Origin: Gammaproteobacteria bacterium
GTDB lineage: Bacteria; Pseudomonadota; Gammaproteobacteria; Burkholderiales; Burkholderiaceae_B
Reading direction: 5' to 3'
Assembly (NCBI GenBank): GCA_018815245.1
Contig: JAHIXK010000010.1
Span: forward strand, 1 to 64,000
DNA: 64,000 nt
Each line of letters opens with the position of its first letter. Position 1 is the stretch's first letter. Positions 1 to 64,000 of the stretch are shown piece by piece. A program made the translations under genes and the position numbers. Under the pieces are notes generated by a model. It was not told the DNA's origin, ran no database searches, and saw only the letters and a program-made list of their open reading frames with translations.

Positions 1-28
1 ATGCAACGTTGGTGTTGATTCCTAGCAT
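1..28 (-). CDS. Flagellin, N-terminal 9 codons only (gene runs off the window)
   Basis: On the minus strand an ATG at 28-26 opens a frame reading MLGINTNVA up to the window edge. INTNV near the N-terminus is the hallmark of bacterial flagellin, the filament subunit exported through the flagellar type III apparatus. A GGAG ribosome site lies about 8 bases upstream, and a sigma-28-like promoter is visible further up. Only nine residues are seen, so the call rests on the motif plus the control signals. The rest of the gene lies before the window. Confidence 0.55.
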
Positions 29-111
29 GATATTTCTCCAAGCAATTTAATTTGATTCGCCGGTCAGTCGCCTTCAGTGTCTAGCACTGTCGTGCGCTGC
101 CTTGTGATTCA

Positions 112-138
112 TTAACGCTCGGAAAAAATGATTCTTTA
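112..138 (-). promoter_or_regulatory. Candidate sigma-28 (FliA) promoter for the flagellin gene
   Basis: Read on the minus strand, TAAAGAAT (138-131) is followed after exactly 11 bases by AGCGTTAA (119-112), against the consensus TAAAGTTT-N11-GCCGATAA. The -35 half fits well; the -10 half matches 5 of 8. It lies about 85 bases before the flagellin start. Confidence 0.35.
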
Positions 139-185
139 GGGTTGGAATGAAAAAAAGTTTCACCCCACCCCTTTCAGGCTGCGGA

Positions 186-578
186 TCAATCTCTCTTGGG
201 AGGAATTGCGTAAGTGCCCACAGCATGTGCCACCGGGTCTGGCAGGCCTTCTGAATAGACAGACACTTCGCCAATGGCCAAAGTTTTACCCACCTTGATC
301 AACTTGCAAACACCAATGATGTCACGGTCGGCCGAAGGCTTTCTTAAAAAGTTGATGTTCATGTTGGTGGTCACTGCCAAAGGCACAATGCCAATGCGCC
401 CAAGTATCCCCACGTAAAGCGCACAGTCGGCCACCAAAAACATTACAGGGCCAGCCACGGTGCCGCCCGGCCTTAGTTCAGCCACAGTAATTTTGTGGCG
501 AATGGTGGCTGAATCACCGTCTACATGCTCAACCGTGATTTTGCTTTGCGGAAATTGCGTGTTGATGAATTCATTCAT
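186..578 (-). CDS. PaaI-family hotdog-fold thioesterase
   Basis: A 130-residue protein of usual length for the PaaI/YigI acyl-CoA thioesterase family, which hydrolyses acyl-CoA thioesters in the cytoplasm. The hotdog helix is seen in the stretch RPGGTVAGPVMFLVADCALY, followed by the strand TTNMNINFLRKP typical of the family. The ATG at 578 is preferred over a TTG at 596 because an AAAGAGA site sits just before it. Substrate unknown. It is followed after 30 bases (in genome order) by the chromate transporter gene, but nothing links the two functions. Confidence 0.75.
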   Translation of the reverse strand: MNEFINTQFPQSKITVEHVDGDSATIRHKITVAELRPGGTVAGPVMFLVADCALYVGILGRIGIVPLAVTTNMNINFLRKPSADRDIIGVCKLIKVGKTLAIGEVSVYSEGLPDPVAHAVGTYAIPPKRD

Positions 579-608
579 CGTCTCTTTGGTAATCAAACTT
601 AGTCTCCG

Positions 609-1973
609 TCAAGTCACATTCAAAACCGTGAGTAATACACCGGCGAGCGCTGCTGCACCAAGCACTTGCATAATTGATCGTTTGAAGCCGAACAAGGCGA
701 TCAGTGCCAGTGCCGAAATTGAGGCCGCAATCCAGTCAAATTGGCCCGAGAAACCACTGGGCCACCACACGTGATAAGCAAAAAATACGGCAAGATTCAC
801 CACCACGCCAACGACCGCGGCGGTAATCGCCAACAGTGGCGCGGTGAACTTCAAATCATCATGCGTGCTTTCAACCAGTGGCCCCCCCGCCAAAATAAAC
901 AGGAACGAGGGCAAAAAGGTAAACCATGTAACAAGGGCTGCGGCCAATGCACCCGCTACAAACGCATGTTCTGGCCCAAACGTGGCCTGGACATAGGCAC
1001 CCACAAAACCCACAAACGCCACAACCATGATCAGCGGCCCGGGCGTTGTTTCCCCCAAGGCCAGGCCATCAATCATCTGGGTGGGTGTAAGCCAGCCATA
1101 GTGGCCCACGGCCCCTTGGTACACATACGGCAACACGGCGTAGGCGCCACCGAATGTCAGCAAAGCTGCCTTGGTAAAAAACCAGCCCATTTGCGTGAAG
1201 GTGTTTGCCCAGCCCAGGCCTGCGGTCAACAAACCCATGGGTACCAGCCACAGCAAAGCACCCACTGCCATCACCTTGGCCAAATGAATTTGGCTGAAAC
1301 GGGCGTGCTCGGGGGTGGGCGTGTTGTCATCAATCAGCGCTGCGCCATACGATTTTTTTGCACTGGCATGCCCGGCGCTGCCATTGAACTTGGCGGGGAA
1401 TAATTTTCCACCCACAAAGCCGATGATTGCCGCGGTGGCCACAATGACCGGAAAGGGCACGTTCATTGCGAAAATGGCAACAAAAGAGGCCGCTGCAATT
1501 GCCCACATCCAGTTGTTTTTCAGGGCACGCGAACCAATGCGGTGTGCCGCATGCAACACAATTGCAGTGACCGCAGGTTTGATGCCGTAAAAAACGCCCG
1601 CCACAATCGCCACATCACCAAAGGCGATGTACACCCACGACAGCACAATCAAAATGAACAGCGAGGGCAACACAAACAAGGCGCCAGCTAACACGCCCCC
1701 CCAGGTGCGGTGCATCAACCAACCCAGGTAGGTGGCCAGCTGTTGGGCCTCTGGGCCGGGCAACAACATGCAGTAGTTCAGGGCATGCAGGAAACGTTTT
1801 TCAGAAATCCAGCGCCGCCGCTCCACCAACTCCTCATGCATGATGGCAATTTGCCCGGCAGGCCCACCAAAGCTGATAAAACCCAGCTTCAGCCAAAACC
1901 AGAAGGCTTGCATCAGGCTGACATCGGCTGGCGGCTGGTCCAGGGAGATTTTTTCAAGGCTGGATGTGGACAT
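609..1973 (-). CDS. chrA: Chromate transporter, long-chain CHR family (ChrA)
   Basis: A 454-residue membrane protein with the two homologous CHR domains that define long-chain ChrA exporters, which remove chromate (and possibly sulfate) across the inner membrane. The N-terminal domain holds the conserved stretches FWFWLKLGFISFGGPAGQIA and LLPGPEAQQLATYLG (about residues 25-85). The second half repeats the pattern with FTKAALLTFGGAYAVLPYV and GETTPGPLIMVVAFVGF (about 265-325). About ten to twelve hydrophobic segments are present. No clear ribosome site is seen at the ATG at 1973. It probably gives chromate resistance, or sulfate balance if the organism oxidises sulfur. Confidence 0.88.
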   Translation of the reverse strand: MSTSSLEKISLDQPPADVSLMQAFWFWLKLGFISFGGPAGQIAIMHEELVERRRWISEKRFLHALNYCMLLPGPEAQQLATYLGWLMHRTWGGVLAGALFVLPSLFILIVLSWVYIAFGDVAIVAGVFYGIKPAVTAIVLHAAHRIGSRALKNNWMWAIAAASFVAIFAMNVPFPVIVATAAIIGFVGGKLFPAKFNGSAGHASAKKSYGAALIDDNTPTPEHARFSQIHLAKVMAVGALLWLVPMGLLTAGLGWANTFTQMGWFFTKAALLTFGGAYAVLPYVYQGAVGHYGWLTPTQMIDGLALGETTPGPLIMVVAFVGFVGAYVQATFGPEHAFVAGALAAALVTWFTFLPSFLFILAGGPLVESTHDDLKFTAPLLAITAAVVGVVVNLAVFFAYHVWWPSGFSGQFDWIAASISALALIALFGFKRSIMQVLGAAALAGVLLTVLNVT

Positions 1974-2074
1974 CGAGAGGCAAGGTGATTGATTGAACGG
2001 CTAATTTTATCTCATAAAAAGCGCCCCCAAGAACAATGAATCTTCCGATTCATTCACTTGACCTTTCAAGAGCA

Positions 2075-3559
2075 TTAGGCCGTTGTTACGTCAGCTTTCA
2101 CCTGCCGATACGCCTTCACATCAAACTTCGCCATTTGCGCCGCGTACTGTGTGGCAAATCCGGGAAACATGGTGGCGTTGAATCCATCCTCAGTTAAATA
2201 CCAGCTTTTACAACCTGAATTCCAGTTGGTTTTCGCCAGTCGTTTTTGAATGGCCACATTGTGTTTGGCCTGTACCTCGGGCTTTACATCGAGCATTTTC
2301 AAGTTCGCATCAAGAATGGTGCGAATGCCTTTCACCGCATAGGCAATTTGCTGCTCCATGTACACCAAAGCAGAATTGTGACCGGGCCCGCTGTTGGGGC
2401 CAAACATGATGTACAGGTTGGGGTAACCACTTACATTGATACTTTTGTAAGCCTGCGCACCGCGCTGCCATTCGCGGGCCAGTTCACGCCCGCCAACACC
2501 GCGAACCGGATACGGCGTGCCGCTTTTCGGCACATCAAACCCCGTGGCAAACACAATGCAGTCCACCCGGTGTTCAATGCCTTCTGAAGTACGAATACCC
2601 TGCGCCACCATGTTGGCGATTGGCCAGGTAATCAGTTCGCAATTTTCTTTTTGCAAGGCGGGGTAGTAATCGTTGCTCACCAAAATGCGCTTGCAACCCA
2701 GCTTGTAATCGGGCTTCAATTGCCGGCGCATCCAGGGGTCTGGCACTTGTGAGCGCAAAAACGCTTTGCCCAAACGCTCGCCGATTCGGGTCACCGGTGA
2801 ACTCCAGATCACTGCCAGTGCCATGCTTTCATGGGTCCAGTACAACGCTTCGCGAATGGCCTTTTGTGTGAAGGGTAATTTGGCAAACAATTTTTTACTC
2901 AACTCCGAGGTTGAGAAGTCCGGGCGCGGCATCACCCACGCAGGCGTGCGTTGAAACACTTTCAGCTTGTCAACTTTCTTAACCAGTTCGGGAATGATTT
3001 GAATGGCGCTGGCACCCGTGCCAATCACCGCAACCCGTTTGCCGGTGAAATCGTATTCATGGTCCCACTGCGCACTGTGAATTTTCTTGCCCTTGAAGTT
3101 TTCAAGGCCGCGAATTGTCGGAAAGCTGGCATTGGCCAAAGGGCCACTGGCCATGATCACGGTTTTGCCTTTCCACACGCACCCATTTTCGGTGTGAATC
3201 ATCCACACACCCTGTGTATCGTCCAGTTCTACGCGCGTTACGTTTTGCTGGTACTGAATCAGCTTTTCCAAACCAAAGTCATTTACCAGGCTGTTCACAT
3301 AGCCCAGAATTTCCTTGCTGCCGGAATAGCTGCGCGACCAGTTCGGGTTGGGCGCAAAAGAAAAGCTGTACAGGTTGGATGGAATGTCACAGGCCGCACC
3401 AGGGTATTGGTTGTCGCGCCAGGTGCCACCCGCTTCCGAAGCGCGCTCCAGAATGGCGATCTTGTGCACACCAGCTTCACGCAGTTTGATGGCAGTGCCA
3501 AGGCCGGCAAAACCCGCGCCAATAATCAGGGTGTCATACACATCAGTTTTGTTCGTCAT
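2075..3559 (-). CDS. Type I Baeyer-Villiger / flavin-containing monooxygenase
   Basis: A 494-residue FAD- and NADPH-dependent monooxygenase. It has an N-terminal FAD Rossmann motif GAGFAG (residues 14-19), GGTW at 44-47, and a second dinucleotide motif GTGASA (180-185). Between them lies the Baeyer-Villiger fingerprint F-x-G-x3-H-x3-W-D at 155-166 (FKGKKIHSAQWD). Such enzymes insert oxygen next to a carbonyl, giving esters or lactones. It is the last gene of an apparent operon with a diiron protein and an SDR, so it may act on a ketone made by that SDR from an alcohol, terpenoid or steroid. Substrate cannot be read from the sequence. Confidence 0.85.
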   Translation of the reverse strand: MTNKTDVYDTLIIGAGFAGLGTAIKLREAGVHKIAILERASEAGGTWRDNQYPGAACDIPSNLYSFSFAPNPNWSRSYSGSKEILGYVNSLVNDFGLEKLIQYQQNVTRVELDDTQGVWMIHTENGCVWKGKTVIMASGPLANASFPTIRGLENFKGKKIHSAQWDHEYDFTGKRVAVIGTGASAIQIIPELVKKVDKLKVFQRTPAWVMPRPDFSTSELSKKLFAKLPFTQKAIREALYWTHESMALAVIWSSPVTRIGERLGKAFLRSQVPDPWMRRQLKPDYKLGCKRILVSNDYYPALQKENCELITWPIANMVAQGIRTSEGIEHRVDCIVFATGFDVPKSGTPYPVRGVGGRELAREWQRGAQAYKSINVSGYPNLYIMFGPNSGPGHNSALVYMEQQIAYAVKGIRTILDANLKMLDVKPEVQAKHNVAIQKRLAKTNWNSGCKSWYLTEDGFNATMFPGFATQYAAQMAKFDVKAYRQVKADVTTA

Positions 3560-3576
3560 TGCAGCGTCCAGTTCAA

Positions 3577-4503
3577 TCAGGCAGTGGGGTGCCAGGTCAG
3601 TTTGTTCACCCAGCTAGGCACTTCAGGCAACCAGCTTTTCGGGATGTAATTCGATGCCTTCACGGCCGCATCCACAGGTGCGTGGTAAAAACGGTTCTTG
3701 CGGTTGATCACCCAATTGCCATGCATGCGCATCACCTGGTACCACGGGTTGCGTCGGCCTTCCGGTGTTTCACCACCGTATTTTTCAAACTTGGCCATGG
3801 CTTCATACAGCTTCTCTTCTTTCAAACCCATGGTCACAATGTTGTCGCGCATGCGGTTCAACAAGGGAAAATACACTGCAACGCCCAACAGCAATTTGGG
3901 GTTGATGGCCGTTGCGATTGATTCCAAAGCAAGTCGGTACATTGGTCCATGGCCCAGCATTTCCAGCACATGGAAATCCACGCCCAAATGGCGAGCCTCG
4001 TCGGCGTTGATTTTCTTGAACACCTCGTGGCACACCGGGTCTTTCACTTCTTCCAGCAAGAACTTGCACAGTGCGCCATCCAGTGTCACTTCAAGCATGG
4101 GGATGACACTACCCAGTACATTCAGCGGCATGTCGTCGCTGTATTTGTCCAGCCACTCAATGGTCAATCGCAGGTTGATGTTGGGCTCAGGCATTTCGCC
4201 TTCTTCCAGCATGCCCCAGCGTTGCATCAAGGCCAGTTCGGCATTGGCGTGACGCTGCTCTTCTGCGTGAAACCAGGTGTAAATTTCTTTCAATGTGTCA
4301 TTCGGTGCTTTCTTGGCCATGGCTGCAAAACCGCGCGCACCAATGTGTTCAATCCAGGTTAAATCGGCCATGAAGGCTTTCAGCTTGGGCCACTGTTCCT
4401 CCGAAATCATTTCGCGGCCAGGTGCATCCCAATCAATGTCGGCCAGGGCCCATTGGTTGTCTTTGATGCGGCGCAATGTTTTTTCCAGATCAAGTTGGGG
4501 CAT
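3577..4503 (-). CDS. Ferritin-like diiron protein (metal-dependent hydrolase/oxygenase type)
   Basis: A 308-residue helical protein with two E-x-x-H metal motifs, E82-x-x-H85 (EEQRH) and E169-x-x-H172 (DEARH), plus candidate bridging glutamates E52 and E138. This is the ligand set of a ferritin-like four-helix diiron centre. The region after residue 185 is longer than in ferritins. Relatives commonly sit beside SDR and Baeyer-Villiger genes in lipid or steroid degradation loci. A strong AAGGAG site precedes the ATG at 4503. It lies 13 bases after the SDR gene and 17 before the monooxygenase gene. The reaction is unknown; an oxygenase, desaturase or hydrolase are all possible. Confidence 0.7.
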   Translation of the reverse strand: MPQLDLEKTLRRIKDNQWALADIDWDAPGREMISEEQWPKLKAFMADLTWIEHIGARGFAAMAKKAPNDTLKEIYTWFHAEEQRHANAELALMQRWGMLEEGEMPEPNINLRLTIEWLDKYSDDMPLNVLGSVIPMLEVTLDGALCKFLLEEVKDPVCHEVFKKINADEARHLGVDFHVLEMLGHGPMYRLALESIATAINPKLLLGVAVYFPLLNRMRDNIVTMGLKEEKLYEAMAKFEKYGGETPEGRRNPWYQVMRMHGNWVINRKNRFYHAPVDAAVKASNYIPKSWLPEVPSWVNKLTWHPTA

Positions 4504-4516
4504 TTGTGTTTACTCC

Positions 4517-5416
4517 TTAAAAAGCTTTCGCAGCCACACGGGCCAACAAACCAGCACCGCGTGTATAACTGCGGGGCATCAAGCGCTTCATGCGCCAAAT
4601 CATTCGGGCATCAAGTTGCGGCAGCACATACAACTGCCCCTTGTCCAATGCATTCAGTGTTTCTTTCACCACACCGTCGGCCGACACACCAGTCCACTCC
4701 ATCAGCTTGTTGGCAAGTTGGTTCGACGCGGCATCAATGCGGCCGTCTTTCGTAATATTGGTTTTGACAAAGGTAGGGCAAAGGGCCGTTACGTTCACGC
4801 CGGTACCCGCCATTTCCGCGGCAAGCGTTTCGCTCAGTGCAAGCGCACCTGCCTTGGTCACGTTGTAAGCGCCCATCAAAGGCGCGGCGGCAAAGCTGGC
4901 CGTGGAAGCCACATTGATGATGCCGCACTTGCTGGTGGCACCTTTTTTACGCAAACGCGGCGCAAACACATGGCAGCCGTGAATTACGCCCCACAGGTTC
5001 ACGCCGATGGTCCACTTCCAGTCGTCAATGGTGGTTTCGCCAACTGGCTTACCACCTGCACCCACGCCCGCGTTGTTCACCACCAAATCGATCGCGGTGT
5101 CGCCATCAGTGCCACCTTCGGTGCCAGTGAATACCCGCTCTGCCTTATCAGCCAAAGCTTCCACATCTTTCAACTTGCTGACATCGCATTTCACGGCCCA
5201 GGCTTGCGGCACAAACACCAGGTCGGGGTTTTTCATTTTGCCAGCCACCATGCCCATGATCAGGTCCACGGTTTCTTGCGCGCGCTCCAGGTTAATGTCC
5301 GCGCACACCACGCGGCCGCCCCTGCGAACAATTTCAAGTGCAAACGCACGGCCTATGCCACTGCCTGCGCCGGTCACTACTGCATTTGCACCTTTGCTGA
5401 TTTTCTTTCCGAACAT
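4517..5416 (-). CDS. Short-chain dehydrogenase/reductase (classical SDR)
   Basis: A 299-residue classical SDR. It has the cofactor motif TGAGSGIG near the N-terminus, NNAG in the middle, and the catalytic Ser plus Y-x-x-x-K (AYNVTKAG). An NAD(P)-dependent alcohol/ketone interconversion is expected. An ATG at 5416 is chosen over one at 5467 because AGGAAA stands just upstream and the protein then begins right before the Rossmann strand. It is the first gene of the SDR, diiron protein, Baeyer-Villiger operon, divergent from a TetR regulator. Confidence 0.85.
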   Translation of the reverse strand: MFGKKISKGANAVVTGAGSGIGRAFALEIVRRGGRVVCADINLERAQETVDLIMGMVAGKMKNPDLVFVPQAWAVKCDVSKLKDVEALADKAERVFTGTEGGTDGDTAIDLVVNNAGVGAGGKPVGETTIDDWKWTIGVNLWGVIHGCHVFAPRLRKKGATSKCGIINVASTASFAAAPLMGAYNVTKAGALALSETLAAEMAGTGVNVTALCPTFVKTNITKDGRIDAASNQLANKLMEWTGVSADGVVKETLNALDKGQLYVLPQLDARMIWRMKRLMPRSYTRGAGLLARVAAKAF

Positions 5417-5460
5417 GCGTATTTCCTGTGAGTCTGAACCGGGCGCTTGACAGCGAAACC

Positions 5461-5501
5461 ATGACATTGAACAATGTCATATTAAAACGAACGTTTGTTC
5501 G
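5461..5501. promoter_or_regulatory. Probable TetR operator region between the SDR operon and its regulator
   Basis: Two inverted repeats stand side by side. ATGACATTGAACAATGTCAT (5461-5480) has perfect 9-bp arms around a 2-bp centre. CGAACGTTTGTTCG (5488-5501) has 5-bp arms around 4 bases. Their place between the divergent starts at 5416 and 5522 is that expected of an operator through which the TetR protein represses both genes. Confidence 0.7.
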
Positions 5502-5521
5502 GATTCAATTCGGATTTTTTC

Positions 5522-6127
5522 ATGACCAGAAAACCCAAACAAAGCCGCTCCCAGAACACTGTTGAAACCATTGTTCAAGGTGCATTCATTGCGCTGGCCA
5601 AACACGGTGCAGAAGGTGCAACCACGCGGCAAATTGCTGAATATGCCGGTGTGGGTGTGGGCTCGATTTATGAGTATTTCGAGAACAAGGAAGCCATATT
5701 CAGCGCCATGGGCGAACGCTTTTCCCACGAGTTGGTGGCCCTGATCCAGGGTGCTACGCCATCGCTTGTTCGGCTTTCGTTACGCGATGCGGTGTATGAG
5801 TTGATCGCACAGACCGCCGAATTCCTGAAAAAAGACGATGAACTTTACCTGCGCTGCGCCCGAGAATCGGCCTTGATGGAAAGACATGTACCCTTCGGGC
5901 AGGTTTACCGTGCACTGGGCGACCTGTTTGTTCAACATGCCATCAAACACCCGGAAATATTGAAGCTAAACAACCTGCAAACCATGGCTTATATTTTCAT
6001 CAACAGCGGCATGGCCACCATGATCCGTTACCTGAACCACCCCAACCCGGGGTTTTCATTTGATGACCTGGCCAAGGGACTGGCCGACATGGCAGGGCAT
6101 TACGTGGAAAAAGAACTACAGTTGTAA
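5522..6127 (+). CDS. TetR/AcrR-family transcriptional regulator
   Basis: A 201-residue regulator. It has an N-terminal helix-turn-helix of TetR type (TRQIAEYAGVGVGSIYEYFENKEAIF, residues about 32-57) and a variable helical ligand domain. The ATG at 5522 gives a normal TetR start (MTRKPKQSRSQ); a TTG at 5495 would add nine residues and overlap the operator. It is divergent from the SDR/diiron/Baeyer-Villiger operon and likely represses that operon until a lipid-like ligand or ketone binds. Confidence 0.88.
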   Translation: MTRKPKQSRSQNTVETIVQGAFIALAKHGAEGATTRQIAEYAGVGVGSIYEYFENKEAIFSAMGERFSHELVALIQGATPSLVRLSLRDAVYELIAQTAEFLKKDDELYLRCARESALMERHVPFGQVYRALGDLFVQHAIKHPEILKLNNLQTMAYIFINSGMATMIRYLNHPNPGFSFDDLAKGLADMAGHYVEKELQL

Positions 6128-6178
6128 GGCGCTTAAAGGCAGGGAGACTCCAAACGAAGGATCGTTAATTTTCTGGAA

Positions 6179-9100
6179 ATGCATTACCATCGGTGCGTGA
6201 ACCATTGGTACATGAACATGAACTTACCCACTCGCATCGTCGTAGTTGATGACGAACTCCCACAACTGGATGCGCTCTGTACCTTGCTTGAACTTGAAGG
6301 CTTTTCGGTCAAAGGTTATGGTCATCCGCAAGAGGCTCTTCGCGCAATTCAAACTGAAGGCTGCGACCTTCTGCTGACCGACCTTCGCCTGCCTGACATG
6401 GCAGGCACGCAACTGATTGCAAAAGCCAAACAGAGTGATCCGGATTTGGGTGCCATCCTGATGACTGGCTATGGCAGCATTAAAACTGCTGTCGAAGCCA
6501 TGCAACTGGGTGCGCTCGACTATGTTTTGAAACCATTCAAACTGGCAGACATCATGCCGGTCATTCAGCGTGCGCTCGAAAACCGCGCCCTGAAACGCCA
6601 GAACGCCCAATTGCTGGAATCGGTGACACAGGCCAATCAACAATTGATGGAATTGAATGCCGACCTTGACACATTCGCAGCTCGCGTGGCGCACGACCTG
6701 AATTCTGTTATGCATCTGATTCAGGGGCACGCCAACAGCCTGACCAGTCGGTCAAACGCCAATTTTAGTGAACAGGAATGGCGTCATATTCAGCGCATTC
6801 GTGAAACAAGCACACGCGGTGGCCAATTGGTTTCCGATCTGCTTGCCTTCTCAAGATTGGGAAATGCCCAGATTGACTTCAAAACAGTCAACTTGCGAGA
6901 AGTGGTTGGGCGCGCAAAAATTTTGACGGAACTCGAAAGCGACGGCCCACAAGCGACCTGGTACATCGTCAACCTGCCCAATGTTCAAGGCGATGAGTCC
7001 TTGCTGGAACAGGTGTTTGTGAACCTGTTCTCCAACGCATTGAAGTTCAGTGCCAAATGCGACCACCCGCACGTTGAAGTTGATTTGACTGAAACAGACG
7101 ACGATTATGTCATTAGTGTCAAAGACAACGGTGTGGGTTTCGATCCCAATCTGGCCAAAAACCTGTTCAAACCCTTTCAGCGTTTGCACAGTTCACACGA
7201 ATTTCACGGCCATGGCATGGGCCTTGCGACTGTTAAAAAAATTATTGAAAAACACCAAGGCCAAATTACCGCATATTCGGTGCCTGGCGACGGTGCGGTG
7301 TTTGAAATAAGGCTCCCCAAAGTTATCAAGGCAAACAACCCGCAAAGCAAGCCACAGCAGGCTGCGGTTGAACCTGAACGCCTGACCAATCGCCGAGCTG
7401 CCACCCTGCCTTCGAATGAGCTAACCGACCATCAGCAGGCACTGGAAGCCTTGAAGTTCAGCATGGCCTTGCAACGAATTGGCGGTCATATCGGAAAAAT
7501 GGGAAGCTGGGCAATCGACCTGCAAGCCAACAATGCAGTTTATTGGTCTGAAGAAACATTTCGCCTGCTTGATCTGGAAACCGATGCAATTCCCAACTTG
7601 CAAAAAGGCATAGAACTTTATATCGGCGACTCGCGAAAGAGAATGGCGCAGGCTATTGCAGATTGCAGCACCACAGGCACACCCTTTGACATTGCAGCGG
7701 AAATGCAAACGTTCAAGGGCAGACGTATTTGGACCCGTGTAATGGGCGAGGCAGTACCCGGTACGGATGGCAAGCCCATACGAATTCAAGGGTGCATTCA
7801 AGACATCACAGAAAAGCACAAAACCGAAGAAACACTACAGCGCATCAACCGTCTGTTGATCGCGCAAAATCAGGTTTCCATCGCAATTGGCAGCCTTGAA
7901 AGCCCACAGGCCATGTTCGACGAAATATGCCGCGTTGCACCTACCGTAGGCGAAGTACCACTGGTTTGGGTTGTTCAGTTCGACCGAGAGAACAAGCAAT
8001 TGAAGGTGGTGGCCCAGGGCGGCAAACACCTCGACCTGATGCCCAAGATTGTCAGTAATTTGGGGGTGAGGCGTGATGGGGAATTGATGGCACACCTTCG
8101 CAAGGGTGATCTTTATGTTTGCAACAATATTCGGCACGAGCCGTTTGCTGCAAGCTGGCAAGAAGAAGCCATTGCTCGTGGCCTTGAATCATTTGTAGTC
8201 ATCCCGCTTCATGTGAACGGCAAACTTTTCGCAGGCTTGGTTAACTTCGGTTACGGCCCCGGTTATTTCAGCGCCGAAATGGTTGCCTTGATGCAGGCCG
8301 TCGCAAAAAGCCGTTCACTGGCACTTGAAAATCTCGTCAATGGTTTGGAGAAATCCCAAACCATGGAAAGCCTGAAAGTGCTTCAAACCTGTGTTGAACG
8401 ATTAAACGACATGGTGGTGATTACCGAAGCAAAACATGGCGATGGTGACGGGCCCAAAATTTTGTATGTCAATGATGCATTCGTACGCCACACGGGCTAC
8501 AGCCCGGAAGACGTGATCGGGCGACCACCACGTATTTTCAATGGCGAGAATACGCAACGGGATGTGATTGAACGCATTGACGTGGCACTGAAAAACTGGC
8601 GACCGATACGTGAAGAACTTATCATCTACACAAAAAACCGGGAACAAATCTGGATCGAACAGGAAATCGTTCCAATCGCCGACGGGAACGGTAGTTACAC
8701 CCACTGGGTTGCGATTCAACGCAATGTCACCGAACGCAAACGAAGTGAAAAGGCGCTGGAAGACAGCCTGCAGAAATTTCGTTCACTGACCAAAGTAACC
8801 AGCGACTGTATTTGGGACTGGGATCTTACCACGGACGAATTGTGGTGGGACGAAGGTATTGAATCCATGTTTGGCTTTCCATTCGGCTCGCTGGAACCCA
8901 CCAGCAAGTCGTGGACATCCCGCATTCACCCGGAAGACCTGGGGCGCGTCGAAGAAAGCATCCATGCCGTTATTCAAGGTGAATCAAATACCTGGCAAGA
9001 CGAATACCGTTTTGCACATGCAGATGGTCGCTGGCTCGATGTTATCGACCGCGGCTATGTGATTCGAAACGAAGAAGGAAAGCCAGTTCGCATGCTGGGT

Positions 9101-10861
9101 GGCATGACCGACATGAGCCACATTATTCAAGCCAGACGACAGAGCCAAACTCAACTTGAACAAATGCGCCTGCTTCATCAAATCACACGCGCCATTGGAA
9201 ACCGCCAAGACCTCAGCAGCATTTACCAAGTAGTAGTCAATCACCTTGAACAGCAATTGCCAGCAGATTTCTGTGTCATGGCCACGTACGACCTTGCAAG
9301 CGACACACTGCACCCCCGCGCTGTGGGCAATCATTCAAAAGCACTCGCCCGGAAACTTGGCATTGATGTGGGTGCCGTAGTGCCTGCGCGCGGAGTTAAC
9401 ATTGAGCACGCCGTGAAGGGCCACAATGTGCACAATGCCAACATGGCAATTCGACGCGGGCCAATTGGTACAGCCATGCATGAGGTAGGTGGACTGCACA
9501 GCTTGATCATCACCCCGCTGATGAATGGCGACGACGTGCTGGGCATCACTGTTGTAGCACGTACGGCAGTCGATGCCTTTACAGACGACGAAATCAGTTT
9601 TCTCCAGCAACTGAGCGAACACGTGACCCTGGCCCTGACCCAGGCAGAGCTGCTCAATGAATTGCAAGAAGCGTATAGCGACCTGAAAGAAACCCAAAAT
9701 CTGGTACTGCAACAGGAACGACTTCGCGCTTTGGCAGAAATGGCCAGTGGCATTGCTCACGATATCAACAATGCCATTTCACCCGCAGCCTTGTACGCGG
9801 AATCATTGCTGGCCACCGAACACGACATGAGCGAACGTGGCAAAAAAAACCTTCGTGTTATTCAAACCGCAATTGATGACGTGGCAAAAACAGTTGACCG
9901 CATGGGCCGCTTTGCCAGAGCAAAAGAGAACCCCGATCATCAACAACTTACCAATGTAAACCATGTTTGCAAAGAAGTGATGGACCTGACCCGTGCACGA
10001 TGGGAAGACATGGCCCACAAACAGGGCATACAGGTACACATGAAGCCGGAACTGGGGCCCGACCTACCCTTGTTGATGATGAGTGAAACCGAACTGCGGG
10101 AAATCCTGACCAACCTGATTTTCAATGCGATTGACGCGCTTCCTGAAGGTGGAGACATTTCTATTCGAACCCAGTTTCAGGGGCACAACAACGACCAACA
10201 AATTGTAATAGAAGTGTGCGACAACGGCATCGGCATGAGCGAAGAACACCGCGCCCGCTGTTTCGAACCTTTTTTCACCACCAAGGGAGAACGCGGTACA
10301 GGATTGGGTCTGGCCATGGTGTATGGCATTGTTCAACGCGCTGGTGGTTACATGGAAATTCACAGTACCGTGAATGAAGGCACCTTGATTCAAATCTATT
10401 TGCCAGCCACAGCCCATGCGACCCCAAATGCAACAACGGCAACACCTGCCATTGATTCGGGCAAGCCTACACAGCTAAAAATTCTGCTTGTTGACGATGA
10501 CACCAATGTGTTGAATGCAATGACAGACATACTGGACGCCAATGGTCATCAAATCGAGTTTGCCGATGGCGGTAAAAAAGCAATTGAATTGTTCAATGAA
10601 GCAATACATGACAAACAACCTTTCGATGTCATGATCACCGACCTGGGCATGCCCGGCATGGATGGTCGGGAACTTTCGCAACGCATCAAAACGTTGAGTC
10701 CGGACACCCCCATCATCATGCTGACCGGCTGGGGCCGGCAAATGTCTCTAAGCGGTGAGGAACTGCCGCATGTCGATGTAATATTAAGCAAACCCCCTAA
10801 AACAAGCGAATTGCACCAGGCCCTGGGCAAAATCCAAAAGAAGCAAAGACTCCCCTTGTAA
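6179..10861 (+). CDS. Giant hybrid sensor histidine kinase with two kinase modules and two receivers
   Basis: A 1560-residue soluble protein with no membrane segment. In order: receiver domain (18-135, phospho-acceptor D68), first H-box (VAHDLN, H172) and ATPase domain (about 245-380), PAS (440-550), GAF (565-720), PAS (735-855), PAS (865-985), GAF (1000-1155), second H-box (GIAHDIN, H1194), ATPase domain (1300-1415, G-box GTGLGLAM), C-terminal receiver (1434-1552, D1488). This suggests a cytoplasmic phosphorelay hub collecting several signals. It stands alone, so its output partner is not in the window. The ATG at 6179 has a weak GGAA before it; ATGs at 6212 or 6218 are possible. Confidence 0.85.
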   Translation: MHYHRCVNHWYMNMNLPTRIVVVDDELPQLDALCTLLELEGFSVKGYGHPQEALRAIQTEGCDLLLTDLRLPDMAGTQLIAKAKQSDPDLGAILMTGYGSIKTAVEAMQLGALDYVLKPFKLADIMPVIQRALENRALKRQNAQLLESVTQANQQLMELNADLDTFAARVAHDLNSVMHLIQGHANSLTSRSNANFSEQEWRHIQRIRETSTRGGQLVSDLLAFSRLGNAQIDFKTVNLREVVGRAKILTELESDGPQATWYIVNLPNVQGDESLLEQVFVNLFSNALKFSAKCDHPHVEVDLTETDDDYVISVKDNGVGFDPNLAKNLFKPFQRLHSSHEFHGHGMGLATVKKIIEKHQGQITAYSVPGDGAVFEIRLPKVIKANNPQSKPQQAAVEPERLTNRRAATLPSNELTDHQQALEALKFSMALQRIGGHIGKMGSWAIDLQANNAVYWSEETFRLLDLETDAIPNLQKGIELYIGDSRKRMAQAIADCSTTGTPFDIAAEMQTFKGRRIWTRVMGEAVPGTDGKPIRIQGCIQDITEKHKTEETLQRINRLLIAQNQVSIAIGSLESPQAMFDEICRVAPTVGEVPLVWVVQFDRENKQLKVVAQGGKHLDLMPKIVSNLGVRRDGELMAHLRKGDLYVCNNIRHEPFAASWQEEAIARGLESFVVIPLHVNGKLFAGLVNFGYGPGYFSAEMVALMQAVAKSRSLALENLVNGLEKSQTMESLKVLQTCVERLNDMVVITEAKHGDGDGPKILYVNDAFVRHTGYSPEDVIGRPPRIFNGENTQRDVIERIDVALKNWRPIREELIIYTKNREQIWIEQEIVPIADGNGSYTHWVAIQRNVTERKRSEKALEDSLQKFRSLTKVTSDCIWDWDLTTDELWWDEGIESMFGFPFGSLEPTSKSWTSRIHPEDLGRVEESIHAVIQGESNTWQDEYRFAHADGRWLDVIDRGYVIRNEEGKPVRMLGGMTDMSHIIQARRQSQTQLEQMRLLHQITRAIGNRQDLSSIYQVVVNHLEQQLPADFCVMATYDLASDTLHPRAVGNHSKALARKLGIDVGAVVPARGVNIEHAVKGHNVHNANMAIRRGPIGTAMHEVGGLHSLIITPLMNGDDVLGITVVARTAVDAFTDDEISFLQQLSEHVTLALTQAELLNELQEAYSDLKETQNLVLQQERLRALAEMASGIAHDINNAISPAALYAESLLATEHDMSERGKKNLRVIQTAIDDVAKTVDRMGRFARAKENPDHQQLTNVNHVCKEVMDLTRARWEDMAHKQGIQVHMKPELGPDLPLLMMSETELREILTNLIFNAIDALPEGGDISIRTQFQGHNNDQQIVIEVCDNGIGMSEEHRARCFEPFFTTKGERGTGLGLAMVYGIVQRAGGYMEIHSTVNEGTLIQIYLPATAHATPNATTATPAIDSGKPTQLKILLVDDDTNVLNAMTDILDANGHQIEFADGGKKAIELFNEAIHDKQPFDVMITDLGMPGMDGRELSQRIKTLSPDTPIIMLTGWGRQMSLSGEELPHVDVILSKPPKTSELHQALGKIQKKQRLPL

Positions 10862-10926
10862 GGCAGACGACAAGCTTTTCTGTCTATACTTCCGGCAAGA
10901 TCAATGACAACAAACGGAGTTTCCGA

Positions 10927-11463
10927 ATGCGCCTTTTTTCGCGCCCCATTCAGGCAGCCATGCTGGCCTGCACTGCCCTGCTGATGGCCTGTAGCCCGCC
11001 CGCCCCCGACTCCATGGACAAACTGGCCAACGGCAATGTTGTTGAAGTTCAGGGTTTGAACACTGAACAACTGACCTTCGTGACGCGCAACCGCATTGTG
11101 ACCCTGTTTGCCACCGATGCGTACAACATCATGCGCGACATGAAGCGCTACTACCCGCAGGAATTCAACAGCCACCCCACCTTGTCGGTCAAAGCGGTGA
11201 CTGAGCTGCAAAACCAGCAAGGTGAAGTGTTCCAGAACCAGCCACTGTTCACCGTGCATTGGCGCCGCGCGGATTTGAACCAGATGGATCTGGATTCCAG
11301 ATTCAGCCTGGACACCGAAGAAATTCTTCTTTACGCCGACCGTGTGGAATCACACAGCCTGGTGGGCGACCAAGTGCTGATCGAACACTGCACCGTGACC
11401 GGCAATGGCGAGAAACGCAAACGCTTTTGCGATCAGGTGATTGAAGGCTTGTTCAACAAATAA
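10927..11463 (+). CDS. Predicted lipoprotein of unknown function
   Basis: A 178-residue protein with a lipoprotein signal ending in the lipobox LMAC (cysteine about residue 22), followed by a Pro-rich linker. The mature part has mixed strands and helices and three further cysteines near the C-terminus (IEHCTVTGNGEKRKRFCDQV), two of which could pair. No family is recognised. It lies 65 bases after the giant kinase gene on the same strand and ends 14 bases from the convergent lipoprotein gene. It probably faces the periplasm. Confidence 0.6.
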   Translation: MRLFSRPIQAAMLACTALLMACSPPAPDSMDKLANGNVVEVQGLNTEQLTFVTRNRIVTLFATDAYNIMRDMKRYYPQEFNSHPTLSVKAVTELQNQQGEVFQNQPLFTVHWRRADLNQMDLDSRFSLDTEEILLYADRVESHSLVGDQVLIEHCTVTGNGEKRKRFCDQVIEGLFNK

Positions 11464-11477
11464 AAAGGCACCGCCAA

Positions 11478-12191
11478 TCAGCGAATAAACCCGGTGAGCA
11501 ACATGTTTACCTTGCCACCTTTCATGATGGACGTGTTCAGCGGCTCTTCCCGCTCCAGCTTGACCAAACCCACACCGGGTGCATACCACTCGCTGTGGTT
11601 GATCAAAATTTCCTGATAGCCCGCGCTGGCATCGGCATAAAACACCATCTTTCCCATGCCATCGATACGGACACATTTCTGGAATACGCCTGCGGGCGTT
11701 TCCACGGTGTCATCAAGCGAGGCAATTTCATACACCATGTCAAATGGCTTGATGCTGGCATTGGCCTCGATGAAGGGGGGCATCCAGTGCGCCACATAGG
11801 GGCTTGTGTCCAAAGTCCAGGTGTAACCCACGCGCAGGTTTCGCCCCTTTGGCAATATCAACCTTGCGCTTTTGTCTGCCTGCGGCTTGGTTTCAACAAT
11901 GACCCGCTTGCCAACCCGGTAAAAACCATCGTCGCGTTCCTGAATAAAGTAGTCGGTTCCATCCGATGTGCGGCGAACGGCCCCCTTGACCTCACCTTCT
12001 TCAGTTTTGAAAGCCGATTCACCGATTGTGCGAATTCCAAGCTGCGTATTGTTTTTGCCGTCAGGCTTCACATAATTCAGTGAATACTGCCACTGCATGC
12101 CCGCCTCCAGCGGGAAGTAGTCACTACCACCCACTTTGGAACACGACACCACAGAAAACACCAGCGCAGCCACACTTAAAAGTTTCAACAT
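11478..12191 (-). CDS. Predicted lipoprotein, last gene of an ExbB/ExbD-like operon
   Basis: A 237-residue protein with a lipoprotein signal and lipobox VVSC (cysteine at 17). The mature region starts YFPLEAGMQWQYSLNY, a pattern seen in many beta-rich outer-membrane-facing lipoproteins of unknown role, and it contains a W-T-L-D strand and an ERE-rich C-terminus. Its ribosome site GGAG overlaps the end of the preceding gene. Fourth gene of the operon 13971 to 11478, so it may be the envelope end of the channel complex. Function unknown. Confidence 0.6.
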   Translation of the reverse strand: MLKLLSVAALVFSVVSCSKVGGSDYFPLEAGMQWQYSLNYVKPDGKNNTQLGIRTIGESAFKTEEGEVKGAVRRTSDGTDYFIQERDDGFYRVGKRVIVETKPQADKSARLILPKGRNLRVGYTWTLDTSPYVAHWMPPFIEANASIKPFDMVYEIASLDDTVETPAGVFQKCVRIDGMGKMVFYADASAGYQEILINHSEWYAPGVGLVKLEREEPLNTSIMKGGKVNMLLTGFIR

Positions 12192-12194
12192 GGC

Positions 12195-12710
12195 TTACTT
12201 CTCCGGCAATTGGGGATCTGGCAAATCAGTGAATTCCAGATCAATTTTTTTGTCCGCTATTCGCGTGTTGTCGCGTGTGGCCTGTGGGTCGAACAATTCG
12301 CCACCCACTTCGCCAATCTGCAAATTGCCATTGCGCATTTGTCGCTGTGCAGCATCCAGCTTCACGTGCAGGTCTTTGTCATACGGCAGCACATAAGCAC
12401 GCGGCGTGTCGGAAGGACGGTCACCAGCCAGGTCACTGGCCCACACAAACAAGCGCCCCTGGATCCCTTCCGTTTTATCGGGTTCTTCAACCACCACCGC
12501 ATAAAACAAAAACCGCTTGGGCAAATCAGCCTGGCTTGGCCAACCCTGGGCGTTTTGCCAATTGATGTAGCTGACCCAATAAAAGCCCACCGACACCACA
12601 ATCAAAATGAGCTTGAAGATCCAGTTCATTCGGCCATACACAAGGGCCAGCAACAGCAGCGCCGCCAGAAAAATATAGGCAATGCCCAAACCCACTAACA
12701 CTTCATTCAT
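12195..12710 (-). CDS. Two-helix inner-membrane protein of unknown function
   Basis: A 171-residue protein with two N-terminal membrane helices (about residues 4-25 and 30-48). A periplasmic region follows, rich in charged residues and ending in a Pro/Asp-rich tail (EFTDLPDPQLPEK). No family recognised. It overlaps the ExbD-like gene before it by 4 bases (ATGA), which suggests translational coupling, and is followed 3 bases later by the lipoprotein gene. Likely a subunit of the same envelope complex. Confidence 0.6.
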   Translation of the reverse strand: MNEVLVGLGIAYIFLAALLLLALVYGRMNWIFKLILIVVSVGFYWVSYINWQNAQGWPSQADLPKRFLFYAVVVEEPDKTEGIQGRLFVWASDLAGDRPSDTPRAYVLPYDKDLHVKLDAAQRQMRNGNLQIGEVGGELFDPQATRDNTRIADKKIDLEFTDLPDPQLPEK

Positions 12711-13315
12711 TTTCCGTCTGCCTTCACCAAAGATTTTTCAAGTTGGTTGATGTTGCTCACTGTGCCATTGGCGTCAATCGTGAAACGTACCGCAGTGGCT
12801 TCGTCCCCCTCTTGCTGCAGGTTCACTGTGGAGTAATGCAACACTTTCAGTTTGGGGTTCACCTCTGCCACATACACGTTCACAGGCACGGGCTGCCTGT
12901 TTTCGGTTTTGTAGTAATGCAGGTTGACGATGTATTCGCCGGGCGGGCGGCCGCGAATGGTCAACACCTCCTGGTTCAAGGGGTTCACAAACACCTTGCC
13001 TTCTATTTCTTGCGTGTCATTGGCCAAGCCACGGTCGTCACGATCCAGGTGCAACAACCCGTCTTGCGGGCGCATGAACCACACTTGCGCACCTGCAGGC
13101 CCGGCAGCCCACACATCAATGTCGTTGGGGTCGTTGTCGGGCCAGCTGACAGTGACCAGAAATTCAGCCTTCGGATCGATGATTCCACTTTTGGCAGGCG
13201 GGTTCAGCAGCAACAACGCCATCAAAAACAGAAACGTGAAAATCAACAGGGCGTTGAAAATCAGATCGGTGAACGGGTCCAGCTCAAAGTCTGGCTTGTG
13301 ATTGAAAAGCGGCAT
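12707..13315 (-). CDS. ExbD/TolR-like single-pass protein with a periplasmic beta domain
   Basis: A 202-residue protein. Its N-terminus, DPFTDLIFNALLIFTFLFLMA (residues 13-33), resembles the ExbD/TolR membrane helix, in which an Asp in or at the helix takes part in proton flow; here D13 and D17 flank the helix start. Instead of the usual small ExbD domain, the periplasmic part (40-202) looks like a beta-sandwich: DIDVWAAGPAGAQVWF, then PPGEYIVNLHYY. That layout recalls YfaP-like/DUF2135 domains. It follows the ExbB-like gene by 5 bases. Role probably as the stator partner of that channel. Confidence 0.6.
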   Translation of the reverse strand: MPLFNHKPDFELDPFTDLIFNALLIFTFLFLMALLLLNPPAKSGIIDPKAEFLVTVSWPDNDPNDIDVWAAGPAGAQVWFMRPQDGLLHLDRDDRGLANDTQEIEGKVFVNPLNQEVLTIRGRPPGEYIVNLHYYKTENRQPVPVNVYVAEVNPKLKVLHYSTVNLQQEGDEATAVRFTIDANGTVSNINQLEKSLVKADGK

Positions 13316-13320
13316 GCTGC

Positions 13321-13971
13321 TTAGCTCGCTTTCACGTTTCGGTGCGCATAATCCACGGTAGCCGCAATCAATTTGTCCGCATGTCGATCCAGCAACAAAA
13401 ACTGCACGCCCAGCAAAATGCTGCCAATCAAACCCACCAGCGTGGTGTTCATGGCCACGCCCATGCCCTGCGTCATTTGTTGCATCAGGGTTTTTATATC
13501 GGATATGTCCAGTTGCTCAAGCCCTTCGAGACTGCTCAGCATCATGATGAAACCCACCACCGTGCCCAGCAAACCCAACTTGATCATGAGGCCCGTGACA
13601 AACCAACCCACCTGGTGCGTTCCCCGCGCGCGCTCGGCCATGACTTCGGCCATCAACTGGCCCTCGCTGGGGTGTGCCAATGGGTGTGTCAGGTAATCGT
13701 GGCAAATGGATTGCCCCAGTTTGAATTCACCCACACCACTGCGAATTTGCTCAAAGTAATGGGCCTGCCTGCTTAGAAAAAGGCTGCGCCAACCCGCAAG
13801 GCAACTACCCACCACAAAGGCAATCACGATCACCACGCAAATGCGTGTGTTGTCAGTCAGGATGATCCATTGAAACAAACCCTTGTGCCAGGTCATGTAA
13901 AAACCAAACCCGGTCAGGCTGATCAACAGCACCCACAGCAAGAACAGGGTGTGTGTTTTGTTGGTATTCAA
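13321..13971 (-). CDS. MotA/TolQ/ExbB-family proton channel subunit
   Basis: A 216-residue membrane protein with three main helices: one near the N-terminus, then two framing the family core (about 115-190). The core reads GLLGTVVGFIMMLSSLEG followed by MTQGMGVAMNTTLVGLIGSILLG. These are the conserved helices of MotA/TolQ/ExbB, which couple the proton motive force to work in the envelope. The start is taken as TTG at 13971 because AAGGGGA stands about 10 bases upstream; a GTG at 14049 has no such site. It is first in a four-gene operon with an ExbD-like protein, not near any TonB or Pal gene. Confidence 0.78.
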   Translation of the reverse strand: MNTNKTHTLFLLWVLLISLTGFGFYMTWHKGLFQWIILTDNTRICVVIVIAFVVGSCLAGWRSLFLSRQAHYFEQIRSGVGEFKLGQSICHDYLTHPLAHPSEGQLMAEVMAERARGTHQVGWFVTGLMIKLGLLGTVVGFIMMLSSLEGLEQLDISDIKTLMQQMTQGMGVAMNTTLVGLIGSILLGVQFLLLDRHADKLIAATVDYAHRNVKAS

Positions 13972-14087
13972 CGCGAATAGTCCCCTTGTTATTGTTGGCC
14001 TGTCCCAGTTTGAAACAGTTGGGAAAGGGCGTGGGGTTTTGCTGCCCACAACAAGAAGCTATTAGCAAGCTACATTCCATGCCGTGG

Positions 14088-15104
14088 TTAAAACGCAAAC
14101 GGCTCGGTTTGCCGGAAGATGCGCTGCACATTCAACTGGTGGGTTTCAAGCGCTTTGGCATTGGCTTTCAAGTCTGTTTGAACATACACCGGGTTTTGAA
14201 ACTCGCCGATTTGCGCGCTGATCTGCCCGATCAATTCCACCTCGCTTACGCCTTCCTCAAGCCCATACAACACCTCTTGTTGAACGCGGACAAAGTAATT
14301 CAAATTGCGCGCTACCCAGTCGCGGCCCAAGGCACCGAAGGAAGTCAGAATGGTGTCGTCTGCGGACATGCGTGTTTTCAAGCGACCCAAAAAGTTGATT
14401 CGTTCAACCACATCGCCGTCGTACAAATCGGGAATGTCGCGGTTTTGAACTGCCGAACCAACCCACCAAAGTTTCAATTCCTGATTGCGCAGCACAAGTG
14501 CTTCTTCAGTTTCCAGGTCCTTGTACAGCCGGTATTTCCAGGGTGTCCAGTCACCGTTCAACAAACCCAGGTGACCTGCTTTGGTTCTTAAAATACGCTG
14601 GGGCACCAAAGATTCGGTGCCTTTTACGGCGTTGCTGCCCATGCGTTCGGAAAAATTTTCAATGCATGTCGGGCAGCGGGCCTGCATCAAATCGGCGGTG
14701 CGCTTACCCGCCACCAAGCGGCCTGCAAACGATTCACCTTCACGCAAGGTTCCGGCAAACGGGGCGCGAAAACCCACATTGCCCAGCACATGTTCAGGCT
14801 TGGGCTGGGTGTTCAGAATCCACACGGGCTTGGTGCCAAATTTTGAGCGAATAGCCGCCGCCGCACTTTCACCCACCGCCGCCGTGGCGCCAGAATCGAT
14901 CACTAGAATTGCTTTCGGGGAATCCACGACCACGATCGACAAGGCAAACTCCTGTCCCTCGGGGGGCAGACTTTGGCCTGCACAGGTCCATTCGTACACG
15001 GTGGCCCGGTGTTGCTGCCAGCATGTATCGCCTTGCGCATTGGCAAGCGGCGAAAACAGGATCAACAAAAAGGCAAACAGGGAACTTCTGCTTTTGAGAA
15101 ACAT
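14088..15104 (-). CDS. Secreted metallo-beta-lactamase-fold protein with degenerate metal motif (quinoprotein-relay-like)
   Basis: A 338-residue protein with a signal peptide ending LANAQ. The order of strands (AILVIDSGATAAVGES, then KPVWILNTQPKPEHVLGN) follows the SoxH-related quinoprotein relay hydrolases. The normal NTHxHxDHxxGN zinc motif is here NTQPKPEHVLGN, with the first two histidines lost. Cysteines RCPTC are present in the middle. The gene follows a TonB receptor gene by 66 bases on the same strand. It may be a binding protein rather than an enzyme. The ATG at 15104 is preferred to a TTG at 15131. Confidence 0.6.
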   Translation of the reverse strand: MFLKSRSSLFAFLLILFSPLANAQGDTCWQQHRATVYEWTCAGQSLPPEGQEFALSIVVVDSPKAILVIDSGATAAVGESAAAAIRSKFGTKPVWILNTQPKPEHVLGNVGFRAPFAGTLREGESFAGRLVAGKRTADLMQARCPTCIENFSERMGSNAVKGTESLVPQRILRTKAGHLGLLNGDWTPWKYRLYKDLETEEALVLRNQELKLWWVGSAVQNRDIPDLYDGDVVERINFLGRLKTRMSADDTILTSFGALGRDWVARNLNYFVRVQQEVLYGLEEGVSEVELIGQISAQIGEFQNPVYVQTDLKANAKALETHQLNVQRIFRQTEPFAF

Positions 15105-15170
15105 ACGCAATAAAAACCTGAATCGACACAACCCCGAAAGGATAGCCGATTCAGGCGCTACAGCAAAATG

Positions 15171-17654
15171 CTAGAACCTCAGGCTCACCCCGACCCACGC
15201 ATTTCGGGGGGTGCCGGGTGCCAGAAAGGATTCATAGGTAATGTCGTCTTCGTTTTCAACCAACGCCCCGTTGCGGTCAAAAATATTCCCACCCAACACA
15301 GCCCCGTTAAAATATTCCCGGTCAAACACATTGTTCAAACGGGCGATCAGGGTCAGGTTTTTGTTTAAGGCGTGGTTCACACCCAGATTGAACACGGCAA
15401 AGCCGGGTACTCGCCCGTTGTCCTTGAACTCCACGGGCCCCTCGCCGGGAATGTTCACCACACCCGCCTGGTGTTGATTGTTCTCGTTGCCACGCGCGTA
15501 TTGTTCGCTTTGCGCCTGCATGTCGACAAACAGCGTGGTCGCATTGCTGGCCTTGTAGCCCATCGACAACTTCACATTGTGCTCGGCCAGGCCCGGAATT
15601 TTGTTGCCGGGTTGTACCTGAATAAAACCACCCTCCACTGCCGGGTCGCCGTTCAAGTCCACCGCACTGCTGTTGCCCTCACTGGCAAGGCGGGCCGGGG
15701 TTTGAAACGTCGCATCCAGGTACTGGTAACTTGCACCAAAGTTCCACACTGACATTTCCCAGTCAAAATCAAGCTCCACGCCCTGCCGGCGGGTTTTGCC
15801 GTAGTTCTGGAAAAAGCCGCCTGAACCCGCACCATCGGTTACAAACAAAATGTCGTTCTTGTTGTTGGCACGGAACACATTGAACGAGAAACCATACTGG
15901 TTGCTGCCACTGGCCCAACGGGTGCGGTAGCCCCCCTCCACCGTGGTAGTAATAACCTGTTCAAGAAACGGATCGGCCGCCATGGCGTTGGGCAACAGGC
16001 AAGGGAATTCCGGGTCGGAACAGGCCAGCTCCACAGGGGTGGGCACCCGGTTGCTGGTGCCTGCACTGGCATACCAAGTGCTGCGCACGGCGGTTTGGTA
16101 AGAAATACCCACCGACGGGTTAAACCGCTGGTAGGTGTAATCATTGTTCAGGCCGGGGCTGGCCTCGCCTTCGGCATTGATCAACACAGGGCTTAAACGG
16201 TCTGTGGTTTTCACCGATGCGTGGTTGTAGCGGCCACCCAGCAACAGGGTGGTTTTGTCATTCAATGTCCACATGTCTTGGGCATACACGCCAAACTGGC
16301 GGTTGTTCGCTTCCACATTCACCTGCTCAATGGGTGCGTACAATTCGCGCACCGTGCGGTCATTGTTGAACACGCCCAAGGCGTAACTGCGACGAAAATC
16401 CGATTTGCCAAATTCAAGCTGTGTGCCCACCAACACCTTGTGCGCCCCCATGGGGGCCAGGGCATATTGCAGACCCAGGCCCACGACATCCTGATTCAAC
16501 ACGCCACGGTTGTTCGCACCGGGGCAATCGGCGCTGTCGGGGTCCCTTGCAGCAGGGTCATTTTCATCGAAGGTCACGGTGCCTGGCGCATAGGCAGTTG
16601 ATGCGGGGGCACTGCAAGTCACATTGTAGGTGCCGGGGCCCAGGTTGCCTTCCACCGCCGCGCGGTCGGGCTCGAACTCGGCCACGCCATAGCGATAGTC
16701 CTCGTTCTCGTTGCCATCACCATTGAAAGTTGTGGACTTGGAACTACGATAATAAGCGTTCGCAGTCAGCTCAGCGCCACTTTGCAGGTAGCGCGTAAAG
16801 TCCACCGCAAACTGCCCGCCCGTGTTTTGGGTGTTGTCAAAATAGGTGTAAGACTGCGCGCGGTTTTCTTCGTAAAAGCTGCGCGGCACCACACCATTGC
16901 CGTTCAAATCCGATTCATACAGCGACAAGCTGAAATTCGTTAGCGAATCGTCGGTGGCCACACCCATTTTGCCGAACAGCTGCATGACCGAACTGGGCGA
17001 CAGCACGCGCCAGCCATCTTCATTGAATGAATTGAAATTCACATAAAAATCGCGCTTTGTGGGCTCATCAACCCAGCCCTTCTGTACGCCAAATCGGGTG
17101 CGCCCGAAATCGCCAAGCTCTGCATCCAGCTGAGTGCCCTGAAAATCGCGCCCGCTTTTGGTTTGCATCACGATGGCCCCGCCCAATGAATTCAAACCGA
17201 ATTGCGGCATGGTGCCGGGCAGCACAGTAACCTCCTTCAGGGCCGACTGCGGTATGGCATCAAAGCGCACCACATCCCCAAAAGTTTCGTTCTGGCGTAC
17301 ACCATCCACATACACCGACAAACCGGGGGGCGTGCCCAACAAGGGCGTCACCGAAAACCCGCGGTAGGTCACGTCCGACTGGTATGGGTTGCCCTGGTTG
17401 TCTGTCACCTGCACGCCATTGATACCGCGAAACAGGCTGCGGCTGATCGATTCCCGATCCGTATTCTGTTCCAGCGCTTCCACTTTCTTGACGCTGAATG
17501 GTGCCTTCTCCACAGGCATGGCACCACCGGGCAAAGGCGTGGTGGAAATAACCTCAACCTCGTCAAGTTGTTGTGCCTGCACAGGGTTAAACACAGAAAA
17601 AACAGACAGTGCAACAATGCTTTTGCACAGGTGAAACGGGTGACGCGCGACCAT
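15171..17654 (-). CDS. TonB-dependent outer-membrane receptor (ligand unknown)
   Basis: An 827-residue receptor with a signal peptide (to about residue 28), a TonB-box-like segment (LDEVEVIST), a plug domain (about 45-165) containing GLSVYVDGVRQNE and FGLNSLGGAIVMQTKSG, and a 22-strand barrel ending in a C-terminal Phe (VGVSLRF). It is expected to move a scarce ligand across the outer membrane using TonB. No Fur-like box is visible upstream. The neighbour is a PQQ-relay-like secreted protein, so PQQ or a metal chelate such as a lanthanide complex are possible ligands; this is a guess from context. Confidence 0.85.
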   Translation of the reverse strand: MVARHPFHLCKSIVALSVFSVFNPVQAQQLDEVEVISTTPLPGGAMPVEKAPFSVKKVEALEQNTDRESISRSLFRGINGVQVTDNQGNPYQSDVTYRGFSVTPLLGTPPGLSVYVDGVRQNETFGDVVRFDAIPQSALKEVTVLPGTMPQFGLNSLGGAIVMQTKSGRDFQGTQLDAELGDFGRTRFGVQKGWVDEPTKRDFYVNFNSFNEDGWRVLSPSSVMQLFGKMGVATDDSLTNFSLSLYESDLNGNGVVPRSFYEENRAQSYTYFDNTQNTGGQFAVDFTRYLQSGAELTANAYYRSSKSTTFNGDGNENEDYRYGVAEFEPDRAAVEGNLGPGTYNVTCSAPASTAYAPGTVTFDENDPAARDPDSADCPGANNRGVLNQDVVGLGLQYALAPMGAHKVLVGTQLEFGKSDFRRSYALGVFNNDRTVRELYAPIEQVNVEANNRQFGVYAQDMWTLNDKTTLLLGGRYNHASVKTTDRLSPVLINAEGEASPGLNNDYTYQRFNPSVGISYQTAVRSTWYASAGTSNRVPTPVELACSDPEFPCLLPNAMAADPFLEQVITTTVEGGYRTRWASGSNQYGFSFNVFRANNKNDILFVTDGAGSGGFFQNYGKTRRQGVELDFDWEMSVWNFGASYQYLDATFQTPARLASEGNSSAVDLNGDPAVEGGFIQVQPGNKIPGLAEHNVKLSMGYKASNATTLFVDMQAQSEQYARGNENNQHQAGVVNIPGEGPVEFKDNGRVPGFAVFNLGVNHALNKNLTLIARLNNVFDREYFNGAVLGGNIFDRNGALVENEDDITYESFLAPGTPRNAWVGVSLRF

Positions 17655-17862
17655 GAACTAGCCTTTCAGGATGAATTGTTATTGTGAAGCCGCGCGGTTG
17701 GCCTGCTCTGCACGCCAGGAGGATTGGCCAGGCAACCACGCAACTTGATTTGTTCAAGGACATGTTCAATTATTCTGTCAAAATCGAACAGGGAAGTTTT
17801 CCCGAAAAGCATCTTCCCCCTTTCACGGCCTCTGTTTCTGGTGCACATTGTGGCAATTCGTT

Positions 17863-19035
17863 ATGGGTAAACAAACAATGCGGCTTCGCGAGTTCTTGGT
17901 ACGGCGCCTTTTCATCTGGCTGGGTCTGTGGGCCATGTTCTGCGTGATCGTAGTGTTCACCATGGGTCAACGGGACGTGAAGGCCGAGTACACAGCAGCC
18001 TCTGCACTGGTCGACGACCTTCATGGTGCACTGAAACAAGTCGAGCCCCTTGGCAACCTGGAGCTGCAAAGGCTGCGGCAACAACTGGCCGAAAACAAGG
18101 CCGGGCAAGAACGCAAGGAAACGCGGCGGGAATTGTTGCTGCTTAGCACCATGCTGCTGCTGATGGCAGCGGGCAGCGGTGCTGTGGTGTGGTATTCGCT
18201 CAAACCCGCCTTGAACAGGCCGCTGCAGGAACTGGTTCAATGGCTTGGCGACTATGAAAAATCCGAACGAAACCCATCAACGCCGGCCCCCGCCTCTCCA
18301 CGGCTTCAGGATTTCAAGATAGACGAACTGCAAAGCATTCACCTCAGCGTGTCGCAATTGATTCACACCCTTGAAAAGGAACAAAAAAGAAGCAGCGAAC
18401 TGCTTAACCACGTCATTGATGTGCAGGAAAAAGAAAGGCAAACCATTGCCCAGGATCTGCACGATTACTTCGGGCAATCGCTTACATCCATTTCGGTCAA
18501 CTCAGCTTTTCTGGTCAAAAGCACGCAAACCAACACCCAAGAGGCTGCAAAAGCCGTGCACGATCAGGCACAGGAAATGATGGGTTGGTTGCGCAGTTCC
18601 CTGCGTGAACTGAAACCACATTTGCTGCTCGAGGTTTCCCTGCGGGATGCCGCACTTGATTTGCTGGACAACTGGGCTCGCAGACACGGCTGGTATGTCG
18701 ATTTCTCTTGGGCCCCCAACACCCCGGAATTGAATCTTGAAGCACCAATCGCCGTTTACCGCACACTGCAAGAAGCATTGACCAATGCCGCAAAACACAC
18801 GCAGGCCAAAAATGTCAAAGTGTTGGCAGGGTTTGATTCAAACAGCACAGAATTCATTTTGATTGTTGAAAACGATGGCGTGGAAAACAGCAACCCGATC
18901 AACCCATCGCTGGGGCTGACCGGCATTCAGCAACGGATCAGCAGCCTGGGCGGGCGCGTGCGCTGGAAAGTGCAAGGCAACACCTTTGTGCTGACCTGCT
19001 ACCTGCCAGCCGCCGGAGAACAGAATGCAGCTTGA
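17863..19035 (+). CDS. NarX-type membrane sensor histidine kinase (HisKA_3)
   Basis: A 390-residue kinase. Two membrane helices (about 15-37 and 88-110) enclose a short helical periplasmic part. A linker and coiled region lead to the HisKA_3 dimer domain with QERQ/TIAQDLHDYFGQSL (phospho-His in DLHDYFG). The ATPase domain has the N-box EALTNAAKH and a G-box LGLTGIQQRI. It partners the response regulator whose gene overlaps its end by 11 bases. The ATG at 17863 is taken as start; ATG 17878 is an alternative. It faces away from the TonB gene and is followed by a TRAP operon, which may be its target. Confidence 0.85.
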   Translation: MGKQTMRLREFLVRRLFIWLGLWAMFCVIVVFTMGQRDVKAEYTAASALVDDLHGALKQVEPLGNLELQRLRQQLAENKAGQERKETRRELLLLSTMLLLMAAGSGAVVWYSLKPALNRPLQELVQWLGDYEKSERNPSTPAPASPRLQDFKIDELQSIHLSVSQLIHTLEKEQKRSSELLNHVIDVQEKERQTIAQDLHDYFGQSLTSISVNSAFLVKSTQTNTQEAAKAVHDQAQEMMGWLRSSLRELKPHLLLEVSLRDAALDLLDNWARRHGWYVDFSWAPNTPELNLEAPIAVYRTLQEALTNAAKHTQAKNVKVLAGFDSNSTEFILIVENDGVENSNPINPSLGLTGIQQRISSLGGRVRWKVQGNTFVLTCYLPAAGEQNAA

Positions 19036-19648
19036 ATCACGAATCATTCTGGTGGACGACCACGCCGCCGTGCGATCGGGTTACAAACGCTTTATCGATT
19101 CAGAAAGTGACATGGTGGTGGTTGGCGAAGCGGGCAACGCCGACCTGGCATTTGCCCTGCTGAAAACCCAGCCCTGCGACGTCCTGGTGCTGGACATCAG
19201 CATGCCTGGGCAAAGTGGCCTGGAACTGATCAAGCGTGTACGCCTGAAATGGCCCGCGCTGGCTGTAGTGGTTCTTTCCATGCACGACAGCCCCGTGGTG
19301 GCCGCCAAAGCCCTTGAACAAGGCGCACGGGCGTACATCACCAAATCGAGTGACCCCAATGAGCTAATCCTCGGCATTCGCAAAGCCTTGGGTGAACAAA
19401 CTTACGTGTCCAAAGATGTTCAAGCTCAAACCAGCGGGCTTACACCACGCGAGGTGGACGTGGTTCGCCTGCTGGTGGAAGGGCACACCATCGACCAAGT
19501 CGCCACCAGCTTGGGTATCAGCAGCAAAACAGTGAGCAACAACCTGTCGCAGATTCGCCAAAAAGTTGGGGTTCAAACCGATTTTGAACTTGCATTTTGG
19601 GCGTGGAGCCAGGGGTTTGCACGCAAACCGCCGGGCTTTGGGGAATAA
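19025..19648 (+). CDS. NarL/LuxR-type response regulator
   Basis: A 207-residue regulator with a receiver domain (acid pair D11/D12, phospho-acceptor D57, conserved Lys in KSSDP) and a C-terminal LuxR helix-turn-helix (LTPREVDVVRLLVEGHTIDQVATSLGISSKTVSNNL split over about 140-175). It overlaps the kinase gene by 11 bases, so the two are translated together. It likely controls the TAXI-TRAP operon starting 140 bases downstream, where repeats that could be binding sites are visible. Confidence 0.88.
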   Translation: MQLESRIILVDDHAAVRSGYKRFIDSESDMVVVGEAGNADLAFALLKTQPCDVLVLDISMPGQSGLELIKRVRLKWPALAVVVLSMHDSPVVAAKALEQGARAYITKSSDPNELILGIRKALGEQTYVSKDVQAQTSGLTPREVDVVRLLVEGHTIDQVATSLGISSKTVSNNLSQIRQKVGVQTDFELAFWAWSQGFARKPPGFGE

Positions 19649-19671
19649 GTCAAAGCACATTCGGTCATTCG

Positions 19672-19696
19672 TATTTTCCCGTATTTTAGGAAAATA
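19672..19696. promoter_or_regulatory. Repeat element upstream of the TRAP operon, candidate response-regulator site
   Basis: Perfect 8-bp arms TATTTTCC and GGAAAATA enclose 9 bases, and inside is a direct repeat CGTATTTT spaced 10 bases (one helix turn). It could be a LuxR-type operator or, less likely given the AU-rich stem, a weak hairpin ending the regulator transcript. Confidence 0.4.
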
Positions 19697-19787
19697 TCGG
19701 TACATGCGCCTTGCAACCTTTGACATTCTCGGGGATATTCAACCCACAACCAAAAAACATGACAACACTTCTCAGGAGGAATCCCGC

Positions 19788-20744
19788 ATGATGCTTCGCA
19801 AAGCGAAAACTGCAATTCTGGCCGCGGCCATCACTGGCCTGGCCTTCGCAGCAACCCCAGCCAAAGCAGAATTCATCAACATTCTGACCGGTGGTACATC
19901 CGGCATTTACTACCCAATCGGCGTGGCCTTGTCCAAGGTGTACGGTGACAACATCAAAGGTGCACGTACTCAAGTGCAAGCCACCAAGGCTTCTGTTGAA
20001 AACCTGAACCTTCTGCAACAAGGCCGTGGTGAACTGGGTATTTCCTTGGGTGACTCAGTGAAGCTGGCCTGGGAAGGCAACGAAGAAGCAGGTTTCAAAA
20101 CACCGCTGAACAAACTGCGTGGCATTGCCGCGATTTACCCCAATTACGTTCAAATTGTGGCTTCCAAGGCTTCCGGTATCACATCGCTTGAGCAACTGAA
20201 AGGCAAGGGTTTGTCTGTCGGTGCGGCGAAATCAGGTACTGAATTGAATGCCCGTGCAATTTTGGGTGCGGCCGGCATGACCTACAAGGATTTGGGCAAG
20301 ACCGAATACTTGCCCTATGCCGAATCAGTTGAACTGATGAAAAACCGCCAACTGGATGCGACCCTGCAATCTGCCGGCTTGGGCGTGGCCTCGCTGAAAG
20401 ACTTGTCATCGTCCATGGAAATCAACATGGTGGCCGTGCCCGCCAGTGTCGTGAAAAAGCTCGGTGCTCCCTACGTGGAAGGCACCATTCCAGCAGGTAC
20501 TTACCAGGGCCAGGACAAAGACGTGCCCACAGCGGCTGTTGTGAACTTCCTGATTACACATTCGGAAGTTTCCGATGAAACCGCCTACCAGATGACCAAA
20601 CTGCTTTGGGAAAACCTGCCCGCATTGCGTTCCGCGCACAAAGCGGCAAACGCCATCAAATTTGAGAACGCCCTTCAAGGCATGCCTGTGCCACTGCACC
20701 CCGGTGCGGAAAAGTTCTACAAAGAAAAAGGTTTGATCAAGTAA
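19788..20744 (+). CDS. TAXI-family TRAP transporter solute receptor
   Basis: A 318-residue periplasmic binding protein. The start ATG at 19788 has a strong AGGAGGA site 7 bases upstream and gives a signal peptide ending TPAKAEF. The mature protein begins INILTGGTSGIYYPIG, the signature of TAXI receptors, and has VGAAKSGTELNARAIL in the ligand cleft. TAXI-TRAP systems take up organic acids such as glutamate-type or C4 substrates using the sodium or proton gradient. The permease and a DUF1850 gene follow. A terminator-like hairpin after this gene likely keeps receptor levels above permease levels. Confidence 0.93.
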   Translation: MMLRKAKTAILAAAITGLAFAATPAKAEFINILTGGTSGIYYPIGVALSKVYGDNIKGARTQVQATKASVENLNLLQQGRGELGISLGDSVKLAWEGNEEAGFKTPLNKLRGIAAIYPNYVQIVASKASGITSLEQLKGKGLSVGAAKSGTELNARAILGAAGMTYKDLGKTEYLPYAESVELMKNRQLDATLQSAGLGVASLKDLSSSMEINMVAVPASVVKKLGAPYVEGTIPAGTYQGQDKDVPTAAVVNFLITHSEVSDETAYQMTKLLWENLPALRSAHKAANAIKFENALQGMPVPLHPGAEKFYKEKGLIK

Positions 20745-20767
20745 TCGAACAGCAAATGTAGTCGCCG

Positions 20768-20827
20768 CACCCCGCCGGGGTGTGGCTTGCAACCTCAGTT
20801 ACCGCACAGCCCGTTCCGGGCTTTTTG
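20768..20827 (+). terminator. Tandem hairpins with U-run between TRAP receptor and permease genes
   Basis: A first hairpin CACCCC-GCC-GGGGTG (20768-20782) is followed by AGCCCG-TTC-CGGGCT (20808-20822) and TTTTGTCT. The second is a classic intrinsic terminator that ends only a few bases before the permease ATG at 20831. It is probably a partial terminator, giving more receptor than permease mRNA, and it may also hide the permease start. Confidence 0.65.
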
Positions 20828-20830
20828 TCT

Positions 20831-22930
20831 ATGTCCAATATACCCAATTCCATACCAGCCGAAGCAGCAACAGGTTTCCATGACCCCACCTCAGCGGGCT
20901 TCTCCAAGTCGTTTGAAGGTCGATTTTTATTCTGGATAGCGGTTGCTTTCTCGACCTTTCAAATTGCAACAGCAGCACACCTGTTCGATTTACCAAGCCA
21001 GGTGCAACGCGCGTGCCACGTTGGCTTCCTGCTGCTGCTGACATTTCCACTGATCGCCATCAACAAACATGTGGCGCTTAAAGCAATCGCCTGGATACTC
21101 GCACTATCCGCTGTTGTTATCGCAGGTTACCAGTGGGTTGAATACGAACCCTTGCTGGTTCGTGCCGGGGACCCCACTGAACTGGACATTTATCTGGGCG
21201 TAATTGCACTTGCCACTGTTTTTGTGGCGACGTGGCAATTGATGGGCCCAGCCTTGCCGATTATTTGTGGTACGTTTTTCGCCTACTGCCTGTTTGGCCA
21301 GTACCTGCCCGCGCCATTTGACCACCGTGGTTACGACTTCCACCAAGTCATCGAACACATGGCCTATGGCACCGAGGGCATTTACGGCATTCCAACCTAT
21401 GTGTCGGCCTCCTATATCTTCCTGTTCATCCTGTTCGGTGCTTTCCTTGAAAAAGCCGGCATGATCAAACTGTTCACCGACTTCGCGCTCGGCCTGGTTG
21501 GGCATGCACAAGGTGGCGCAGCCAAGGTTGCGGTGGTGTCGTCAGCACTCATGGGCACCATTTCGGGTTCAGGGGTGGCCAACGTGGTTACCACAGGTCA
21601 ATTCACCATTCCATTGATGAAGCGCTTTGGCTACCGGGCTGCCTTTGCGGGCGGTGTTGAAGCCACCGCATCCATGGGCGGGCAACTGATGCCCCCGGTG
21701 ATGGGTGCAGTGGCCTTCATCATGGCCGAAACACTGGGTGTACCCTATTCCGAAATTGTAAAGGCCGCCATCATTCCGGCCATTCTTTACTTCTTTGGCG
21801 CATTCTGGATGGTTCACCTAGAAGCGGGAAAACACGGCCTTAAAGGGCTGGAGAAAAAAGACCTGCCCAACCCATGGAAAGCCGTGAAAGAGCAATGGTA
21901 CTTGGTGATTCCTCTGGCGGCGCTGGTGTGGTTGCTGGTGGGTGGATATACGCCCTTGTTCGCCGGTACGGTGGGCCTGGCCTTCACCGTGGTTCTTATT
22001 CTGGGTGCATCGATTGCCATTGGTTTGCCTGGCACCGTGATCCGCATTTTGTTCTGGATCGGCTTGGGCGTCGTGTGTGCGGCATTCCTGCAATTTGGCA
22101 TTTGGGTCATCGCAGGCGCAATCATTGCCCTGATCGCTGTGAACGCATTGAAAAAAGGCGGGCGTGAAACACTGGTTGCCTGCCGCGATTCACTGGCAGA
22201 CGGCGCAAAATCGGCCCTTCCCGTGGGGGTTGCGTGTGCCATGGTGGGCATTATCATTGGCACCATGACGTTGACAGGGGCGGCCAACACGTTTGGTCAG
22301 TTCGTGGTCAGCGTGGGGGAAAACAGCCTGTTCCTGTCGCTGGTTTTGACCATGCTAACCTGCCTGTTACTCGGCATGGGCATTCCAACCATTCCGAACT
22401 ACATCATCACTTCCAGCATTGCGGGCCCAGCGCTTGAACAATTGGGTGTGCCCCTGATAGTCAGCCACATGTTTGTGTTCTACTTTGGCATTCTGGCCGA
22501 CCTGACCCCACCAGTGGCCCTGGCCTGCTTTGCAGCCGCACCGATAGCGAAAGAACGGGGGCTGACCATTTCCATAGAAGCGGTAAAAATTGCAGCAGCA
22601 GGTTTTGTGATCCCGTTCATGGCCGTGTACACACCCAGCCTGATGCTTCAGGACGGCGGCCCTTTGGCGGCTGATATAGGCTACGTTCCAGCAGTGATGT
22701 ATATCGTGTTCAAAACCGTGATCGCGATTGCCTTGTGGGGTGCCGCAGTCATTGGCTTCCTGGGTGCGAAGCTGCCAGTATGGCTACGAGTACTGTCCAT
22801 GGCCGCGTCATTCACCCTGATAGCGGCCCTGCCAGTGACTGATGAAATCGGATTTGTATTGGCAGCCGTGTTTGCCTTCCTGGCTTGGCGCAACATGCGT
22901 GCAACAAAAGGCAAACTGCAAACTGCATGA
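20831..22930 (+). CDS. TRAP transporter fused permease (4TM/12TM)
   Basis: A 699-residue inner-membrane protein in which the small (DctQ-like) and large (DctM-like) TRAP subunits are fused, as usual for TAXI systems. The DctM part contains the conserved GTISGSGVANVVTTGQFTIP and a second LLGMGIPTIPNYIITSS segment. At least 15 hydrophobic helices are present. ATG 20831 directly follows an intrinsic terminator hairpin and lacks a clear ribosome site; a GTG at 20780 in frame would put the hairpins inside the gene. It overlaps the DUF1850 gene by 4 bases. Confidence 0.92.
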   Translation: MSNIPNSIPAEAATGFHDPTSAGFSKSFEGRFLFWIAVAFSTFQIATAAHLFDLPSQVQRACHVGFLLLLTFPLIAINKHVALKAIAWILALSAVVIAGYQWVEYEPLLVRAGDPTELDIYLGVIALATVFVATWQLMGPALPIICGTFFAYCLFGQYLPAPFDHRGYDFHQVIEHMAYGTEGIYGIPTYVSASYIFLFILFGAFLEKAGMIKLFTDFALGLVGHAQGGAAKVAVVSSALMGTISGSGVANVVTTGQFTIPLMKRFGYRAAFAGGVEATASMGGQLMPPVMGAVAFIMAETLGVPYSEIVKAAIIPAILYFFGAFWMVHLEAGKHGLKGLEKKDLPNPWKAVKEQWYLVIPLAALVWLLVGGYTPLFAGTVGLAFTVVLILGASIAIGLPGTVIRILFWIGLGVVCAAFLQFGIWVIAGAIIALIAVNALKKGGRETLVACRDSLADGAKSALPVGVACAMVGIIIGTMTLTGAANTFGQFVVSVGENSLFLSLVLTMLTCLLLGMGIPTIPNYIITSSIAGPALEQLGVPLIVSHMFVFYFGILADLTPPVALACFAAAPIAKERGLTISIEAVKIAAAGFVIPFMAVYTPSLMLQDGGPLAADIGYVPAVMYIVFKTVIAIALWGAAVIGFLGAKLPVWLRVLSMAASFTLIAALPVTDEIGFVLAAVFAFLAWRNMRATKGKLQTA

Positions 22931-23322
22931 GCGTGTGTGTGTTCATCGCCGGGAAATCAGCAGCCTGCCTGGCAGGCCTGTTGTTTTCCCTGAGCTGGAC
23001 ACACTCGATTGAAAAAACAAAATGGATAGAACACTGGCAAGTTCAAAATGAACAACTGGTGTTGCAAGAAACTTTTGTGAAAGGCAGCGGTGCTGGAATT
23101 GACCCGGCACCGACTGCTGTTCTTGACAATGGATGGTATCGCTGGAAACCTTTGCAAGCGGTTGAACTGTCCTCGCTGTCATTGGCCAATTCTGAATTAA
23201 CACCCGACAACTGGATGCTTTGTGCGCTTGATTCGGTGACTCGCGAGACAGGTGAGTGCATTGATTTTGCGAAGTTCGAAGATCGCGGTGTTGAGTCGTT
23301 CACGATCAAGCCGTGCCCGTGA
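22927..23322 (+). CDS. DUF1850 protein, accessory of TAXI-TRAP transporter
   Basis: A 131-residue protein with an N-terminal hydrophobic segment and the DUF1850 pattern (LTHSIEKT-like SWTHSIEKTKWIEHW, then LQETFVKGSGAGIDP). DUF1850 proteins are almost always encoded beside TAXI-TRAP permeases; their role is unknown. The gene starts inside the permease stop codon (ATGA overlap), so it is translationally coupled. Membrane-anchored or periplasmic. Confidence 0.8.
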   Translation: MSVCVFIAGKSAACLAGLLFSLSWTHSIEKTKWIEHWQVQNEQLVLQETFVKGSGAGIDPAPTAVLDNGWYRWKPLQAVELSSLSLANSELTPDNWMLCALDSVTRETGECIDFAKFEDRGVESFTIKPCP

Positions 23323-23847
23323 CTGAATTCGAAGTCGCGCCCTTTCTATCTGCATTCGCAAAGTCGCAAGCCGTACTCCCCCTGAAAGCCTGAATACCCC
23401 CTGATTGAATATCACACTGACTCACCGACCCCGGCAAAACAAATGGCCGGGCCTCGGTGTCGGCTTGACGCCGAACGTGGCGTGCGAATTCAAACTGGCA
23501 GGCTTTCTTGAAGGCGGAGTGACGGCGGTGCGAACCTCGCAAATGCTGAAAACGGGCAGGTTTTCTTGATCGGCGCTGCGAGGGCATTGCCACCTGAGCG
23601 CGCTGGCAAAGGCGTTGGTGCAACACGAGGCTTGGGTGCTGCACCAGCTGGCCGGCTTTGCAAGGCTTCCCGGCGGCTTCGCAGCGAGGGGCGATCCGCA
23701 GGATCGATGCGAAGACGCTTAAGCGTTTCGCATACCCCAAGCCAGAAGCATCAAACCGGAATCAGAAGACTTGCTTAAGGCCAGCCGGTGCAGCACCCAA
23801 GCCTCGCCAAGCAACGAGCAACGCGCAACGAACACCAGCCTCTGCCC
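23323..23847. repeat. Non-coding stretch with a long inverted repeat and smaller hairpins
   Basis: No supported gene. Main structure: arms of 28 bp at 23626-23653 and 23779-23806, complementary with one mismatch, around a 125-bp loop. Inside the loop are CGATCC-GCA-GGATCG near 23691-23705 and an ATGCGAA...TTCGCAT stem around 23707-23732. Earlier lies CCCGGC...GCCGGG (23430-23451) and two similar copies of a GGCAGG-TTTCTTGA phrase near 23500 and 23555. It is G+C-richer than its neighbours. It could be a structured RNA, a dispersed genomic repeat or a remnant miniature element. Confidence 0.55.
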
Positions 23848-24150
23848 TCAGCCCCCGCCCCGCAAGGTATGCATCTGAAACTGCTTGGAGAAGTGCGCCC
23901 TCGCATCCGCAGGCACGCCTTCGGAGAAAGCCAGCGTCACCTCCATGCGACTTAGCCGCACCAAGGCAATGACCCGATCAGGAAGCGCCTTCCACGCAAT
24001 ACGCGCAGTGCCGCCTTCCACTGTGTAATCAGCGTGAGCAACTTCTTCGACAGTCATCGGAAAAATCGCGGCAAGCATGTGTACCCAGCGGCGCAATTCG
24101 CGCTCGGTGCACGACATATCCAAGGCTTTGTCGGTGTTGAAAATAGCCAT
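23848..24150 (-). CDS. Small uncharacterised protein at the end of the aor operon
   Basis: A 100-residue soluble protein without signal or membrane segment. It has a helical start (CTERELRRWVHMLAAIFP), then strands (HADYTVEGGTARIAWK, RVIALVRLSRMEVTLAF) and ends with GGG. No family recognised. It follows the MoaD-like gene by 6 bases, so it is likely co-transcribed with the aldehyde oxidoreductase and may help cofactor insertion or maturation. Weak ribosome site. Confidence 0.6.
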   Translation of the reverse strand: MAIFNTDKALDMSCTERELRRWVHMLAAIFPMTVEEVAHADYTVEGGTARIAWKALPDRVIALVRLSRMEVTLAFSEGVPADARAHFSKQFQMHTLRGGG

Positions 24151-24156
24151 GCGACA

Positions 24157-24408
24157 CTAACCGCCCGCAATGGGTGGCCAAATGGCCAACACATCGTCGG
24201 GGGTCAATACTTTACTGACACGCTCGGCCTGGTCTACATACACGCCATTGACCAACACAAGGTGGGTCAACTTTTCAGGCAAATGAAACTGGTCGATGAT
24301 TTGTTGCACGGTACTGCCTTCCTGAATCTGAAGGCGAACCGCGTTGTCCACACGGTTCGCCGGCAAATAGTCGGTCAGTGTTGCAAAGAGCTTGAAGGTA
24401 ATTTCCAT
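24157..24408 (-). CDS. MoaD/ThiS-like sulfur-carrier protein
   Basis: An 83-residue ubiquitin-fold protein (MEITFKLFATLTDYLP start) ending in the C-terminal Gly-Gly (PPIAGG) that is adenylated and thiocarboxylated in sulfur carriers. MoaD-type carriers supply the dithiolene sulfurs of molybdopterin. This copy sits in the aor operon, so it probably serves the tungsten-pterin of the aldehyde oxidoreductase. The ATG at 24408 lies within the 3' end of the FAD subunit gene (34-base overlap). Confidence 0.82.
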   Translation of the reverse strand: MEITFKLFATLTDYLPANRVDNAVRLQIQEGSTVQQIIDQFHLPEKLTHLVLVNGVYVDQAERVSKVLTPDDVLAIWPPIAGG

Positions 24409-25760
24409 GTACTTTGTGACTGAGCGCAAGCCAGATAGGCTTCCATTAATCGGGTTGGATCTTCGAGCAAATGGTCTTTCCATTCGCCCAAGTGGATTTT
24501 GCCCTGAATTAGACCCCGCATGACGCCAACGTGGTTCGTTAGCCCCAAACTGGTTGCACCAATCAGCACATCGTCAAAAAATTCCAAGCGCATGTAGGAA
24601 AATTCTTCCTTGTTTTGCAACTCAACACTTTGGCCACCTTCAGCACCCCACCACTGCCCGAACGAGGCAGCAATCAAACCAAGGGTGTCCAGCACGTTCA
24701 TCGCCAGGCTACCCTGTGTTTGCGTGCCCTGCCCCATCATGTTTTGCGCAGCAATGCGTGCATCATCAGCGGCAGCCGGTTGAATCATGTTCACGGTTTT
24801 CTCGCCTGTCGAGAAATCACGAACCTGTGCCACGTCGCCCGCAGCATATACGTCGGCAATATTGGTCTGCATGTGATCGTCCACCAGCAAGCCCTGATCA
24901 ACTTCAAGGCCACTGCCTTCCAGAAAATCAAGGTTGGGCTTCACACCCGTGGCAGAAATCACCAGGTCACATTCCAGCACTTCGCCGTTGGAAAGCCTTG
25001 CCCGCAAGGGCGCGCCATCTTTGGCCATTACGGCGGTACCAAAACCAAGTGCCGAGCCAATTTTATCAATCAAGCCCTGTTGTGCTGCCTGGCTGCCCAC
25101 TTCTATGGCTTCCACTTTGGTAGAACAGTGAACATTCACGCCTTTCTTGATACACCAGTCGCGAATCATGGAACCCGCGCCTTCGGTCATCATGCGGGGC
25201 ACCATGCGGTTGCCCATTTCGACCACGGTCAGCTTCACGCCGCGCAAGGCCAGTGCCTCCATGATGATGCAGCCAATAAAACCTGCGCCCATTTGCAATA
25301 CCCTTGAACCCGGTTTGGCCAGCTCAATAATTTGCCGCGCATTTTCCAGTGTCCAGCACGGGTGTACCCCCGGCAAGTTCACACCGGGAATGGGTGGCGA
25401 AATTGGGCGTGCGCCCGTTGCAATCAGCAGCTTGTCGTATTCCAGTACATCGCCATTGTCGAGCATCACTTTCTTGCCCGCCGTATCAAGCCGGGTAGCG
25501 CGTGCGCGAATTTCCTGAATGTTCTGCTTCTTGAAATGCTCGGGGTCTTTGCGAAGGTAAGTACCATTCTCGCCCACCTTGCCAACCAGCAGGTAAGGAA
25601 TGGCCATGCGGGAGTATGGTGGCTCCGGTTCGGCCCCCACCATCACGATTGAATCGCGAGGCCGCTGCTTGCGAATTTGCTCGGCAGCGACCACCCCCGC
25701 AGGCCCATTACCCAGGATAACGTGCCGCAGCGAACCAGAAACTAGGTTAGTTCCAGTCAT
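24375..25760 (-). CDS. aorC: FAD-dependent NAD(P)H oxidoreductase subunit of aldehyde oxidoreductase (AorC-like)
   Basis: A 461-residue flavoprotein with an FAD motif GNGPAG (about 18-23), the second dinucleotide motif MGAGFIG (about 157-163) and the YAAGDVAQ motif (about 300-307) of the nitrite-reductase-like pyridine nucleotide reductases. In the Aromatoleum aldehyde oxidoreductase, a protein of this type (AorC) links the tungsten enzyme to NAD. It overlaps aorB by 4 bases (ATGA). The extended C-terminus overlaps the sulfur-carrier gene. Role here: passing aldehyde electrons to NAD or another carrier in the cytoplasm. Confidence 0.82.
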   Translation of the reverse strand: MTGTNLVSGSLRHVILGNGPAGVVAAEQIRKQRPRDSIVMVGAEPEPPYSRMAIPYLLVGKVGENGTYLRKDPEHFKKQNIQEIRARATRLDTAGKKVMLDNGDVLEYDKLLIATGARPISPPIPGVNLPGVHPCWTLENARQIIELAKPGSRVLQMGAGFIGCIIMEALALRGVKLTVVEMGNRMVPRMMTEGAGSMIRDWCIKKGVNVHCSTKVEAIEVGSQAAQQGLIDKIGSALGFGTAVMAKDGAPLRARLSNGEVLECDLVISATGVKPNLDFLEGSGLEVDQGLLVDDHMQTNIADVYAAGDVAQVRDFSTGEKTVNMIQPAAADDARIAAQNMMGQGTQTQGSLAMNVLDTLGLIAASFGQWWGAEGGQSVELQNKEEFSYMRLEFFDDVLIGATSLGLTNHVGVMRGLIQGKIHLGEWKDHLLEDPTRLMEAYLACAQSQSTWKLPSSSLQH

Positions 25761-27604
25761 AGCCCCAAACGCTCCAGTGTCGAAGAGGTTGGGCGACCTT
25801 CGGTGTCCCAGCCGCGCAGGTCATAGTACTCGGGCAACATTTTGTCGATGCCGTTGACCAAGCCTTTGGCGGGGCCTACTTTGGCCGCGTCTTTCTTCAG
25901 GCGTGCGGGCAGGTCGTCATCGGCTTTGGTAAAGCCAGCTTCCAGGTTGAACTGGCGTTCCATGTTCCAAATGCGCTCGCCCATGGTTTCCAGGTTGGCC
26001 ATGTCGAACTCTTCGCCACAGGCTGCGGCCACTTGGGGCTGAACGTCGGCCAGTGTCCAGGCAAAGCTGGTGAACACGCAAATACCGGCCGAGTCGAAAA
26101 TCGCAGTGGCATCTTGAAACGCTTTCACCAAACCGGCCTTGCCCTCTGTAACCAAGGGGTCGGTTTTTACAGGGATGCCCAACACTTCAGAGGCGACCGT
26201 GTAACCGCGCAGGTGGCAGGCACCGCGATTGGAAGTGGCATACGCCAAGCCCATGCCCTGAATGCCACGTGAATCGTAGGCCGGGAATTCCTGACCCTTC
26301 ACGCTCATCGACAATTCTGGGTGACCATACTTTTCAGTCAAACGCTTGGAGCCCTGACCAATTTCAACACCAAAGCCTTCGGCGTTGCAGGTGTCTTCAC
26401 TCAACTTCACCAAGGCTTGCGCTGAACCAAACGGGGCCTTGCAACCCAGTTGCGCTTCAGTCAGCACGCCCATTTCGTACAATTCCATCACTGCGGAAAT
26501 GGTGGCACCCAGTGAAATCGGGTCTATGCCGTGTTCGTTGCACAGGAAGTTGACGTAGGTCAATGCTTCCAGGTCATTAACGCCATTCGATGAACCCAAA
26601 GCCCAAGCCGCTTCGTATTCCAGGCCGCCCGAAGCGCCGTGGTACTGGGGCTTGTTTTCCACGGTGAAGTGGGTTTCATCAATTTTGGAAATACGGCCGC
26701 ATGCAATGGTGCAACCAAAGCAGGCCTGGTTGGTCACCAGGTTGGCCTTGCCATCGGTTTTGCGGGGCTCGTGCATCTTCTCGCCAGAAATGTCTTTGGC
26801 ACCTTCGAAAATCACATCGCGATGGTTGTTCGTGGGCATGGCACCCATTTCGTTGATCACGTTCATCAACACTTGCGTGCCGTAAGTGGGCAAGCCAGTG
26901 CCGGTCACTGCGTTTTCCGCGAGAATCTTTTTCTTCTCGTAGGTCACCTTCATGAATTCCTTGGGATTGGCAATGTTGCCAACACCCTTGGTACCGCGCA
27001 CAGCAATGGCTTTCACATTCTTGGAACCCATCACAGCGCCCACGCCTGAACGGCCGGCAGCGCGGTGCAAATCGTTCACAATGGCTGCGTAAAGCACCTG
27101 GTTTTCACCGGCCTTGCCGATACAACACACGCGCATCAGTGGGTCCTGGTGCTTGGTTTTGATGGCAGGTTCGGTGTCCCACACGCTCTTGCCCCACAGG
27201 TCAGAAGCGTCCATCAACCTGGCTTTTTCGTTTTCAATCAACAGGTACACGGGCTTGGGCGACTTGCCTTCCATGATCACCATGTCCCAGCCTGCACTTT
27301 TCAGTTCGTTGCCGAAGTAGCCACCGGAGTTCGAACAAGCGATTGCGCCGGTCAAGGGGCCTTTGGTGATCACTGAATAGCGGCCACCGGTGGAGGCCAT
27401 GGTGCCGGTCAGCGGGCCTGTTGCATAAATGATTTTATTTTCGGGCGAAAGTGGATCCACTTTCGCGCTCACTTCTTCCACAAAGTACTTGGTGGCCAAA
27501 CCACGCTGGCCAAGGTAGCTTTTCGCCCAATCCATTCTCAAGTCTTCAGTTGTGCAGGTGCCTGATGTCAGGTTCACGCGCAGTACTTTACCGGTCCATG
27601 CCAT
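25757..27604 (-). CDS. aorB: Aldehyde:ferredoxin oxidoreductase, tungsten-type catalytic subunit (AorB-like)
   Basis: A 615-residue AOR-family enzyme which oxidises aldehydes to acids with a tungsten (or molybdenum) bis-pterin and one 4Fe-4S cluster. Seen: N-terminal WTGKVLRVNLTSG, LGQRGLATKYFVEE, the GPLTGT and GRSGVGAVMGSKNVKAIAVRG pterin-binding stretches, and the cluster ligands C-x2-C-x3-C (CFGCTIAC) with a later Cys in AGICVF. The start ATG at 27604 has GGGAG upstream; longer in-frame extension is unlikely. It lies between the Fe-S subunit and FAD subunit genes, the Aromatoleum-type order. Confidence 0.92.
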   Translation of the reverse strand: MAWTGKVLRVNLTSGTCTTEDLRMDWAKSYLGQRGLATKYFVEEVSAKVDPLSPENKIIYATGPLTGTMASTGGRYSVITKGPLTGAIACSNSGGYFGNELKSAGWDMVIMEGKSPKPVYLLIENEKARLMDASDLWGKSVWDTEPAIKTKHQDPLMRVCCIGKAGENQVLYAAIVNDLHRAAGRSGVGAVMGSKNVKAIAVRGTKGVGNIANPKEFMKVTYEKKKILAENAVTGTGLPTYGTQVLMNVINEMGAMPTNNHRDVIFEGAKDISGEKMHEPRKTDGKANLVTNQACFGCTIACGRISKIDETHFTVENKPQYHGASGGLEYEAAWALGSSNGVNDLEALTYVNFLCNEHGIDPISLGATISAVMELYEMGVLTEAQLGCKAPFGSAQALVKLSEDTCNAEGFGVEIGQGSKRLTEKYGHPELSMSVKGQEFPAYDSRGIQGMGLAYATSNRGACHLRGYTVASEVLGIPVKTDPLVTEGKAGLVKAFQDATAIFDSAGICVFTSFAWTLADVQPQVAAACGEEFDMANLETMGERIWNMERQFNLEAGFTKADDDLPARLKKDAAKVGPAKGLVNGIDKMLPEYYDLRGWDTEGRPTSSTLERLGL

Positions 27605-27636
27605 TTGTATTACTCCCTTCTCTCTGTTCTTTTGAA

Positions 27637-28110
27637 TTACGCGTGAGCCTGGTTGCTCAGTTTTTCGGCCCACTGCTTCATCTTGTCCAAACCTGTCCAG
27701 TTGGAATCCACAAAAGTGATCGCACCGGTTGGGCAGGCGGTTGCGCACGCGGGGTCGCCGCCGCACAGGTCGCACTTCTGCACCTTGCCGGTTTCCTGCA
27801 CGTAATTCACTGTGCCGAACGGGCAAGCGATTGTGCACACCTTGCAACCCACGCAGGTGTCTTCCGACACAACCTTCACACCGGTGATTTTGTCCATCGT
27901 GATTGCTTCAACCGGGCAAGCATGCAAACACCAGGCTTCATCGCACTGGGTACAGGTGTAAGGCACTTTTTTGCCGGTGTGGTGAAAGTCGAACACCTTG
28001 ATTCGCGACAAAGACGTGTTGAAAACCTGATAGTTTTCGTAGCTACACGCCATTTCACACTGCAGGCAGCCCGTGCATTTGTCGGGCGTGATGTGAAGAG
28101 ATTTTTGCAT
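27637..28110 (-). CDS. aorA: Polyferredoxin-like Fe-S subunit of aldehyde oxidoreductase (AorA-like)
   Basis: A 157-residue protein with four cysteine groups of C-x2-C-x2-C-x3-C type or variants: CTGCLQCEMAC, CTQCDEAWCLHACP, CVGCKVCTIACP and CDLCGGDPACATACP. This predicts four 4Fe-4S clusters, as in AorA subunits and DmsB/HycB-like electron carriers. It is first in the operon, 32 bases before aorB, and has a sigma-54 promoter upstream. It likely carries electrons between the tungsten subunit and the FAD subunit, and may form the filament known for the Aromatoleum enzyme. Confidence 0.88.
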   Translation of the reverse strand: MQKSLHITPDKCTGCLQCEMACSYENYQVFNTSLSRIKVFDFHHTGKKVPYTCTQCDEAWCLHACPVEAITMDKITGVKVVSEDTCVGCKVCTIACPFGTVNYVQETGKVQKCDLCGGDPACATACPTGAITFVDSNWTGLDKMKQWAEKLSNQAHA

Positions 28111-28171
28111 CCCGTTGTTCCTCGCTTTTTTGGTTTAATTGGTTCTTCGCACTACATACGGTGCTTACTTA

Positions 28172-28188
28172 TGCAATAAGCCTGCCAA
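28172..28188 (-). promoter_or_regulatory. Sigma-54 promoter of the aor operon
   Basis: Minus strand TGGCAGGCTTATTGCA has GG and GC separated by exactly 10 bases and the TTGC core. It lies about 65 bases before aorA. Confidence 0.75.
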
Positions 28189-28268
28189 CCAGAAAAGATA
28201 ATTTGAACAGGTCACGGCAACAAGTTTCTGAATTTCAGCGCAACGACCCGGCACCTGAAATCACATGC

Positions 28269-28284
28269 GTTTCATTTTGCAACA
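28269..28284 (-). promoter_or_regulatory. Candidate activator site upstream of the aor promoter
   Basis: Minus strand TGTTGCAAAATGAAAC matches the pedF-side element TGTTTCAAACTGACAC at 13 of 16 positions and stands about 80 bases upstream of the -24 box, a usual enhancer distance. Confidence 0.5.
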
Positions 28285-28302
28285 CATGTGCCAATAAAAA
28301 AA

Positions 28303-28327
28303 CCCCGCTCAACGGCGGGGCCTTTTA
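28303..28327 (-). terminator. Intrinsic terminator after the MoxJ-like gene
   Basis: CCCCGC-TCAAC-GGCGGGG stem; on the minus strand it is followed by seven T. It ends the cytochrome/binding-protein transcript and separates it from the aor operon. Confidence 0.85.
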
Positions 28328-28348
28328 CAACACGCACCCTGAACTGAA

Positions 28349-29221
28349 TCAAGGGCGCATGTATTTCACGCCGTACTTGGCAAATATTTTCTCAAGCTCG
28401 CCCGATTCTTTCAACTCGTTCATGGCCACAGTCAACTTCTCGGCCAGTTCCTTGTTGGACTTTTTGGTGGCCATGCCCACAGCCCAGCCTTTTGGAGGCA
28501 GTGAATTGTGGGGCACTTTTGACACATAAAAATCCGCTTTCCTGTCGGGGTATTGGTGCAAAGCCCATTCCAGTTCGGCCCGCGTGGCCATTACTGCTAC
28601 CAATTCACCGCTGACCATGGCGTCCACAGCCTCTTTCGGCGTTTTGAAATTGACCAGGTTATTGGCATACATCGCCCCATCGGCGCCCGCCAGCATGATG
28701 CTGGGCAAGGCAGCCGCTTCGGCACCTATTTTGTTGCCTGCCTCGGAAAACGGCGCAAGGCTGTCCAGCGAAGGCAGCTTTTTGGTGTTGCGCGCCACAT
28801 AAATGTCATCGCGCGTGTAGGGCGAGAAGAACAAGGCCTGATCTTCTTTCTGCATGATGTAAGCGTCTACCGGCGCATGCATCAAGACATCAGCGGGCGC
28901 GCCCGCCAGGTAATGCCCACGCGTTACCATGTTGCGAATGTCATCCGAAAACTCTTCGTCTTCAGTGAACGCACGCACCTTCAACCCAAGCCCCAGCTTG
29001 GTGGCCAATGCACGTGCAATGTCCACGTCAATGCCCTTGCCTTCGTGGGAATAAGGTGCAAGATAGTTGTACACAGCAACGGTCAACACACCGGAAGCCT
29101 GAACCCTGGCCCAATCAGTCAGTTCCTGCGCAACCGCGCTGGCCTGAAATGAAAGGGTGAGAACCACAGCACCCAGCGCCTTGAAAAAGGAATATCGACT
29201 CGCTTGAACAGACGCGCTCAT
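28349..29221 (-). CDS. Quinoprotein-associated periplasmic binding protein (MoxJ/XoxJ-like)
   Basis: A 290-residue protein with a signal peptide ending SAVAQE and the solute-binding fold type 3 (LTVAVYNYLAPYSHEGKGIDVD split, then RALATKLGL). The cluster context points to the MoxJ-2/XoxJ family, whose members accompany PQQ dehydrogenases rather than an ABC permease. XoxJ is thought to help mature or activate the dehydrogenase. An AGGAGA site precedes the ATG at 29221. It lies 24 bases after the cytochrome gene, in one operon with it. Confidence 0.8.
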   Translation of the reverse strand: MSASVQASRYSFFKALGAVVLTLSFQASAVAQELTDWARVQASGVLTVAVYNYLAPYSHEGKGIDVDIARALATKLGLGLKVRAFTEDEEFSDDIRNMVTRGHYLAGAPADVLMHAPVDAYIMQKEDQALFFSPYTRDDIYVARNTKKLPSLDSLAPFSEAGNKIGAEAAALPSIMLAGADGAMYANNLVNFKTPKEAVDAMVSGELVAVMATRAELEWALHQYPDRKADFYVSKVPHNSLPPKGWAVGMATKKSNKELAEKLTVAMNELKESGELEKIFAKYGVKYMRP

Positions 29222-29245
29222 GAATTGTCTCCTGCCGGGGTGAAT

Positions 29246-29701
29246 TTATTCGAACGAGCGTGTTTCAACGTAAGCCTTGATGGCCCAAATGGCTTCCTGA
29301 CTCAGGATACCCGCGAATGCAGGCATGTACACGCGGTCACCTCGAACCTTGCCACCCAACACGGAATTGCGAAAGTACACATCCATCTCGGCTTTGCATT
29401 GTTCCTTTGCCTTCTTGCCAGCAAAGGAATCACATTCTGAGTTCATTTTGCGAAGGTCTGGGGAAATACCACCGCTGATGGCTTCCAATCCGTGACAGCG
29501 TGCGCAGTTTTGGTTGTAGGCAGAGCTGCCTACACGAATGGCTTCTTTGTCGCCCACGTAGGGGTTGGTTTCCAGCATGTCATCGCCCAAGGGCTTCAAG
29601 GTAGACACATCAACGACCTGTGGGGTGACATCGCCGTGCGCGAAAGCCACGGTTGCAGCAATGGAAAAAATGGTTGCCACGAGGGCTTTACGAACTAACA
29701 T
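29246..29701 (-). CDS. pedF: Cytochrome c-550 PedF, electron acceptor of PQQ alcohol dehydrogenase
   Basis: A 151-residue periplasmic cytochrome with a signal peptide ending AFAHGDVTPQ and one heme motif CARCH, preceded by NPYVGDKEAIRVGSSAYNQN. PedF/ExaB-type cytochromes take electrons from PQQ ethanol dehydrogenases and pass them to the oxidase. ATG 29701 is chosen (AGGAG 6 bases upstream) over the GTG codon just before it. First gene of a two-gene operon with the MoxJ-like protein, behind a sigma-54 promoter. Confidence 0.88.
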   Translation of the reverse strand: MLVRKALVATIFSIAATVAFAHGDVTPQVVDVSTLKPLGDDMLETNPYVGDKEAIRVGSSAYNQNCARCHGLEAISGGISPDLRKMNSECDSFAGKKAKEQCKAEMDVYFRNSVLGGKVRGDRVYMPAFAGILSQEAIWAIKAYVETRSFE

Positions 29702-29746
29702 CACAACTCCTGTATTTCTAATAATGATTCAACACCCTCAGCTTAC

Positions 29747-29762
29747 TGCAATCCCCATGCCA
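29747..29762 (-). promoter_or_regulatory. Sigma-54 promoter of pedF
   Basis: Minus strand TGGCATGGGGATTGCA: GG and GC are 10 bases apart. It lies 46 bases before the pedF start. Confidence 0.75.
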
Positions 29763-29860
29763 CCCTATTCCCTTGAGTTTGTGAATTAGTTTTACCAATT
29801 GTGACAAATCGCGAACTGTATGGCTCACAAAGAATTTATGTGCTACTTTTTATCAATTGG

Positions 29861-29876
29861 TGTTTCAAACTGACAC
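29861..29876 (+). promoter_or_regulatory. Candidate activator site for pedF
   Basis: TGTTTCAAACTGACAC, about 100 bases upstream of the pedF -24 box. Nearly the same element precedes pqqA (34082). Confidence 0.55.
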
Positions 29877-29890
29877 ACCATGGAATGAGT

Positions 29891-29906
29891 TGGCACAGCG
29901 CTTGCA
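29891..29906 (+). promoter_or_regulatory. Sigma-54 promoter of the activator gene
   Basis: TGGCACAGCGCTTGCA is a near-perfect match to the TGGCAC-N5-TTGCA consensus. It lies 115 bases before the activator start, so the activator may drive its own gene. Confidence 0.75.
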
Positions 29907-30020
29907 TAAGGCAACACAGGGCTGGAACACAAAATCAAATCAATACGTTCAGTGCCAATACAAGTTGCATTAAAAATCATACTTATAAAACGCAGCACGA
30001 CAAGAAAGCAGGAGACATGG

Positions 30021-32468
30021 ATGACATTCTTATCCGAGCGGGACGGCGGCGGCATTGCGTCCAATGCGCAGGTTATTGAACTGATTGACCCCGGCACGGA
30101 AGGGCACCTGGAGTTTATTCGCCGGGCGCACCAGCGATCCACGGCCGCCGGATTGGACACATCTTCCAAAGTCGACATTTCCCCCCCTCCTTCCAGCGCA
30201 CTGAAGGAATTGGTTGAAAAAAACAACCGCCTCAAATCATGCGCCCTGCCTTTCATGGAAACGCTGTACGAGCAGGTGGTGAACACCCACAGCATGGTGT
30301 TGCTGACCGATGCCAGTGGAACGATTATCGAGTCACTGGGTGACGATGATTTTCTTGTGAAAGCCCAGAAGGTGGCTTTGGCTCCCGGCGTAACCTGGAG
30401 CGAAGAACACAAGGGCACCAACGCCATTGGTACGGCCCTGATTGAAGAAATTCCCACCGTGGTACACGGGCAGGATCACTTTCTGGACGTGAACCGTTTT
30501 CTGACCTGTTCAGCCGCACCCATTTTTGACCCCAACGGCGTGGCCATTGGCGTGCTCGACGTAACGGGCGACTACCGCAGCTACCACCGCCACACCATGG
30601 GCCTGGTGCGCATGTCGGCACAAATGATTGAAAACCATTTGTTCAACAGTTCATTTCAAGACGCAATTATTGTGCAGTTTCACCAGCGCGGTGAATTTCT
30701 CGGTTCTGTGGTGGAAGGCGCTGCAGCCTTTTCGCCGGCCGGCAAATTCCTGGCCGCCAACCGTGCGGCAATGGTGCAGTTTGGCATGTCCAGCAACGCC
30801 CTGAAAAGCCACACCTTCAGCTCCCTGTTTGGCATGCCCCTGTCGGCATTGATCGACCATTACCGCACCTGCAACCCCATTCCTCTCATTTTGTGTTTGC
30901 ACAACGGCAACCAGGTTACTGCGCGTGCAAGCCTGGGCAGCGTGGGTCGGGGTCGCATTTTTGATTCCGTGGGTTTGGTGAAAAACAACGCCGATGCAGC
31001 TGTGGTTCAAAATGCAGCCCCTGCCCCGCAAAAAGCGAATACCACCTGCCAGAAAAGCCGACACCTTTCCAGCCTGAAATACCTGAACACGGGCGACCCT
31101 CAAGTGGCCAGGATCATCGAGAAAGTAGGCAAGGTCATCGACAAAGACATTCCCATTTTGATTCTTGGCGAAACCGGTACAGGCAAGGAAATTCTTGCAC
31201 AGGCCATTCACAATGATTCGCCCCGGCAAGACAAACCTTTCGTTGCAGTGAACTGCGCATCCATACCCGAAACACTGATTGAATCGGAATTGTTTGGCTA
31301 CGAAGACGGCGCATTCACAGGCGCGAAGAAAAAAGGCTCGCAAGGCCGTATTTTGCAAGCCAATGGCGGCACCCTTTTTCTGGATGAAATCGGGGACATG
31401 CCCATTTCGCTGCAGGCGCGCTTGCTGCGCGTGCTGCAAGAACGGGTCGTAACGCCACTGGGCAGCCAGAAAAGCATCCCGGTGAATTTGCAGGTAATTT
31501 GTGCCACACACCGCAACCTTCGCGACCAAATTGCAACAGGCCACTTCCGGGAAGACTTGTATTATCGCCTGCACGGTTTGGTGGTTCGGCTGCCTGCGTT
31601 GCGTGAACGGACTGATCTTCAGAAAATCATTCAGCGCATTCTGGAAAACGAATCACACAACCCGCGCATCCGCGTGTCTGCTGAAGTAATGAAGGCTTTC
31701 ACCACGCACGGCTGGCCCGGCAACATTCGCCAGTTGACCAATATTTTGCGAACAGCCAGCGTGATGACTGACGACGCCGAAACCATTGAGTGGGATCACC
31801 TGCCCGATGACTTTCTGGACGAATGGCGCGCGCTACGCCTGGACACCAAACTGCACAGCAAGCACACGGTGGAAGCCGTCATCGAAGCCAAGGCAATGCC
31901 GGTCACAGCAGAACCTGAGCGCGCCGCACCAGCAGCCCAAAACCGCCCGCAATTCAGCGTGCGCAGCAATTTTTCAGTTCAAACCAAAGGCGCCGGGTTT
32001 AATCCAAAACCGCCTTTGGCAAGTGGCCCGGCTCATGGTGTAGCCCCACGAAGCAAGGCCAGCCTGTTTGATGTTCAAGTTCACCGGGGGCACGGTGGTG
32101 GCGTGGCCAACAAACCCCACGGACTGGATCAAACCTTCAGCAAGTTCCGCGAAGGCCGGTTCGACACTTGGCAACACCCGAACAAACACGAGCAGCGTGA
32201 CGAGCATGCCATTCCATCCGTGTCACCAACGCCCCGATTCAAAGACGATGGTTTCGACACCCGCGCTTACGATGCCAGGGCACAAGGTTATCTGGGTGCC
32301 CGCCAATCGGCGGCGCGCGCGCCCATCGACAACCCGATCAACCTGGATGATCTTGAATCACGCGCCATTCAGGAAGCGCTTGAAACCTGTCGAGGCAACG
32401 TGAGCGCCGCGGCCAGAATGTTGGGCATTTCGAGAAACACCATTTACAGGCGATTGAACGCCAAGTAG
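30021..32468 (+). CDS. AcoR-type sigma-54-dependent activator
   Basis: An 815-residue activator. N-terminal sensor region with a GAF-like domain (about 70-215) in the AcoR pattern (KGTNAIGTAL, CSAAPIFDPNG). AAA+ domain (about 345-585): Walker A GETGTGKE (383-390), the sigma-54 contact loop GAFTGA (430-435), Walker B GGTLFLDE (449-456). C-terminal Fis-type helix-turn-helix (776-815). Between AAA+ and HTH is an unusual linker of about 170 residues, rich in Pro, Arg, His and Gln. ATG 30021 has AGGAGA upstream. It likely senses an alcohol or aldehyde and activates the surrounding -24/-12 promoters. Confidence 0.9.
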   Translation: MTFLSERDGGGIASNAQVIELIDPGTEGHLEFIRRAHQRSTAAGLDTSSKVDISPPPSSALKELVEKNNRLKSCALPFMETLYEQVVNTHSMVLLTDASGTIIESLGDDDFLVKAQKVALAPGVTWSEEHKGTNAIGTALIEEIPTVVHGQDHFLDVNRFLTCSAAPIFDPNGVAIGVLDVTGDYRSYHRHTMGLVRMSAQMIENHLFNSSFQDAIIVQFHQRGEFLGSVVEGAAAFSPAGKFLAANRAAMVQFGMSSNALKSHTFSSLFGMPLSALIDHYRTCNPIPLILCLHNGNQVTARASLGSVGRGRIFDSVGLVKNNADAAVVQNAAPAPQKANTTCQKSRHLSSLKYLNTGDPQVARIIEKVGKVIDKDIPILILGETGTGKEILAQAIHNDSPRQDKPFVAVNCASIPETLIESELFGYEDGAFTGAKKKGSQGRILQANGGTLFLDEIGDMPISLQARLLRVLQERVVTPLGSQKSIPVNLQVICATHRNLRDQIATGHFREDLYYRLHGLVVRLPALRERTDLQKIIQRILENESHNPRIRVSAEVMKAFTTHGWPGNIRQLTNILRTASVMTDDAETIEWDHLPDDFLDEWRALRLDTKLHSKHTVEAVIEAKAMPVTAEPERAAPAAQNRPQFSVRSNFSVQTKGAGFNPKPPLASGPAHGVAPRSKASLFDVQVHRGHGGGVANKPHGLDQTFSKFREGRFDTWQHPNKHEQRDEHAIPSVSPTPRFKDDGFDTRAYDARAQGYLGARQSAARAPIDNPINLDDLESRAIQEALETCRGNVSAAARMLGISRNTIYRRLNAK

Positions 32469-32508
32469 GCTGCGTTGCCTTGTAGACCAGGCGACCTGAA
32501 TTGCCCGC

Positions 32509-32539
32509 AAAAGCCATCCGGAATCCGGGTGGCTTTTTT
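32509..32539 (+). terminator. Intrinsic terminator after the activator gene
   Basis: AGCCATCCGG-AAT-CCGGGTGGCT stem (one small mismatch) followed by six T; preceded by A-run, so it may work in both directions. Confidence 0.85.
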
Positions 32540-32562
32540 CTTGCCAAAAGTCCCTGAACACT

Positions 32563-32579
32563 TGTCACAAAACTGTCAC
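32563..32579 (+). promoter_or_regulatory. Activator site upstream of the porin gene
   Basis: TGTCACAAAACTGTCAC. The same 15-16 bases, reversed, occur at 42812 and 50534. It stands about 130 bases upstream of the porin -24 box. Confidence 0.6.
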
Positions 32580-32709
32580 TCACCTGCTCCAACCGCAAAC
32601 AAACCTGTTTCAAAGCGCACCGCCTGACGCGTACCAACTGTATTTCACATCCATGTCATCAAAAGCCCTACATTTCCATTTATTTCAATAAAAACAACAA
32701 CTTAAATTC

Positions 32710-32725
32710 TGGCATGGCTTTTGCC
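32710..32725 (+). promoter_or_regulatory. Sigma-54 promoter of the porin gene
   Basis: TGGCATGGCTTTTGCC: GG and GC are 10 bases apart with a TTGC core; about 100 bases before the ATG. Confidence 0.7.
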
Positions 32726-32824
32726 CTAATACATTCCAAGCCAGCTTTACTCTGCAGTTCGCTGGCGAGCTTTAAAAAACAAACAAGCAGCAACTTTCAA
32801 AACTAAAACTGGAGGGTTGATCTC

Positions 32825-34012
32825 ATGATCAGCAAAAAATTAGTAGCAGCTTCCATCTTGGCAGCAATGGGGACTTCGGCACACGCAATCGGCTTTAAAG
32901 CGGGCGATTGGGAAATGGATCTATCAGGTTCAGTGAACGCGTACTACAACACAACGAGCTGCGACAATGCAGGTGCAACAGCAAGTGGCGCATTGGGGCT
33001 TTGTGGCACAGCGGGCACGGGACAGGATCAGACATCCATTCAGAACGGTTTGCTGCCCGGTTTCATTATTTTTACCGCTTCAACGAAACAAGCTGGTTAC
33101 GACCTGAAAGCTGTGATTTCGATTGACCCAGGCACAACCAACAACAACGGCGCAGCCGGTGGCGTAGGCCAGAACGTCGGCGATCAGCGTCGCGTGTTCC
33201 TGCAATTCGGCAACGAAACAATGGGCACCATCAAGGCCGGTCGCGACATCGGCCTGTTTGGTCAAAACGCAATTTTGAACGACATGTCTTTGCTGGCTGT
33301 GGGCGGTGGCTCTGGCTACAACGGCGCACTGAACACAACACTGGGCGGCATCGGGTCAGGTTACATCTACACCGAATTCCAGCCACAAATCACTTACACA
33401 ACACCGGCGCTTGGCAATCTGAGCCTGTCGGCAGGCGTATTTCAGCCCAAGGACTTGAATGGCACAACAGCACAAGAAAATGATTCGCCAGGCATGCAAG
33501 CATTGGCCTCTTACAGCCTTGGCGACAGCGGCAAATTGTGGGCTGCTTTGATCAACCAGTCTCAGTCCGGTGCAGCAGGCGCACCCGATGCAGACCTGAC
33601 CGGTTTTGAAGCAGGCGGTACAGTGAATTTTGGTGCCTTGTCATTGACAGGTAACTACTTCACCGGCGAAGGCCTGGGTACAACACTGATCGGTTTCGGT
33701 GGCCGTGACGCTGCTGGAGCCGAACGCGATTCCGACGGCTATCTGGTGCAAGCGACATACAAGGTTGGAAACACCAAGTTTGGTATCAACTATGGTTCAT
33801 CTACACTGGATTCCACAGCTGGCGACCGTGCTGCAAATGCCATCATGCTTGAAGAGACCAACCAGATGGTTCTGGGTGCTTATCACAACCTGACACCCAG
33901 CCTGACACTGGCTGCTGAATACATCACCAACGAACAAACCTATCAGCTGGGCGCACCAAGTGCAAAAGGCGAATCCAACACAATCGCTGTAGGCGCAATC
34001 CTGTTCTTCTAA
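32825..34012 (+). CDS. Gram-negative outer-membrane porin
   Basis: A 395-residue porin with a signal peptide ending TSAHAIGFKAG and a beta-barrel containing QRRVFLQFGNETMGTIKAGRDIGLFG, the loop-3-proximal pattern of betaproteobacterial general porins, and a C-terminal aromatic (AVGAILFF). It lets small solutes across the outer membrane. GGAGGG stands before the ATG. The sigma-54 promoter and activator site upstream place it with the alcohol-oxidation genes, so it may admit alcohols or other substrates, though porins of this family are often unspecific. Confidence 0.88.
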   Translation: MISKKLVAASILAAMGTSAHAIGFKAGDWEMDLSGSVNAYYNTTSCDNAGATASGALGLCGTAGTGQDQTSIQNGLLPGFIIFTASTKQAGYDLKAVISIDPGTTNNNGAAGGVGQNVGDQRRVFLQFGNETMGTIKAGRDIGLFGQNAILNDMSLLAVGGGSGYNGALNTTLGGIGSGYIYTEFQPQITYTTPALGNLSLSAGVFQPKDLNGTTAQENDSPGMQALASYSLGDSGKLWAALINQSQSGAAGAPDADLTGFEAGGTVNFGALSLTGNYFTGEGLGTTLIGFGGRDAAGAERDSDGYLVQATYKVGNTKFGINYGSSTLDSTAGDRAANAIMLEETNQMVLGAYHNLTPSLTLAAEYITNEQTYQLGAPSAKGESNTIAVGAILFF

Positions 34013-34038
34013 TCGTTAACCACCCTCCGTTAACGATT
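34011..34038 (+). repeat. Hairpin at the porin stop codon
   Basis: AATCGTTAAC and GTTAACGATT are perfect 10-bp arms around 8 bases, overlapping the TAA. Followed by the true terminator; it may protect the mRNA end. Confidence 0.5.
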
Positions 34039-34044
34039 ATCCCA

Positions 34045-34075
34045 AGGCGCAAACCCACAAGGTTTGCGCCTTTTT
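34045..34075 (+). terminator. Intrinsic terminator of the porin gene
   Basis: AGGCGCAAACC-CACAA-GGTTTGCGCCT stem followed by TTTT. Confidence 0.92.
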
Positions 34076-34081
34076 GCTTTT

Positions 34082-34097
34082 TGTTTCAAACTGCAAC
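34082..34097 (+). promoter_or_regulatory. Candidate activator site upstream of pqqA
   Basis: TGTTTCAAACTGCAAC, identical in its first 12 bases to the element on the pedF side; about 60 bases upstream of the pqqA -24 box. Confidence 0.5.
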
Positions 34098-34159
34098 AGG
34101 TTGCACACCAAAGTGGACTTATTTTCCACATCACAAAATTTCCGACAAATACCAGTGCA

Positions 34160-34175
34160 CGGCACAGGAATTGCT
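34160..34175 (+). promoter_or_regulatory. Sigma-54 promoter of the pqq operon
   Basis: CGGCACAGGAATTGCT: GG and GC 10 bases apart; only the first base departs from TGGCA. It lies 100 bases before pqqA. Confidence 0.65.
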
Positions 34176-34274
34176 ATTTAAATTTCGAGGACGAACAACA
34201 CGGCGCAAGCCAGGTTCTTCACCGGATCCCCTCGGGGTGCGGTGCATTTTAATAAAGCACAAGGAGGATTTTTC

Positions 34275-34349
34275 ATGCAGTGGACTACACCATCATTCGT
34301 TGACATGCGTTTCGGTTTCGAAATCACCATGTACATCGCCAACCGTTAA
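34275..34349 (+). CDS. pqqA: PqqA, precursor peptide of pyrroloquinoline quinone
   Basis: A 24-residue peptide too short for ordinary gene calling. It begins MQWTTPSFVDMR and has the conserved Glu16 and Tyr20 (FEITMY) that PqqE joins by a carbon-carbon bond and that become the PQQ ring system. A strong AAGGAGG site lies 8 bases before the ATG at 34275. A terminator-like hairpin follows before pqqB. Confidence 0.95.
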   Translation: MQWTTPSFVDMRFGFEITMYIANR

Positions 34350-34365
34350 TTTGACGGTTCGCACA

Positions 34366-34402
34366 GCCCCGGATAGCCTTTCAGGCTGGCGGGGTTTTTT
34401 TT
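34366..34402 (+). terminator. Attenuator/terminator between pqqA and pqqB
   Basis: CCCC...AGCCT-TTC-AGGCT...GGGG stem followed by eight T. A partial terminator here would give far more pqqA than pqqBCDE mRNA, fitting the use of PqqA as substrate. Confidence 0.8.
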
Positions 34403-34421
34403 ACCCCTGAAAAAAGCAATT

Positions 34422-35354
34422 ATGAAAATCAAAGTTCTGGGTTCCGCAGCAGGCGGAGGTTTCCCCCAGTGGAACTGCAACTGCACAAACTGCCAGGCCG
34501 TGCGTGCCAATACGCCGGGATACACCGCACGCACGCAGTCGTCGATTGCGATTTCCGACGGGTCTGCCAACTGGATATTGGTGAATGCTTCGCCCGATAT
34601 TCTCACGCAAATCAAAAACACCCCGGAACTGCAACCCAACCGCGGCCCTCGTGACACTGGCATTTCTGCTGTCATTTTGATGGACGCACAAATTGACCAC
34701 ACCACCGGCTTGCTGATGATGCGCGAGGGCAAAACCCCCATGCGCCTGTTCACCACGCCAGCCGTGTGGGAAGACCTGACCAACGGCCTGCCGCTGGTCC
34801 CCACGCTGGGCTTTTACTGCGGTGTGAAATGGACCCCGCTGTGCACCGAATGTGATGATCCATTTTCAATCAGCCCGCTGGACAGCATCAAGATCAAATC
34901 CATTCCGCTGATCAGCAAGGCGCCACCCTATTCCCCCAGCCGTTACGCCCAACGCCGAGGCGACAACATTGGACTGTTTATCGAAGACAGCAACACGGGC
35001 AAAAAAGTATTCTATGCGCCGGGGCTGGGCGAAATCACGCCCGAGATTCTGCCATTCATGCAGCAAGCCGACGTGTTGATGGTGGACGGCACTTTCTGGA
35101 CCGAAGATGAAATGGTCACGCAAGGGTTTTCACAAAAGATGGCGGCCGACATGGGCCACCTGCCGCAAACCGACAAACCGGGTGAACGGGGATCGGGCAT
35201 GATCAGCCAGCTTCGCCAGTTCAAAAAGCAGCGCAAAATCCTGATTCACATCAACAACACGAATCCGATTTTGTACGAACACGGCGACGAGCATGCCATT
35301 CTGGCCGACAATGGAATTGAAGTGTCTTACGATGGCATGGAGATTCTGATATGA
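34422..35354 (+). CDS. pqqB: PqqB, PQQ biosynthesis hydroxylase (MBL fold)
   Basis: A 310-residue metallo-beta-lactamase-fold protein of normal PqqB length. It begins [21 protein letters not shown] and has the Cys group WNCNCTNC, then [15 protein letters not shown] where other hydrolases have HxHxDH. PqqB hydroxylates the tyrosine of the processed PqqA peptide. It overlaps pqqC by 4 bases. Confidence 0.97.
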
Positions 35355-36064
35355 ACAACAAAGCCTGGAGCAAGAAAGAATTCGAGGAACGCCTGCGTGC
35401 CAAGGGCGACCGCTACCACATTCACCACCCCTTCAATGTGGCCATGCGCGAAGGCAAACTAAGCCGCGAACAATTGCGCGGCTGGGTGGCCAACCGGTTT
35501 TATTACCAAGTGTGCATTCCGCAAAAAGACGCGGCCGTGATGGCCAACTGCGACGACCGCGAAACACGGCGCCGCTGGGTACAGCGCATTCTTGACCACG
35601 ACGGCTGGGAAGGCAATGCGGGCGGCATCGAGGCCTGGAGCCGCCTGGGTGAAGCCGTGGGCATTGACCGTGAAGTGCTTTGGAACCAGCAACTTGTGCT
35701 GCCCGGCGTGCGCTTTGCCGTGGATGCTTATGTAAACTTTGCCCGCCGCGCACCTTGGCAAGAAGCGGTGTGTTCATCGCTGACAGAAATGTTTGCGCCT
35801 GAAATTCACAAGCAACGCCTGAGCAACTGGCCCAAAGACTACAAGTGGGTGGCTTCAGAAGGGTTGAATTATTTCCGCTCCAGAATCAGCCTGGCCCAAC
35901 GCGATGTAGAACACGGTTTGGAAGTAACATTGAATTATTTCAAGACTCGCGCACAACAGGAACGCGCCTTGGAAATACTGCAATTTAAACTGGACGTGTT
36001 GTGGAGTATGTCCGACGCGATTGCGCTGGCCTATCCCGACAAACCAAAGAAGCCCAGGAAATGA
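35351..36064 (+). CDS. pqqC: PqqC, pyrroloquinoline-quinone synthase
   Basis: A 237-residue helical, cofactor-free oxidase that performs the last ring closure and eight-electron oxidation giving PQQ. Family features: [17 protein letters not shown] at the N-terminus and [17 protein letters not shown] (about 50-66), with the active-site His/Tyr/Arg set of the family. Starts inside the pqqB stop and overlaps pqqD by 4 bases. Confidence 0.97.
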
Positions 36065-36342
36065 ATACCGAAACAACACCCACATTGCCGCAGCACCCCA
36101 AACTGAACCGCTTGTTCCGTTTGCAGTACGAAGACGCGCAAAAAACCCATGTGTTGCTGTACCCCGAGGGCATGGTGAAATTGAACCAGTCCGCCAGCGA
36201 AATTTTGCTGCTGTGCGATGGCACACGCACAGTAACGCAGATCGTGGCCGCACTGGAAGCCAAGTTCAACTCCGAAGGCCTGCATGCAGACGTACAAAGC
36301 ATGCTTGAAGAGGCAGTGCGCCGCAACTGGCTAGACGCATGA
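36061..36342 (+). CDS. pqqD: PqqD, peptide chaperone of PQQ synthesis
   Basis: A 93-residue RiPP recognition element protein. It contains [22 protein letters not shown] and [15 protein letters not shown], the winged-helix core that binds PqqA and presents it to PqqE. ATG 36061 overlaps the pqqC stop and its own end overlaps pqqE by 4 bases. Confidence 0.95.
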
Positions 36343-37535
36343 GCGCGCAGCCTGAACCCGCTACCCGGCCTGCCGGCCCACTGTGGCTGCTGGCAGAGCT
36401 TACCTACCGCTGCCCGCTGCACTGCGTGTTTTGCTACAACCCGGTTGATTACAAAACCAACACCCATGAACTGACCACCGCCGAATGGAAAGAAACCATG
36501 AAGCAGGCCCGCGCTTTGGGTGCGGTGCAACTGGGCTTTTCCGGTGGCGAGCCGCTGCTGCGCGACGACCTTGAAGAACTGGTGACCTACGGGCATGAAC
36601 TGGGGTTTTACACCAACCTGATCACCTCTGGCATCGGCTTGAAACCCGCCCGCCTTGAAGCCTTCAAAGCTGCCGGGCTTGATCACATTCAGGTCAGCTT
36701 TCAAGACGCCACACAGGCGGCCAACGACGCATTAAGTGACACCAAAACATTTCAGAAAAAACTGGAAATTGCCACCGCCGTAAAGGCAGCTGGCTGGCCC
36801 ATGGTACTCAACGTGGTGCTGCACAGGCTGAACCTGGATCACATCGATTCCATCATCGAGCTGGCCGTAAAGCTTGGCGTGGAATACCTTGAACTGGCCA
36901 ACACGCAATACTATGGGTGGGCCTTTAAAAACAAAGCTGCACTCATCCCCACCCACGCGCAGTTGAAACACGCAGAAGCGCGAGTGGCGGCATGGCGCGA
37001 AAAACTGGGCAACAGCATGAAGCTGCTGTTTGTGGTGCCCGACTACTTTGAGAAAACCCCGAAGCCCTGCATGAGCGGCTGGGGCAATGTGTTTCTCAGC
37101 ATCAGCCCCGATGGCACGGCCCTGCCCTGCCAGGCCGCACGCATGCTACCGGGTTTTGACTTTCCGAATGTAAAAACCAGCACGGTCGAACAAATCTGGC
37201 ATGAAAGCGATGGTTTCACACGCTACCGTGGCGACGCATGGATGAAAGACCCCTGCCGCACCTGCCCCGACAAAGCCAAAGACTACGGCGGTTGCCGCTG
37301 CCAGGCCTATCTGATTACCGGCGACGCCACCAATGCAGACCCGGTTTGCCACAAATCACCAGAACATGACAAGGTGGTGGCCTTTGTTGACGCGGCCCAA
37401 CGCCGCGACAACCCCAACGATTACCTCAAGGTTCAGAAACATGAACAGCAAATTCTGGCTGAAACCGCCGAGGTGCCCGTGGTATGGTATCGCAGCGACC
37501 ACAACAGCTTGCACCTGAGCAAAAACAACAATTGA
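36339..37535 (+). CDS. pqqE: PqqE, radical SAM PqqA peptide cyclase
   Basis: A 398-residue radical SAM/SPASM enzyme that links Glu and Tyr of PqqA. The radical SAM cluster motif C25-x3-C29-x2-C32 (RCPLHCVFCYNP) is followed by GFSGGEPLLR. The C-terminal SPASM part has CMSGWGN, LPCQAA, CRTCPDKAKDYGGCRC and a last Cys in DPVCHKS, which hold two auxiliary clusters. The 3' end overlaps the ABC ATPase gene if that gene uses its ATG at 37484. Confidence 0.97.
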   Translation: MSAQPEPATRPAGPLWLLAELTYRCPLHCVFCYNPVDYKTNTHELTTAEWKETMKQARALGAVQLGFSGGEPLLRDDLEELVTYGHELGFYTNLITSGIGLKPARLEAFKAAGLDHIQVSFQDATQAANDALSDTKTFQKKLEIATAVKAAGWPMVLNVVLHRLNLDHIDSIIELAVKLGVEYLELANTQYYGWAFKNKAALIPTHAQLKHAEARVAAWREKLGNSMKLLFVVPDYFEKTPKPCMSGWGNVFLSISPDGTALPCQAARMLPGFDFPNVKTSTVEQIWHESDGFTRYRGDAWMKDPCRTCPDKAKDYGGCRCQAYLITGDATNADPVCHKSPEHDKVVAFVDAAQRRDNPNDYLKVQKHEQQILAETAEVPVVWYRSDHNSLHLSKNNN

Positions 37536-38317
37536 ATCTCAGCGCCACAGACACCATTCGCCTTCACGCACAAGGCCTGTATTTTTCCTGGGGCAAACAC
37601 CCGGCACTCAAAAAAGTCAGCCTTGACCTTCAAGCCGGGGAAATGTTTGGCCTGCTCGGCCCCAACGGCGCAGGGAAAACCACCCTGATCAGCCTGATCG
37701 CCGGCTTGATAGCGCCCGACCAGGGCGAGCTGTCCGTGCTGGGCTACAGCACCCGCAGATCGGCGCACCTGGCCCGCAAAAACCTGGGCTTTGTGTTTCA
37801 ATCCGTGTCGCTGGACCGCTTCATGACCGTGGAAGAAAACCTGTTGTTTGCAGCTGGCCTGCAAGGCCTGAACAAAGCACAAACCGAGGCCAACCTGGCC
37901 CACCTGTACACCATCTTCCCCATCCACCAGTGGTTGAAACGCACCGTGGGCAGTTTGTCTGGCGGGCAGAAACGCCTGGTCGATATTGCGCGCGCCATGG
38001 TTCACCAGCCCGGTGTATTGATCCTTGATGAACCCACCACCGCGCTGGATGTACCATCGAAAAACAGCGTGTGGGAAACCCTGAAAACCCTTCAAGCCAT
38101 CGATGGCCTGACCATATTCGTGGCCACCCATTTGATGGACGAAGCCAGCACCTGCGACCGTGTGGGTTTTCTGAATCAAGGCGAATTAAACTGGCTGGGC
38201 ACCCCTGCACAAGCGCTGGATGAACTACCCGACCAAAGTGTGAGCAGCGTCCGCACCGTTACCTTGGCCGACTGGTTTGTGTGGAAAATGAACGGCGGAG
38301 CCCGCAAACCATGCTGA
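37484..38317 (+). CDS. ABC transporter ATPase of the PQQ alcohol dehydrogenase system (PedB-like)
   Basis: A 277-residue ATPase with Walker A GPNGAGKT, Q-loop FVFQSVS, signature LSGGQKR and Walker B VLILDEPTTALD. With the next gene it forms the exporter typical of PQQ-alcohol systems (the PedABC group), whose cargo is not settled. The ATG at 37484 would overlap pqqE by 52 bases; a TTG at 37532 that overlaps the pqqE stop (TTGA) is a real alternative and would give 261 residues. Confidence 0.87.
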   Translation: MVSQRPQQLAPEQKQQLNLSATDTIRLHAQGLYFSWGKHPALKKVSLDLQAGEMFGLLGPNGAGKTTLISLIAGLIAPDQGELSVLGYSTRRSAHLARKNLGFVFQSVSLDRFMTVEENLLFAAGLQGLNKAQTEANLAHLYTIFPIHQWLKRTVGSLSGGQKRLVDIARAMVHQPGVLILDEPTTALDVPSKNSVWETLKTLQAIDGLTIFVATHLMDEASTCDRVGFLNQGELNWLGTPAQALDELPDQSVSSVRTVTLADWFVWKMNGGARKPC

Positions 38318-39126
38318 TGCATTTTTATTGGGCCGTAATACGCCGCGAAAGCCAAAAGTTGTTAAAGCAACGCGACCGCCTGGCCGCTGCCATGGTGCGA
38401 CCCGTGCTGTGGTTGTGGATCATTGGTGGCGGCATGCAAGCACTTGCCGGCGACGACTACACAGCCCGCTTGCTGCCCGGCATTGTGGGCATGACCCTGC
38501 TGTTTGGCGGCATGGTGGGGGGTCTAAGCATCGCCTTGGACAAAGACGCTGGCACCATGCGTTTGTTGGTTACCGCGCCTGTAAAAACCCACCACATATT
38601 AATTGCGAAAACGCTGGGGGCAGCCATTGGCGCGCTGGTGCAAATGGGTCTGTTAATTGCACTGCTATTGGGGCTTGAAGGCTTGTACACCCTGCTGTTT
38701 CCGCTGGGTTTCGATTTGCAGGAAGTGTTACCTTGGGTTGGCCGCACGCTTTGGCCACAACTGCATGTGCTGCTTCCGGGTGCCATGCTGGCGGCGCTGG
38801 CCTGTGCGGCACTTGGCGTGTTGTGCGGCACGTTCGCAAAATCGATCGACGGCTTTGCAGTGATGATGAACTTCGTCATCTTTCCCGTATTTTTCTTCAG
38901 CGGCGCACTGTACCCCATCGACCCCATGCCCGCCCTGGCTCGCTGGGTATCCATGCTCAATCCGTTTTCCTACTGCGTGGATTTACTACGCCACGCATTC
39001 ACAAGCCACGCTGAATTCAGCCTGATATTCAGTGCATCAATTCTTGTGCTTGCCACCGTGGCCATGCTGGTTGTGGCCACCTGGAAGTTTTCGCAAAGCG
39101 GTGCTGTGGTTCCATTAAATCAATAA
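38311..39126 (+). CDS. pedC: ABC-2 type permease of the PQQ alcohol dehydrogenase system (PedC-like)
   Basis: A 271-residue inner-membrane protein with six helices and the ABC-2 pattern (RDRLAAAMVRPVLWLWIIGG, then NFVIFPVFFFSGALYPIDPMP near the C-terminus). It pairs with the ATPase just before it (7-base overlap; GGAG upstream of ATG 38311). PedC-type permeases occur only beside PQQ alcohol dehydrogenase genes. Confidence 0.87.
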   Translation: MLMHFYWAVIRRESQKLLKQRDRLAAAMVRPVLWLWIIGGGMQALAGDDYTARLLPGIVGMTLLFGGMVGGLSIALDKDAGTMRLLVTAPVKTHHILIAKTLGAAIGALVQMGLLIALLLGLEGLYTLLFPLGFDLQEVLPWVGRTLWPQLHVLLPGAMLAALACAALGVLCGTFAKSIDGFAVMMNFVIFPVFFFSGALYPIDPMPALARWVSMLNPFSYCVDLLRHAFTSHAEFSLIFSASILVLATVAMLVVATWKFSQSGAVVPLNQ

Positions 39127-39275
39127 AGAACCGCAAAGCGGCCATCAACAAACACTATCCATTAATAGTTTTACTACAGAATAACTCTGTATTTTATTAG
39201 CACGATCGTTCGTATTATCACTTACAATAGTCCTCGCCATTTATCCATTCTTACAACAAAATAATCGAGGACGAC
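39127..39275 (+). promoter_or_regulatory. Leader of the FadL-type gene
   Basis: No -24/-12 element seen. It holds TACAGA-ATAAC-TCTGTA (39175-39191) and the palindrome ACGATCGT (39202-39209), either of which could be a regulator site. A TACAAT (39222-39227) could be a -10 box without a good -35. Confidence 0.3.
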
Positions 39276-40583
39276 ATGAAACAAACCCCCTTTCAATTGC
39301 GAGTCATCAACTGTGCAGTAGCCACTCTGGGGCTGGGCTTCAGCGGCTTTTCCAGCGCCGCCGGTTTTGCATTGAACGAACAGAATGCCAGCGGCGCTGG
39401 TGTGGCCTATGCTGGCACGGCCGCCATTGGTGAAGACGCCAGCGCGGCATGGTTCAACCCGGCCAGCATGAGCCGCCTGAAACAACGCCAAATGGTGTTG
39501 GGCGCACATTACATCGATTTGAATGGCGAAGTAAAAGACGAAGGCAGCACAGCCGCCCCCGGTCGCCCACTGGGCAACAGTGCCGGGGAGTTTGGCGATG
39601 AAGGCTACATCCCAAATTTTCACTTGGTGATTCCGTTCAATGATCGAATTAATTTCGGCTTGTCAGTGACCACGCCATTCGGCCTGAAAACCGATTTTCA
39701 GCCTGACTGGTACGGGCGCTTTCAAGGCGTAACATCCGACATCAAATCAGTGAACATCAATCCCTCTGCTTCCTACAAGGTCAATGAACTGTGGTCTGTG
39801 GGTGCTGGCGTTTCTGCGCAGAAACTAGACGCCAAGCTAAGTTCACAAATCAACTATGCGCCTTTTGGCGGTACCGAAGGATTGAGCACAATTGCAGGCG
39901 ACGGTTGGGGCTATGGTTTCAATCTGGGTGTGATGGGCCAGGTTACACCATCCACACGCGTGGGTGTTGCCTACCGTTCAGCCATTGAACAACACCTGGA
40001 AGGCAATGTAACCTTCGACAATCGTCCTGCAGCAGGTCCCGCCGCAACATTATTTGCAAACAGTGAACTCACTTCCAAAATCCGGCTACCTGCCTCGTTT
40101 GCCATTTCATCCGTCACCGAATTAACCCCGAAGTGGCAATTGCTGACCGACGCCACCTGGACAGAATGGAGCACTATCCAGGAACTGGACTTCCTGCGAC
40201 AGAACGCGCCAGCCGGTGCGGCAACATTGACCGTTCAGGATTACGAATGGAAAAACAGCTGGCGCTTTGCGGTGGGTGGCATTTACAAGTACAGCGACAC
40301 CATCAATTTGAAAACCGGTATTGCATACGACATTACGCCCGTACCCGACGAACGCCGCAAGGTTCGCCTGCCCGATGAAAACCGAATTACATTGGCCGTG
40401 GGTTCACAGTACCAGTTCGACAAAGCCACCACCTTCGATTTGGCCTTTCAGTATGTGATGCCAGACAAAGCTAGGATTGATAGCACCGAAGGTAACCCGG
40501 CAGCGGGTCAGCAAACCCGTGTGCTGGGTAGGGCAGAAGCCGATGCGTTTATTTTGTCGGGGCAAATGTCTTACAAGTTCTAA
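39276..40583 (+). CDS. OmpP1/FadL-family outer-membrane transporter
   Basis: A 435-residue barrel protein with a signal peptide ending SSAAGFALNEQNASGAGVAYAG, the typical FadL start in which the mature N-terminus forms the hatch. Later comes AAWFNPASMSRL, the NPA-type motif of the family, and the protein ends in aromatic SYKF. FadL-type channels admit hydrophobic compounds such as fatty acids, long alcohols or aromatics. It lies between the PQQ operon and the PQQ dehydrogenase, so it may import the alcohol substrate. Confidence 0.9.
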   Translation: MKQTPFQLRVINCAVATLGLGFSGFSSAAGFALNEQNASGAGVAYAGTAAIGEDASAAWFNPASMSRLKQRQMVLGAHYIDLNGEVKDEGSTAAPGRPLGNSAGEFGDEGYIPNFHLVIPFNDRINFGLSVTTPFGLKTDFQPDWYGRFQGVTSDIKSVNINPSASYKVNELWSVGAGVSAQKLDAKLSSQINYAPFGGTEGLSTIAGDGWGYGFNLGVMGQVTPSTRVGVAYRSAIEQHLEGNVTFDNRPAAGPAATLFANSELTSKIRLPASFAISSVTELTPKWQLLTDATWTEWSTIQELDFLRQNAPAGAATLTVQDYEWKNSWRFAVGGIYKYSDTINLKTGIAYDITPVPDERRKVRLPDENRITLAVGSQYQFDKATTFDLAFQYVMPDKARIDSTEGNPAAGQQTRVLGRAEADAFILSGQMSYKF

Positions 40584-40601
40584 ACACCACAGACGAAAAA
40601 A

Positions 40602-40622
40602 TGCCCGGCACATGGCCGGGCA
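40602..40622. terminator. Hairpin after the FadL-type gene
   Basis: TGCCCGGC-ACATG-GCCGGGCA with an A-run before it; the T-run is therefore on the minus strand. It may stop minus-strand transcripts coming from the dehydrogenase gene and act weakly on the plus strand. Confidence 0.6.
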
Positions 40623-40771
40623 GAAAAGACGCATTCGTTAGGAGACTCTCAAACCGCCACAACTTTCTCCGACTCCCAATCAATGCCAGAAAAAGGTCCC
40701 AAGGAGCAATTTGATCAAACCGTCTGCGTCATAAGTTCGCTGCGGAGCAGGCAGAAAACTCGGGGGTGAAA

Positions 40772-40840
40772 ATGACAACACTTCTTAAAACGCTCTACTA
40801 CTTCACTACCCATCAAACCACCCCACACGGGGCAGTTTGA
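40772..40840 (+). CDS. Possible 22-residue peptide gene
   Basis: ATG at 40772 has GGGGGTG 5-10 bases upstream and opens 22 codons (start MTTLLKTLYYF) ending in TGA at 40838-40840. The last codons form the left arm and loop of an intrinsic terminator. It lies alone in the 275-base gap between the FadL-type and dehydrogenase genes. It may be a leader or small regulatory peptide, or chance. Confidence 0.3.
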   Translation: MTTLLKTLYYFTTHQTTPHGAV

Positions 40841-40848
40841 TGTTTTTT
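40812..40848 (+). terminator. Intrinsic terminator, plus strand
   Basis: ATCAAAC...CCCC-ACAC-GGGG...GTTTGAT stem followed by GTTTTTT. It ends plus-strand transcripts of the FadL-type gene or of a small transcript starting in the gap. Confidence 0.75.
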
Positions 40849-40857
40849 ACAAACTGA

Positions 40858-42609
40858 TCACTTGCCGTCGAACAGTTTGAATACCCACACGGAACCACCT
40901 TGTTCAAGGTAGTTCACTTTGCTGGCTACGTCTCCGCCCCACAGGGGAACCGCACCGCCCCAACCAGACACAACGGCCACGTACTGTGCGCCATCCTTGC
41001 CTTTCCAGGTTACGGGAGGAGCAACCACGCCGGAACCTGTCTGGAACTGCCACACTTCCTTGCCTGTCTTGGCATCAGCTGCCTTCAGGTAACCTTCCGG
41101 GGTACCCCAGAACACCAGGTTGCCGCCAGTGGTCAAAACGCCACCCCACAGAGGAGCATTGTTTGTGATTTCCCACTCGATCTTGCCGGTCTTGGGGTTC
41201 ATCGCACGCAATGCGCCGATGTAGTCAAAACCAGGCAATGTCTTGATGGTGAAACCGGCACCCAGGTAAGCCGCACCTTTCTTGTAGGTGATTGGCTCGT
41301 TCCAGATTTCCATGCCCCATTCGTTGGCGGGAACATAGAACAGACCTGTATCAGGGCTGTAAGCCATTGGCTGCTGGTTCTTGCCACCCAGGAATGATGG
41401 TGCCGAGAAGACGACTTCGCCTTTCTTGCCATCAACTTTCGTGGGGTCGCCAGGGCGGTTGGCCGGGTCGAAAATCGGACGACCTGTCTTCAAATCGATG
41501 CCCTTGGCCCAAGTGATTTTTTTCACGAATGGGAAAGCGTTCTGCAACTTGCCGGTTTTGGCGTCGTTCACGTACATGAAGCCGTTGCGGTCGGCTTTGG
41601 CGCCTACGCGCTTGCCATCCAGGTCAAAGGTCACGAACTCGTTCACACCGTCGTAATCCCAACCATCGTTGGGTGTGGACTGGTAGTGCCAATCGATCTT
41701 GCCTGAATCAATATTCACAGCAACGGTAGATGTAGAGTACAAGTTGTCGCCAGGGCGCAGGTGGCTGTTCCAGGGTGCCGGGTTGCCAGTACCGAAGTAG
41801 GCCAGGCCTGTTTTGCTGTCGTATGTACCGCCCAGCCAAGTGGCTGCGCCGCCGGTTTTCCACATGTCGCCTTTCCAGGTAGCATTGGTTGTACCGGAAA
41901 TACCGTTTTCAATTTTCTTGCCGTCTTTGTCAAACTTGTAACCCATGTGACCTTCAACGGTTGGACGAATCCAAACCAGTTCACCAGTCTTGGCGTTACG
42001 CGCTTCAACACGACCTACCACACCAAATTCACCACCAGACACACCAGTCAACACCAAACCCTTGGCAATAATAGGTGCAGCTGTGTTGGAATAACCAGCA
42101 GCGTAGTCGTCAATTTTGTCTTTCCACACAACCTTGCCGCTGTCTTGATCCAAAGCGATCAGTTGCGCGTCCAGTGTTGCAAAAATTACCAGGTTGTCAT
42201 ACAGGGCGGCACCACGGTTCACCACGTCGCAGCAAGGCATGATGCCTTCGGGCAGGCGGTGCTCGTACTTCCACAATTTTGCACCTGTGGCGGCATCCAG
42301 CGCGTAAATGCGTGAATAGGAACCTGTTACGAACATCTTGCCGTTGTGAATAACAGGCTGGCTTTCCTGGCCGCGCTGCTTTTCACCGCCAAACGAGAAG
42401 GACCAGGCTGGAACCAGCTTGCCCACGTTTGATACGTTGATGTCTTTCAATGGACTGTAACGCTGACCCTCTGTGCCCATACCCCAGGAAAGAATGTCGC
42501 CTGTGGATTTGGCATCGTTTTGAATCATTGCGTCTGTCACAGCGGCAGAAGCCACTGCGGGAATCGCCAGTGCGGTTGCTACCATCGCGCTAAGCAGAGT
42601 TTTGCGCAT
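40858..42609 (-). CDS. PQQ-dependent alcohol dehydrogenase with lanthanide-type Asp-x-Asp site
   Basis: A 583-residue periplasmic eight-bladed propeller with a signal peptide ending ASAAVT. The adjacent Cys pair over the PQQ ring is C126-C127 (PCCDVVNRG). Metal ligands are E194, N276 and D318, and D318 of WDYDG is the catalytic base. D320, two residues later, is the extra Asp that in XoxF/ExaF/PedH enzymes marks use of lanthanides instead of calcium. Length and sequence fit the ethanol (ExaF/PedH) rather than methanol group. It has a strong GAGGAGA site and sits behind a sigma-54 promoter. Confidence 0.9.
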
Positions 42610-42692
42610 TTTTTGTTTCTCCTCTCATCATCCGTTACTTTGAGGTTCTCGCCCCTCGTTTGCAGAGTCGGGGCTACCCAATGCAAACCTAG

Positions 42693-42708
42693 CGCAAGCT
42701 TCATGCCA
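42693..42708 (-). promoter_or_regulatory. Sigma-54 promoter of the PQQ alcohol dehydrogenase gene
   Basis: Minus strand TGGCATGAAGCTTGCG: GG and GC 10 bases apart; 84 bases before the ATG. Confidence 0.75.
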
Positions 42709-42805
42709 AGTAGAATAAATCTTCTATATAATTTTTTTATTCAATAAAATCAGTAAGTTATAAAAACACCCTCTTTCAGGTGGTTTGGATAAATGCGACA
42801 GGCAA

Positions 42806-42872
42806 AAAAAGAGACAGTTTTGTGACACTGCAACAGCACATCTGTTCAGCAACACACAAACTGTCTCTTTTT
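42806..42872. terminator. Inverted repeat acting as terminator and containing an activator-site copy
   Basis: AAAAAGAGACAGTTT (42806-42820) and AAACTGTCTCTTTTT (42858-42872) are perfect 15-bp arms; T-runs close both strands, so it can end the SoxH-like transcript on the minus strand. The left arm and following bases (42811-42827, minus TGTCACAAAACTGTCTC) match the activator element found before the porin and second PQQ gene, about 105 bases upstream of the dehydrogenase -24 box. Confidence 0.6.
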
Positions 42873-42897
42873 GAAACAACTGGCACAGTACTAACCC

Positions 42898-43875
42898 TTA
42901 GAATCCGCCCAAAGTTTCCTTTTCATACACTGGGTACAAATTGGTCACATTGCGATAAAACTCAGCCGGGTAAGCCGCAAAGTTTCTAAACCGCTCGGGC
43001 GCTCCCTTTTTCATCACATCATTGATTTCCTCGCCCATTTCAGCAGCCTCCGCCAGGCGCTTGTCCAGCCAGTTGAGGTAATCCAGCGTTTGCTCAATGG
43101 CTTCACTGCCCCAACTCACCGGGCCGTGGCTGGGCACCACCACCTTCGGTTTCATCGCTTGCAGCGTTTTAAGGCTTTCAATCCAGGGTTTCAATTTGGC
43201 ATGGGGTGTGGTGACAATCCGCTTGTAAAAAACAAGGCCACCAGCCCACATCACCCTGCTTTCCGGGTCAAACAACACCAAATCTGAATCGGTGTGGCCT
43301 TTCAGTTCGATCGCTTCAATGGGCTTGCTACCAAAACGTTTCAAGCTGGCTGGCACGATGGTTTGCGTGGAGAATGCGCTTTCCGTGGCCTTCATCCAGT
43401 CGCCGCACAAACGGTACAAATTCGTTTCATACAGGGCCGCTTCCGCCTTGACGCCCTGAATCGTTACCTTGGTCGCTGCCAGCGCTTCCTTCGGGTAAGC
43501 CTGATTGCCCAAAAAATAATCCGGGTGCAGGTTCAACGCCACCACTTGCTTGATGGGCTTGCCCTTGCTGATTGAATCAATCAAGGCGCGTTGCTGCTCG
43601 CCGTACAGGCGTGATGTGCCTGTGTTGATCACATACACCCCGGCATCGTCCACATAAAACCCGGTGTTGATGATGTTGCAGCCGTTGGCCTGCGAAAAAT
43701 CATCATTGGCCCCGGCAATCACATACCAGCCACCGGCCAGCTTGGTTGCCTTCAAACCGTAATTGAGCGTGGCCTTGTCGGGTGTGGGTTGGGCCACATT
43801 GGGCAATTCAGCCCTGGCCTGCCCTGCGGCAGTCGCCGTGATCAGCGCTGTTGCAATCAAGCACTTCAATTTCAT
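42898..43875 (-). CDS. Quinoprotein relay system metallohydrolase (SoxH-like, MBL fold)
   Basis: A 325-residue secreted protein with a signal peptide ending ARAELP. MBL-fold order is kept: VYVINTGTSRLYGEQQ, then NLHPDYFLGN in the place of NTHxHxDHxxGN, then GHTDSDLV and a C-terminal PSHGP. Some zinc ligands are thus altered (only one His in the first motif). It belongs to the SoxH-related proteins found with PQQ dehydrogenases and SoxYZ-like carriers, role unproven. Overlaps the SoxYZ-like gene by 4 bases. Confidence 0.8.
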   Translation of the reverse strand: MKLKCLIATALITATAAGQARAELPNVAQPTPDKATLNYGLKATKLAGGWYVIAGANDDFSQANGCNIINTGFYVDDAGVYVINTGTSRLYGEQQRALIDSISKGKPIKQVVALNLHPDYFLGNQAYPKEALAATKVTIQGVKAEAALYETNLYRLCGDWMKATESAFSTQTIVPASLKRFGSKPIEAIELKGHTDSDLVLFDPESRVMWAGGLVFYKRIVTTPHAKLKPWIESLKTLQAMKPKVVVPSHGPVSWGSEAIEQTLDYLNWLDKRLAEAAEMGEEINDVMKKGAPERFRNFAAYPAEFYRNVTNLYPVYEKETLGGF

Positions 43876-44723
43876 TGCGTAACCTTTGCGTCGATTCGGT
43901 TGCCATTGTTGTCTCGCCCTACCAAACTGATAGGGCCAACTGGTTTTTTGTCGAAGTCAAACGAAAACAAGGGGTTCTCAGACACCGGTTCGAATGGATA
44001 CAACCTGGCCAGCACCTGTTTGTTTTTGTCTTGCAGAATCATTTCCTCAATGTAGAAGGCAGGTACACCCGCTACCAAACCCGTGTCCATGGGGTGCGAC
44101 ACCTGCACCCGCAAACGTGCATCGTCGCGCAACTGGTTGGCATCAAACATTTTGCCGGCAACCTTGTTCAGGGTTTGCGTCCAAGTGCCATCCGCGCGGG
44201 TGGCACCCGGCACGGTGCACCCTCCACCCGAGGCCTCTATAAAGGCGTAGCCCACGTGCCACACATTGTCCTGTCCAAGCGCGGCCACACGGATGGGGCT
44301 GGCCTGCTCCAGCTTGAACCTGAAATTCAGGGCGGGCCTGGCTTGTTCGGGTATGAATTCAAGCACCTTGCGAATGGGGTTGCGGTCCACCAGCACCACA
44401 ATTTTTTTTACCTTGCCTATCGCTGACGCATCGAATGACACGGGCACATTCATGGCGTCTTCAGCGAACAGGGGCACTGTTACCTTGATTCGGGCATCGA
44501 ACACCATTGCGGCGTTCGCATCGAAAAACTGCCCTTTCATGTCGGGCCACTGCATGGAACCCAACGGGTCCCCGCCCGTCAAATCCCCTTTCACCGCACC
44601 CATTTCTGCAGCGGCGGCTTGCACGGGGGTGGCAAAGAAATTGCCTGCCAGCAACGCAACGGCCACGCAAAGTGCACGCCCCCAAATTGAATTCATTCTT
44701 GTTATGGAACAACCATACTTCAT
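43872..44723 (-). CDS. Quinoprotein-associated SoxYZ-like carrier protein
   Basis: A 283-residue secreted fusion of a SoxY-like domain (about 60-175, KVTVPLFAEDAMNVPVSFDA) ending in GGGC, and a SoxZ-like domain (about 190-283, VSHPMDTGL and EEMILQDKN). In SoxYZ the Cys near the C-end of SoxY carries the sulfur group; here Cys in GGGCTVPG is the equivalent. Such fusions occur next to PQQ dehydrogenases with unknown cargo. AGGAG stands before the ATG at 44723. Followed, with overlap, by the SoxH-like gene. Confidence 0.83.
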   Translation of the reverse strand: MKYGCSITRMNSIWGRALCVAVALLAGNFFATPVQAAAAEMGAVKGDLTGGDPLGSMQWPDMKGQFFDANAAMVFDARIKVTVPLFAEDAMNVPVSFDASAIGKVKKIVVLVDRNPIRKVLEFIPEQARPALNFRFKLEQASPIRVAALGQDNVWHVGYAFIEASGGGCTVPGATRADGTWTQTLNKVAGKMFDANQLRDDARLRVQVSHPMDTGLVAGVPAFYIEEMILQDKNKQVLARLYPFEPVSENPLFSFDFDKKPVGPISLVGRDNNGNRIDAKVTQ

Positions 44724-44763
44724 GATGACCTGTCTCCTGCCATGTGCAATCTGTCAGAATGCA

Positions 44764-44779
44764 AGCAATCGATGTGCCT
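44764..44779 (-). promoter_or_regulatory. Sigma-54 promoter of the SoxYZ-like/SoxH-like operon
   Basis: Minus strand AGGCACATCGATTGCT: GG and GC 10 bases apart. Predicted start near 44753 leaves about 30 bases of leader. It overlaps the upstream region of the divergent regulator, which favours that gene starting at 44790. Confidence 0.6.
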
Positions 44780-44789
44780 ATATTCGCAA

Positions 44790-45866
44790 ATGCTTAACTT
44801 AAAAGTATCCGCTCGCTGGAAAAAAGACGATGGTCAAACCGTTGAACTGGATCAACGCTTGCTGTCGGCATTAAAAACCATCGACTCGGAAGGCTCGATC
44901 TCGCTGGCCTGCAAATCGCTCGGCGTTTCTTACCGCACCCTGTGGTCGCAGATTCAACAATACAACGAAATGCTGGGGGAAGACCTGGTTGCAACGCATG
45001 GGCGTGCCGGTGCCTGCCTTACGCGGTTTGGGCACAAGTTGATCTGGATGGTTGAACAAGGCAACGTGCGCGTTGCGCCCGACCTGGGAACCGTCGGCGA
45101 GCAATTGAATGCGGAGTGGCTGGACATTGAGCAGAACAAGCCCTGGATCAGCCTTGCTTTAAGCGACGATCTGGCGCTGCAAAACCTCTTTCAAAACACA
45201 GCACTGTACAAAAAACTGCAATTGTCGCTGCGCTGGTCAGGCAGCATCGCGGCGCTTTCGGCCTTGCACCGGGGTGAAGTGCGTGTGGCTGGCTGCCACT
45301 TGCCTGTGGGGCTTGACGAACACTCGCATGTGCATCAAATCATGCGTCGCTGGTTGCGCGGGTCAAACCTGTCGGTGGTTGAACTGTTTGAGCGCGACAT
45401 CGGCTGGATGAGCCGCCCCGTGGCCAGCCCGCCCACACTGGACGATGTTGCCAAGCGGCGCGCGCTGCTGGTGAACCGAAACTCGGCTTCATCCACCCAC
45501 CACCAGTTGAATGCCTTGATTACGAAAGCCGGCCTGAACCCGGAAGAACTGCCGGGCTATTATCACGAAGAAAATTCACACTTGGCTGTGGCCTGTACCA
45601 TTGCGGCAGGGCATGGTGATTTGGGTTTGGGCATTCGCGCGGCGGCCAACCACTATGGCTTGCAGTTCCGCCTGGTGTCCAAGGAACAGTATTTTTTGGT
45701 GCTGCACAACAATGACCTGAATTACCCCGCCATGGAAATCATGCTGCCCTGGCTTACCAGCCCGGAGGTTTTGGCCCAGGTCGAGCAAACGGCGGGCTAC
45801 AGGGCAACACGCTTGGGCAGAACACAGGCGTTGGAAGTGTTCCTGAATGAAATTCAGGAGAAATAA
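44790..45866 (+). CDS. ModE-like one-component regulator with periplasmic-binding-like domain
   Basis: A 358-residue protein. N-terminal winged helix like ModE (LLSALKTIDSEGSISLACKSLGVSYRTLW, about 24-52). The rest resembles the PBP-like effector domain of the family (WISLALSDDLALQNL, then AGCHLPVGLDEHSHVH, then AGHGDLGLGIRAAANHYGL). Members often respond to molybdate/tungstate or small organic ligands. Divergent from the SoxYZ-like operon, 67 bases apart, so it may control that operon. ATGs at 44742 and 44772 are in frame but would overlap the opposing promoter. Confidence 0.75.
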   Translation: MLNLKVSARWKKDDGQTVELDQRLLSALKTIDSEGSISLACKSLGVSYRTLWSQIQQYNEMLGEDLVATHGRAGACLTRFGHKLIWMVEQGNVRVAPDLGTVGEQLNAEWLDIEQNKPWISLALSDDLALQNLFQNTALYKKLQLSLRWSGSIAALSALHRGEVRVAGCHLPVGLDEHSHVHQIMRRWLRGSNLSVVELFERDIGWMSRPVASPPTLDDVAKRRALLVNRNSASSTHHQLNALITKAGLNPEELPGYYHEENSHLAVACTIAAGHGDLGLGIRAAANHYGLQFRLVSKEQYFLVLHNNDLNYPAMEIMLPWLTSPEVLAQVEQTAGYRATRLGRTQALEVFLNEIQEK

Positions 45867-45912
45867 GCCCCTCATCCCTCTTTTTGGTGTGCCAAAACTG
45901 TGCAGCGCAACA

Positions 45913-45938
45913 AAATTATGTAAAGTTTTGCATAATTT
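45913..45938. repeat. AT-rich inverted repeat between convergent regulator genes
   Basis: AAATTATG and CATAATTT arms around 10 bases. It may be a weak terminator or a protein site; no strong terminator is seen in this 120-base gap. Confidence 0.35.
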
Positions 45939-45986
45939 AACGATTTACTGCTTTCCCAAACCCACAAATTCCTGCACGGGCAGTAT

Positions 45987-46883
45987 TCAGTTGCGCAACC
46001 GGTCTGCCAAAAACTCAACGCACACCCGCAAGCGCGCCGAACTGGCCAAACGCGATGGGTACACCGCATACACATTGGCTTCCTGGCTGTATTTCGGCAA
46101 CACGCGAACCAGCTTTTTGCTGCGCAGGTGAGGTGCCACATCCCACACGCTGCGCAAGCCCACACCATGGCCATCGACCATCCATTGCCTAACCGACTCG
46201 CCGTTGTTCGACGACAGCGAACCACGCACCCGAACGGTTTCCTCCCCGTGTGAACCTTGCAGCACCCAGCGCCCCGGTTGCTGATCGCGCTCGCGAATCA
46301 CCAGGCATTGGTGATTCTGCAGATCAGCCAATTCATGCAGCGCAGGTGCCTGTTTCAAATAAGCCGGGCTGGCGCACAGAATGCGCTGGTTGCCTGCGAT
46401 GCGGCGGCATATCAAACCCGGTTCCGTAATTTCCCCAAGTCGAATGTCCAGGTGAAACCCCTCCGTCAGCAAATCAACCGGGCGGTCAATCAACTCCAGT
46501 TGAACCTCCAGCTCGGTGTACTGCCTGGCCAGTTCCGACAAGGCCGGTGCCAGGCGCGACCGACCGTAGCCAGTGCTTGAACACACCCGCAACAACCCCC
46601 TTGGAATAGATCGCTCTGCTGACAGGGCATCCATCAAATCCTGGGAGGTATCAAGCACCCGCTGCCCCCACTCCACGCAGGTTTCCCCCACTTCAGTCAA
46701 CGACAAACTGCGGGTTGTGCGGTGAAACAACTTCAGCCCCAAACGCTGCTCAAGCTGTGCAAGTCGCTTGCTGATGTAGGCTGTTGACACCCCCATCGCC
46801 CGCGCACATGCCGACAGTGAGCCATGCCGACACAAGGCAAGCATCAGATCCAGTTCTTCCAGGGAAGGAGGTTTTGACCTCAT
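45987..46883 (-). CDS. LysR-type regulator, DmlR-like
   Basis: A 298-residue LysR-family protein: N-terminal HTH (MLALCRHGSLSACARAMGVSTAYISKRLAQLEQ split over about 13-45) and an effector domain with LDIRLGEI. It is divergent from a tartrate/malate dehydrogenase gene, the usual layout for DmlR-type activators, so tartrate or D-malate is the probable inducer. Confidence 0.85.
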   Translation of the reverse strand: MRSKPPSLEELDLMLALCRHGSLSACARAMGVSTAYISKRLAQLEQRLGLKLFHRTTRSLSLTEVGETCVEWGQRVLDTSQDLMDALSAERSIPRGLLRVCSSTGYGRSRLAPALSELARQYTELEVQLELIDRPVDLLTEGFHLDIRLGEITEPGLICRRIAGNQRILCASPAYLKQAPALHELADLQNHQCLVIRERDQQPGRWVLQGSHGEETVRVRGSLSSNNGESVRQWMVDGHGVGLRSVWDVAPHLRSKKLVRVLPKYSQEANVYAVYPSRLASSARLRVCVEFLADRLRN

Positions 46884-46909
46884 TAATTAACCTATCAATT
46901 GAAGATAAT

Positions 46910-46944
46910 TTAACTTATAACAGTATTATCAACTTTCAAGTTAA
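46910..46944. promoter_or_regulatory. Probable LysR operator
   Basis: TTAACTT (46910-46916) and AAGTTAA (46938-46944) face each other, with a second inner palindrome AACTTTCAAGTT at 46931-46942. It lies between the divergent LysR and dehydrogenase genes. Confidence 0.5.
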
Positions 46945-46989
46945 GCAATACACTGAAGGCTTCAACCTTACATTCAATCAGGAATGCTC

Positions 46990-48069
46990 ATGAACCCCCG
47001 AAAAATTGCGGTACTGGCCGGCGATGGCATTGGCAATGAAGTAACCCCAGAAGGCCTGCGCGTGCTGGAAGCGGCTGCACGCCGCTACAATCTTGACCTG
47101 CAATTCACCCACTTTGACTGGGCACACTGCGATTACTACCTGAAACACGGCCAAATGATGCCAAGCGACTGGTTTGACCAACTCGTGAACTTCGACGCCC
47201 TGTATTTCGGCGCTGTGGGCTGGCCCGACAAAGTGCCCGATCACATTTCCCTGTGGGGTTCGCTGTTGAAATTCCGTCGTGAATTCGATCAGTATGTAAA
47301 CCTGCGCCCAGTGCGGCTGATGCCTGGCATTCCATGCCCGCTGGCCAACAAGAAAGTGGGCGACATTGATTTCTACGTGGTTCGGGAAAATACCGAAGGC
47401 GAATATTCATCCGTCGGTGGCCGCATGTTTGAAGGCACTGAACGCGAAGTTGTGCTTCAGGAAGCTGTGTTCACCCGCAAGGGCACTGACCGAATTCTGA
47501 AGTACGCATTTGACCTGGCGCAAAGCCGCCCGAAAAAGCACCTGACCTCTGCCACCAAATCCAATGGCATAGCGATCAGCATGCCCTATTGGGACGAACG
47601 TGTTGAATCCATGGGCAAACAGTACCCCGATGTGCATTGGGACAAATACCACGTGGACATTCTTGCAGCGCGCTTTGTGCTGAGCCCGGAACGTTTTGAT
47701 GTGGTGGTCGCGTCCAATCTGTTCGGCGACATCCTTTCCGACCTGGGACCTGCCTGCACCGGCACCATTGGCATTGCACCGTCGGCCAACCTGAATCCTG
47801 AAGGCACATTCCCCTCCTTGTTCGAGCCAGTGCACGGTTCCGCACCCGACATTTACGGCAAGAACATCGCCAATCCGGTTGCCATGATCTGGTCGGGCGC
47901 GATGATGCTTGATTCCATCGGTCAGGGTGACCCCAAATTCAAGGCAGCACACGATTCCATTCTGAAAGCAATCGAAACAGTGTTGGTGGATGGCCCCCGC
48001 ACACCCGACATGGGCGGCAAAGCCACCACATCTGATGTGGGCAAAGCAATCGCAGAGTGCATTCAATAA
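46990..48069 (+). CDS. Tartrate dehydrogenase/decarboxylase or D-malate dehydrogenase
   Basis: A 359-residue member of the isocitrate/isopropylmalate dehydrogenase family. It has AVLAGDGIGNEVTPEGL at the N-terminus, RENTEGEYSSVGG, the metal/substrate stretch ASNLFGDILSDLGPA and EPVHGSAPDIYGKNIANP. The FGAVGWPDKVPDHISLWG insert is typical of TtuC/DmlA enzymes, which oxidise tartrate or D-malate with NAD. ATG 46990 is favoured over 46984 because AGGA lies 6 bases before it. An AEC permease gene follows 10 bases later. Confidence 0.87.
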   Translation: MNPRKIAVLAGDGIGNEVTPEGLRVLEAAARRYNLDLQFTHFDWAHCDYYLKHGQMMPSDWFDQLVNFDALYFGAVGWPDKVPDHISLWGSLLKFRREFDQYVNLRPVRLMPGIPCPLANKKVGDIDFYVVRENTEGEYSSVGGRMFEGTEREVVLQEAVFTRKGTDRILKYAFDLAQSRPKKHLTSATKSNGIAISMPYWDERVESMGKQYPDVHWDKYHVDILAARFVLSPERFDVVVASNLFGDILSDLGPACTGTIGIAPSANLNPEGTFPSLFEPVHGSAPDIYGKNIANPVAMIWSGAMMLDSIGQGDPKFKAAHDSILKAIETVLVDGPRTPDMGGKATTSDVGKAIAECIQ

Positions 48070-48079
48070 GCGTGCGTCG

Positions 48080-49024
48080 ATGAATCAATTCAATGTGCTC
48101 TCAGGTATTCTGGGTGTCACCTCCCCCGTGTTTGCCATGGTTTTCATGGGGTTGGTGTTGCGCAAAGTCAAGCTGATCAACGATTCCTTCATTCAAACAG
48201 CCTCCACGCTGACCTACAAAGCCACCATGCCCACGCTGTTCTTTCTGTCAATTTGGCAGGCAGACTTGCAAAGCGCATTCAATGCAAAACTGGTGTTTTT
48301 CTTGTGCGCCGCCACACTCGCTGGTTTTCTGGCCAGTTGGTGGTGGGCCAGCAAGTTCACGCCCTACAGCCAGCGCGGGGTGTTTGTACAGGGCGCGTTT
48401 CGCGGCAACTGCGGCGTGGTCAGTTTCGCCCTGGTGGCCAGCTATTACGGCGACTATGGCCTGTCAGTCGGTGGTGTGCTGGTGGGTTTCACCATCCTGT
48501 TGTTCAACGTACTTTCGGTATTGATCCTTTCCATTTACAGCCCCACATTAAAATTCAGCCCCGCAATGGCGGGCAAGGAATTGCTGAAGAATCCACTGAT
48601 CATTGCAGTGGTGTTGGGCATGGCGGCCAGCGCCATCAAACTGTACATTCCCGATTGGTTGTTGAAATCCGGGGAATACTTCGCAGGCCTTACTCTGCCC
48701 CTGGCACTGATCTGCGTGGGCGGCACCCTGTCGCTGGCCGGGGTCAGGGCATCAGGCATGGCAGCAATTGAATCCAGCGCAATCAAAATCGCAATACTGC
48801 CTGTGCTGGCATGCGCTGCAGCCTGGGCAGTGGGCATTGAAGGCCGCGAGCTCGTTATCCTGTGGATGTTTTTTGCCAGCCCCACTGCCGCTGCAAGCTT
48901 TGCCATGGCAGTGGCTGCTGGCGGTGACGGCAAGCTTGCGGCCAACATCATTGCGCTGACCACACTGGTGTCAATTGCCACCATGACAATCGGCATTTAT
49001 GCGCTCACCGCCCTGGGGCACTAG
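48080..49024 (+). CDS. AEC-family permease
   Basis: A 314-residue inner-membrane protein with about ten helices of the auxin-efflux-carrier family. Seen: PVFAMVFMGLVLRKVKL at the start, RGNCGVVSFALV in the first half, and PLALICVGGTLSL followed by ASPTAAASFAMAVAAGGD in the second. AEC carriers in bacteria move malate, malonate or similar dicarboxylates. It follows the tartrate/malate dehydrogenase gene directly and probably supplies its substrate. Confidence 0.85.
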   Translation: MNQFNVLSGILGVTSPVFAMVFMGLVLRKVKLINDSFIQTASTLTYKATMPTLFFLSIWQADLQSAFNAKLVFFLCAATLAGFLASWWWASKFTPYSQRGVFVQGAFRGNCGVVSFALVASYYGDYGLSVGGVLVGFTILLFNVLSVLILSIYSPTLKFSPAMAGKELLKNPLIIAVVLGMAASAIKLYIPDWLLKSGEYFAGLTLPLALICVGGTLSLAGVRASGMAAIESSAIKIAILPVLACAAAWAVGIEGRELVILWMFFASPTAAASFAMAVAAGGDGKLAANIIALTTLVSIATMTIGIYALTALGH

Positions 49025-49083
49025 GGGCGCGCGTTAAACTGCCTGATCAACCCAACAAGAATTCAATCAGCAGGTAGCAGTAC

Positions 49084-50304
49084 ATGGATGCGGACAAAAC
49101 ATGGGACGTCAATATCAGCACAAGCCGGGAATGGGCGCTGCTGCTGATTCTCGCGGGCATCCAGTTCACACACATCCTCGATTTCATGATCATGATGCCG
49201 CTGGGCCCGCAACTGACGCAGGCCTTTTCCATTTCCGATGCGAAGTTCGGCTTGCTGGTGTCGGCTTACACTTTCGCGGCCGGTGCGTCAGGCCTGCTCG
49301 CCTCGCTTTACATTGACCGGTTCGAGCGCCGCCGCTTGCTCCTTGTTTTGTATTTCCTGTTCGCTGTGGCAACTCTGGCCTGCGGCCTGGCACCCACTTA
49401 CGAAACACTGATGGGTGCGCGTGTTGCCGCGGGTTTGTTCGGGGGCATCTTGTCGGCCATGATACAGACCATTGTGGCCGACGTGGTGCCCTTTGCCCGA
49501 CGGGGCAAAGCCATGGGTGTCATCATGACATCGTTCTCGGTGTCCACCGTCATGGGCGTTCCGCTGGGTTTATTCGTGGCAGCCCATTCAAGCTGGCACA
49601 CACCTTTTTTTGGCATTGCAGGCATCAGCTTCGTGTTGGTGGTGGCGGCCGTTTACGTCATCCCGACCTTGCAGGGTCACTTGCATGCGCGGGGTGAAAC
49701 TGGCCCGCTACAAGGCATCGCGCAAGTGCTGCGCGACCCCAACCACCTGATTGCATTCTGTTTCTCGTTTTGCATGATCTTCGCCGGGTTTTCCATCATC
49801 CCGTACATCACGATTTACATGCAGGCGAATGCCGGGCTTTCCCCTTCCGACATTCCGCTGATTTATCTTGCCGGTGGCGCAGCCACGCTGTTCAGCGCGC
49901 AGATCATCGGCAAACTGAGCGACAAAATCGGCAAGCTCAAAATGCTGCAGATCATCGCCACCATCGCGATCATCCCCATGGCTTTGATCACCCAAACTGA
50001 AGGCATGGGCAAGATCGCAATCTTGATCATCACCACCTGTTTTTTTGTGTTTGTCAGCGGAAGAATGATTCCAGGCATGGCCATGGTCAGCGCTGCGGGC
50101 AATCCGAAAAACCGGGGCACCTTCATGACGCTGAATTCGTCCATGCAATCAGCCGCAATGGGGTTGGCTGCCCTGGTTGGCGGGCATTTGATCGAAAGAA
50201 ACGTGGAAGGGCTGATAGAAAACTACTGGCTGTGCAGTGTGATCGCCATTGTGTTCAACGTCATCGCAATGCTGATCGCCCGGCAAATCAAGGTGTACCG
50301 ATAA
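49084..50304 (+). CDS. MFS transporter
   Basis: A 406-residue major facilitator protein with 12 helices. Loop 2-3 motif YIDRFERRRLLL (D-x4-R/K-R-R type) stands near residue 80, and GRMIPGMAMVSAAGNPKNRG appears in the second half. It resembles arabinose-efflux-like permeases. Substrate unknown. It is separated by 59 bases from the AEC gene and may be part of the same transcript. Confidence 0.85.
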   Translation: MDADKTWDVNISTSREWALLLILAGIQFTHILDFMIMMPLGPQLTQAFSISDAKFGLLVSAYTFAAGASGLLASLYIDRFERRRLLLVLYFLFAVATLACGLAPTYETLMGARVAAGLFGGILSAMIQTIVADVVPFARRGKAMGVIMTSFSVSTVMGVPLGLFVAAHSSWHTPFFGIAGISFVLVVAAVYVIPTLQGHLHARGETGPLQGIAQVLRDPNHLIAFCFSFCMIFAGFSIIPYITIYMQANAGLSPSDIPLIYLAGGAATLFSAQIIGKLSDKIGKLKMLQIIATIAIIPMALITQTEGMGKIAILIITTCFFVFVSGRMIPGMAMVSAAGNPKNRGTFMTLNSSMQSAAMGLAALVGGHLIERNVEGLIENYWLCSVIAIVFNVIAMLIARQIKVYR

Positions 50305-50318
50305 GGGGGCCTGAATGT

Positions 50319-50474
50319 TCAGCTTGCCATGCGGCGAATGATTGACGACACCACCATGCGAAGCCCCTTGATTTCTTTCGCCTCCAGTGGGCGCTTGTCT
50401 TTCAGGTCTTTGTCTTTACACAGCTCTTCAAGCTTGCTTTCAATTTCTTTCAACAGTTCAAGTTGTTGTTTCAT
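50319..50474 (-). CDS. 51-residue charged helical protein, unknown
   Basis: Minus-strand ATG at 50474 opens a 51-codon frame (start MKQQLELLKEIES, end IIRRMAS). The protein is rich in Lys and Glu and likely all helical, which is unusual for a random frame. Only a weak ribosome site (AAGTGA) is seen. It is convergent to the MFS gene and divergent from the second PQQ dehydrogenase. No family recognised. Confidence 0.5.
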   Translation of the reverse strand: MKQQLELLKEIESKLEELCKDKDLKDKRPLEAKEIKGLRMVVSSIIRRMAS

Positions 50475-50532
50475 GATCACTTACTAATAGAATCGCGTAG
50501 GCGAAATATACACGCTAGCACACGCGCTTTGG

Positions 50533-50549
50533 ATGACAGTTTTGTGACA
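50533..50549 (-). promoter_or_regulatory. Activator-site copy upstream of the second PQQ dehydrogenase
   Basis: Minus strand TGTCACAAAACTGTCAT, the same core as at 32563 and 42811. It lies 30 bases upstream of a weak -24/-12 candidate. Confidence 0.5.
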
Positions 50550-50579
50550 CGCCACTGCCCCAGATTGCAACAGTTTCAA

Positions 50580-50595
50580 TGGTTTGATCTTTGCT
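50580..50595 (+). promoter_or_regulatory. Weak sigma-54 promoter candidate
   Basis: TGGTTTGATCTTTGCT keeps GG-N10-GC and TTGC but not the CA after the first GG; 38 bases before the ATG. Confidence 0.35.
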
Positions 50596-50632
50596 TGCAC
50601 AGTTGGGTTATTGAGCAACATGGACGTATTCA

Positions 50633-52417
50633 ATGAACCTGCGCTACAGCATGAACCGCATTTCAATCACCACAATTTTGCTGGGCATCGGCCTGTACTG
50701 CACACAGGCCATGGCCGGTGATTGGCCGGTTTTCGGCGGCAACTGGGATCACCAGCGGCACGCGGAATTTTCACAAATTACGCCAGCCAACGTAGAGCAA
50801 CTGGGCACAGCCTGGGAATTTGACACCGGTGTGTCGTCCAGTTTTCAGGCCACGCCCATTGTGGTTGAGGGGGTGATGTATGTTTCACTGCCTTTCAACC
50901 ATGTGGTTGCACTACACGCCGACAGCGGCAAGTTGATCTGGCGATATACACATGACCGCCTTAAAAGTCGAAAAATGTGTTGCGGCCCGGCAAACCGGGG
51001 GGTTGCTGTCAGTGGCGGGAAGGTGTTCATGGGCACGGTTGATTCACGCCTGCTGGCACTGGATGCACGCACGGGTCAAAAACTTTGGGACATTGATGTA
51101 ACCAAAGGCGAACAGGGTGTGCAGGAAGACGCTGCCAGCCTGGGCTCGCAATTTGACACGCAGGGCGGCAAGCTCGAGGTGTCTGGTGCATCAGGCGCTG
51201 GCATCAACATGGCACCCATGGTGTTTGATGGCAAAGTGATTGTCGGCATTACCGGCGTGGGCTATGGCTTGCACCTGGATTCACCCGACCCGGATGCGCC
51301 CCTGGGTTCGGTGGTGGGCATTGCGGGCAACTACGGGCGCCGTGGTTTTATGGCGGCTTACGATGTCGACACAGGTGCGCTGGCCTGGAAATTCGACACG
51401 GTTCCTGACAAGGGCTGGGAGGGAAAATTCACCCAGACAACCCCGGATGGCGTGCCGCTACCCCGAAACATTGAACAGGAAAAAGCGGCAGCAGCGAACT
51501 ATCCCGATGCATGGCAATTCGGCGGCGGATCGGCCTGGAGCACTCCGGCCATTGACCGCGAAAACGGCATTCTGTATTTCGGCACAGGCAATCCTTCACC
51601 GCAAATGGAAGGCTCTTCACGACCCGGCGACAACCTGTACACGGCCTCGCTGGTGGCCCTTGACGTGCGCACTGGCCAATTGAAATGGCATTACCAGCAA
51701 GTGCCACACGACATGTGGGGCTACGATGTGGCCAGCCCACCCGTGTTGTTCAGCACCACGGTGAAAGGCAAGCCGGTTAAGGCTGTTGGGCAGGCTGGAA
51801 AAACCGGCTGGTTTTATGTGCACAACCGGATCACGGGCGAATTGCTGTTCAAAAGCGAAGCCTTTGTGCCACAGAACAACATGTTCACCTTGCCCACCGA
51901 ACAGGGCAATGTAATTTACCCCGGCGTGATTGGCGGCTCGAACTGGTCGCCAGTTTCCGTGGATGAACAACGCCGAATGGTGTTTATCGCGGGCATTCAC
52001 TGGCCCGTGAAATACCAGCTGCACGAATTGAAGGCCAAGGGCAACAAACCCGCCCTGAAGTATTCGTCCATGTCGCCAATTGAGGAGGGCGACAAATACG
52101 GCCTGTTGTCAGCCATTCACCTGGACACTGGAAAACTGCTGTGGCAACACAAGGTAAAAGCACCCTTGATTGGTGGCGTATTAAGCACACAAACAGGCTT
52201 GGTGTTTTCTGGCGAAGGCAGCGGTGAATTTTTTGCGCTCGACGCAAACACGGGCAAACGGGTGTGGCAACAAGACAACCCGGCGGGTGTGAATGCGCCG
52301 CCCATTAGCTATGAAGTCGAGGGAAAACAGTACCTGGCCGTGGCCGTGGGCGGCAACAAATTGTTTGGCTTCAAACAGGGGCAAACCATCAAGGCCTGGG
52401 CACTGACAACTAAATGA
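50633..52417 (+). CDS. PQQ-dependent dehydrogenase-like protein lacking the catalytic Asp
   Basis: A 594-residue periplasmic propeller with a signal peptide ending AMAGDW. It keeps the Cys pair C116-C117 (MCCGPANRG) and the GTGN metal loop (N320). Where the family has the catalytic W-D-Y-D it reads W362-G363-Y364-D365 (HDMWGYDVASPPVLF), and the usual metal Glu loop reads GIAGNYG. It may use a different base, bind PQQ without classic metal, or not be an alcohol dehydrogenase. An activator-site copy stands upstream. It overlaps the convergent DUF1513 gene by 8 bases. Confidence 0.78.
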   Translation: MNLRYSMNRISITTILLGIGLYCTQAMAGDWPVFGGNWDHQRHAEFSQITPANVEQLGTAWEFDTGVSSSFQATPIVVEGVMYVSLPFNHVVALHADSGKLIWRYTHDRLKSRKMCCGPANRGVAVSGGKVFMGTVDSRLLALDARTGQKLWDIDVTKGEQGVQEDAASLGSQFDTQGGKLEVSGASGAGINMAPMVFDGKVIVGITGVGYGLHLDSPDPDAPLGSVVGIAGNYGRRGFMAAYDVDTGALAWKFDTVPDKGWEGKFTQTTPDGVPLPRNIEQEKAAAANYPDAWQFGGGSAWSTPAIDRENGILYFGTGNPSPQMEGSSRPGDNLYTASLVALDVRTGQLKWHYQQVPHDMWGYDVASPPVLFSTTVKGKPVKAVGQAGKTGWFYVHNRITGELLFKSEAFVPQNNMFTLPTEQGNVIYPGVIGGSNWSPVSVDEQRRMVFIAGIHWPVKYQLHELKAKGNKPALKYSSMSPIEEGDKYGLLSAIHLDTGKLLWQHKVKAPLIGGVLSTQTGLVFSGEGSGEFFALDANTGKRVWQQDNPAGVNAPPISYEVEGKQYLAVAVGGNKLFGFKQGQTIKAWALTTK

Positions 52418-53501
52418 GCAGCCAGTGATTGTCCAGTTCCAGCGCATCAGCCGAACTGGCTGGCAGATGCCCCAGCCACACACGATCGGCCTGCGCAGCC
52501 AGCGCACAGGCTGAAGTGGCTGCGAATTGGGCCAGGCGTTGCCCTGAGACACTGACGTGCAGCGCTGCATTGCTTTTGGTGCAACTGACCACGAAACCTT
52601 GTGGCGTAGCAACAATGTCACCGGCATAACCCTTCATGCGTGCTGATTTGGGCGCTGTGCGCAAACCCTGATCACTGAGCAGGGCCAGCACGGGTGCATC
52701 ATTTTTTCTTGAAGCATTGCCATGGTGTGCCTGCATGGCTATGCCCACCACACCATCCGCATGCAGGGCCATGTGCCGCAAGCTCAGTTGCGTGTCTTCA
52801 AGTACCCACTGCTTTAACACCTCGCCTGTCGCAGGCTTCAAAGCCACCAGCGACGAATCCATTTGGTTCAAATTCAGCTGCGTGCGCCCCATGTCGGCGT
52901 GGGTTTGAATACCGCCATTGGCCACCAACAAAAAAGGTTCTGCAATGCCCAGTCCGCCTTGCGGCAACACCAGCATTTCATGGGGATCGTGCCCTTGTGT
53001 GGGCCACACGTCCAGCAACTCAAGCGTGGTTTTGTCGCGCACCGCCAAAACCCCGCTGCCGCTCAGCATGTCGGTTTCTGTGGTGTACACATACTTGCCA
53101 TTCACAGCGCTGTGGCCGTTAAATTGGCGGTCGGCATCTTGCCAGGTTCGCGATGCATCGCCAGTGCGAATGTTCAAGCGCATCATCCAGTCACCGGGGC
53201 GGCGCGCAATCACCAAATATTCGTCGCCTTGCAAATGCATCAGCCCGTGGGGGCGCGTGGGCAAATCAACAGCCTGTTGCACCGTGAACAAGTGCGGCTG
53301 TGCCGGGTCTGCATTCAACACCCCGGCCTGAAAACCACCACCCGGCAATTGCCAAGCGGCCAGCAAAGTGGCCGGTGTTGAATTTAGGGAAAGGCGCGCA
53401 GTTTTCGCCGCCCCAACCATGGGCTGCATGGCCAGCACCACACTGGCAGCACTCAATGTGCGCAGAAAATGGCGGCGTTGCACTTGCAATTCAATCCCCA
53501 T
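52410..53501 (-). CDS. DUF1513 protein, periplasmic, iron-operon member
   Basis: A 363-residue protein with a twin-arginine-like signal (RRHFLRTLSAASVVLA) and a propeller-like mature part containing RPHGLMHLQGDEYLVIARRPGDW and GHDPHEMLVLP, features of DUF1513. These proteins are encoded with imelysins and diheme oxidoreductases in iron uptake operons; role unknown. Last gene of a four-gene operon, overlapping the preceding imelysin gene by 11 bases. Confidence 0.83.
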   Translation of the reverse strand: MGIELQVQRRHFLRTLSAASVVLAMQPMVGAAKTARLSLNSTPATLLAAWQLPGGGFQAGVLNADPAQPHLFTVQQAVDLPTRPHGLMHLQGDEYLVIARRPGDWMMRLNIRTGDASRTWQDADRQFNGHSAVNGKYVYTTETDMLSGSGVLAVRDKTTLELLDVWPTQGHDPHEMLVLPQGGLGIAEPFLLVANGGIQTHADMGRTQLNLNQMDSSLVALKPATGEVLKQWVLEDTQLSLRHMALHADGVVGIAMQAHHGNASRKNDAPVLALLSDQGLRTAPKSARMKGYAGDIVATPQGFVVSCTKSNAALHVSVSGQRLAQFAATSACALAAQADRVWLGHLPASSADALELDNHWLLI

Positions 53502-54531
53502 CCGAGGAAGAAAACTGGATTGACACTTTCAAGCCTTTGGCAACATCCTGCTCCATAAAACCTTTCAATACCTTCAATGCTTTCACCGATTGTTCAATGG
53601 TGGCGGGCTTGGCCACGTCATTGGCCTGCAGTGCGGTGTTGGCTGCATCACTGTGCTTCATCAAGGTGTCTGCCAATTCGATTTGGCCCAGCCCGCGCAA
53701 ATAGGCCTCCAGGGGCACCACATGTCGGTTCGCCTGCGGAACCATTGCACTGTTCAACACCAGCAAATGTTGAATGCCCCGCCACTGGGCCACCCACGCT
53801 TTTTTGCTCAAATCCAGCGCAGAAAAAGGCCATTCACTGGCACCCGTTTCTGTCTGTGAATCTTTGTTTTTCAACAACGGTTTTTCCATGCGCTCCCAGC
53901 TAAGGTTGTGCAATGCGCCCACCACCTGGTTGAAATACAGTTGCATGTTTTCGGGCAACTCTTTCCATTGCAGGCCGCCCACAGTGCGCTGAATGTCTTT
54001 CACCACTTCATGCGCGTATTCACATTCTGCGGACCCCGGTTTAAAGCCCGGCTGAAACATCAAATATTCAAACGCCGGAAAGCCTTTTGCCGGGCTGCCC
54101 ACCAAGGCCATTGCCTGCTCCCCTTTGGGCTGCTTGTTGATGGCACGCGCCAGCAACTTCTCGCGCAGGGGGCGAAAATCAATTTGGCGCACCGTGTTGT
54201 TTTCAAGCAGGGGGCCAATCACCACTGCCGACAATTCCAGCCACGCCAGGTAGGCTTCCGAATAACGCTTCTTCAGCGCACTCAAACTTAAATCGCCTTT
54301 GCAATATTTGGCGGTTGAATCGTCCAGTTGCTGCAACCCTTGCAGCAAGGTTGTGGTGTCTTCCCGGTAATGGTGATTCACCGCACTGCCAAGCACCTCG
54401 GACACTTCGTAATACGGAAACAGCATGGCACTTCTGTCCGCTGGCTTGGCGGCCATGGCCAAATTACTCGACAACAAAACCCAACACCCAACCGCGATCA
54501 AGCCCAAGGCACGAAACAAACCACTTTTCAT
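53491..54531 (-). CDS. Imelysin-family protein (second copy)
   Basis: A 346-residue secreted protein (signal ending AMAAKP) of the imelysin/insulin-cleaving-metalloprotease-like fold. Helical repeats YLAWLELSAVVIGPL and KGFPAFEYLMF take the place of the GxHxxE motif; the His of that motif is replaced (GFPAFEYL). Related to iron-regulated protein A and EfeO. Third gene of the operon; its ATG overlaps the stop of the diheme gene by one base. Confidence 0.82.
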   Translation of the reverse strand: MKSGLFRALGLIAVGCWVLLSSNLAMAAKPADRSAMLFPYYEVSEVLGSAVNHHYREDTTTLLQGLQQLDDSTAKYCKGDLSLSALKKRYSEAYLAWLELSAVVIGPLLENNTVRQIDFRPLREKLLARAINKQPKGEQAMALVGSPAKGFPAFEYLMFQPGFKPGSAECEYAHEVVKDIQRTVGGLQWKELPENMQLYFNQVVGALHNLSWERMEKPLLKNKDSQTETGASEWPFSALDLSKKAWVAQWRGIQHLLVLNSAMVPQANRHVVPLEAYLRGLGQIELADTLMKHSDAANTALQANDVAKPATIEQSVKALKVLKGFMEQDVAKGLKVSIQFSSSDGD

Positions 54532-55958
54532 TACAAAGACTCCACAAATCGAATCAAGGCCGCGCGGTCATCCGCTGAATAGTTCATGAAACGGTTTTTG
54601 CTCTGTTCCGCCTCACCGCCGTGCCAAAGAATAGCCTCTTCAACGCCATTGGCGCGGCCGTCGTGCAACAGGCGCATGTGATTGTTCACGTCGGGAATCA
54701 AACCGATTCCCCACAGGGGCGGCGTTTTCCATTGACGGCCGCTGGCTTTGAAGTCTGGACGATTGTCGGCCAGTGCTTCACCCATGTCATGCAACAACAG
54801 GTCGGTGTAGGGCCAAATTTCCTGCCCTTCCAGGGCTTTACTGCTTAAGGCCGGAAACGGCACTTTGCCTGTGGTGTAGGAAGGCCGGTGGCACACTGAA
54901 CACTGCGCCTGATCAAACAACTTCTGACCCTTCAGCACACGTGCATCGTCCACATTGCGGCGCGCCGGTGGCGCCAGCACTGCTTGATAAAACACAATTT
55001 CATTGAACAGTTTGTCGCTTAATTCGGGTTCATTTTTGGTGGAACCGTTGGGCGCATTCAAGCAATCGGTTTGTGCCTTGGTGCAGTTTTCATCCGGAAA
55101 CAGACTGCTTGTAATACCGATGTCACCCAAAAACGCACCTGCAGTTTGATGGGCCAGACTGGCCACATTGGCCTTCCAGCCAAAACGCCCCAACATTTCA
55201 CGCTGTGCGTACGCATCCCACACCCTGTTGGGCATGCCCTTGATGGCATCGGGCCGCGCGGCCTGTTGCTTTGCATTGGCCAGTACTTCCTGTTCATCAA
55301 CCGCTTCCAGCAAGCCCAAACCGATGATCTGAGGCGCAATGCGCGGGCTGACCATCACCTTGGGGTGCATCGGGCCGTAGGCCAAATCCGCGAATGAATA
55401 ACCTGGTTTTTGCAACACATAAGGCGTGCCATCAGGATATTTGCCGTGCAATGGCGTTGTTTCAATGTTGATCCTCCCTTCGGGCTTTACGCCGTCCACG
55501 GCCGCATTGTTCAGCTGATCCCCGTAGGTGGGTTCGGGCACCACGCCGTGGTGTGGCCCTGTGCCGGGAATGGAAATCCGGAACAACAAATCAACAGGTT
55601 GTTCGCTGTTCAAGCGGTTCAGAATTTCCGGCGGCTTGCCGCGACCGTCCTGCACGTGGCAACCACCACATGAACGGGCAATGAAGTGCGGCCCCAAACC
55701 ATCACGTGCAGTGGTGGACGCTGGGGCTTGAACCCAATTGCGTTTGAAAAACGAATTGCCAATTGCAAAGCGTGTGCGTTCCTCGTTGGGCAAATTGGCA
55801 GCAGGAAATGAAAACGCGTTGCGACCATCGGCAAACACCGTTGCATCGCCCGCGGTGCGGGACGTCATGCCTTGAGTGGCCGCCCATGCCCCACCGCCGG
55901 CAAGCAGCGTGGCCAGACAAACCCAGGCAAATTTTTTGATAGTCACTTTTTCTGTCAC
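54531..55958 (-). CDS. Diheme oxidoreductase-like protein (DHOR / thiol oxidoreductase)
   Basis: A 475-residue secreted protein with two heme motifs: CGGCH (97-101) and CSVCH in the C-terminal part (about 355). It shows the DHOR pattern RDGLGPHFIARSCGGCHVQDGRG and the closing RLLHDGRANGVEEAILWHGGEA. Such proteins are fixed neighbours of imelysins in iron operons and may change the iron redox state at the cell surface. Start GTG at 55958; a GTG four codons on is possible. It follows the first imelysin gene almost without gap. Confidence 0.85.
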   Translation of the reverse strand: MTEKVTIKKFAWVCLATLLAGGGAWAATQGMTSRTAGDATVFADGRNAFSFPAANLPNEERTRFAIGNSFFKRNWVQAPASTTARDGLGPHFIARSCGGCHVQDGRGKPPEILNRLNSEQPVDLLFRISIPGTGPHHGVVPEPTYGDQLNNAAVDGVKPEGRINIETTPLHGKYPDGTPYVLQKPGYSFADLAYGPMHPKVMVSPRIAPQIIGLGLLEAVDEQEVLANAKQQAARPDAIKGMPNRVWDAYAQREMLGRFGWKANVASLAHQTAGAFLGDIGITSSLFPDENCTKAQTDCLNAPNGSTKNEPELSDKLFNEIVFYQAVLAPPARRNVDDARVLKGQKLFDQAQCSVCHRPSYTTGKVPFPALSSKALEGQEIWPYTDLLLHDMGEALADNRPDFKASGRQWKTPPLWGIGLIPDVNNHMRLLHDGRANGVEEAILWHGGEAEQSKNRFMNYSADDRAALIRFVESL

Positions 55959-55959
55959 C

Positions 55960-57129
55960 TTAGGGCTGGGTCAATGTCAAGCGGGTAATGCCCAGCGCAT
56001 TGGCTGACTCGACAAGCAGGCTGCTCTGTTCCACAAGACTGGCCACAGTGGCTTTAATTCGCTTGGGGCCTGGTGCATCAGCGCCACCAATGATTTCACG
56101 ATCGAATGGTGCCTGAATGGCTGTGGCTGCATTCACAGAGTTCTGAATTTGCACGGTAGTTCGCTTGGCGACACCCGGAGATTTCGATGCCACCAATTCC
56201 GCAAGTGATGGAACTTTCAGCACGGCACCATTGGCCTGTTTGTAGGTGCCGGTCCACACATTCAAAATGCCTTGGGCATTGCTTACAGCATCGCGGTGGG
56301 TGTTGTCGGAAAAACAGGAATGTTCATCTTCCTGATCCTGACTGAACAGGGCCACCTCCAGGCGTTCGCCGGCCAATTCACCACGCGACAAGGACCCCAA
56401 ACCCACCAGCATTTTGCGCACGGATTCTTTGCCATCTTTCTCGAAGGCAGCGCGGAAATTGTCCGGCTTGCCGGGCAACCAGGCAGACTGCACATGTTCA
56501 AGGTCATGTATCAACAAGGCAGTCACTTCACGCAGATAGGCTGCGCGGCGCTCGGCATGTTCACCCTTGCCTTTGACATAGTCTGTGTAGGGACGATTGC
56601 CGGGGCCATCTTCATTCAGATCCTGCCCCCACAGCAAAAATTCAATTGCGTGCCAACCTGTTGCAATGTTCTCTTCACCACCGCGTTCGTTTTGTTCCAC
56701 CAAGGCGGTGCGTGTAATGTTGAACTTCACATTGTTGATAAAACCACTGCTGCTGTTGCCCCGTACATAATCCACATACGATTCATCCATGGGCCAGGCG
56801 TTGATCTGCCCTTCGGGTCCATTTTCATCATCGATGGGACCGCCATAAAAACGGAATGCCTCGGTTTGCCCATAAAACTCGCGTGCATTCAACCACGCTT
56901 TTTTCGCAGCATCCAGACCCGCTTGGGAAGGCGTCTTCAAAAACGCATCAATCTCGGTTTGCATTTTTTTTGCTGCGTTCAGTGCGTCGGTGTAATTGGC
57001 GTAAACCAACTGGCTGTAGCCCTTCACCACGTCGTCAGGAGCCGGTGCAGACCAGGCAAATGAAGTTGCGAAGAACACCACTGCTGCGGCAAGACACTGT
57101 TTTTTGAATCGGGATTGCACAAACATCAT
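55960..57129 (-). CDS. Imelysin-family iron-regulated protein (first copy)
   Basis: A 389-residue secreted protein (signal ending FAWSAPAP). The family motif G-x-H-x-x-E is intact as GWHAIEFLLWGQD, and FRFYGGPIDDENGPEGQINAWP is typical of imelysins. These proteins bind iron or heme in the periplasm. First gene of the imelysin, DHOR, imelysin, DUF1513 operon. A Fur-like box lies about 50 bases upstream, shared with the divergent PepSY operon. Confidence 0.88.
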   Translation of the reverse strand: MMFVQSRFKKQCLAAAVVFFATSFAWSAPAPDDVVKGYSQLVYANYTDALNAAKKMQTEIDAFLKTPSQAGLDAAKKAWLNAREFYGQTEAFRFYGGPIDDENGPEGQINAWPMDESYVDYVRGNSSSGFINNVKFNITRTALVEQNERGGEENIATGWHAIEFLLWGQDLNEDGPGNRPYTDYVKGKGEHAERRAAYLREVTALLIHDLEHVQSAWLPGKPDNFRAAFEKDGKESVRKMLVGLGSLSRGELAGERLEVALFSQDQEDEHSCFSDNTHRDAVSNAQGILNVWTGTYKQANGAVLKVPSLAELVASKSPGVAKRTTVQIQNSVNAATAIQAPFDREIIGGADAPGPKRIKATVASLVEQSSLLVESANALGITRLTLTQP

Positions 57130-57176
57130 GGATGAATAAAACCTTCTAACAAATCAGACCAATGCAATATGGTAAT

Positions 57177-57195
57177 CTTAATGAGAATGATTTGC
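57177..57195. promoter_or_regulatory. Fur-like box between two iron operons
   Basis: The 19 bases contain AATGAGAATGATTTGC, close to the Fur repeat pattern (GATAATGATAAT type). Located between divergent starts at 57129 and 57251. Confidence 0.6.
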
Positions 57196-57250
57196 AATTA
57201 ATAAGTGACTGGATTACACTTCCAAACACACCATACTGGCCACCGAACAA

Positions 57251-57532
57251 GTGACACCCACCTCCCGAAACTTAAGCGTGAACTTTTATCGCCTGCTGCT
57301 GGCCTTTCCTGCTGGCCTGGCCTTGGCAAACCTGCTGGCAGCCGCCTTGGCCATTGGGCTTTTCAAGTTCGGCATGGCGCAAAGCGAAGCCATGACCCTT
57401 GGCCTGCTGGCGGCCTACCTGGCGATGCCGGCCTGGATGCTGTGGATTTATTGCACAGCCAACCTGGCGTGGTTGGGTGCCAAGGGGCTGCTGCTTGGCC
57501 TGTTGTGCGCAATCGTGATCTACTTTCCATGA
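57251..57532 (+). CDS. DUF3649 small membrane protein
   Basis: A 93-residue protein with three hydrophobic helices (about 10-38, 45-66, 74-92), matching the DUF3649 type that stands before PepSY-domain proteins in iron uptake loci. Start GTG at 57251 with no strong ribosome site. It overlaps the PepSY gene by 4 bases (ATGA). Confidence 0.72.
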   Translation: MTPTSRNLSVNFYRLLLAFPAGLALANLLAAALAIGLFKFGMAQSEAMTLGLLAAYLAMPAWMLWIYCTANLAWLGAKGLLLGLLCAIVIYFP

Positions 57533-59121
57533 CACCATCCATTCGGCAACACATGGCCTGGTTTCACACCTGGTTCGGCCTTGTCATTGGTTTTCTTTTG
57601 TTCTCCGTATTCTGGACAGGAACACTGACAGTTTTCGACAAGGAATTTGATCGCTGGATGCACCCTGAAAGCCGCAGTGTACAAAGCCAATGCTGCAGCC
57701 TGACAGCTGCCCAACTTGAAACCGTGTTGCTGAAAGTGCATGCGCTTGCACCTGAACCTGCCAACATTCGCTTTCACTTGCCAACCGCGCGCACCCCCAT
57801 GCCATCGGTACGGATCACTGAACACGACAACACCCTGAAGACTTATTACATCGACCCGGATACCGGCAAGGCTCTTCCCGGTGAATACACGCTGGGTGGC
57901 ACTGGATTTTTCTTTCCTTTCCACTACAAATTCAATATTGCATGGATGAATGTTGGCTACTACATGCTGGGCATTGCTGGCTTGGCCATGTTGACGCTGC
58001 TGATCAGTGGTGTGGTTTTGCACCGCAAACTGCTCGCTGAGTTTTTTCTGTTTCGCCCCAAAAAAAACAGGGCTCGAAGCCTGCTGGATTTACACAACCT
58101 GAGCAGCGTTGTGGCCCTGCCTTTTTACATCACAATAACCTTCTCGGGTCTGCTCATTTTATTTTCCATCTATTTTCAGTGGGCCACACTGACGGCCTTT
58201 GATGGCGACAAAGCCGCTTCACAAAAAGCGATGAGCGGTTTCATCAACCTGCCCCCCAGCGGCTTTGTTGAAAACGACAATCAGAAGTTGGCCGCACTAA
58301 AAAGGATTCCCGCAATTGTTCAGGCGCGCGAAGCCGCATGGAGTGCCGCACTGGGCGAACACACCACAGCCGATGCCATTAACATCCGCAACCTGGGCGA
58401 CAGCAACGCCTTGCTCGAAATTCGGCGCGTATTCCCGGAACGCAGCATTGGCATGAGCACACACACCGACACATTTTTACTGCACACCGGTGAACTGCTT
58501 CATGCGCATGAACCCAAACCCATCAAAAGTTTTACACACTGGATCACCGGGCTGCACTTCATTCAATTCGACCATGCTGCCTTGCGTGTGCTGTATGCGA
58601 TCGGTGGGCTGTTGGGGTGCGTGATGATCCACACAGGTTTTTTATTCTGGCTTGAATCCCGCAGGGTTCAGCACCACACAAGAAAACTGTCAGGCTTCGC
58701 GGTGGTACAAGCACTTAGCGTGGGTGGCACATTGGGCATGATGATTGCCACAGCTGCATTTCTGGTGGCCAATCAACTGATACCCCACCACGTTGCAAAT
58801 CGCGCAACGCTGGAAACCGATGTGTTCTACAGCGTGTGGGTGCTTGCTATTGTGTGGGCGTTCATCAACGCCGTCACTTACAAAAGCAAACAGTGGCTGA
58901 CACCCACATGGCTATTCACAGCACTGTGTGCGCTGGCGTGGTTGCTGAACCAAATCAACACAGGCGGAATGGTTACCGCACTTCGCCTGCAGGAGATGAA
59001 TTCATTCGCCATTGATGTCGGATTGCTGTTCATGGTCGCAAGCGGCGTGTATGCAGCACGCAAATTAACAGCACCTGCGCGTGTTTCGCGCTTGAACAAA
59101 GAGGCGTTTGAATGCAACTGA
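57529..59121 (+). CDS. PepSY-associated transmembrane protein, iron uptake type
   Basis: A 530-residue inner-membrane protein with four main helices plus extra ones at the end. The start HMAWFHTWFGLVIGFLLFSVFWTGTLTVF and the later THWITGLHFIQF are the PepSY-TM pattern, with His residues able to hold heme. Related proteins (PiuB, FegB) act as inner-membrane ferric reductases for siderophore complexes. It sits between DUF3649 and DUF3325 genes. Confidence 0.87.
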   Translation: MTPSIRQHMAWFHTWFGLVIGFLLFSVFWTGTLTVFDKEFDRWMHPESRSVQSQCCSLTAAQLETVLLKVHALAPEPANIRFHLPTARTPMPSVRITEHDNTLKTYYIDPDTGKALPGEYTLGGTGFFFPFHYKFNIAWMNVGYYMLGIAGLAMLTLLISGVVLHRKLLAEFFLFRPKKNRARSLLDLHNLSSVVALPFYITITFSGLLILFSIYFQWATLTAFDGDKAASQKAMSGFINLPPSGFVENDNQKLAALKRIPAIVQAREAAWSAALGEHTTADAINIRNLGDSNALLEIRRVFPERSIGMSTHTDTFLLHTGELLHAHEPKPIKSFTHWITGLHFIQFDHAALRVLYAIGGLLGCVMIHTGFLFWLESRRVQHHTRKLSGFAVVQALSVGGTLGMMIATAAFLVANQLIPHHVANRATLETDVFYSVWVLAIVWAFINAVTYKSKQWLTPTWLFTALCALAWLLNQINTGGMVTALRLQEMNSFAIDVGLLFMVASGVYAARKLTAPARVSRLNKEAFECN

Positions 59122-59405
59122 ATGATTGGCTGCTTTCTCTTGGCATGGCGTTGCTGTACATCGGTTTGCTGTGCACCGCCTTGTCGCAACAAAAACATTT
59201 TCGCCACCGCCACTGGGCGGGTCGATTCAACCGCATTGGCCTGAGAAGCCCGGGCGTGCGTCGTTTAACGGGCACATTTGCACTACTGGGCAGCGCCGGG
59301 TTAATGGTCTTCTCCGAAGGTTGGGGCTTCGGGCTGGTGCTTTGGCTGATGGCCGCAGCCGCTTTGGCTGCATTGCTGGCCTGGATGCTTGCCCACGGGA
59401 ACTAA
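59112..59405 (+). CDS. DUF3325 small membrane protein
   Basis: A 97-residue protein with three helices (about 5-24, 52-70, 72-93) and the KHFRHRHWAGRF segment common in DUF3325. Always found with PepSY proteins in siderophore loci; role unknown. Overlaps the PepSY gene by 10 bases. Confidence 0.72.
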   Translation: MQLNDWLLSLGMALLYIGLLCTALSQQKHFRHRHWAGRFNRIGLRSPGVRRLTGTFALLGSAGLMVFSEGWGFGLVLWLMAAAALAALLAWMLAHGN

Positions 59406-59463
59406 CAACTGTGGTTTGAACCCCAGGGCGTATAATCACGGCAATTCAATTTGAGCCGTATCC

Positions 59464-61365
59464 ATGATCGCCCGCCTTGCCATTGCCACCTTTGTACTTT
59501 TCTCATCGCTGCCCACCCAGGCCCAAGCCACAGTGCCCGACATGGCCAACCGCGTTCAAGCCTGCGTGGCCTGCCACGGTGCCGAAGGGCGCGCCAGCGC
59601 GGAAGGTTACTACCCACGCATTGCCGGCAAACCTGAAGGTTATTTGTACAACCAGTTGATCGCATTTCGTGATGGAAGCCGCCAACACGCCGCCATGAAC
59701 GGCATTGTGCTGCACCTGTCGAACGACTACCTGCTGCAAATGGCCAAATACTTTTCTACACAAAACCCGCCCTACCCTGCACCCGCAAAAACCACGGCCA
59801 CCGCAGCTGAACTGGAACAGGGAAAGCGCCTGGTATTCGAAGGTGTGGCATCTAAAAAAACACCGGCCTGTGCTTCATGCCACGGGCAGGCACTGACGGG
59901 GGTTGATCCCTACACACCTGGCCTTATTGGCTTGCCGCGGGACTACCTGAACGCCCAGCTGGGCAAATGGCAAAACGAACAACGCAAGGCGGCCGAACCC
60001 GATTGCATGCATGCACTGGTCAAGGCCTTGAGTTCCGAAGAACTGAATACCGCCACGGCGTATTTGGCAGCGCAGCCCGTGCCGGAAAACCCAAAAGCAG
60101 CACCAGCGAACAGCATTCAGTTTCCACTGAAGTGCGGAACACATACTACAACCGCGGCACCAAACCGAAACAATACTTCGCCAGAACCTGTTGCGCTTGA
60201 TGTGCTATCAGCACAAGAAAAGCGCGGCGCGTATTTGGCGCGCATGGGCAATTGTGCGGGCTGCCACACAGCCAACCCCAAAAAGCCCTATGCAGGTGGC
60301 CGTGCAATCGAAACGCCATTTGGAGAAATTTACAGCACCAACCTGACGCCAAATGCTGAACACGGTTTGGGCAACTGGACCACTGACGATTTTTACAAAG
60401 CCATGCACAGCGGCATCTCGAAAAACGGTGACTACCTGTACCCGGCATTCCCGTACACCGATTACACGAAAATGAGCCGTGCGGAAGTCGACGATTTGTT
60501 GGCTTACCTGAAACGCCTGCCTGCCATTGCGCAAAAAACACCGCAACCTGAATTGCAGTTTCCCTTCAACCAACGCCCGCTTCTGGCCGTGTGGCGGGCT
60601 CTGTATTTCACCGAAGGCGAATTCAAATCTGACACCACGCAAACAGCATTGTGGAATCGCGGCGCTTACCTGGTCAACGGCCCCGGGCATTGTGCAGCAT
60701 GCCACACACCGCGCAACACCTTGGGTGGGTTGAAAAACAATTTGAATTTAAGCGGCGCCACAATTCCAGTGCTCAACTGGTTTGCGCCGGCCCTGAACAA
60801 CCACCCGGTGCATGGCCTGGGAAAATGGAGCGAAGCCGACATTGCCCAGTACTTGCAAAGCGGCGTAAACCGGCATGCAGCAACGTATGGCCCCATGAGC
60901 GAGGTGATTGCGCACAGCCTGCAATTTGCCACTGCCGCCGATACAAAAGCCATGGCGACGTATCTGAAAAGTTTGCCCGCACAAGCTCCTGTTGAAAAAG
61001 AATCCACCGGGCTTGGCGAACGCACATTACAACCACTTATGCAGCGTGGTGAAAACATTTACACCAACACCTGCGCAGAGTGCCACGGCAAAAAGGGCGA
61101 AGGAAAACCCAATCAATTTCCCGCCTTGGCGGGCAATGTGAATGTAATTGCACCCAACCCGGCCAATGCCATTCGCATGGTGCTCAATGGTGGCTTTTCA
61201 CCCAGCACACAAGGCACACCCTACCCGCATGGCATGCCGCCTTACCGCGTGGAACTAAGCAACACCGACATTGCCGCGGTGGTCACTTACATTCGGCGAA
61301 GCTTGGGCAACGCAGCCAGTGGTGTTGCGTCAGTTGAAGTGGACAAGCTGCGCGGTGCGCAATAA
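59464..61365 (+). CDS. Pentaheme cytochrome c, c4-like part fused to triheme alcohol-dehydrogenase-type part
   Basis: A 633-residue periplasmic protein (signal ending PTQAQATV) with five C-x2-C-H heme motifs: CVACH (34-38), CASCH (136-140), CAGCH (264-268), CAACH (410-414), CAECH (537-541). The first two form a cytochrome c4-like pair with YYPRIAGKPEGYLYNQL. The last three match the triheme subunit of membrane alcohol or gluconate dehydrogenases (GRAIETPFGEIYSTNLTPN). Fusion of the two is unusual. A TATAAT stands at 59431-59436. No dehydrogenase partner is adjacent, so it may serve the PQQ enzymes in trans. Confidence 0.88.
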   Translation: MIARLAIATFVLFSSLPTQAQATVPDMANRVQACVACHGAEGRASAEGYYPRIAGKPEGYLYNQLIAFRDGSRQHAAMNGIVLHLSNDYLLQMAKYFSTQNPPYPAPAKTTATAAELEQGKRLVFEGVASKKTPACASCHGQALTGVDPYTPGLIGLPRDYLNAQLGKWQNEQRKAAEPDCMHALVKALSSEELNTATAYLAAQPVPENPKAAPANSIQFPLKCGTHTTTAAPNRNNTSPEPVALDVLSAQEKRGAYLARMGNCAGCHTANPKKPYAGGRAIETPFGEIYSTNLTPNAEHGLGNWTTDDFYKAMHSGISKNGDYLYPAFPYTDYTKMSRAEVDDLLAYLKRLPAIAQKTPQPELQFPFNQRPLLAVWRALYFTEGEFKSDTTQTALWNRGAYLVNGPGHCAACHTPRNTLGGLKNNLNLSGATIPVLNWFAPALNNHPVHGLGKWSEADIAQYLQSGVNRHAATYGPMSEVIAHSLQFATAADTKAMATYLKSLPAQAPVEKESTGLGERTLQPLMQRGENIYTNTCAECHGKKGEGKPNQFPALAGNVNVIAPNPANAIRMVLNGGFSPSTQGTPYPHGMPPYRVELSNTDIAAVVTYIRRSLGNAASGVASVEVDKLRGAQ

Positions 61366-61401
61366 AAAAGCCGGTGATGAATTCCTTCACCACCGGCTTT
61401 T
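61366..61401. terminator. Bidirectional intrinsic terminator
   Basis: AAAAGCCGGTG and CACCGGCTTTT are complementary arms around 14 bases, between the convergent cytochrome and TonB receptor genes. Confidence 0.9.
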
Positions 61402-61419
61402 CACTGATTCACTTTGCGA

Positions 61420-63492
61420 TTAAAAATCGACCTGCAGTTCAACCAGCAACATGCGTCCCGGTGCTGGCACGCGGCCAATCGTACTTACGTCCACACCGCG
61501 GAAAAAATACTGCTCGTCAAACAGGTTGTTGATCCCGAAACCCAGGTTCATGTTCTTGCCTTGGCCAATCGGAAAATCGCGCCCCACACGCGCATTCACC
61601 AAGGTGTAGGCAGGCAACTCGCCGGCGCTTCCGTTGGCGGTTTCAGCCTGTGTGTTGGCTGAATCGCTGAAGCTTTCAGAGACATACAAGGCATTTGCAC
61701 TGGCAGTCCATTTGTCAAACTTGTAAACAGCATCCAGCCCCAAATGGTGCGTCGGCGCATGGCGAAGTTCCTTGCCCCTGTCAGCGCCCGACAACTGCTC
61801 TGTGTCCAGGTAGGTGTAGCTCATGCCCAATTCGGTTTGGCTGTTCAGGTTCCAGCGACCTTCCAGCTCAACACCTTCCTGCCGTGTTTCCCCAAGGTTG
61901 CGAAATGCTCCAGTGTCGAAAACAATTTGGTCTTTGTAATCCACACGGAACAGGGTGGCCGCAATATTGGCTTGCGGGTTGATCTGCCAGCGTGAACCAA
62001 TTTCATAGTTTTCAGCCGTTTCATTGCCCACATCACCGCCGCGTGTAACCTGCGCGGTTTGCACCGGCACCAGCGAACGTTGCGCATTGGTAAACACATA
62101 CACGTTTTTCGTGGCTTGGTAACCCACGGTCAAACCGGGCAGCCATTCATCGGGGTTGTTCTGAAACTCGGCACCGGTGTTCAAATCGCGGTAGCGGGTT
62201 TCCACGTCTTCGTAACGAATACCCGGCGTTACTTTCAAACGGTCATCCATCAAGGCGATGGTGTCGCTAACGTAATACGCCATCGCCTTGGTGGTGAAGT
62301 CCCAGCGCCGGAACGGGTTCACCGCACCTGTTGCAAGTGTGGTGCGGCTTACGTCGAAGCGCACATCTTCTTCAACAAAACGTGCGCCTGCAATCACAGT
62401 GTGGTTGTCAATCTGCTTGGTGAACCGTGGTTCCGTGCCATGCACACTGAATACGCGGGGGGAATCGAGAATAAACGCGGGCGTTTGTGCGGGGTCATCC
62501 GAGAAAGTGGCTGACTGACTGAAGAAAAACGTGCGGTTGGCTTGGTGTGCAAAGTTGCGCCAGGTCAACTTGAAATCATCGGCAAACGAATGGTTCCAGG
62601 TGAAAGTGCCACGCCACATGTCAGCGTCATACGCGTCAAATGGCTTTTGCGACTGGTTGGGGTTTTGATCATAGGCTGTGGGACTCAAAGCACCGGGCAA
62701 TTCAGCCTTCACCTCGTAGTACTGCAACTGTGCTTTGAAATCGTTGTTGGGGTTCAGGTAATACTCGCCATCCACAATGAAGTTGCGCACTTCGGTGTCA
62801 GAACGATCACGCTGGCCCTTGCCATCCACAATATTGGCCTGAAACTGCAAACCGAGGTCTTCACGCACAAAGCCGCCAATACGGTAGTACGTGTCTGTCA
62901 GCATATTGCCGGTTTCTTCCGAAATTTGAAGGCGCTCGCGAAAAGTTTGGCTGGTTTTTGCAGGAATGGGCTTGGTCACCAAATTCAGCACACCGCCCAC
63001 GTTGTTCGGGCCGTAATGAACAGCGGCACCGCCACGAACCAAATCCACCGCTTCAAGGCTGGGCAGGGTAACCGGGAACAGCGACAGACCCACATTGGTG
63101 TAGGGGCCAATCGCAATCGGGTAACCATCCACCAGAATTTGCAAGCGCTCACTGCGCAAGGGGTTCAAACCACGCACACCAATGTTGGGCAAAATTCCGG
63201 TGCCGGTTTCATCCAGCACTTGAACACCCGGCACACGGCGCAAGGCATCTTCCAGGTTCAATGCACCACGCTCTTCCAGGTCTTCCTTTTCAAGCACAGT
63301 GCGCGCACCCGTGTAGGTTTTTACGCTGTCTTCGGTGGGTGGGCCCAACCAGTCGGATTGAACGGTAACGGGGGCCAGGCTTTCTGCGAAGGCTGTATTG
63401 CCCAAAGAAATGCAGACCAAGGCGACCGCCATGGACAGCGGTGAAACACAAGGACGTTGGCGTGAGTCGGCACGCACATCTAGAGAGGACAT
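61420..63492 (-). CDS. TonB-dependent siderophore/ferric receptor
   Basis: A 690-residue receptor: signal ending FAESLAPVTVQSD, plug domain (about 50-165: RRVPGVQVLDETGTGILPNIGVRG, then AAVHYGPNNVGGVLNLVTKP) and a barrel closing with LLVELQVDF. The sequence resembles FecA/ferric-siderophore receptors. AAGGAAA precedes the ATG; a Fur-like box lies about 20 bases further up, so it should be induced by low iron. Ligand likely a citrate-type siderophore, given the next gene. Confidence 0.87.
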   Translation of the reverse strand: MSSLDVRADSRQRPCVSPLSMAVALVCISLGNTAFAESLAPVTVQSDWLGPPTEDSVKTYTGARTVLEKEDLEERGALNLEDALRRVPGVQVLDETGTGILPNIGVRGLNPLRSERLQILVDGYPIAIGPYTNVGLSLFPVTLPSLEAVDLVRGGAAVHYGPNNVGGVLNLVTKPIPAKTSQTFRERLQISEETGNMLTDTYYRIGGFVREDLGLQFQANIVDGKGQRDRSDTEVRNFIVDGEYYLNPNNDFKAQLQYYEVKAELPGALSPTAYDQNPNQSQKPFDAYDADMWRGTFTWNHSFADDFKLTWRNFAHQANRTFFFSQSATFSDDPAQTPAFILDSPRVFSVHGTEPRFTKQIDNHTVIAGARFVEEDVRFDVSRTTLATGAVNPFRRWDFTTKAMAYYVSDTIALMDDRLKVTPGIRYEDVETRYRDLNTGAEFQNNPDEWLPGLTVGYQATKNVYVFTNAQRSLVPVQTAQVTRGGDVGNETAENYEIGSRWQINPQANIAATLFRVDYKDQIVFDTGAFRNLGETRQEGVELEGRWNLNSQTELGMSYTYLDTEQLSGADRGKELRHAPTHHLGLDAVYKFDKWTASANALYVSESFSDSANTQAETANGSAGELPAYTLVNARVGRDFPIGQGKNMNLGFGINNLFDEQYFFRGVDVSTIGRVPAPGRMLLVELQVDF

Positions 63493-63513
63493 TGCGGTTT
63501 CCTTTTAATAATA

Positions 63514-63532
63514 AAAATCATTCTCATTATCG
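63514..63532 (-). promoter_or_regulatory. Fur-like box of the TonB receptor gene
   Basis: AAAATCATTCTCATTATCG fits the Fur repeat pattern, 22 bases before the receptor start. Confidence 0.65.
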
Positions 63533-63659
63533 TTAATTTTACCGATTGTTTGTTGTACCTCGCGCATAAAAACAATTTTTTTCTCGAGTTCTGGCCTATC
63601 ACCCCCATTCCGAGCGATGAATTGTTAAATATTTTGAAGTCTCATTTTATTTAATGTTA

Positions 63660-63678
63660 ATATTAATCATTCTCATTT
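63660..63678 (+). promoter_or_regulatory. Fur-like box of the SbnG-like gene
   Basis: ATATTAATCATTCTCATTT, 14 bases before the ATG at 63692; it shares ATCATTCTCATT with the box at 63514. Confidence 0.6.
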
Positions 63679-63691
63679 ACATAAGTAGAAA

Positions 63692-64000
63692 ATGATCCAA
63701 CCCACCCTGTTGACCAACCCAGCGCGCAGCAAATCGCCCTGGCTGGGCTTGCTGAATTCCCTGCCATCCCCGCTGATCGTCGACATGATTGCCCAGTGCA
63801 ACTACGACTTCATCATCATCGACACCGAGCACGTGCTGCTCGACGAGAACACCCTGCGCGAATGCATACAAACCTGTCGGCACCACCACTGCATTGCCTT
63901 GGTACGCGTTGCAGAAATTCGCCCCAACTTGATTGGCAAGGTGCTGGATGCCGGGGCCATGGGCATTGTGTTGTCACGCGCAGAAACAGCAGATCAAATT
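63692..64000 (+). CDS. HpcH/HpaI-aldolase-fold enzyme, probably SbnG-like citrate synthase (3' end missing)
   Basis: The first 103 residues of a gene cut by the window end. They show the HpaI aldolase fold: WLGLLNSLPSPLIVDMIAQCNYDFIIIDTEH is split around the metal-site IIDTEH, followed by ALVRVAE and GKVLDAGAMGIVLS. In siderophore loci this family includes SbnG, which makes citrate for staphyloferrin B. The Fur-like box just upstream and the divergent TonB receptor support that reading over a sugar-acid aldolase. Confidence 0.72.
   Translation, partial: MIQPTLLTNPARSKSPWLGLLNSLPSPLIVDMIAQCNYDFIIIDTEHVLLDENTLRECIQTCRHHHCIALVRVAEIRPNLIGKVLDAGAMGIVLSRAETADQI

Follow-up and report, generated by a model that had tools for sequence, protein, structure and literature searches.

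A predicted sigma-54 regulon joining a lanthanide-type PQQ alcohol dehydrogenase and a tungsten aldehyde oxidoreductase

In the 64,000 nucleotides of DNA analysed here (the window), one local activator very probably drives a sigma-54 regulon of alcohol oxidation that includes a predicted tungsten aldehyde oxidoreductase (AOR). The evidence is what the sequences themselves hold: -24/-12 boxes, a palindrome, their conservation, and joint presence or absence with the activator, in a genome with one rpoN copy. The GAF-AAA+-Fis activator would sense an alcohol or an alcohol product, bind the palindrome TGTTBCA-N3-TGVAACA and, by hydrolysing ATP, allow the sigma-54 RNA polymerase to open the -24/-12 promoters. 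The predicted target set comprises the AOR operon, the porin gene, pedF, pqqABCDE, the activator gene itself and the gene of the PQQ alcohol dehydrogenase (adh); soxYZ/soxH probably belong to it too, with a second PQQ dehydrogenase gene as a weaker target. The porin would admit the alcohol, a lanthanide-type PQQ dehydrogenase in the periplasm would oxidise it and hand the electrons to cytochrome c550, and the tungsten AOR in the cytoplasm would oxidise the resulting aldehyde with NAD+.

A preliminary description of this DNA had proposed such a single regulon with a local activator, and joint conservation together with a loss in one relative (G006, below) supports it. Its wider claim, sigma-54 control of the whole chain from entry to acid, we infer rather than observe; in 7 of 10 long genus loci the cluster also holds an NAD aldehyde dehydrogenase gene with a sigma-54 box, which is absent from the window.

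The gene cluster and its dehydrogenase

The genes lie in the window as follows.

24375..25760, minus strand: aorC-like FAD/NAD(P) oxidoreductase subunit (Pyr_redox_2; best NCBIfam match PadH-like, below cut-off)
25757..27604, minus strand: aorB, tungsten aldehyde oxidoreductase large subunit (AFOR_N, AFOR_C)
27637..28110, minus strand: aorA, 4Fe-4S small subunit, first gene of the aor operon (4Fe-4S families)
28297..28326, minus strand: terminator-like inverted repeat between sbp and aorA (not in the predicted-terminator list)
28349..29221, minus strand: sbp, periplasmic binding protein, probably quinoprotein-associated (SBP_bac_3; weak TIGR03871 match, below cut-off)
29246..29704, minus strand: pedF, cytochrome c550 (TIGR04494 above cut-off)
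30021..32468, plus strand: sigma-54 activator, GAF - AAA+ (GAFTGA) - Fis-type HTH (domain matches)
32825..34012, plus strand: porin (Porin_4)
34275..34349, plus strand: pqqA, 24 aa (read directly from the sequence)
34422..37535, plus strand: pqqB, pqqC, pqqD, pqqE (family matches)
37484..39126, plus strand: ABC exporter pair of the PQQ-alcohol-cluster kind (NCBIfam PQQ_ABC_ATP and PedC, below cut-offs)
39276..40583, plus strand: FadL/TodX-type outer membrane protein (Toluene_X)
40858..42609, minus strand: adh, PQQ alcohol dehydrogenase, PedH-like, WDYD (family matches, signature)
42898..43875, minus strand: SoxH-like zinc hydrolase of quinoprotein relay systems (TIGR04558 above cut-off)
43872..44723, minus strand: SoxYZ-like fusion carrier (TIGR04557 above cut-off)
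50633..52417, plus strand: second PQQ-type dehydrogenase (PQQ domains; below the TIGR03075 cut-off)

The adh product is predicted to be a lanthanide-type PQQ ethanol dehydrogenase (PedH/ExaF). The signature of this type is WDxD, with a second Asp two residues past the catalytic Asp (its role is described in PMC5487730), and adh reads WDYD. Among structures, the XoxF chain has WDYD, 6zcv/6zcw have WDFD and ExaA (1flg) has WDFS. WDYD was found at the clade's gene in all 33 loci listed (32 genomes; 32 distinct loci), using a pattern that demanded G[VTA]N after the motif and that an ExaA-like GNN form would escape. No second methanol/ethanol-family PQQ enzyme above cut-off is present here, and the second PQQ-type dehydrogenase is a possible, weaker member of the regulon.

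The aor genes follow each other on one strand in the order aorA-aorB-aorC, and the operon has the gene content of AorABC and class III enzymes, with Fe-S small, tungsten large and FAD subunits. The start of aorB was placed with the help of relatives, whose alignments in several cases begin only at about residue 8-12 of the longer reading frame.

Sigma-54 boxes and a putative enhancer

The seven GG-N10-GC boxes of the preliminary description all lie where it had placed them and are conserved before the same genes in relatives. A weak eighth, claimed at 50580, is present as well (TGGTTTGATCTTTGCT, score 16.7). Boxes and palindromes, the latter with no strand assigned, are listed here.

28172..28187, minus strand: box of aorA, TGGCAGGCTTATTGCA (matrix scan; kept in the 12 genus loci scored)
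29747..29762, minus strand: box of pedF (12/12 genus loci)
29891..29906, plus strand: box of the activator gene (conservation in relatives)
32710..32725, plus strand: box of the porin gene
34160..34175, plus strand: box of pqqA
42693..42708, minus strand: box of adh (11/11 genus loci)
44764..44779, minus strand: box of the soxYZ-soxH pair (without a palindrome at up to 2 mismatches)
50580..50595, plus strand: weak box before the second PQQ dehydrogenase (GG-N10-GC in 6/6 loci, window included)
28268..28284: putative enhancer palindrome of aor (about 90 bp upstream of the box; within a 13-nt inverted repeat)
29861..29877: putative enhancer palindrome of the divergent pedF and activator genes (about 107 bp from the pedF box, about 22 bp from the activator box)
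34082..34098: putative enhancer palindrome of pqqA
42862..42878: weak palindrome upstream of adh (2 mismatches)
50556..50572: imperfect palindrome before the second PQQ dehydrogenase

The boxes resemble TGGCAC-N5-TTGCA and were scored with a weight matrix made by hand from the sigma-54 consensus, usually at a threshold of at least 19. Since the reported boxes are only 7 of the 14 window sites reaching 19, the raw excess over chance is modest (4-10 sites, mean 6.2, in ten first-order resamplings), and the count within the window alone is not decisive. The strong sites at 21003 and 28557, both on the minus strand, are probably false and lie inside the TRAP transporter gene and sbp, respectively. 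Upstream of the window's aorA, the minus-strand site at 28278 scores best and 28172 also passes 19; the former was set aside because it overlaps the palindrome and has no counterpart of at least 19 on that strand in ten long loci of relatives. Across the whole genome, 290 sites were found within one mismatch of YTGGCAYN5TTGCW, against 60 for the reversed control pattern. A loose three-mismatch pattern was discarded (474 matches vs 510 expected), and sigma-70-like promoters showed no excess in 28100-45000 (7 vs a mean of 8.9 in shuffles).

We accept the boxes as real because they are conserved at the same genes in relatives and are paired with a palindrome. Among upstreams of at least 300 bp, the only ones scored, the box recurred in 12/13 at aorA, 16/18 at pedF, 13/18 at the activator gene, 13/14 at the porin gene, 12/12 at pqqA, 15/16 at adh and 9/12 at soxYZ; the members of the genus, 15 genomes, are close relatives, and their conservation is not fully independent. 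One entry of the adh set, L153, has a dehydrogenase of only 36% identity; extrapolation put the activator start of L088 in the wrong place, and positions relative to pqqA carry an error of one base. None of 77 control upstreams, taken from eight other genes (sbp, abcA, fadL, lysR, leuB, mfs, modE, mbl), had the box. A ninth control, pqqB, was set aside because the pqqA box falls within its upstream (13/15). One modE control upstream carries the palindrome at 2 mismatches. Outside the genus, the adh box was present in 22 of 26 loci with 0.19 expected, a count made without L110 and L245 (gene cut) and without L111, L112 and L153 (adh at 36-40% identity). The pedF box was missing in 6 of 18 loci of other genera, and the 50580 box is weak throughout, with 0/6 loci reaching 19, window included.

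The palindrome at aor, pedF/activator and pqqA is probably an enhancer. Its sequence at pqqA, TGTTKCANNNTGMAACA, is the sole exact copy in the genome. The window copies are no independent test, since the motif was first recognised there. In relatives it was found with at most one mismatch at aorA (12/13), pqqA (12/12), pedF (11/18) and the activator gene (10/18), and with at most two directly upstream of the 50580 site in 6/6 loci, window included. Outside the cluster, the 10 palindrome loci covered (of 11, all but L022) each overlap a reading frame, without a box of at least 18 within 320 bp. Conversely, the 15 other sigma-54 loci covered, out of 22, have no palindrome at up to 2 mismatches in the 300 bp upstream. 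Among the matches listed, a few other places in the genome have a 2-mismatch palindrome upstream of a loose sigma-54 site. Five loose palindrome-plus-box pairs were checked, and the three with a box of at least 18 (C2:180066, C2:531845 and C4:12891, each with a 2-mismatch palindrome) lie inside genes with no gene start downstream.

The activator and other possible sources of control

AcoR-type enhancer-binding proteins combine a GAF sensor, an AAA+ domain with GAFTGA and a Fis-type HTH, and have no receiver domain. The activator has these three domains, and no receiver domain was found in it. Against the NCBIfam equivalogs, the best 25 of 30 matches are all below cut-offs, so we call it AcoR-like in architecture rather than AcoR. 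Among 399 genomes of the order, the activator occurs in 25 of the 26 that carry this dehydrogenase clade, and within 20 kb in 20 of them.

Two relatives are natural experiments that fit a linkage between activator and box. In the same-genus genome G006, neither an activator (E <= 1e-100) nor an adh match was found; it retains an AOR of 96% identity, and no box or palindrome precedes its aorA. G236 carries adh and lacks both this activator and the adh box; a different domain of sigma-54 activator type is encoded close to its adh (46% across 27% of the query). In G013, a further member of the genus, the activator is present and no adh match was found; this assembly is fragmented and 91% complete.

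The porin, adh and soxYZ genes lack a good palindrome in most relatives, so a second regulator is conceivable there. With at most one mismatch, the palindrome was seen in no scored locus at porin and soxYZ and in 1 of 16 scored upstreams at adh. A 15-base sequence, motif B, has exactly three copies in the genome.

32563..32577, plus strand: motif B copy 1, TGTCACAAAACTGTC, before the porin gene (present in most genus relatives)
42813..42827, minus strand: motif B copy 2, before adh
50535..50549, minus strand: motif B copy 3, before the second PQQ dehydrogenase

No one-mismatch copies were found in the genome, and motif B occurs in most genus relatives. Judged by eye, motif B fits poorly as a palindrome variant, since its right half misfits, and as a direct repeat of TGTCAC it is complete at the porin only. 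It points to the site of another factor or a second class of site. Two activators might share the sigma-54 set: the local one would serve aor, pedF, its own gene and pqq, and a second one, bound at motif B or some other site, would serve the promoters of the porin, adh, soxYZ and second-dehydrogenase genes; the genome encodes eight strong sigma-54 activator domains. This is the best of the alternatives and, in our view, unlikely. L089 and L232 have an exact palindrome at adh and L246 has one with at most one mismatch, the local activator accompanies adh almost throughout the order, and a scan of eight loci from other genera found no motif B at up to 2 mismatches.

For the AOR, box and palindrome are kept in the 12 scored genus loci with the activator (a 13th, G008, is outside the count). 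Elsewhere in the order, a box of at least 18 was found in only 3 of 30 AOR upstreams (33 genomes less G064, G106 and G389), and sigma-54 wiring of the AOR appears largely confined to this genus. That pattern would suit an AOR that is a mere neighbour, with a promoter obeying some other sigma-54 activator, for instance one for amino-acid-derived aldehydes; the AOR of A. aromaticum is made on phenylalanine (PMC6365974). We hold this to be improbable, as the aor palindrome in the genus is about as good as that of pqqA (12/12 genus loci within one mismatch) and box and palindrome are both missing in G006. We infer that a sigma-54/PQQ regulon spanning the order existed first and took in the AOR within this genus.

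No LuxR-type gene is annotated in the cluster at 24-46 kb. A UhpA/MctR-like response regulator and a kinase are encoded at 17848-19648. Slightly less probable again is that sigma-54 works here with some regulator other than the local activator, for instance one of LuxR type as for Azospirillum exaA (cited in PMC6115532), with the pair at 17848-19648 as a candidate. Against it stand the lack of an annotated LuxR-type gene in the cluster, the palindrome that the activator's own promoter has in common with pedF, and the joint absence of activator and box in G006 (aor) and G236 (adh). Chance matches, suggested by the modest window count and the strong sites inside genes, are scarcely credible given position-specific conservation, clean control genes and recurrence in other genera.

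With the local activator as the preferred source of control, we lean slightly towards the following overall picture. One alcohol-sensing activator would govern a chain of lanthanide PQQ dehydrogenase and tungsten AOR, in which neither a calcium enzyme nor a LuxR-type lanthanide switch would take part. The wiring of sigma-54 to the lanthanide dehydrogenase would be ancestral across much of the order, and the AOR would have been added in this genus and would drop out when the activator is lost.

Implications and comparison with known systems

Beyond the preliminary description, the enhancer palindrome, the WDYD signature and motif B are new. The analysis gives a testable regulon with a defined putative enhancer sequence, and predicts that the order's lanthanide-type alcohol dehydrogenase clade is switched by alcohol via sigma-54 and not by a lanthanide-sensing two-component system. 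A bacterial AOR would gain a physiological partner, the PQQ alcohol dehydrogenase supplying its aldehyde; of 92 tungsten-oxidoreductase clades, only five are reported to include an enzyme whose physiological role is defined (PMC13328260). The activator-promoter pairs are candidate alcohol biosensors.

The preliminary description had held that sigma-54 control of the whole chain from entry to acid would be a new arrangement. For sigma-54 and a PQQ dehydrogenase this is too strong, given Azospirillum exaA, R. solanacearum rpoN1 and the frequency of the wiring in the order. In Azospirillum brasilense, exaA likewise encodes a PQQ alcohol dehydrogenase dependent on sigma-54, a dependence predicted here, and needs a regulator of the LuxR type (Singh 2017, cited by PMC6115532 and PMC12826043), whereas the activator here is AcoR-type; those citing texts describe no AOR link. 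In Ralstonia solanacearum, rpoN1 is required for growth on ethanol and an AcoR-type activator likewise acts with sigma-54 in ethanol catabolism, with the aldehyde dehydrogenase ExaC as the listed target, unlike here (PMC4676750).

The tungsten enzyme has the same three subunits and gene order as AorABC of Aromatoleum aromaticum (PMC6365974) and class III tungsten oxidoreductases (PMC13328260), for which the cited texts describe no tie to PQQ or sigma-54. An insect-symbiont Burkholderia region holds PQQ genes, a PQQ alcohol dehydrogenase and a sigma-54 Fis-family regulator together, with no analysis of a regulatory link in the description cited (PMC9088363). The Pseudomonas ped/exa system (PedS2/PedR2; PMC6115532, PMC12997753) shares pedF, PQQ genes and a PedH-like dehydrogenase with the cluster and differs in its LuxR-type PedR2, which has no annotated LuxR-type counterpart at 24-46 kb, and in its pair of calcium and lanthanide enzymes. 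Compared by description, the activator proposed here is like BmoR of Thauera butanivorans, a sigma-54 activator that responds to alcohol, has its upstream site at 193 bp from the box and drives a butane monooxygenase promoter (PMC6366067, PMC8899819).

Sigma-54 boxes in the cluster and its relatives

The genome holding the window comprises 3.22 Mb in 17 contigs and has one rpoN copy and eight strong sigma-54 activator domains. Between about 24.4 and 45.9 kb lie an aorABC-type operon for a predicted tungsten aldehyde oxidoreductase (AOR) and genes for a periplasmic binding protein (sbp), the cytochrome c550 PedF and a GAF-AAA+-Fis sigma-54 activator. Next come the porin gene, pqqABCDE and the genes for an ABC exporter pair, a FadL-type protein and a PQQ alcohol dehydrogenase (adh); those for a SoxH-like hydrolase, a SoxYZ fusion protein and a ModE-like regulator complete the set. 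Three genes are referred to repeatedly:

30021-32468, + strand, GAF-AAA+-Fis sigma-54 activator
40858-42609, - strand, PQQ alcohol dehydrogenase (adh)
50633-52417, second PQQ-type dehydrogenase

The preliminary description had placed -24/-12 sigma-54 boxes before aorA, pedF, the activator, the porin, pqqA, adh and soxYZ. All seven were present, together with the weak one at 50580. Boxes were scored with a matrix made by hand from the sigma-54 consensus. Since 14 sites in the window scored at least 19 against 4 to 10 in ten resamplings, and some strong sites sit within genes, the number of boxes alone is unconvincing.

The 350 bp upstream of the corresponding genes were scored in up to 19 loci of relatives with the same threshold of at least 19; gene order was kept among those of the same genus. 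A box was found before aorA in 12/13 upstream regions, pedF in 16/18, the activator in 13/18, the porin in 13/14, pqqA in 12/12, adh in 15/16 and soxYZ in 9/12, and the pqqA box is common to the pqqB upstream region. The second dehydrogenase had no such box in six loci, and eight control genes had none in 77 upstream regions. Because sequences within the genus are closely related, other genera carry more weight. Outside the genus, 22 of 26 loci had the adh box, against an expectation of 0.19, and 12 of 18 had the pedF box. The four adh misses were G236, a genome of another family that has the dehydrogenase without this activator, and the loci L107, L233 and L237, all with the activator. In G236, no box was found within 260 bp of adh, and another sigma-54 activator-type domain is encoded nearby. 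This conservation makes the observation stronger than the window alone could, and the sigma-54 boxes are confirmed.

Several other genes were noted in and around the cluster. The ModE-like HTH and PBP_like protein (44742-45866), divergent from soxYZ and present in 9 of 10 long genus loci, is possibly a molybdate/tungstate or ligand sensor. Upstream of the cluster, genes for a TonB-dependent receptor, an ExbB-like protein and small proteins of unknown type (11478-17654) may conceivably serve metal uptake, perhaps of a lanthanide. A two-component pair resembling UhpB/UhpA or MctS/MctR, with matches below the models' cut-offs, lies near a fused TRAP transporter permease (17848-19648). Adjoining the second PQQ dehydrogenase, genes for an imelysin and a di-haem oxidoreductase, with two more that match no NCBIfam model (52410-57129), resemble an iron-related operon.

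A putative enhancer palindrome and a second motif

The palindrome TGTTKCANNNTGMAACA occurs exactly upstream of pqqA and with one mismatch each at aor and at pedF/activator. Genome-wide there was one exact copy, with 8 places within one mismatch and 108 within two, compared with 15 for the reversed pattern. When relatives were scored with the slightly wider pattern TGTTBCANNNTGVAACA, it was found within one mismatch before aorA in 12/13 loci, pqqA in 12/12, pedF in 11/18 and the activator in 10/18, and was nearly absent before adh (1/16), the porin (0/14) and soxYZ (0/12). From the aor box the palindrome is about 90 bp away, on the upstream side, and from the pedF box about 107 bp; the box of the activator gene itself is much closer, at about 22 bp, a spacing that suggests autoregulation of the activator through this putative enhancer.

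Outside the cluster, the 10 palindrome loci examined (of 11) all overlap reading frames and have no box of at least 18 nearby, and the 15 sigma-54 loci examined (of 22) have no palindrome within two mismatches. Among the matches listed, a few loose pairs of palindrome and box occur elsewhere in the genome. Five were inspected; in three, a box of at least 18 was preceded by a palindrome with two mismatches, and each of these pairs was intragenic.

The 15-base motif B, TGTCACAAAACTGTC, has three exact copies in the genome, before the porin (32563), adh (42813) and the second dehydrogenase (50535), with no copy at one mismatch and six at two. Most genus relatives have it, the locus L091 being an exception, and it was absent at up to two mismatches from all 8 scanned loci of other genera. 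Motif B possibly points to a second regulator.

Co-occurrence with the activator and the aldehyde step

Among 399 genomes of the order, the activator was found in 58 (E <= 1e-130), the dehydrogenase clade in 26 (E <= 1e-200) and both in 25, of which 23 carry the two genes on the same contig and 20 no more than 20 kb apart. Of 15 further genomes surveyed in the genus, 12 had the activator at E <= 1e-100; it was not found in G001, G006 and G010 (85, 99 and 65% complete, respectively). G006, which serves with G236 as a natural experiment, also has no dehydrogenase of the adh clade and keeps AOR at 96% identity. In the 19.9-kb stretch holding its aorABC genes (L255), no PQQ-block query matched; a lysR-leuB-mfs block is found some 2.6 kb upstream of aorA, whose upstream region contains neither a box (best score 14.8) nor a palindrome (at best three mismatches). 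A counter-case is G013, a fragmented assembly with the activator and no dehydrogenase match.

AOR of the window type was found in 35 of the 399 genomes, and a box of at least 18 in 3 of 30 upstream regions outside the genus. The box counts across genera indicate a PQQ part that is predicted to be broadly sigma-54-wired, with AOR probably recruited mainly in this genus. In G294, G416 and G083, no more than about 11 kb separates AOR from the activator; in a Piscinibacter MAG, AOR adjoins sbp-pedF. The order aorA-sbp-pedF in G294 and this MAG would let transcripts starting at the pedF box read through; the window has a terminator-like repeat between sbp and aorA.

In 7 of 10 long genus loci, the ModE-like gene is followed by one for an NAD aldehyde dehydrogenase of 506 aa, preceded by a good box; this enzyme had no match within the 64-kb window:

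L083:21254-22771, NAD aldehyde dehydrogenase with sigma-54 box (also in six other genus loci)

On a plasmid of Variovorax sp. WS11 (L109), a version of the module comprises sbp-pedF, activator, pqqBCDE, dehydrogenase and aldehyde dehydrogenase; it has sigma-54 boxes and an exact copy of the palindrome.

Dehydrogenase type and comparison with known systems

The closest solved chains to adh were 6zcv (804 bits), which we take to be PedH, and 6zcw (799 bits), with ExaA (1flg) behind at 655 bits. The active site reads WDYD, as in the XoxF chain, and resembles the WDFD of 6zcv; ExaA has WDFS. In the clade, 33 loci from 32 distinct genomes carry the WD-aromatic-D signature. Its second Asp is linked to lanthanide use in PMC5487730, and adh is predicted to be a lanthanide-type dehydrogenase. 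As it is the sole protein over the TIGR03075 cut-off, no calcium-type partner was found in this genome; a second homologue of adh, at 55-56% identity, is encoded in two relatives within the genus, G004 and G009.

The putative enhancer palindrome and the predicted lanthanide type go beyond the preliminary description. Its proposal of a single sigma-54 regulon for PQQ alcohol oxidation and AOR (28172-50595) was right in outline, but the claim of novelty was too broad, given the sigma-54/PQQ precedent in Azospirillum. The open-access literature searched yielded no description of a PQQ regulon controlled by an AcoR-type activator, or of one linked to AOR by such an activator. Ethanol growth of R. 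solanacearum requires rpoN1, with AcoR-ExaC predicted (PMC4676750), BmoR is a sigma-54 activator responding to alcohol (PMC8899819), and in a region of an insect symbiont PQQ genes occur together with genes for a PQQ dehydrogenase and a Fis-family sigma-54 regulator (PMC9088363). The Azospirillum PQQ dehydrogenase, as cited in PMC6115532 and PMC12826043, is under sigma-54; its regulator is of the LuxR type, whereas the candidate one here is a GAF-AAA+-Fis protein.
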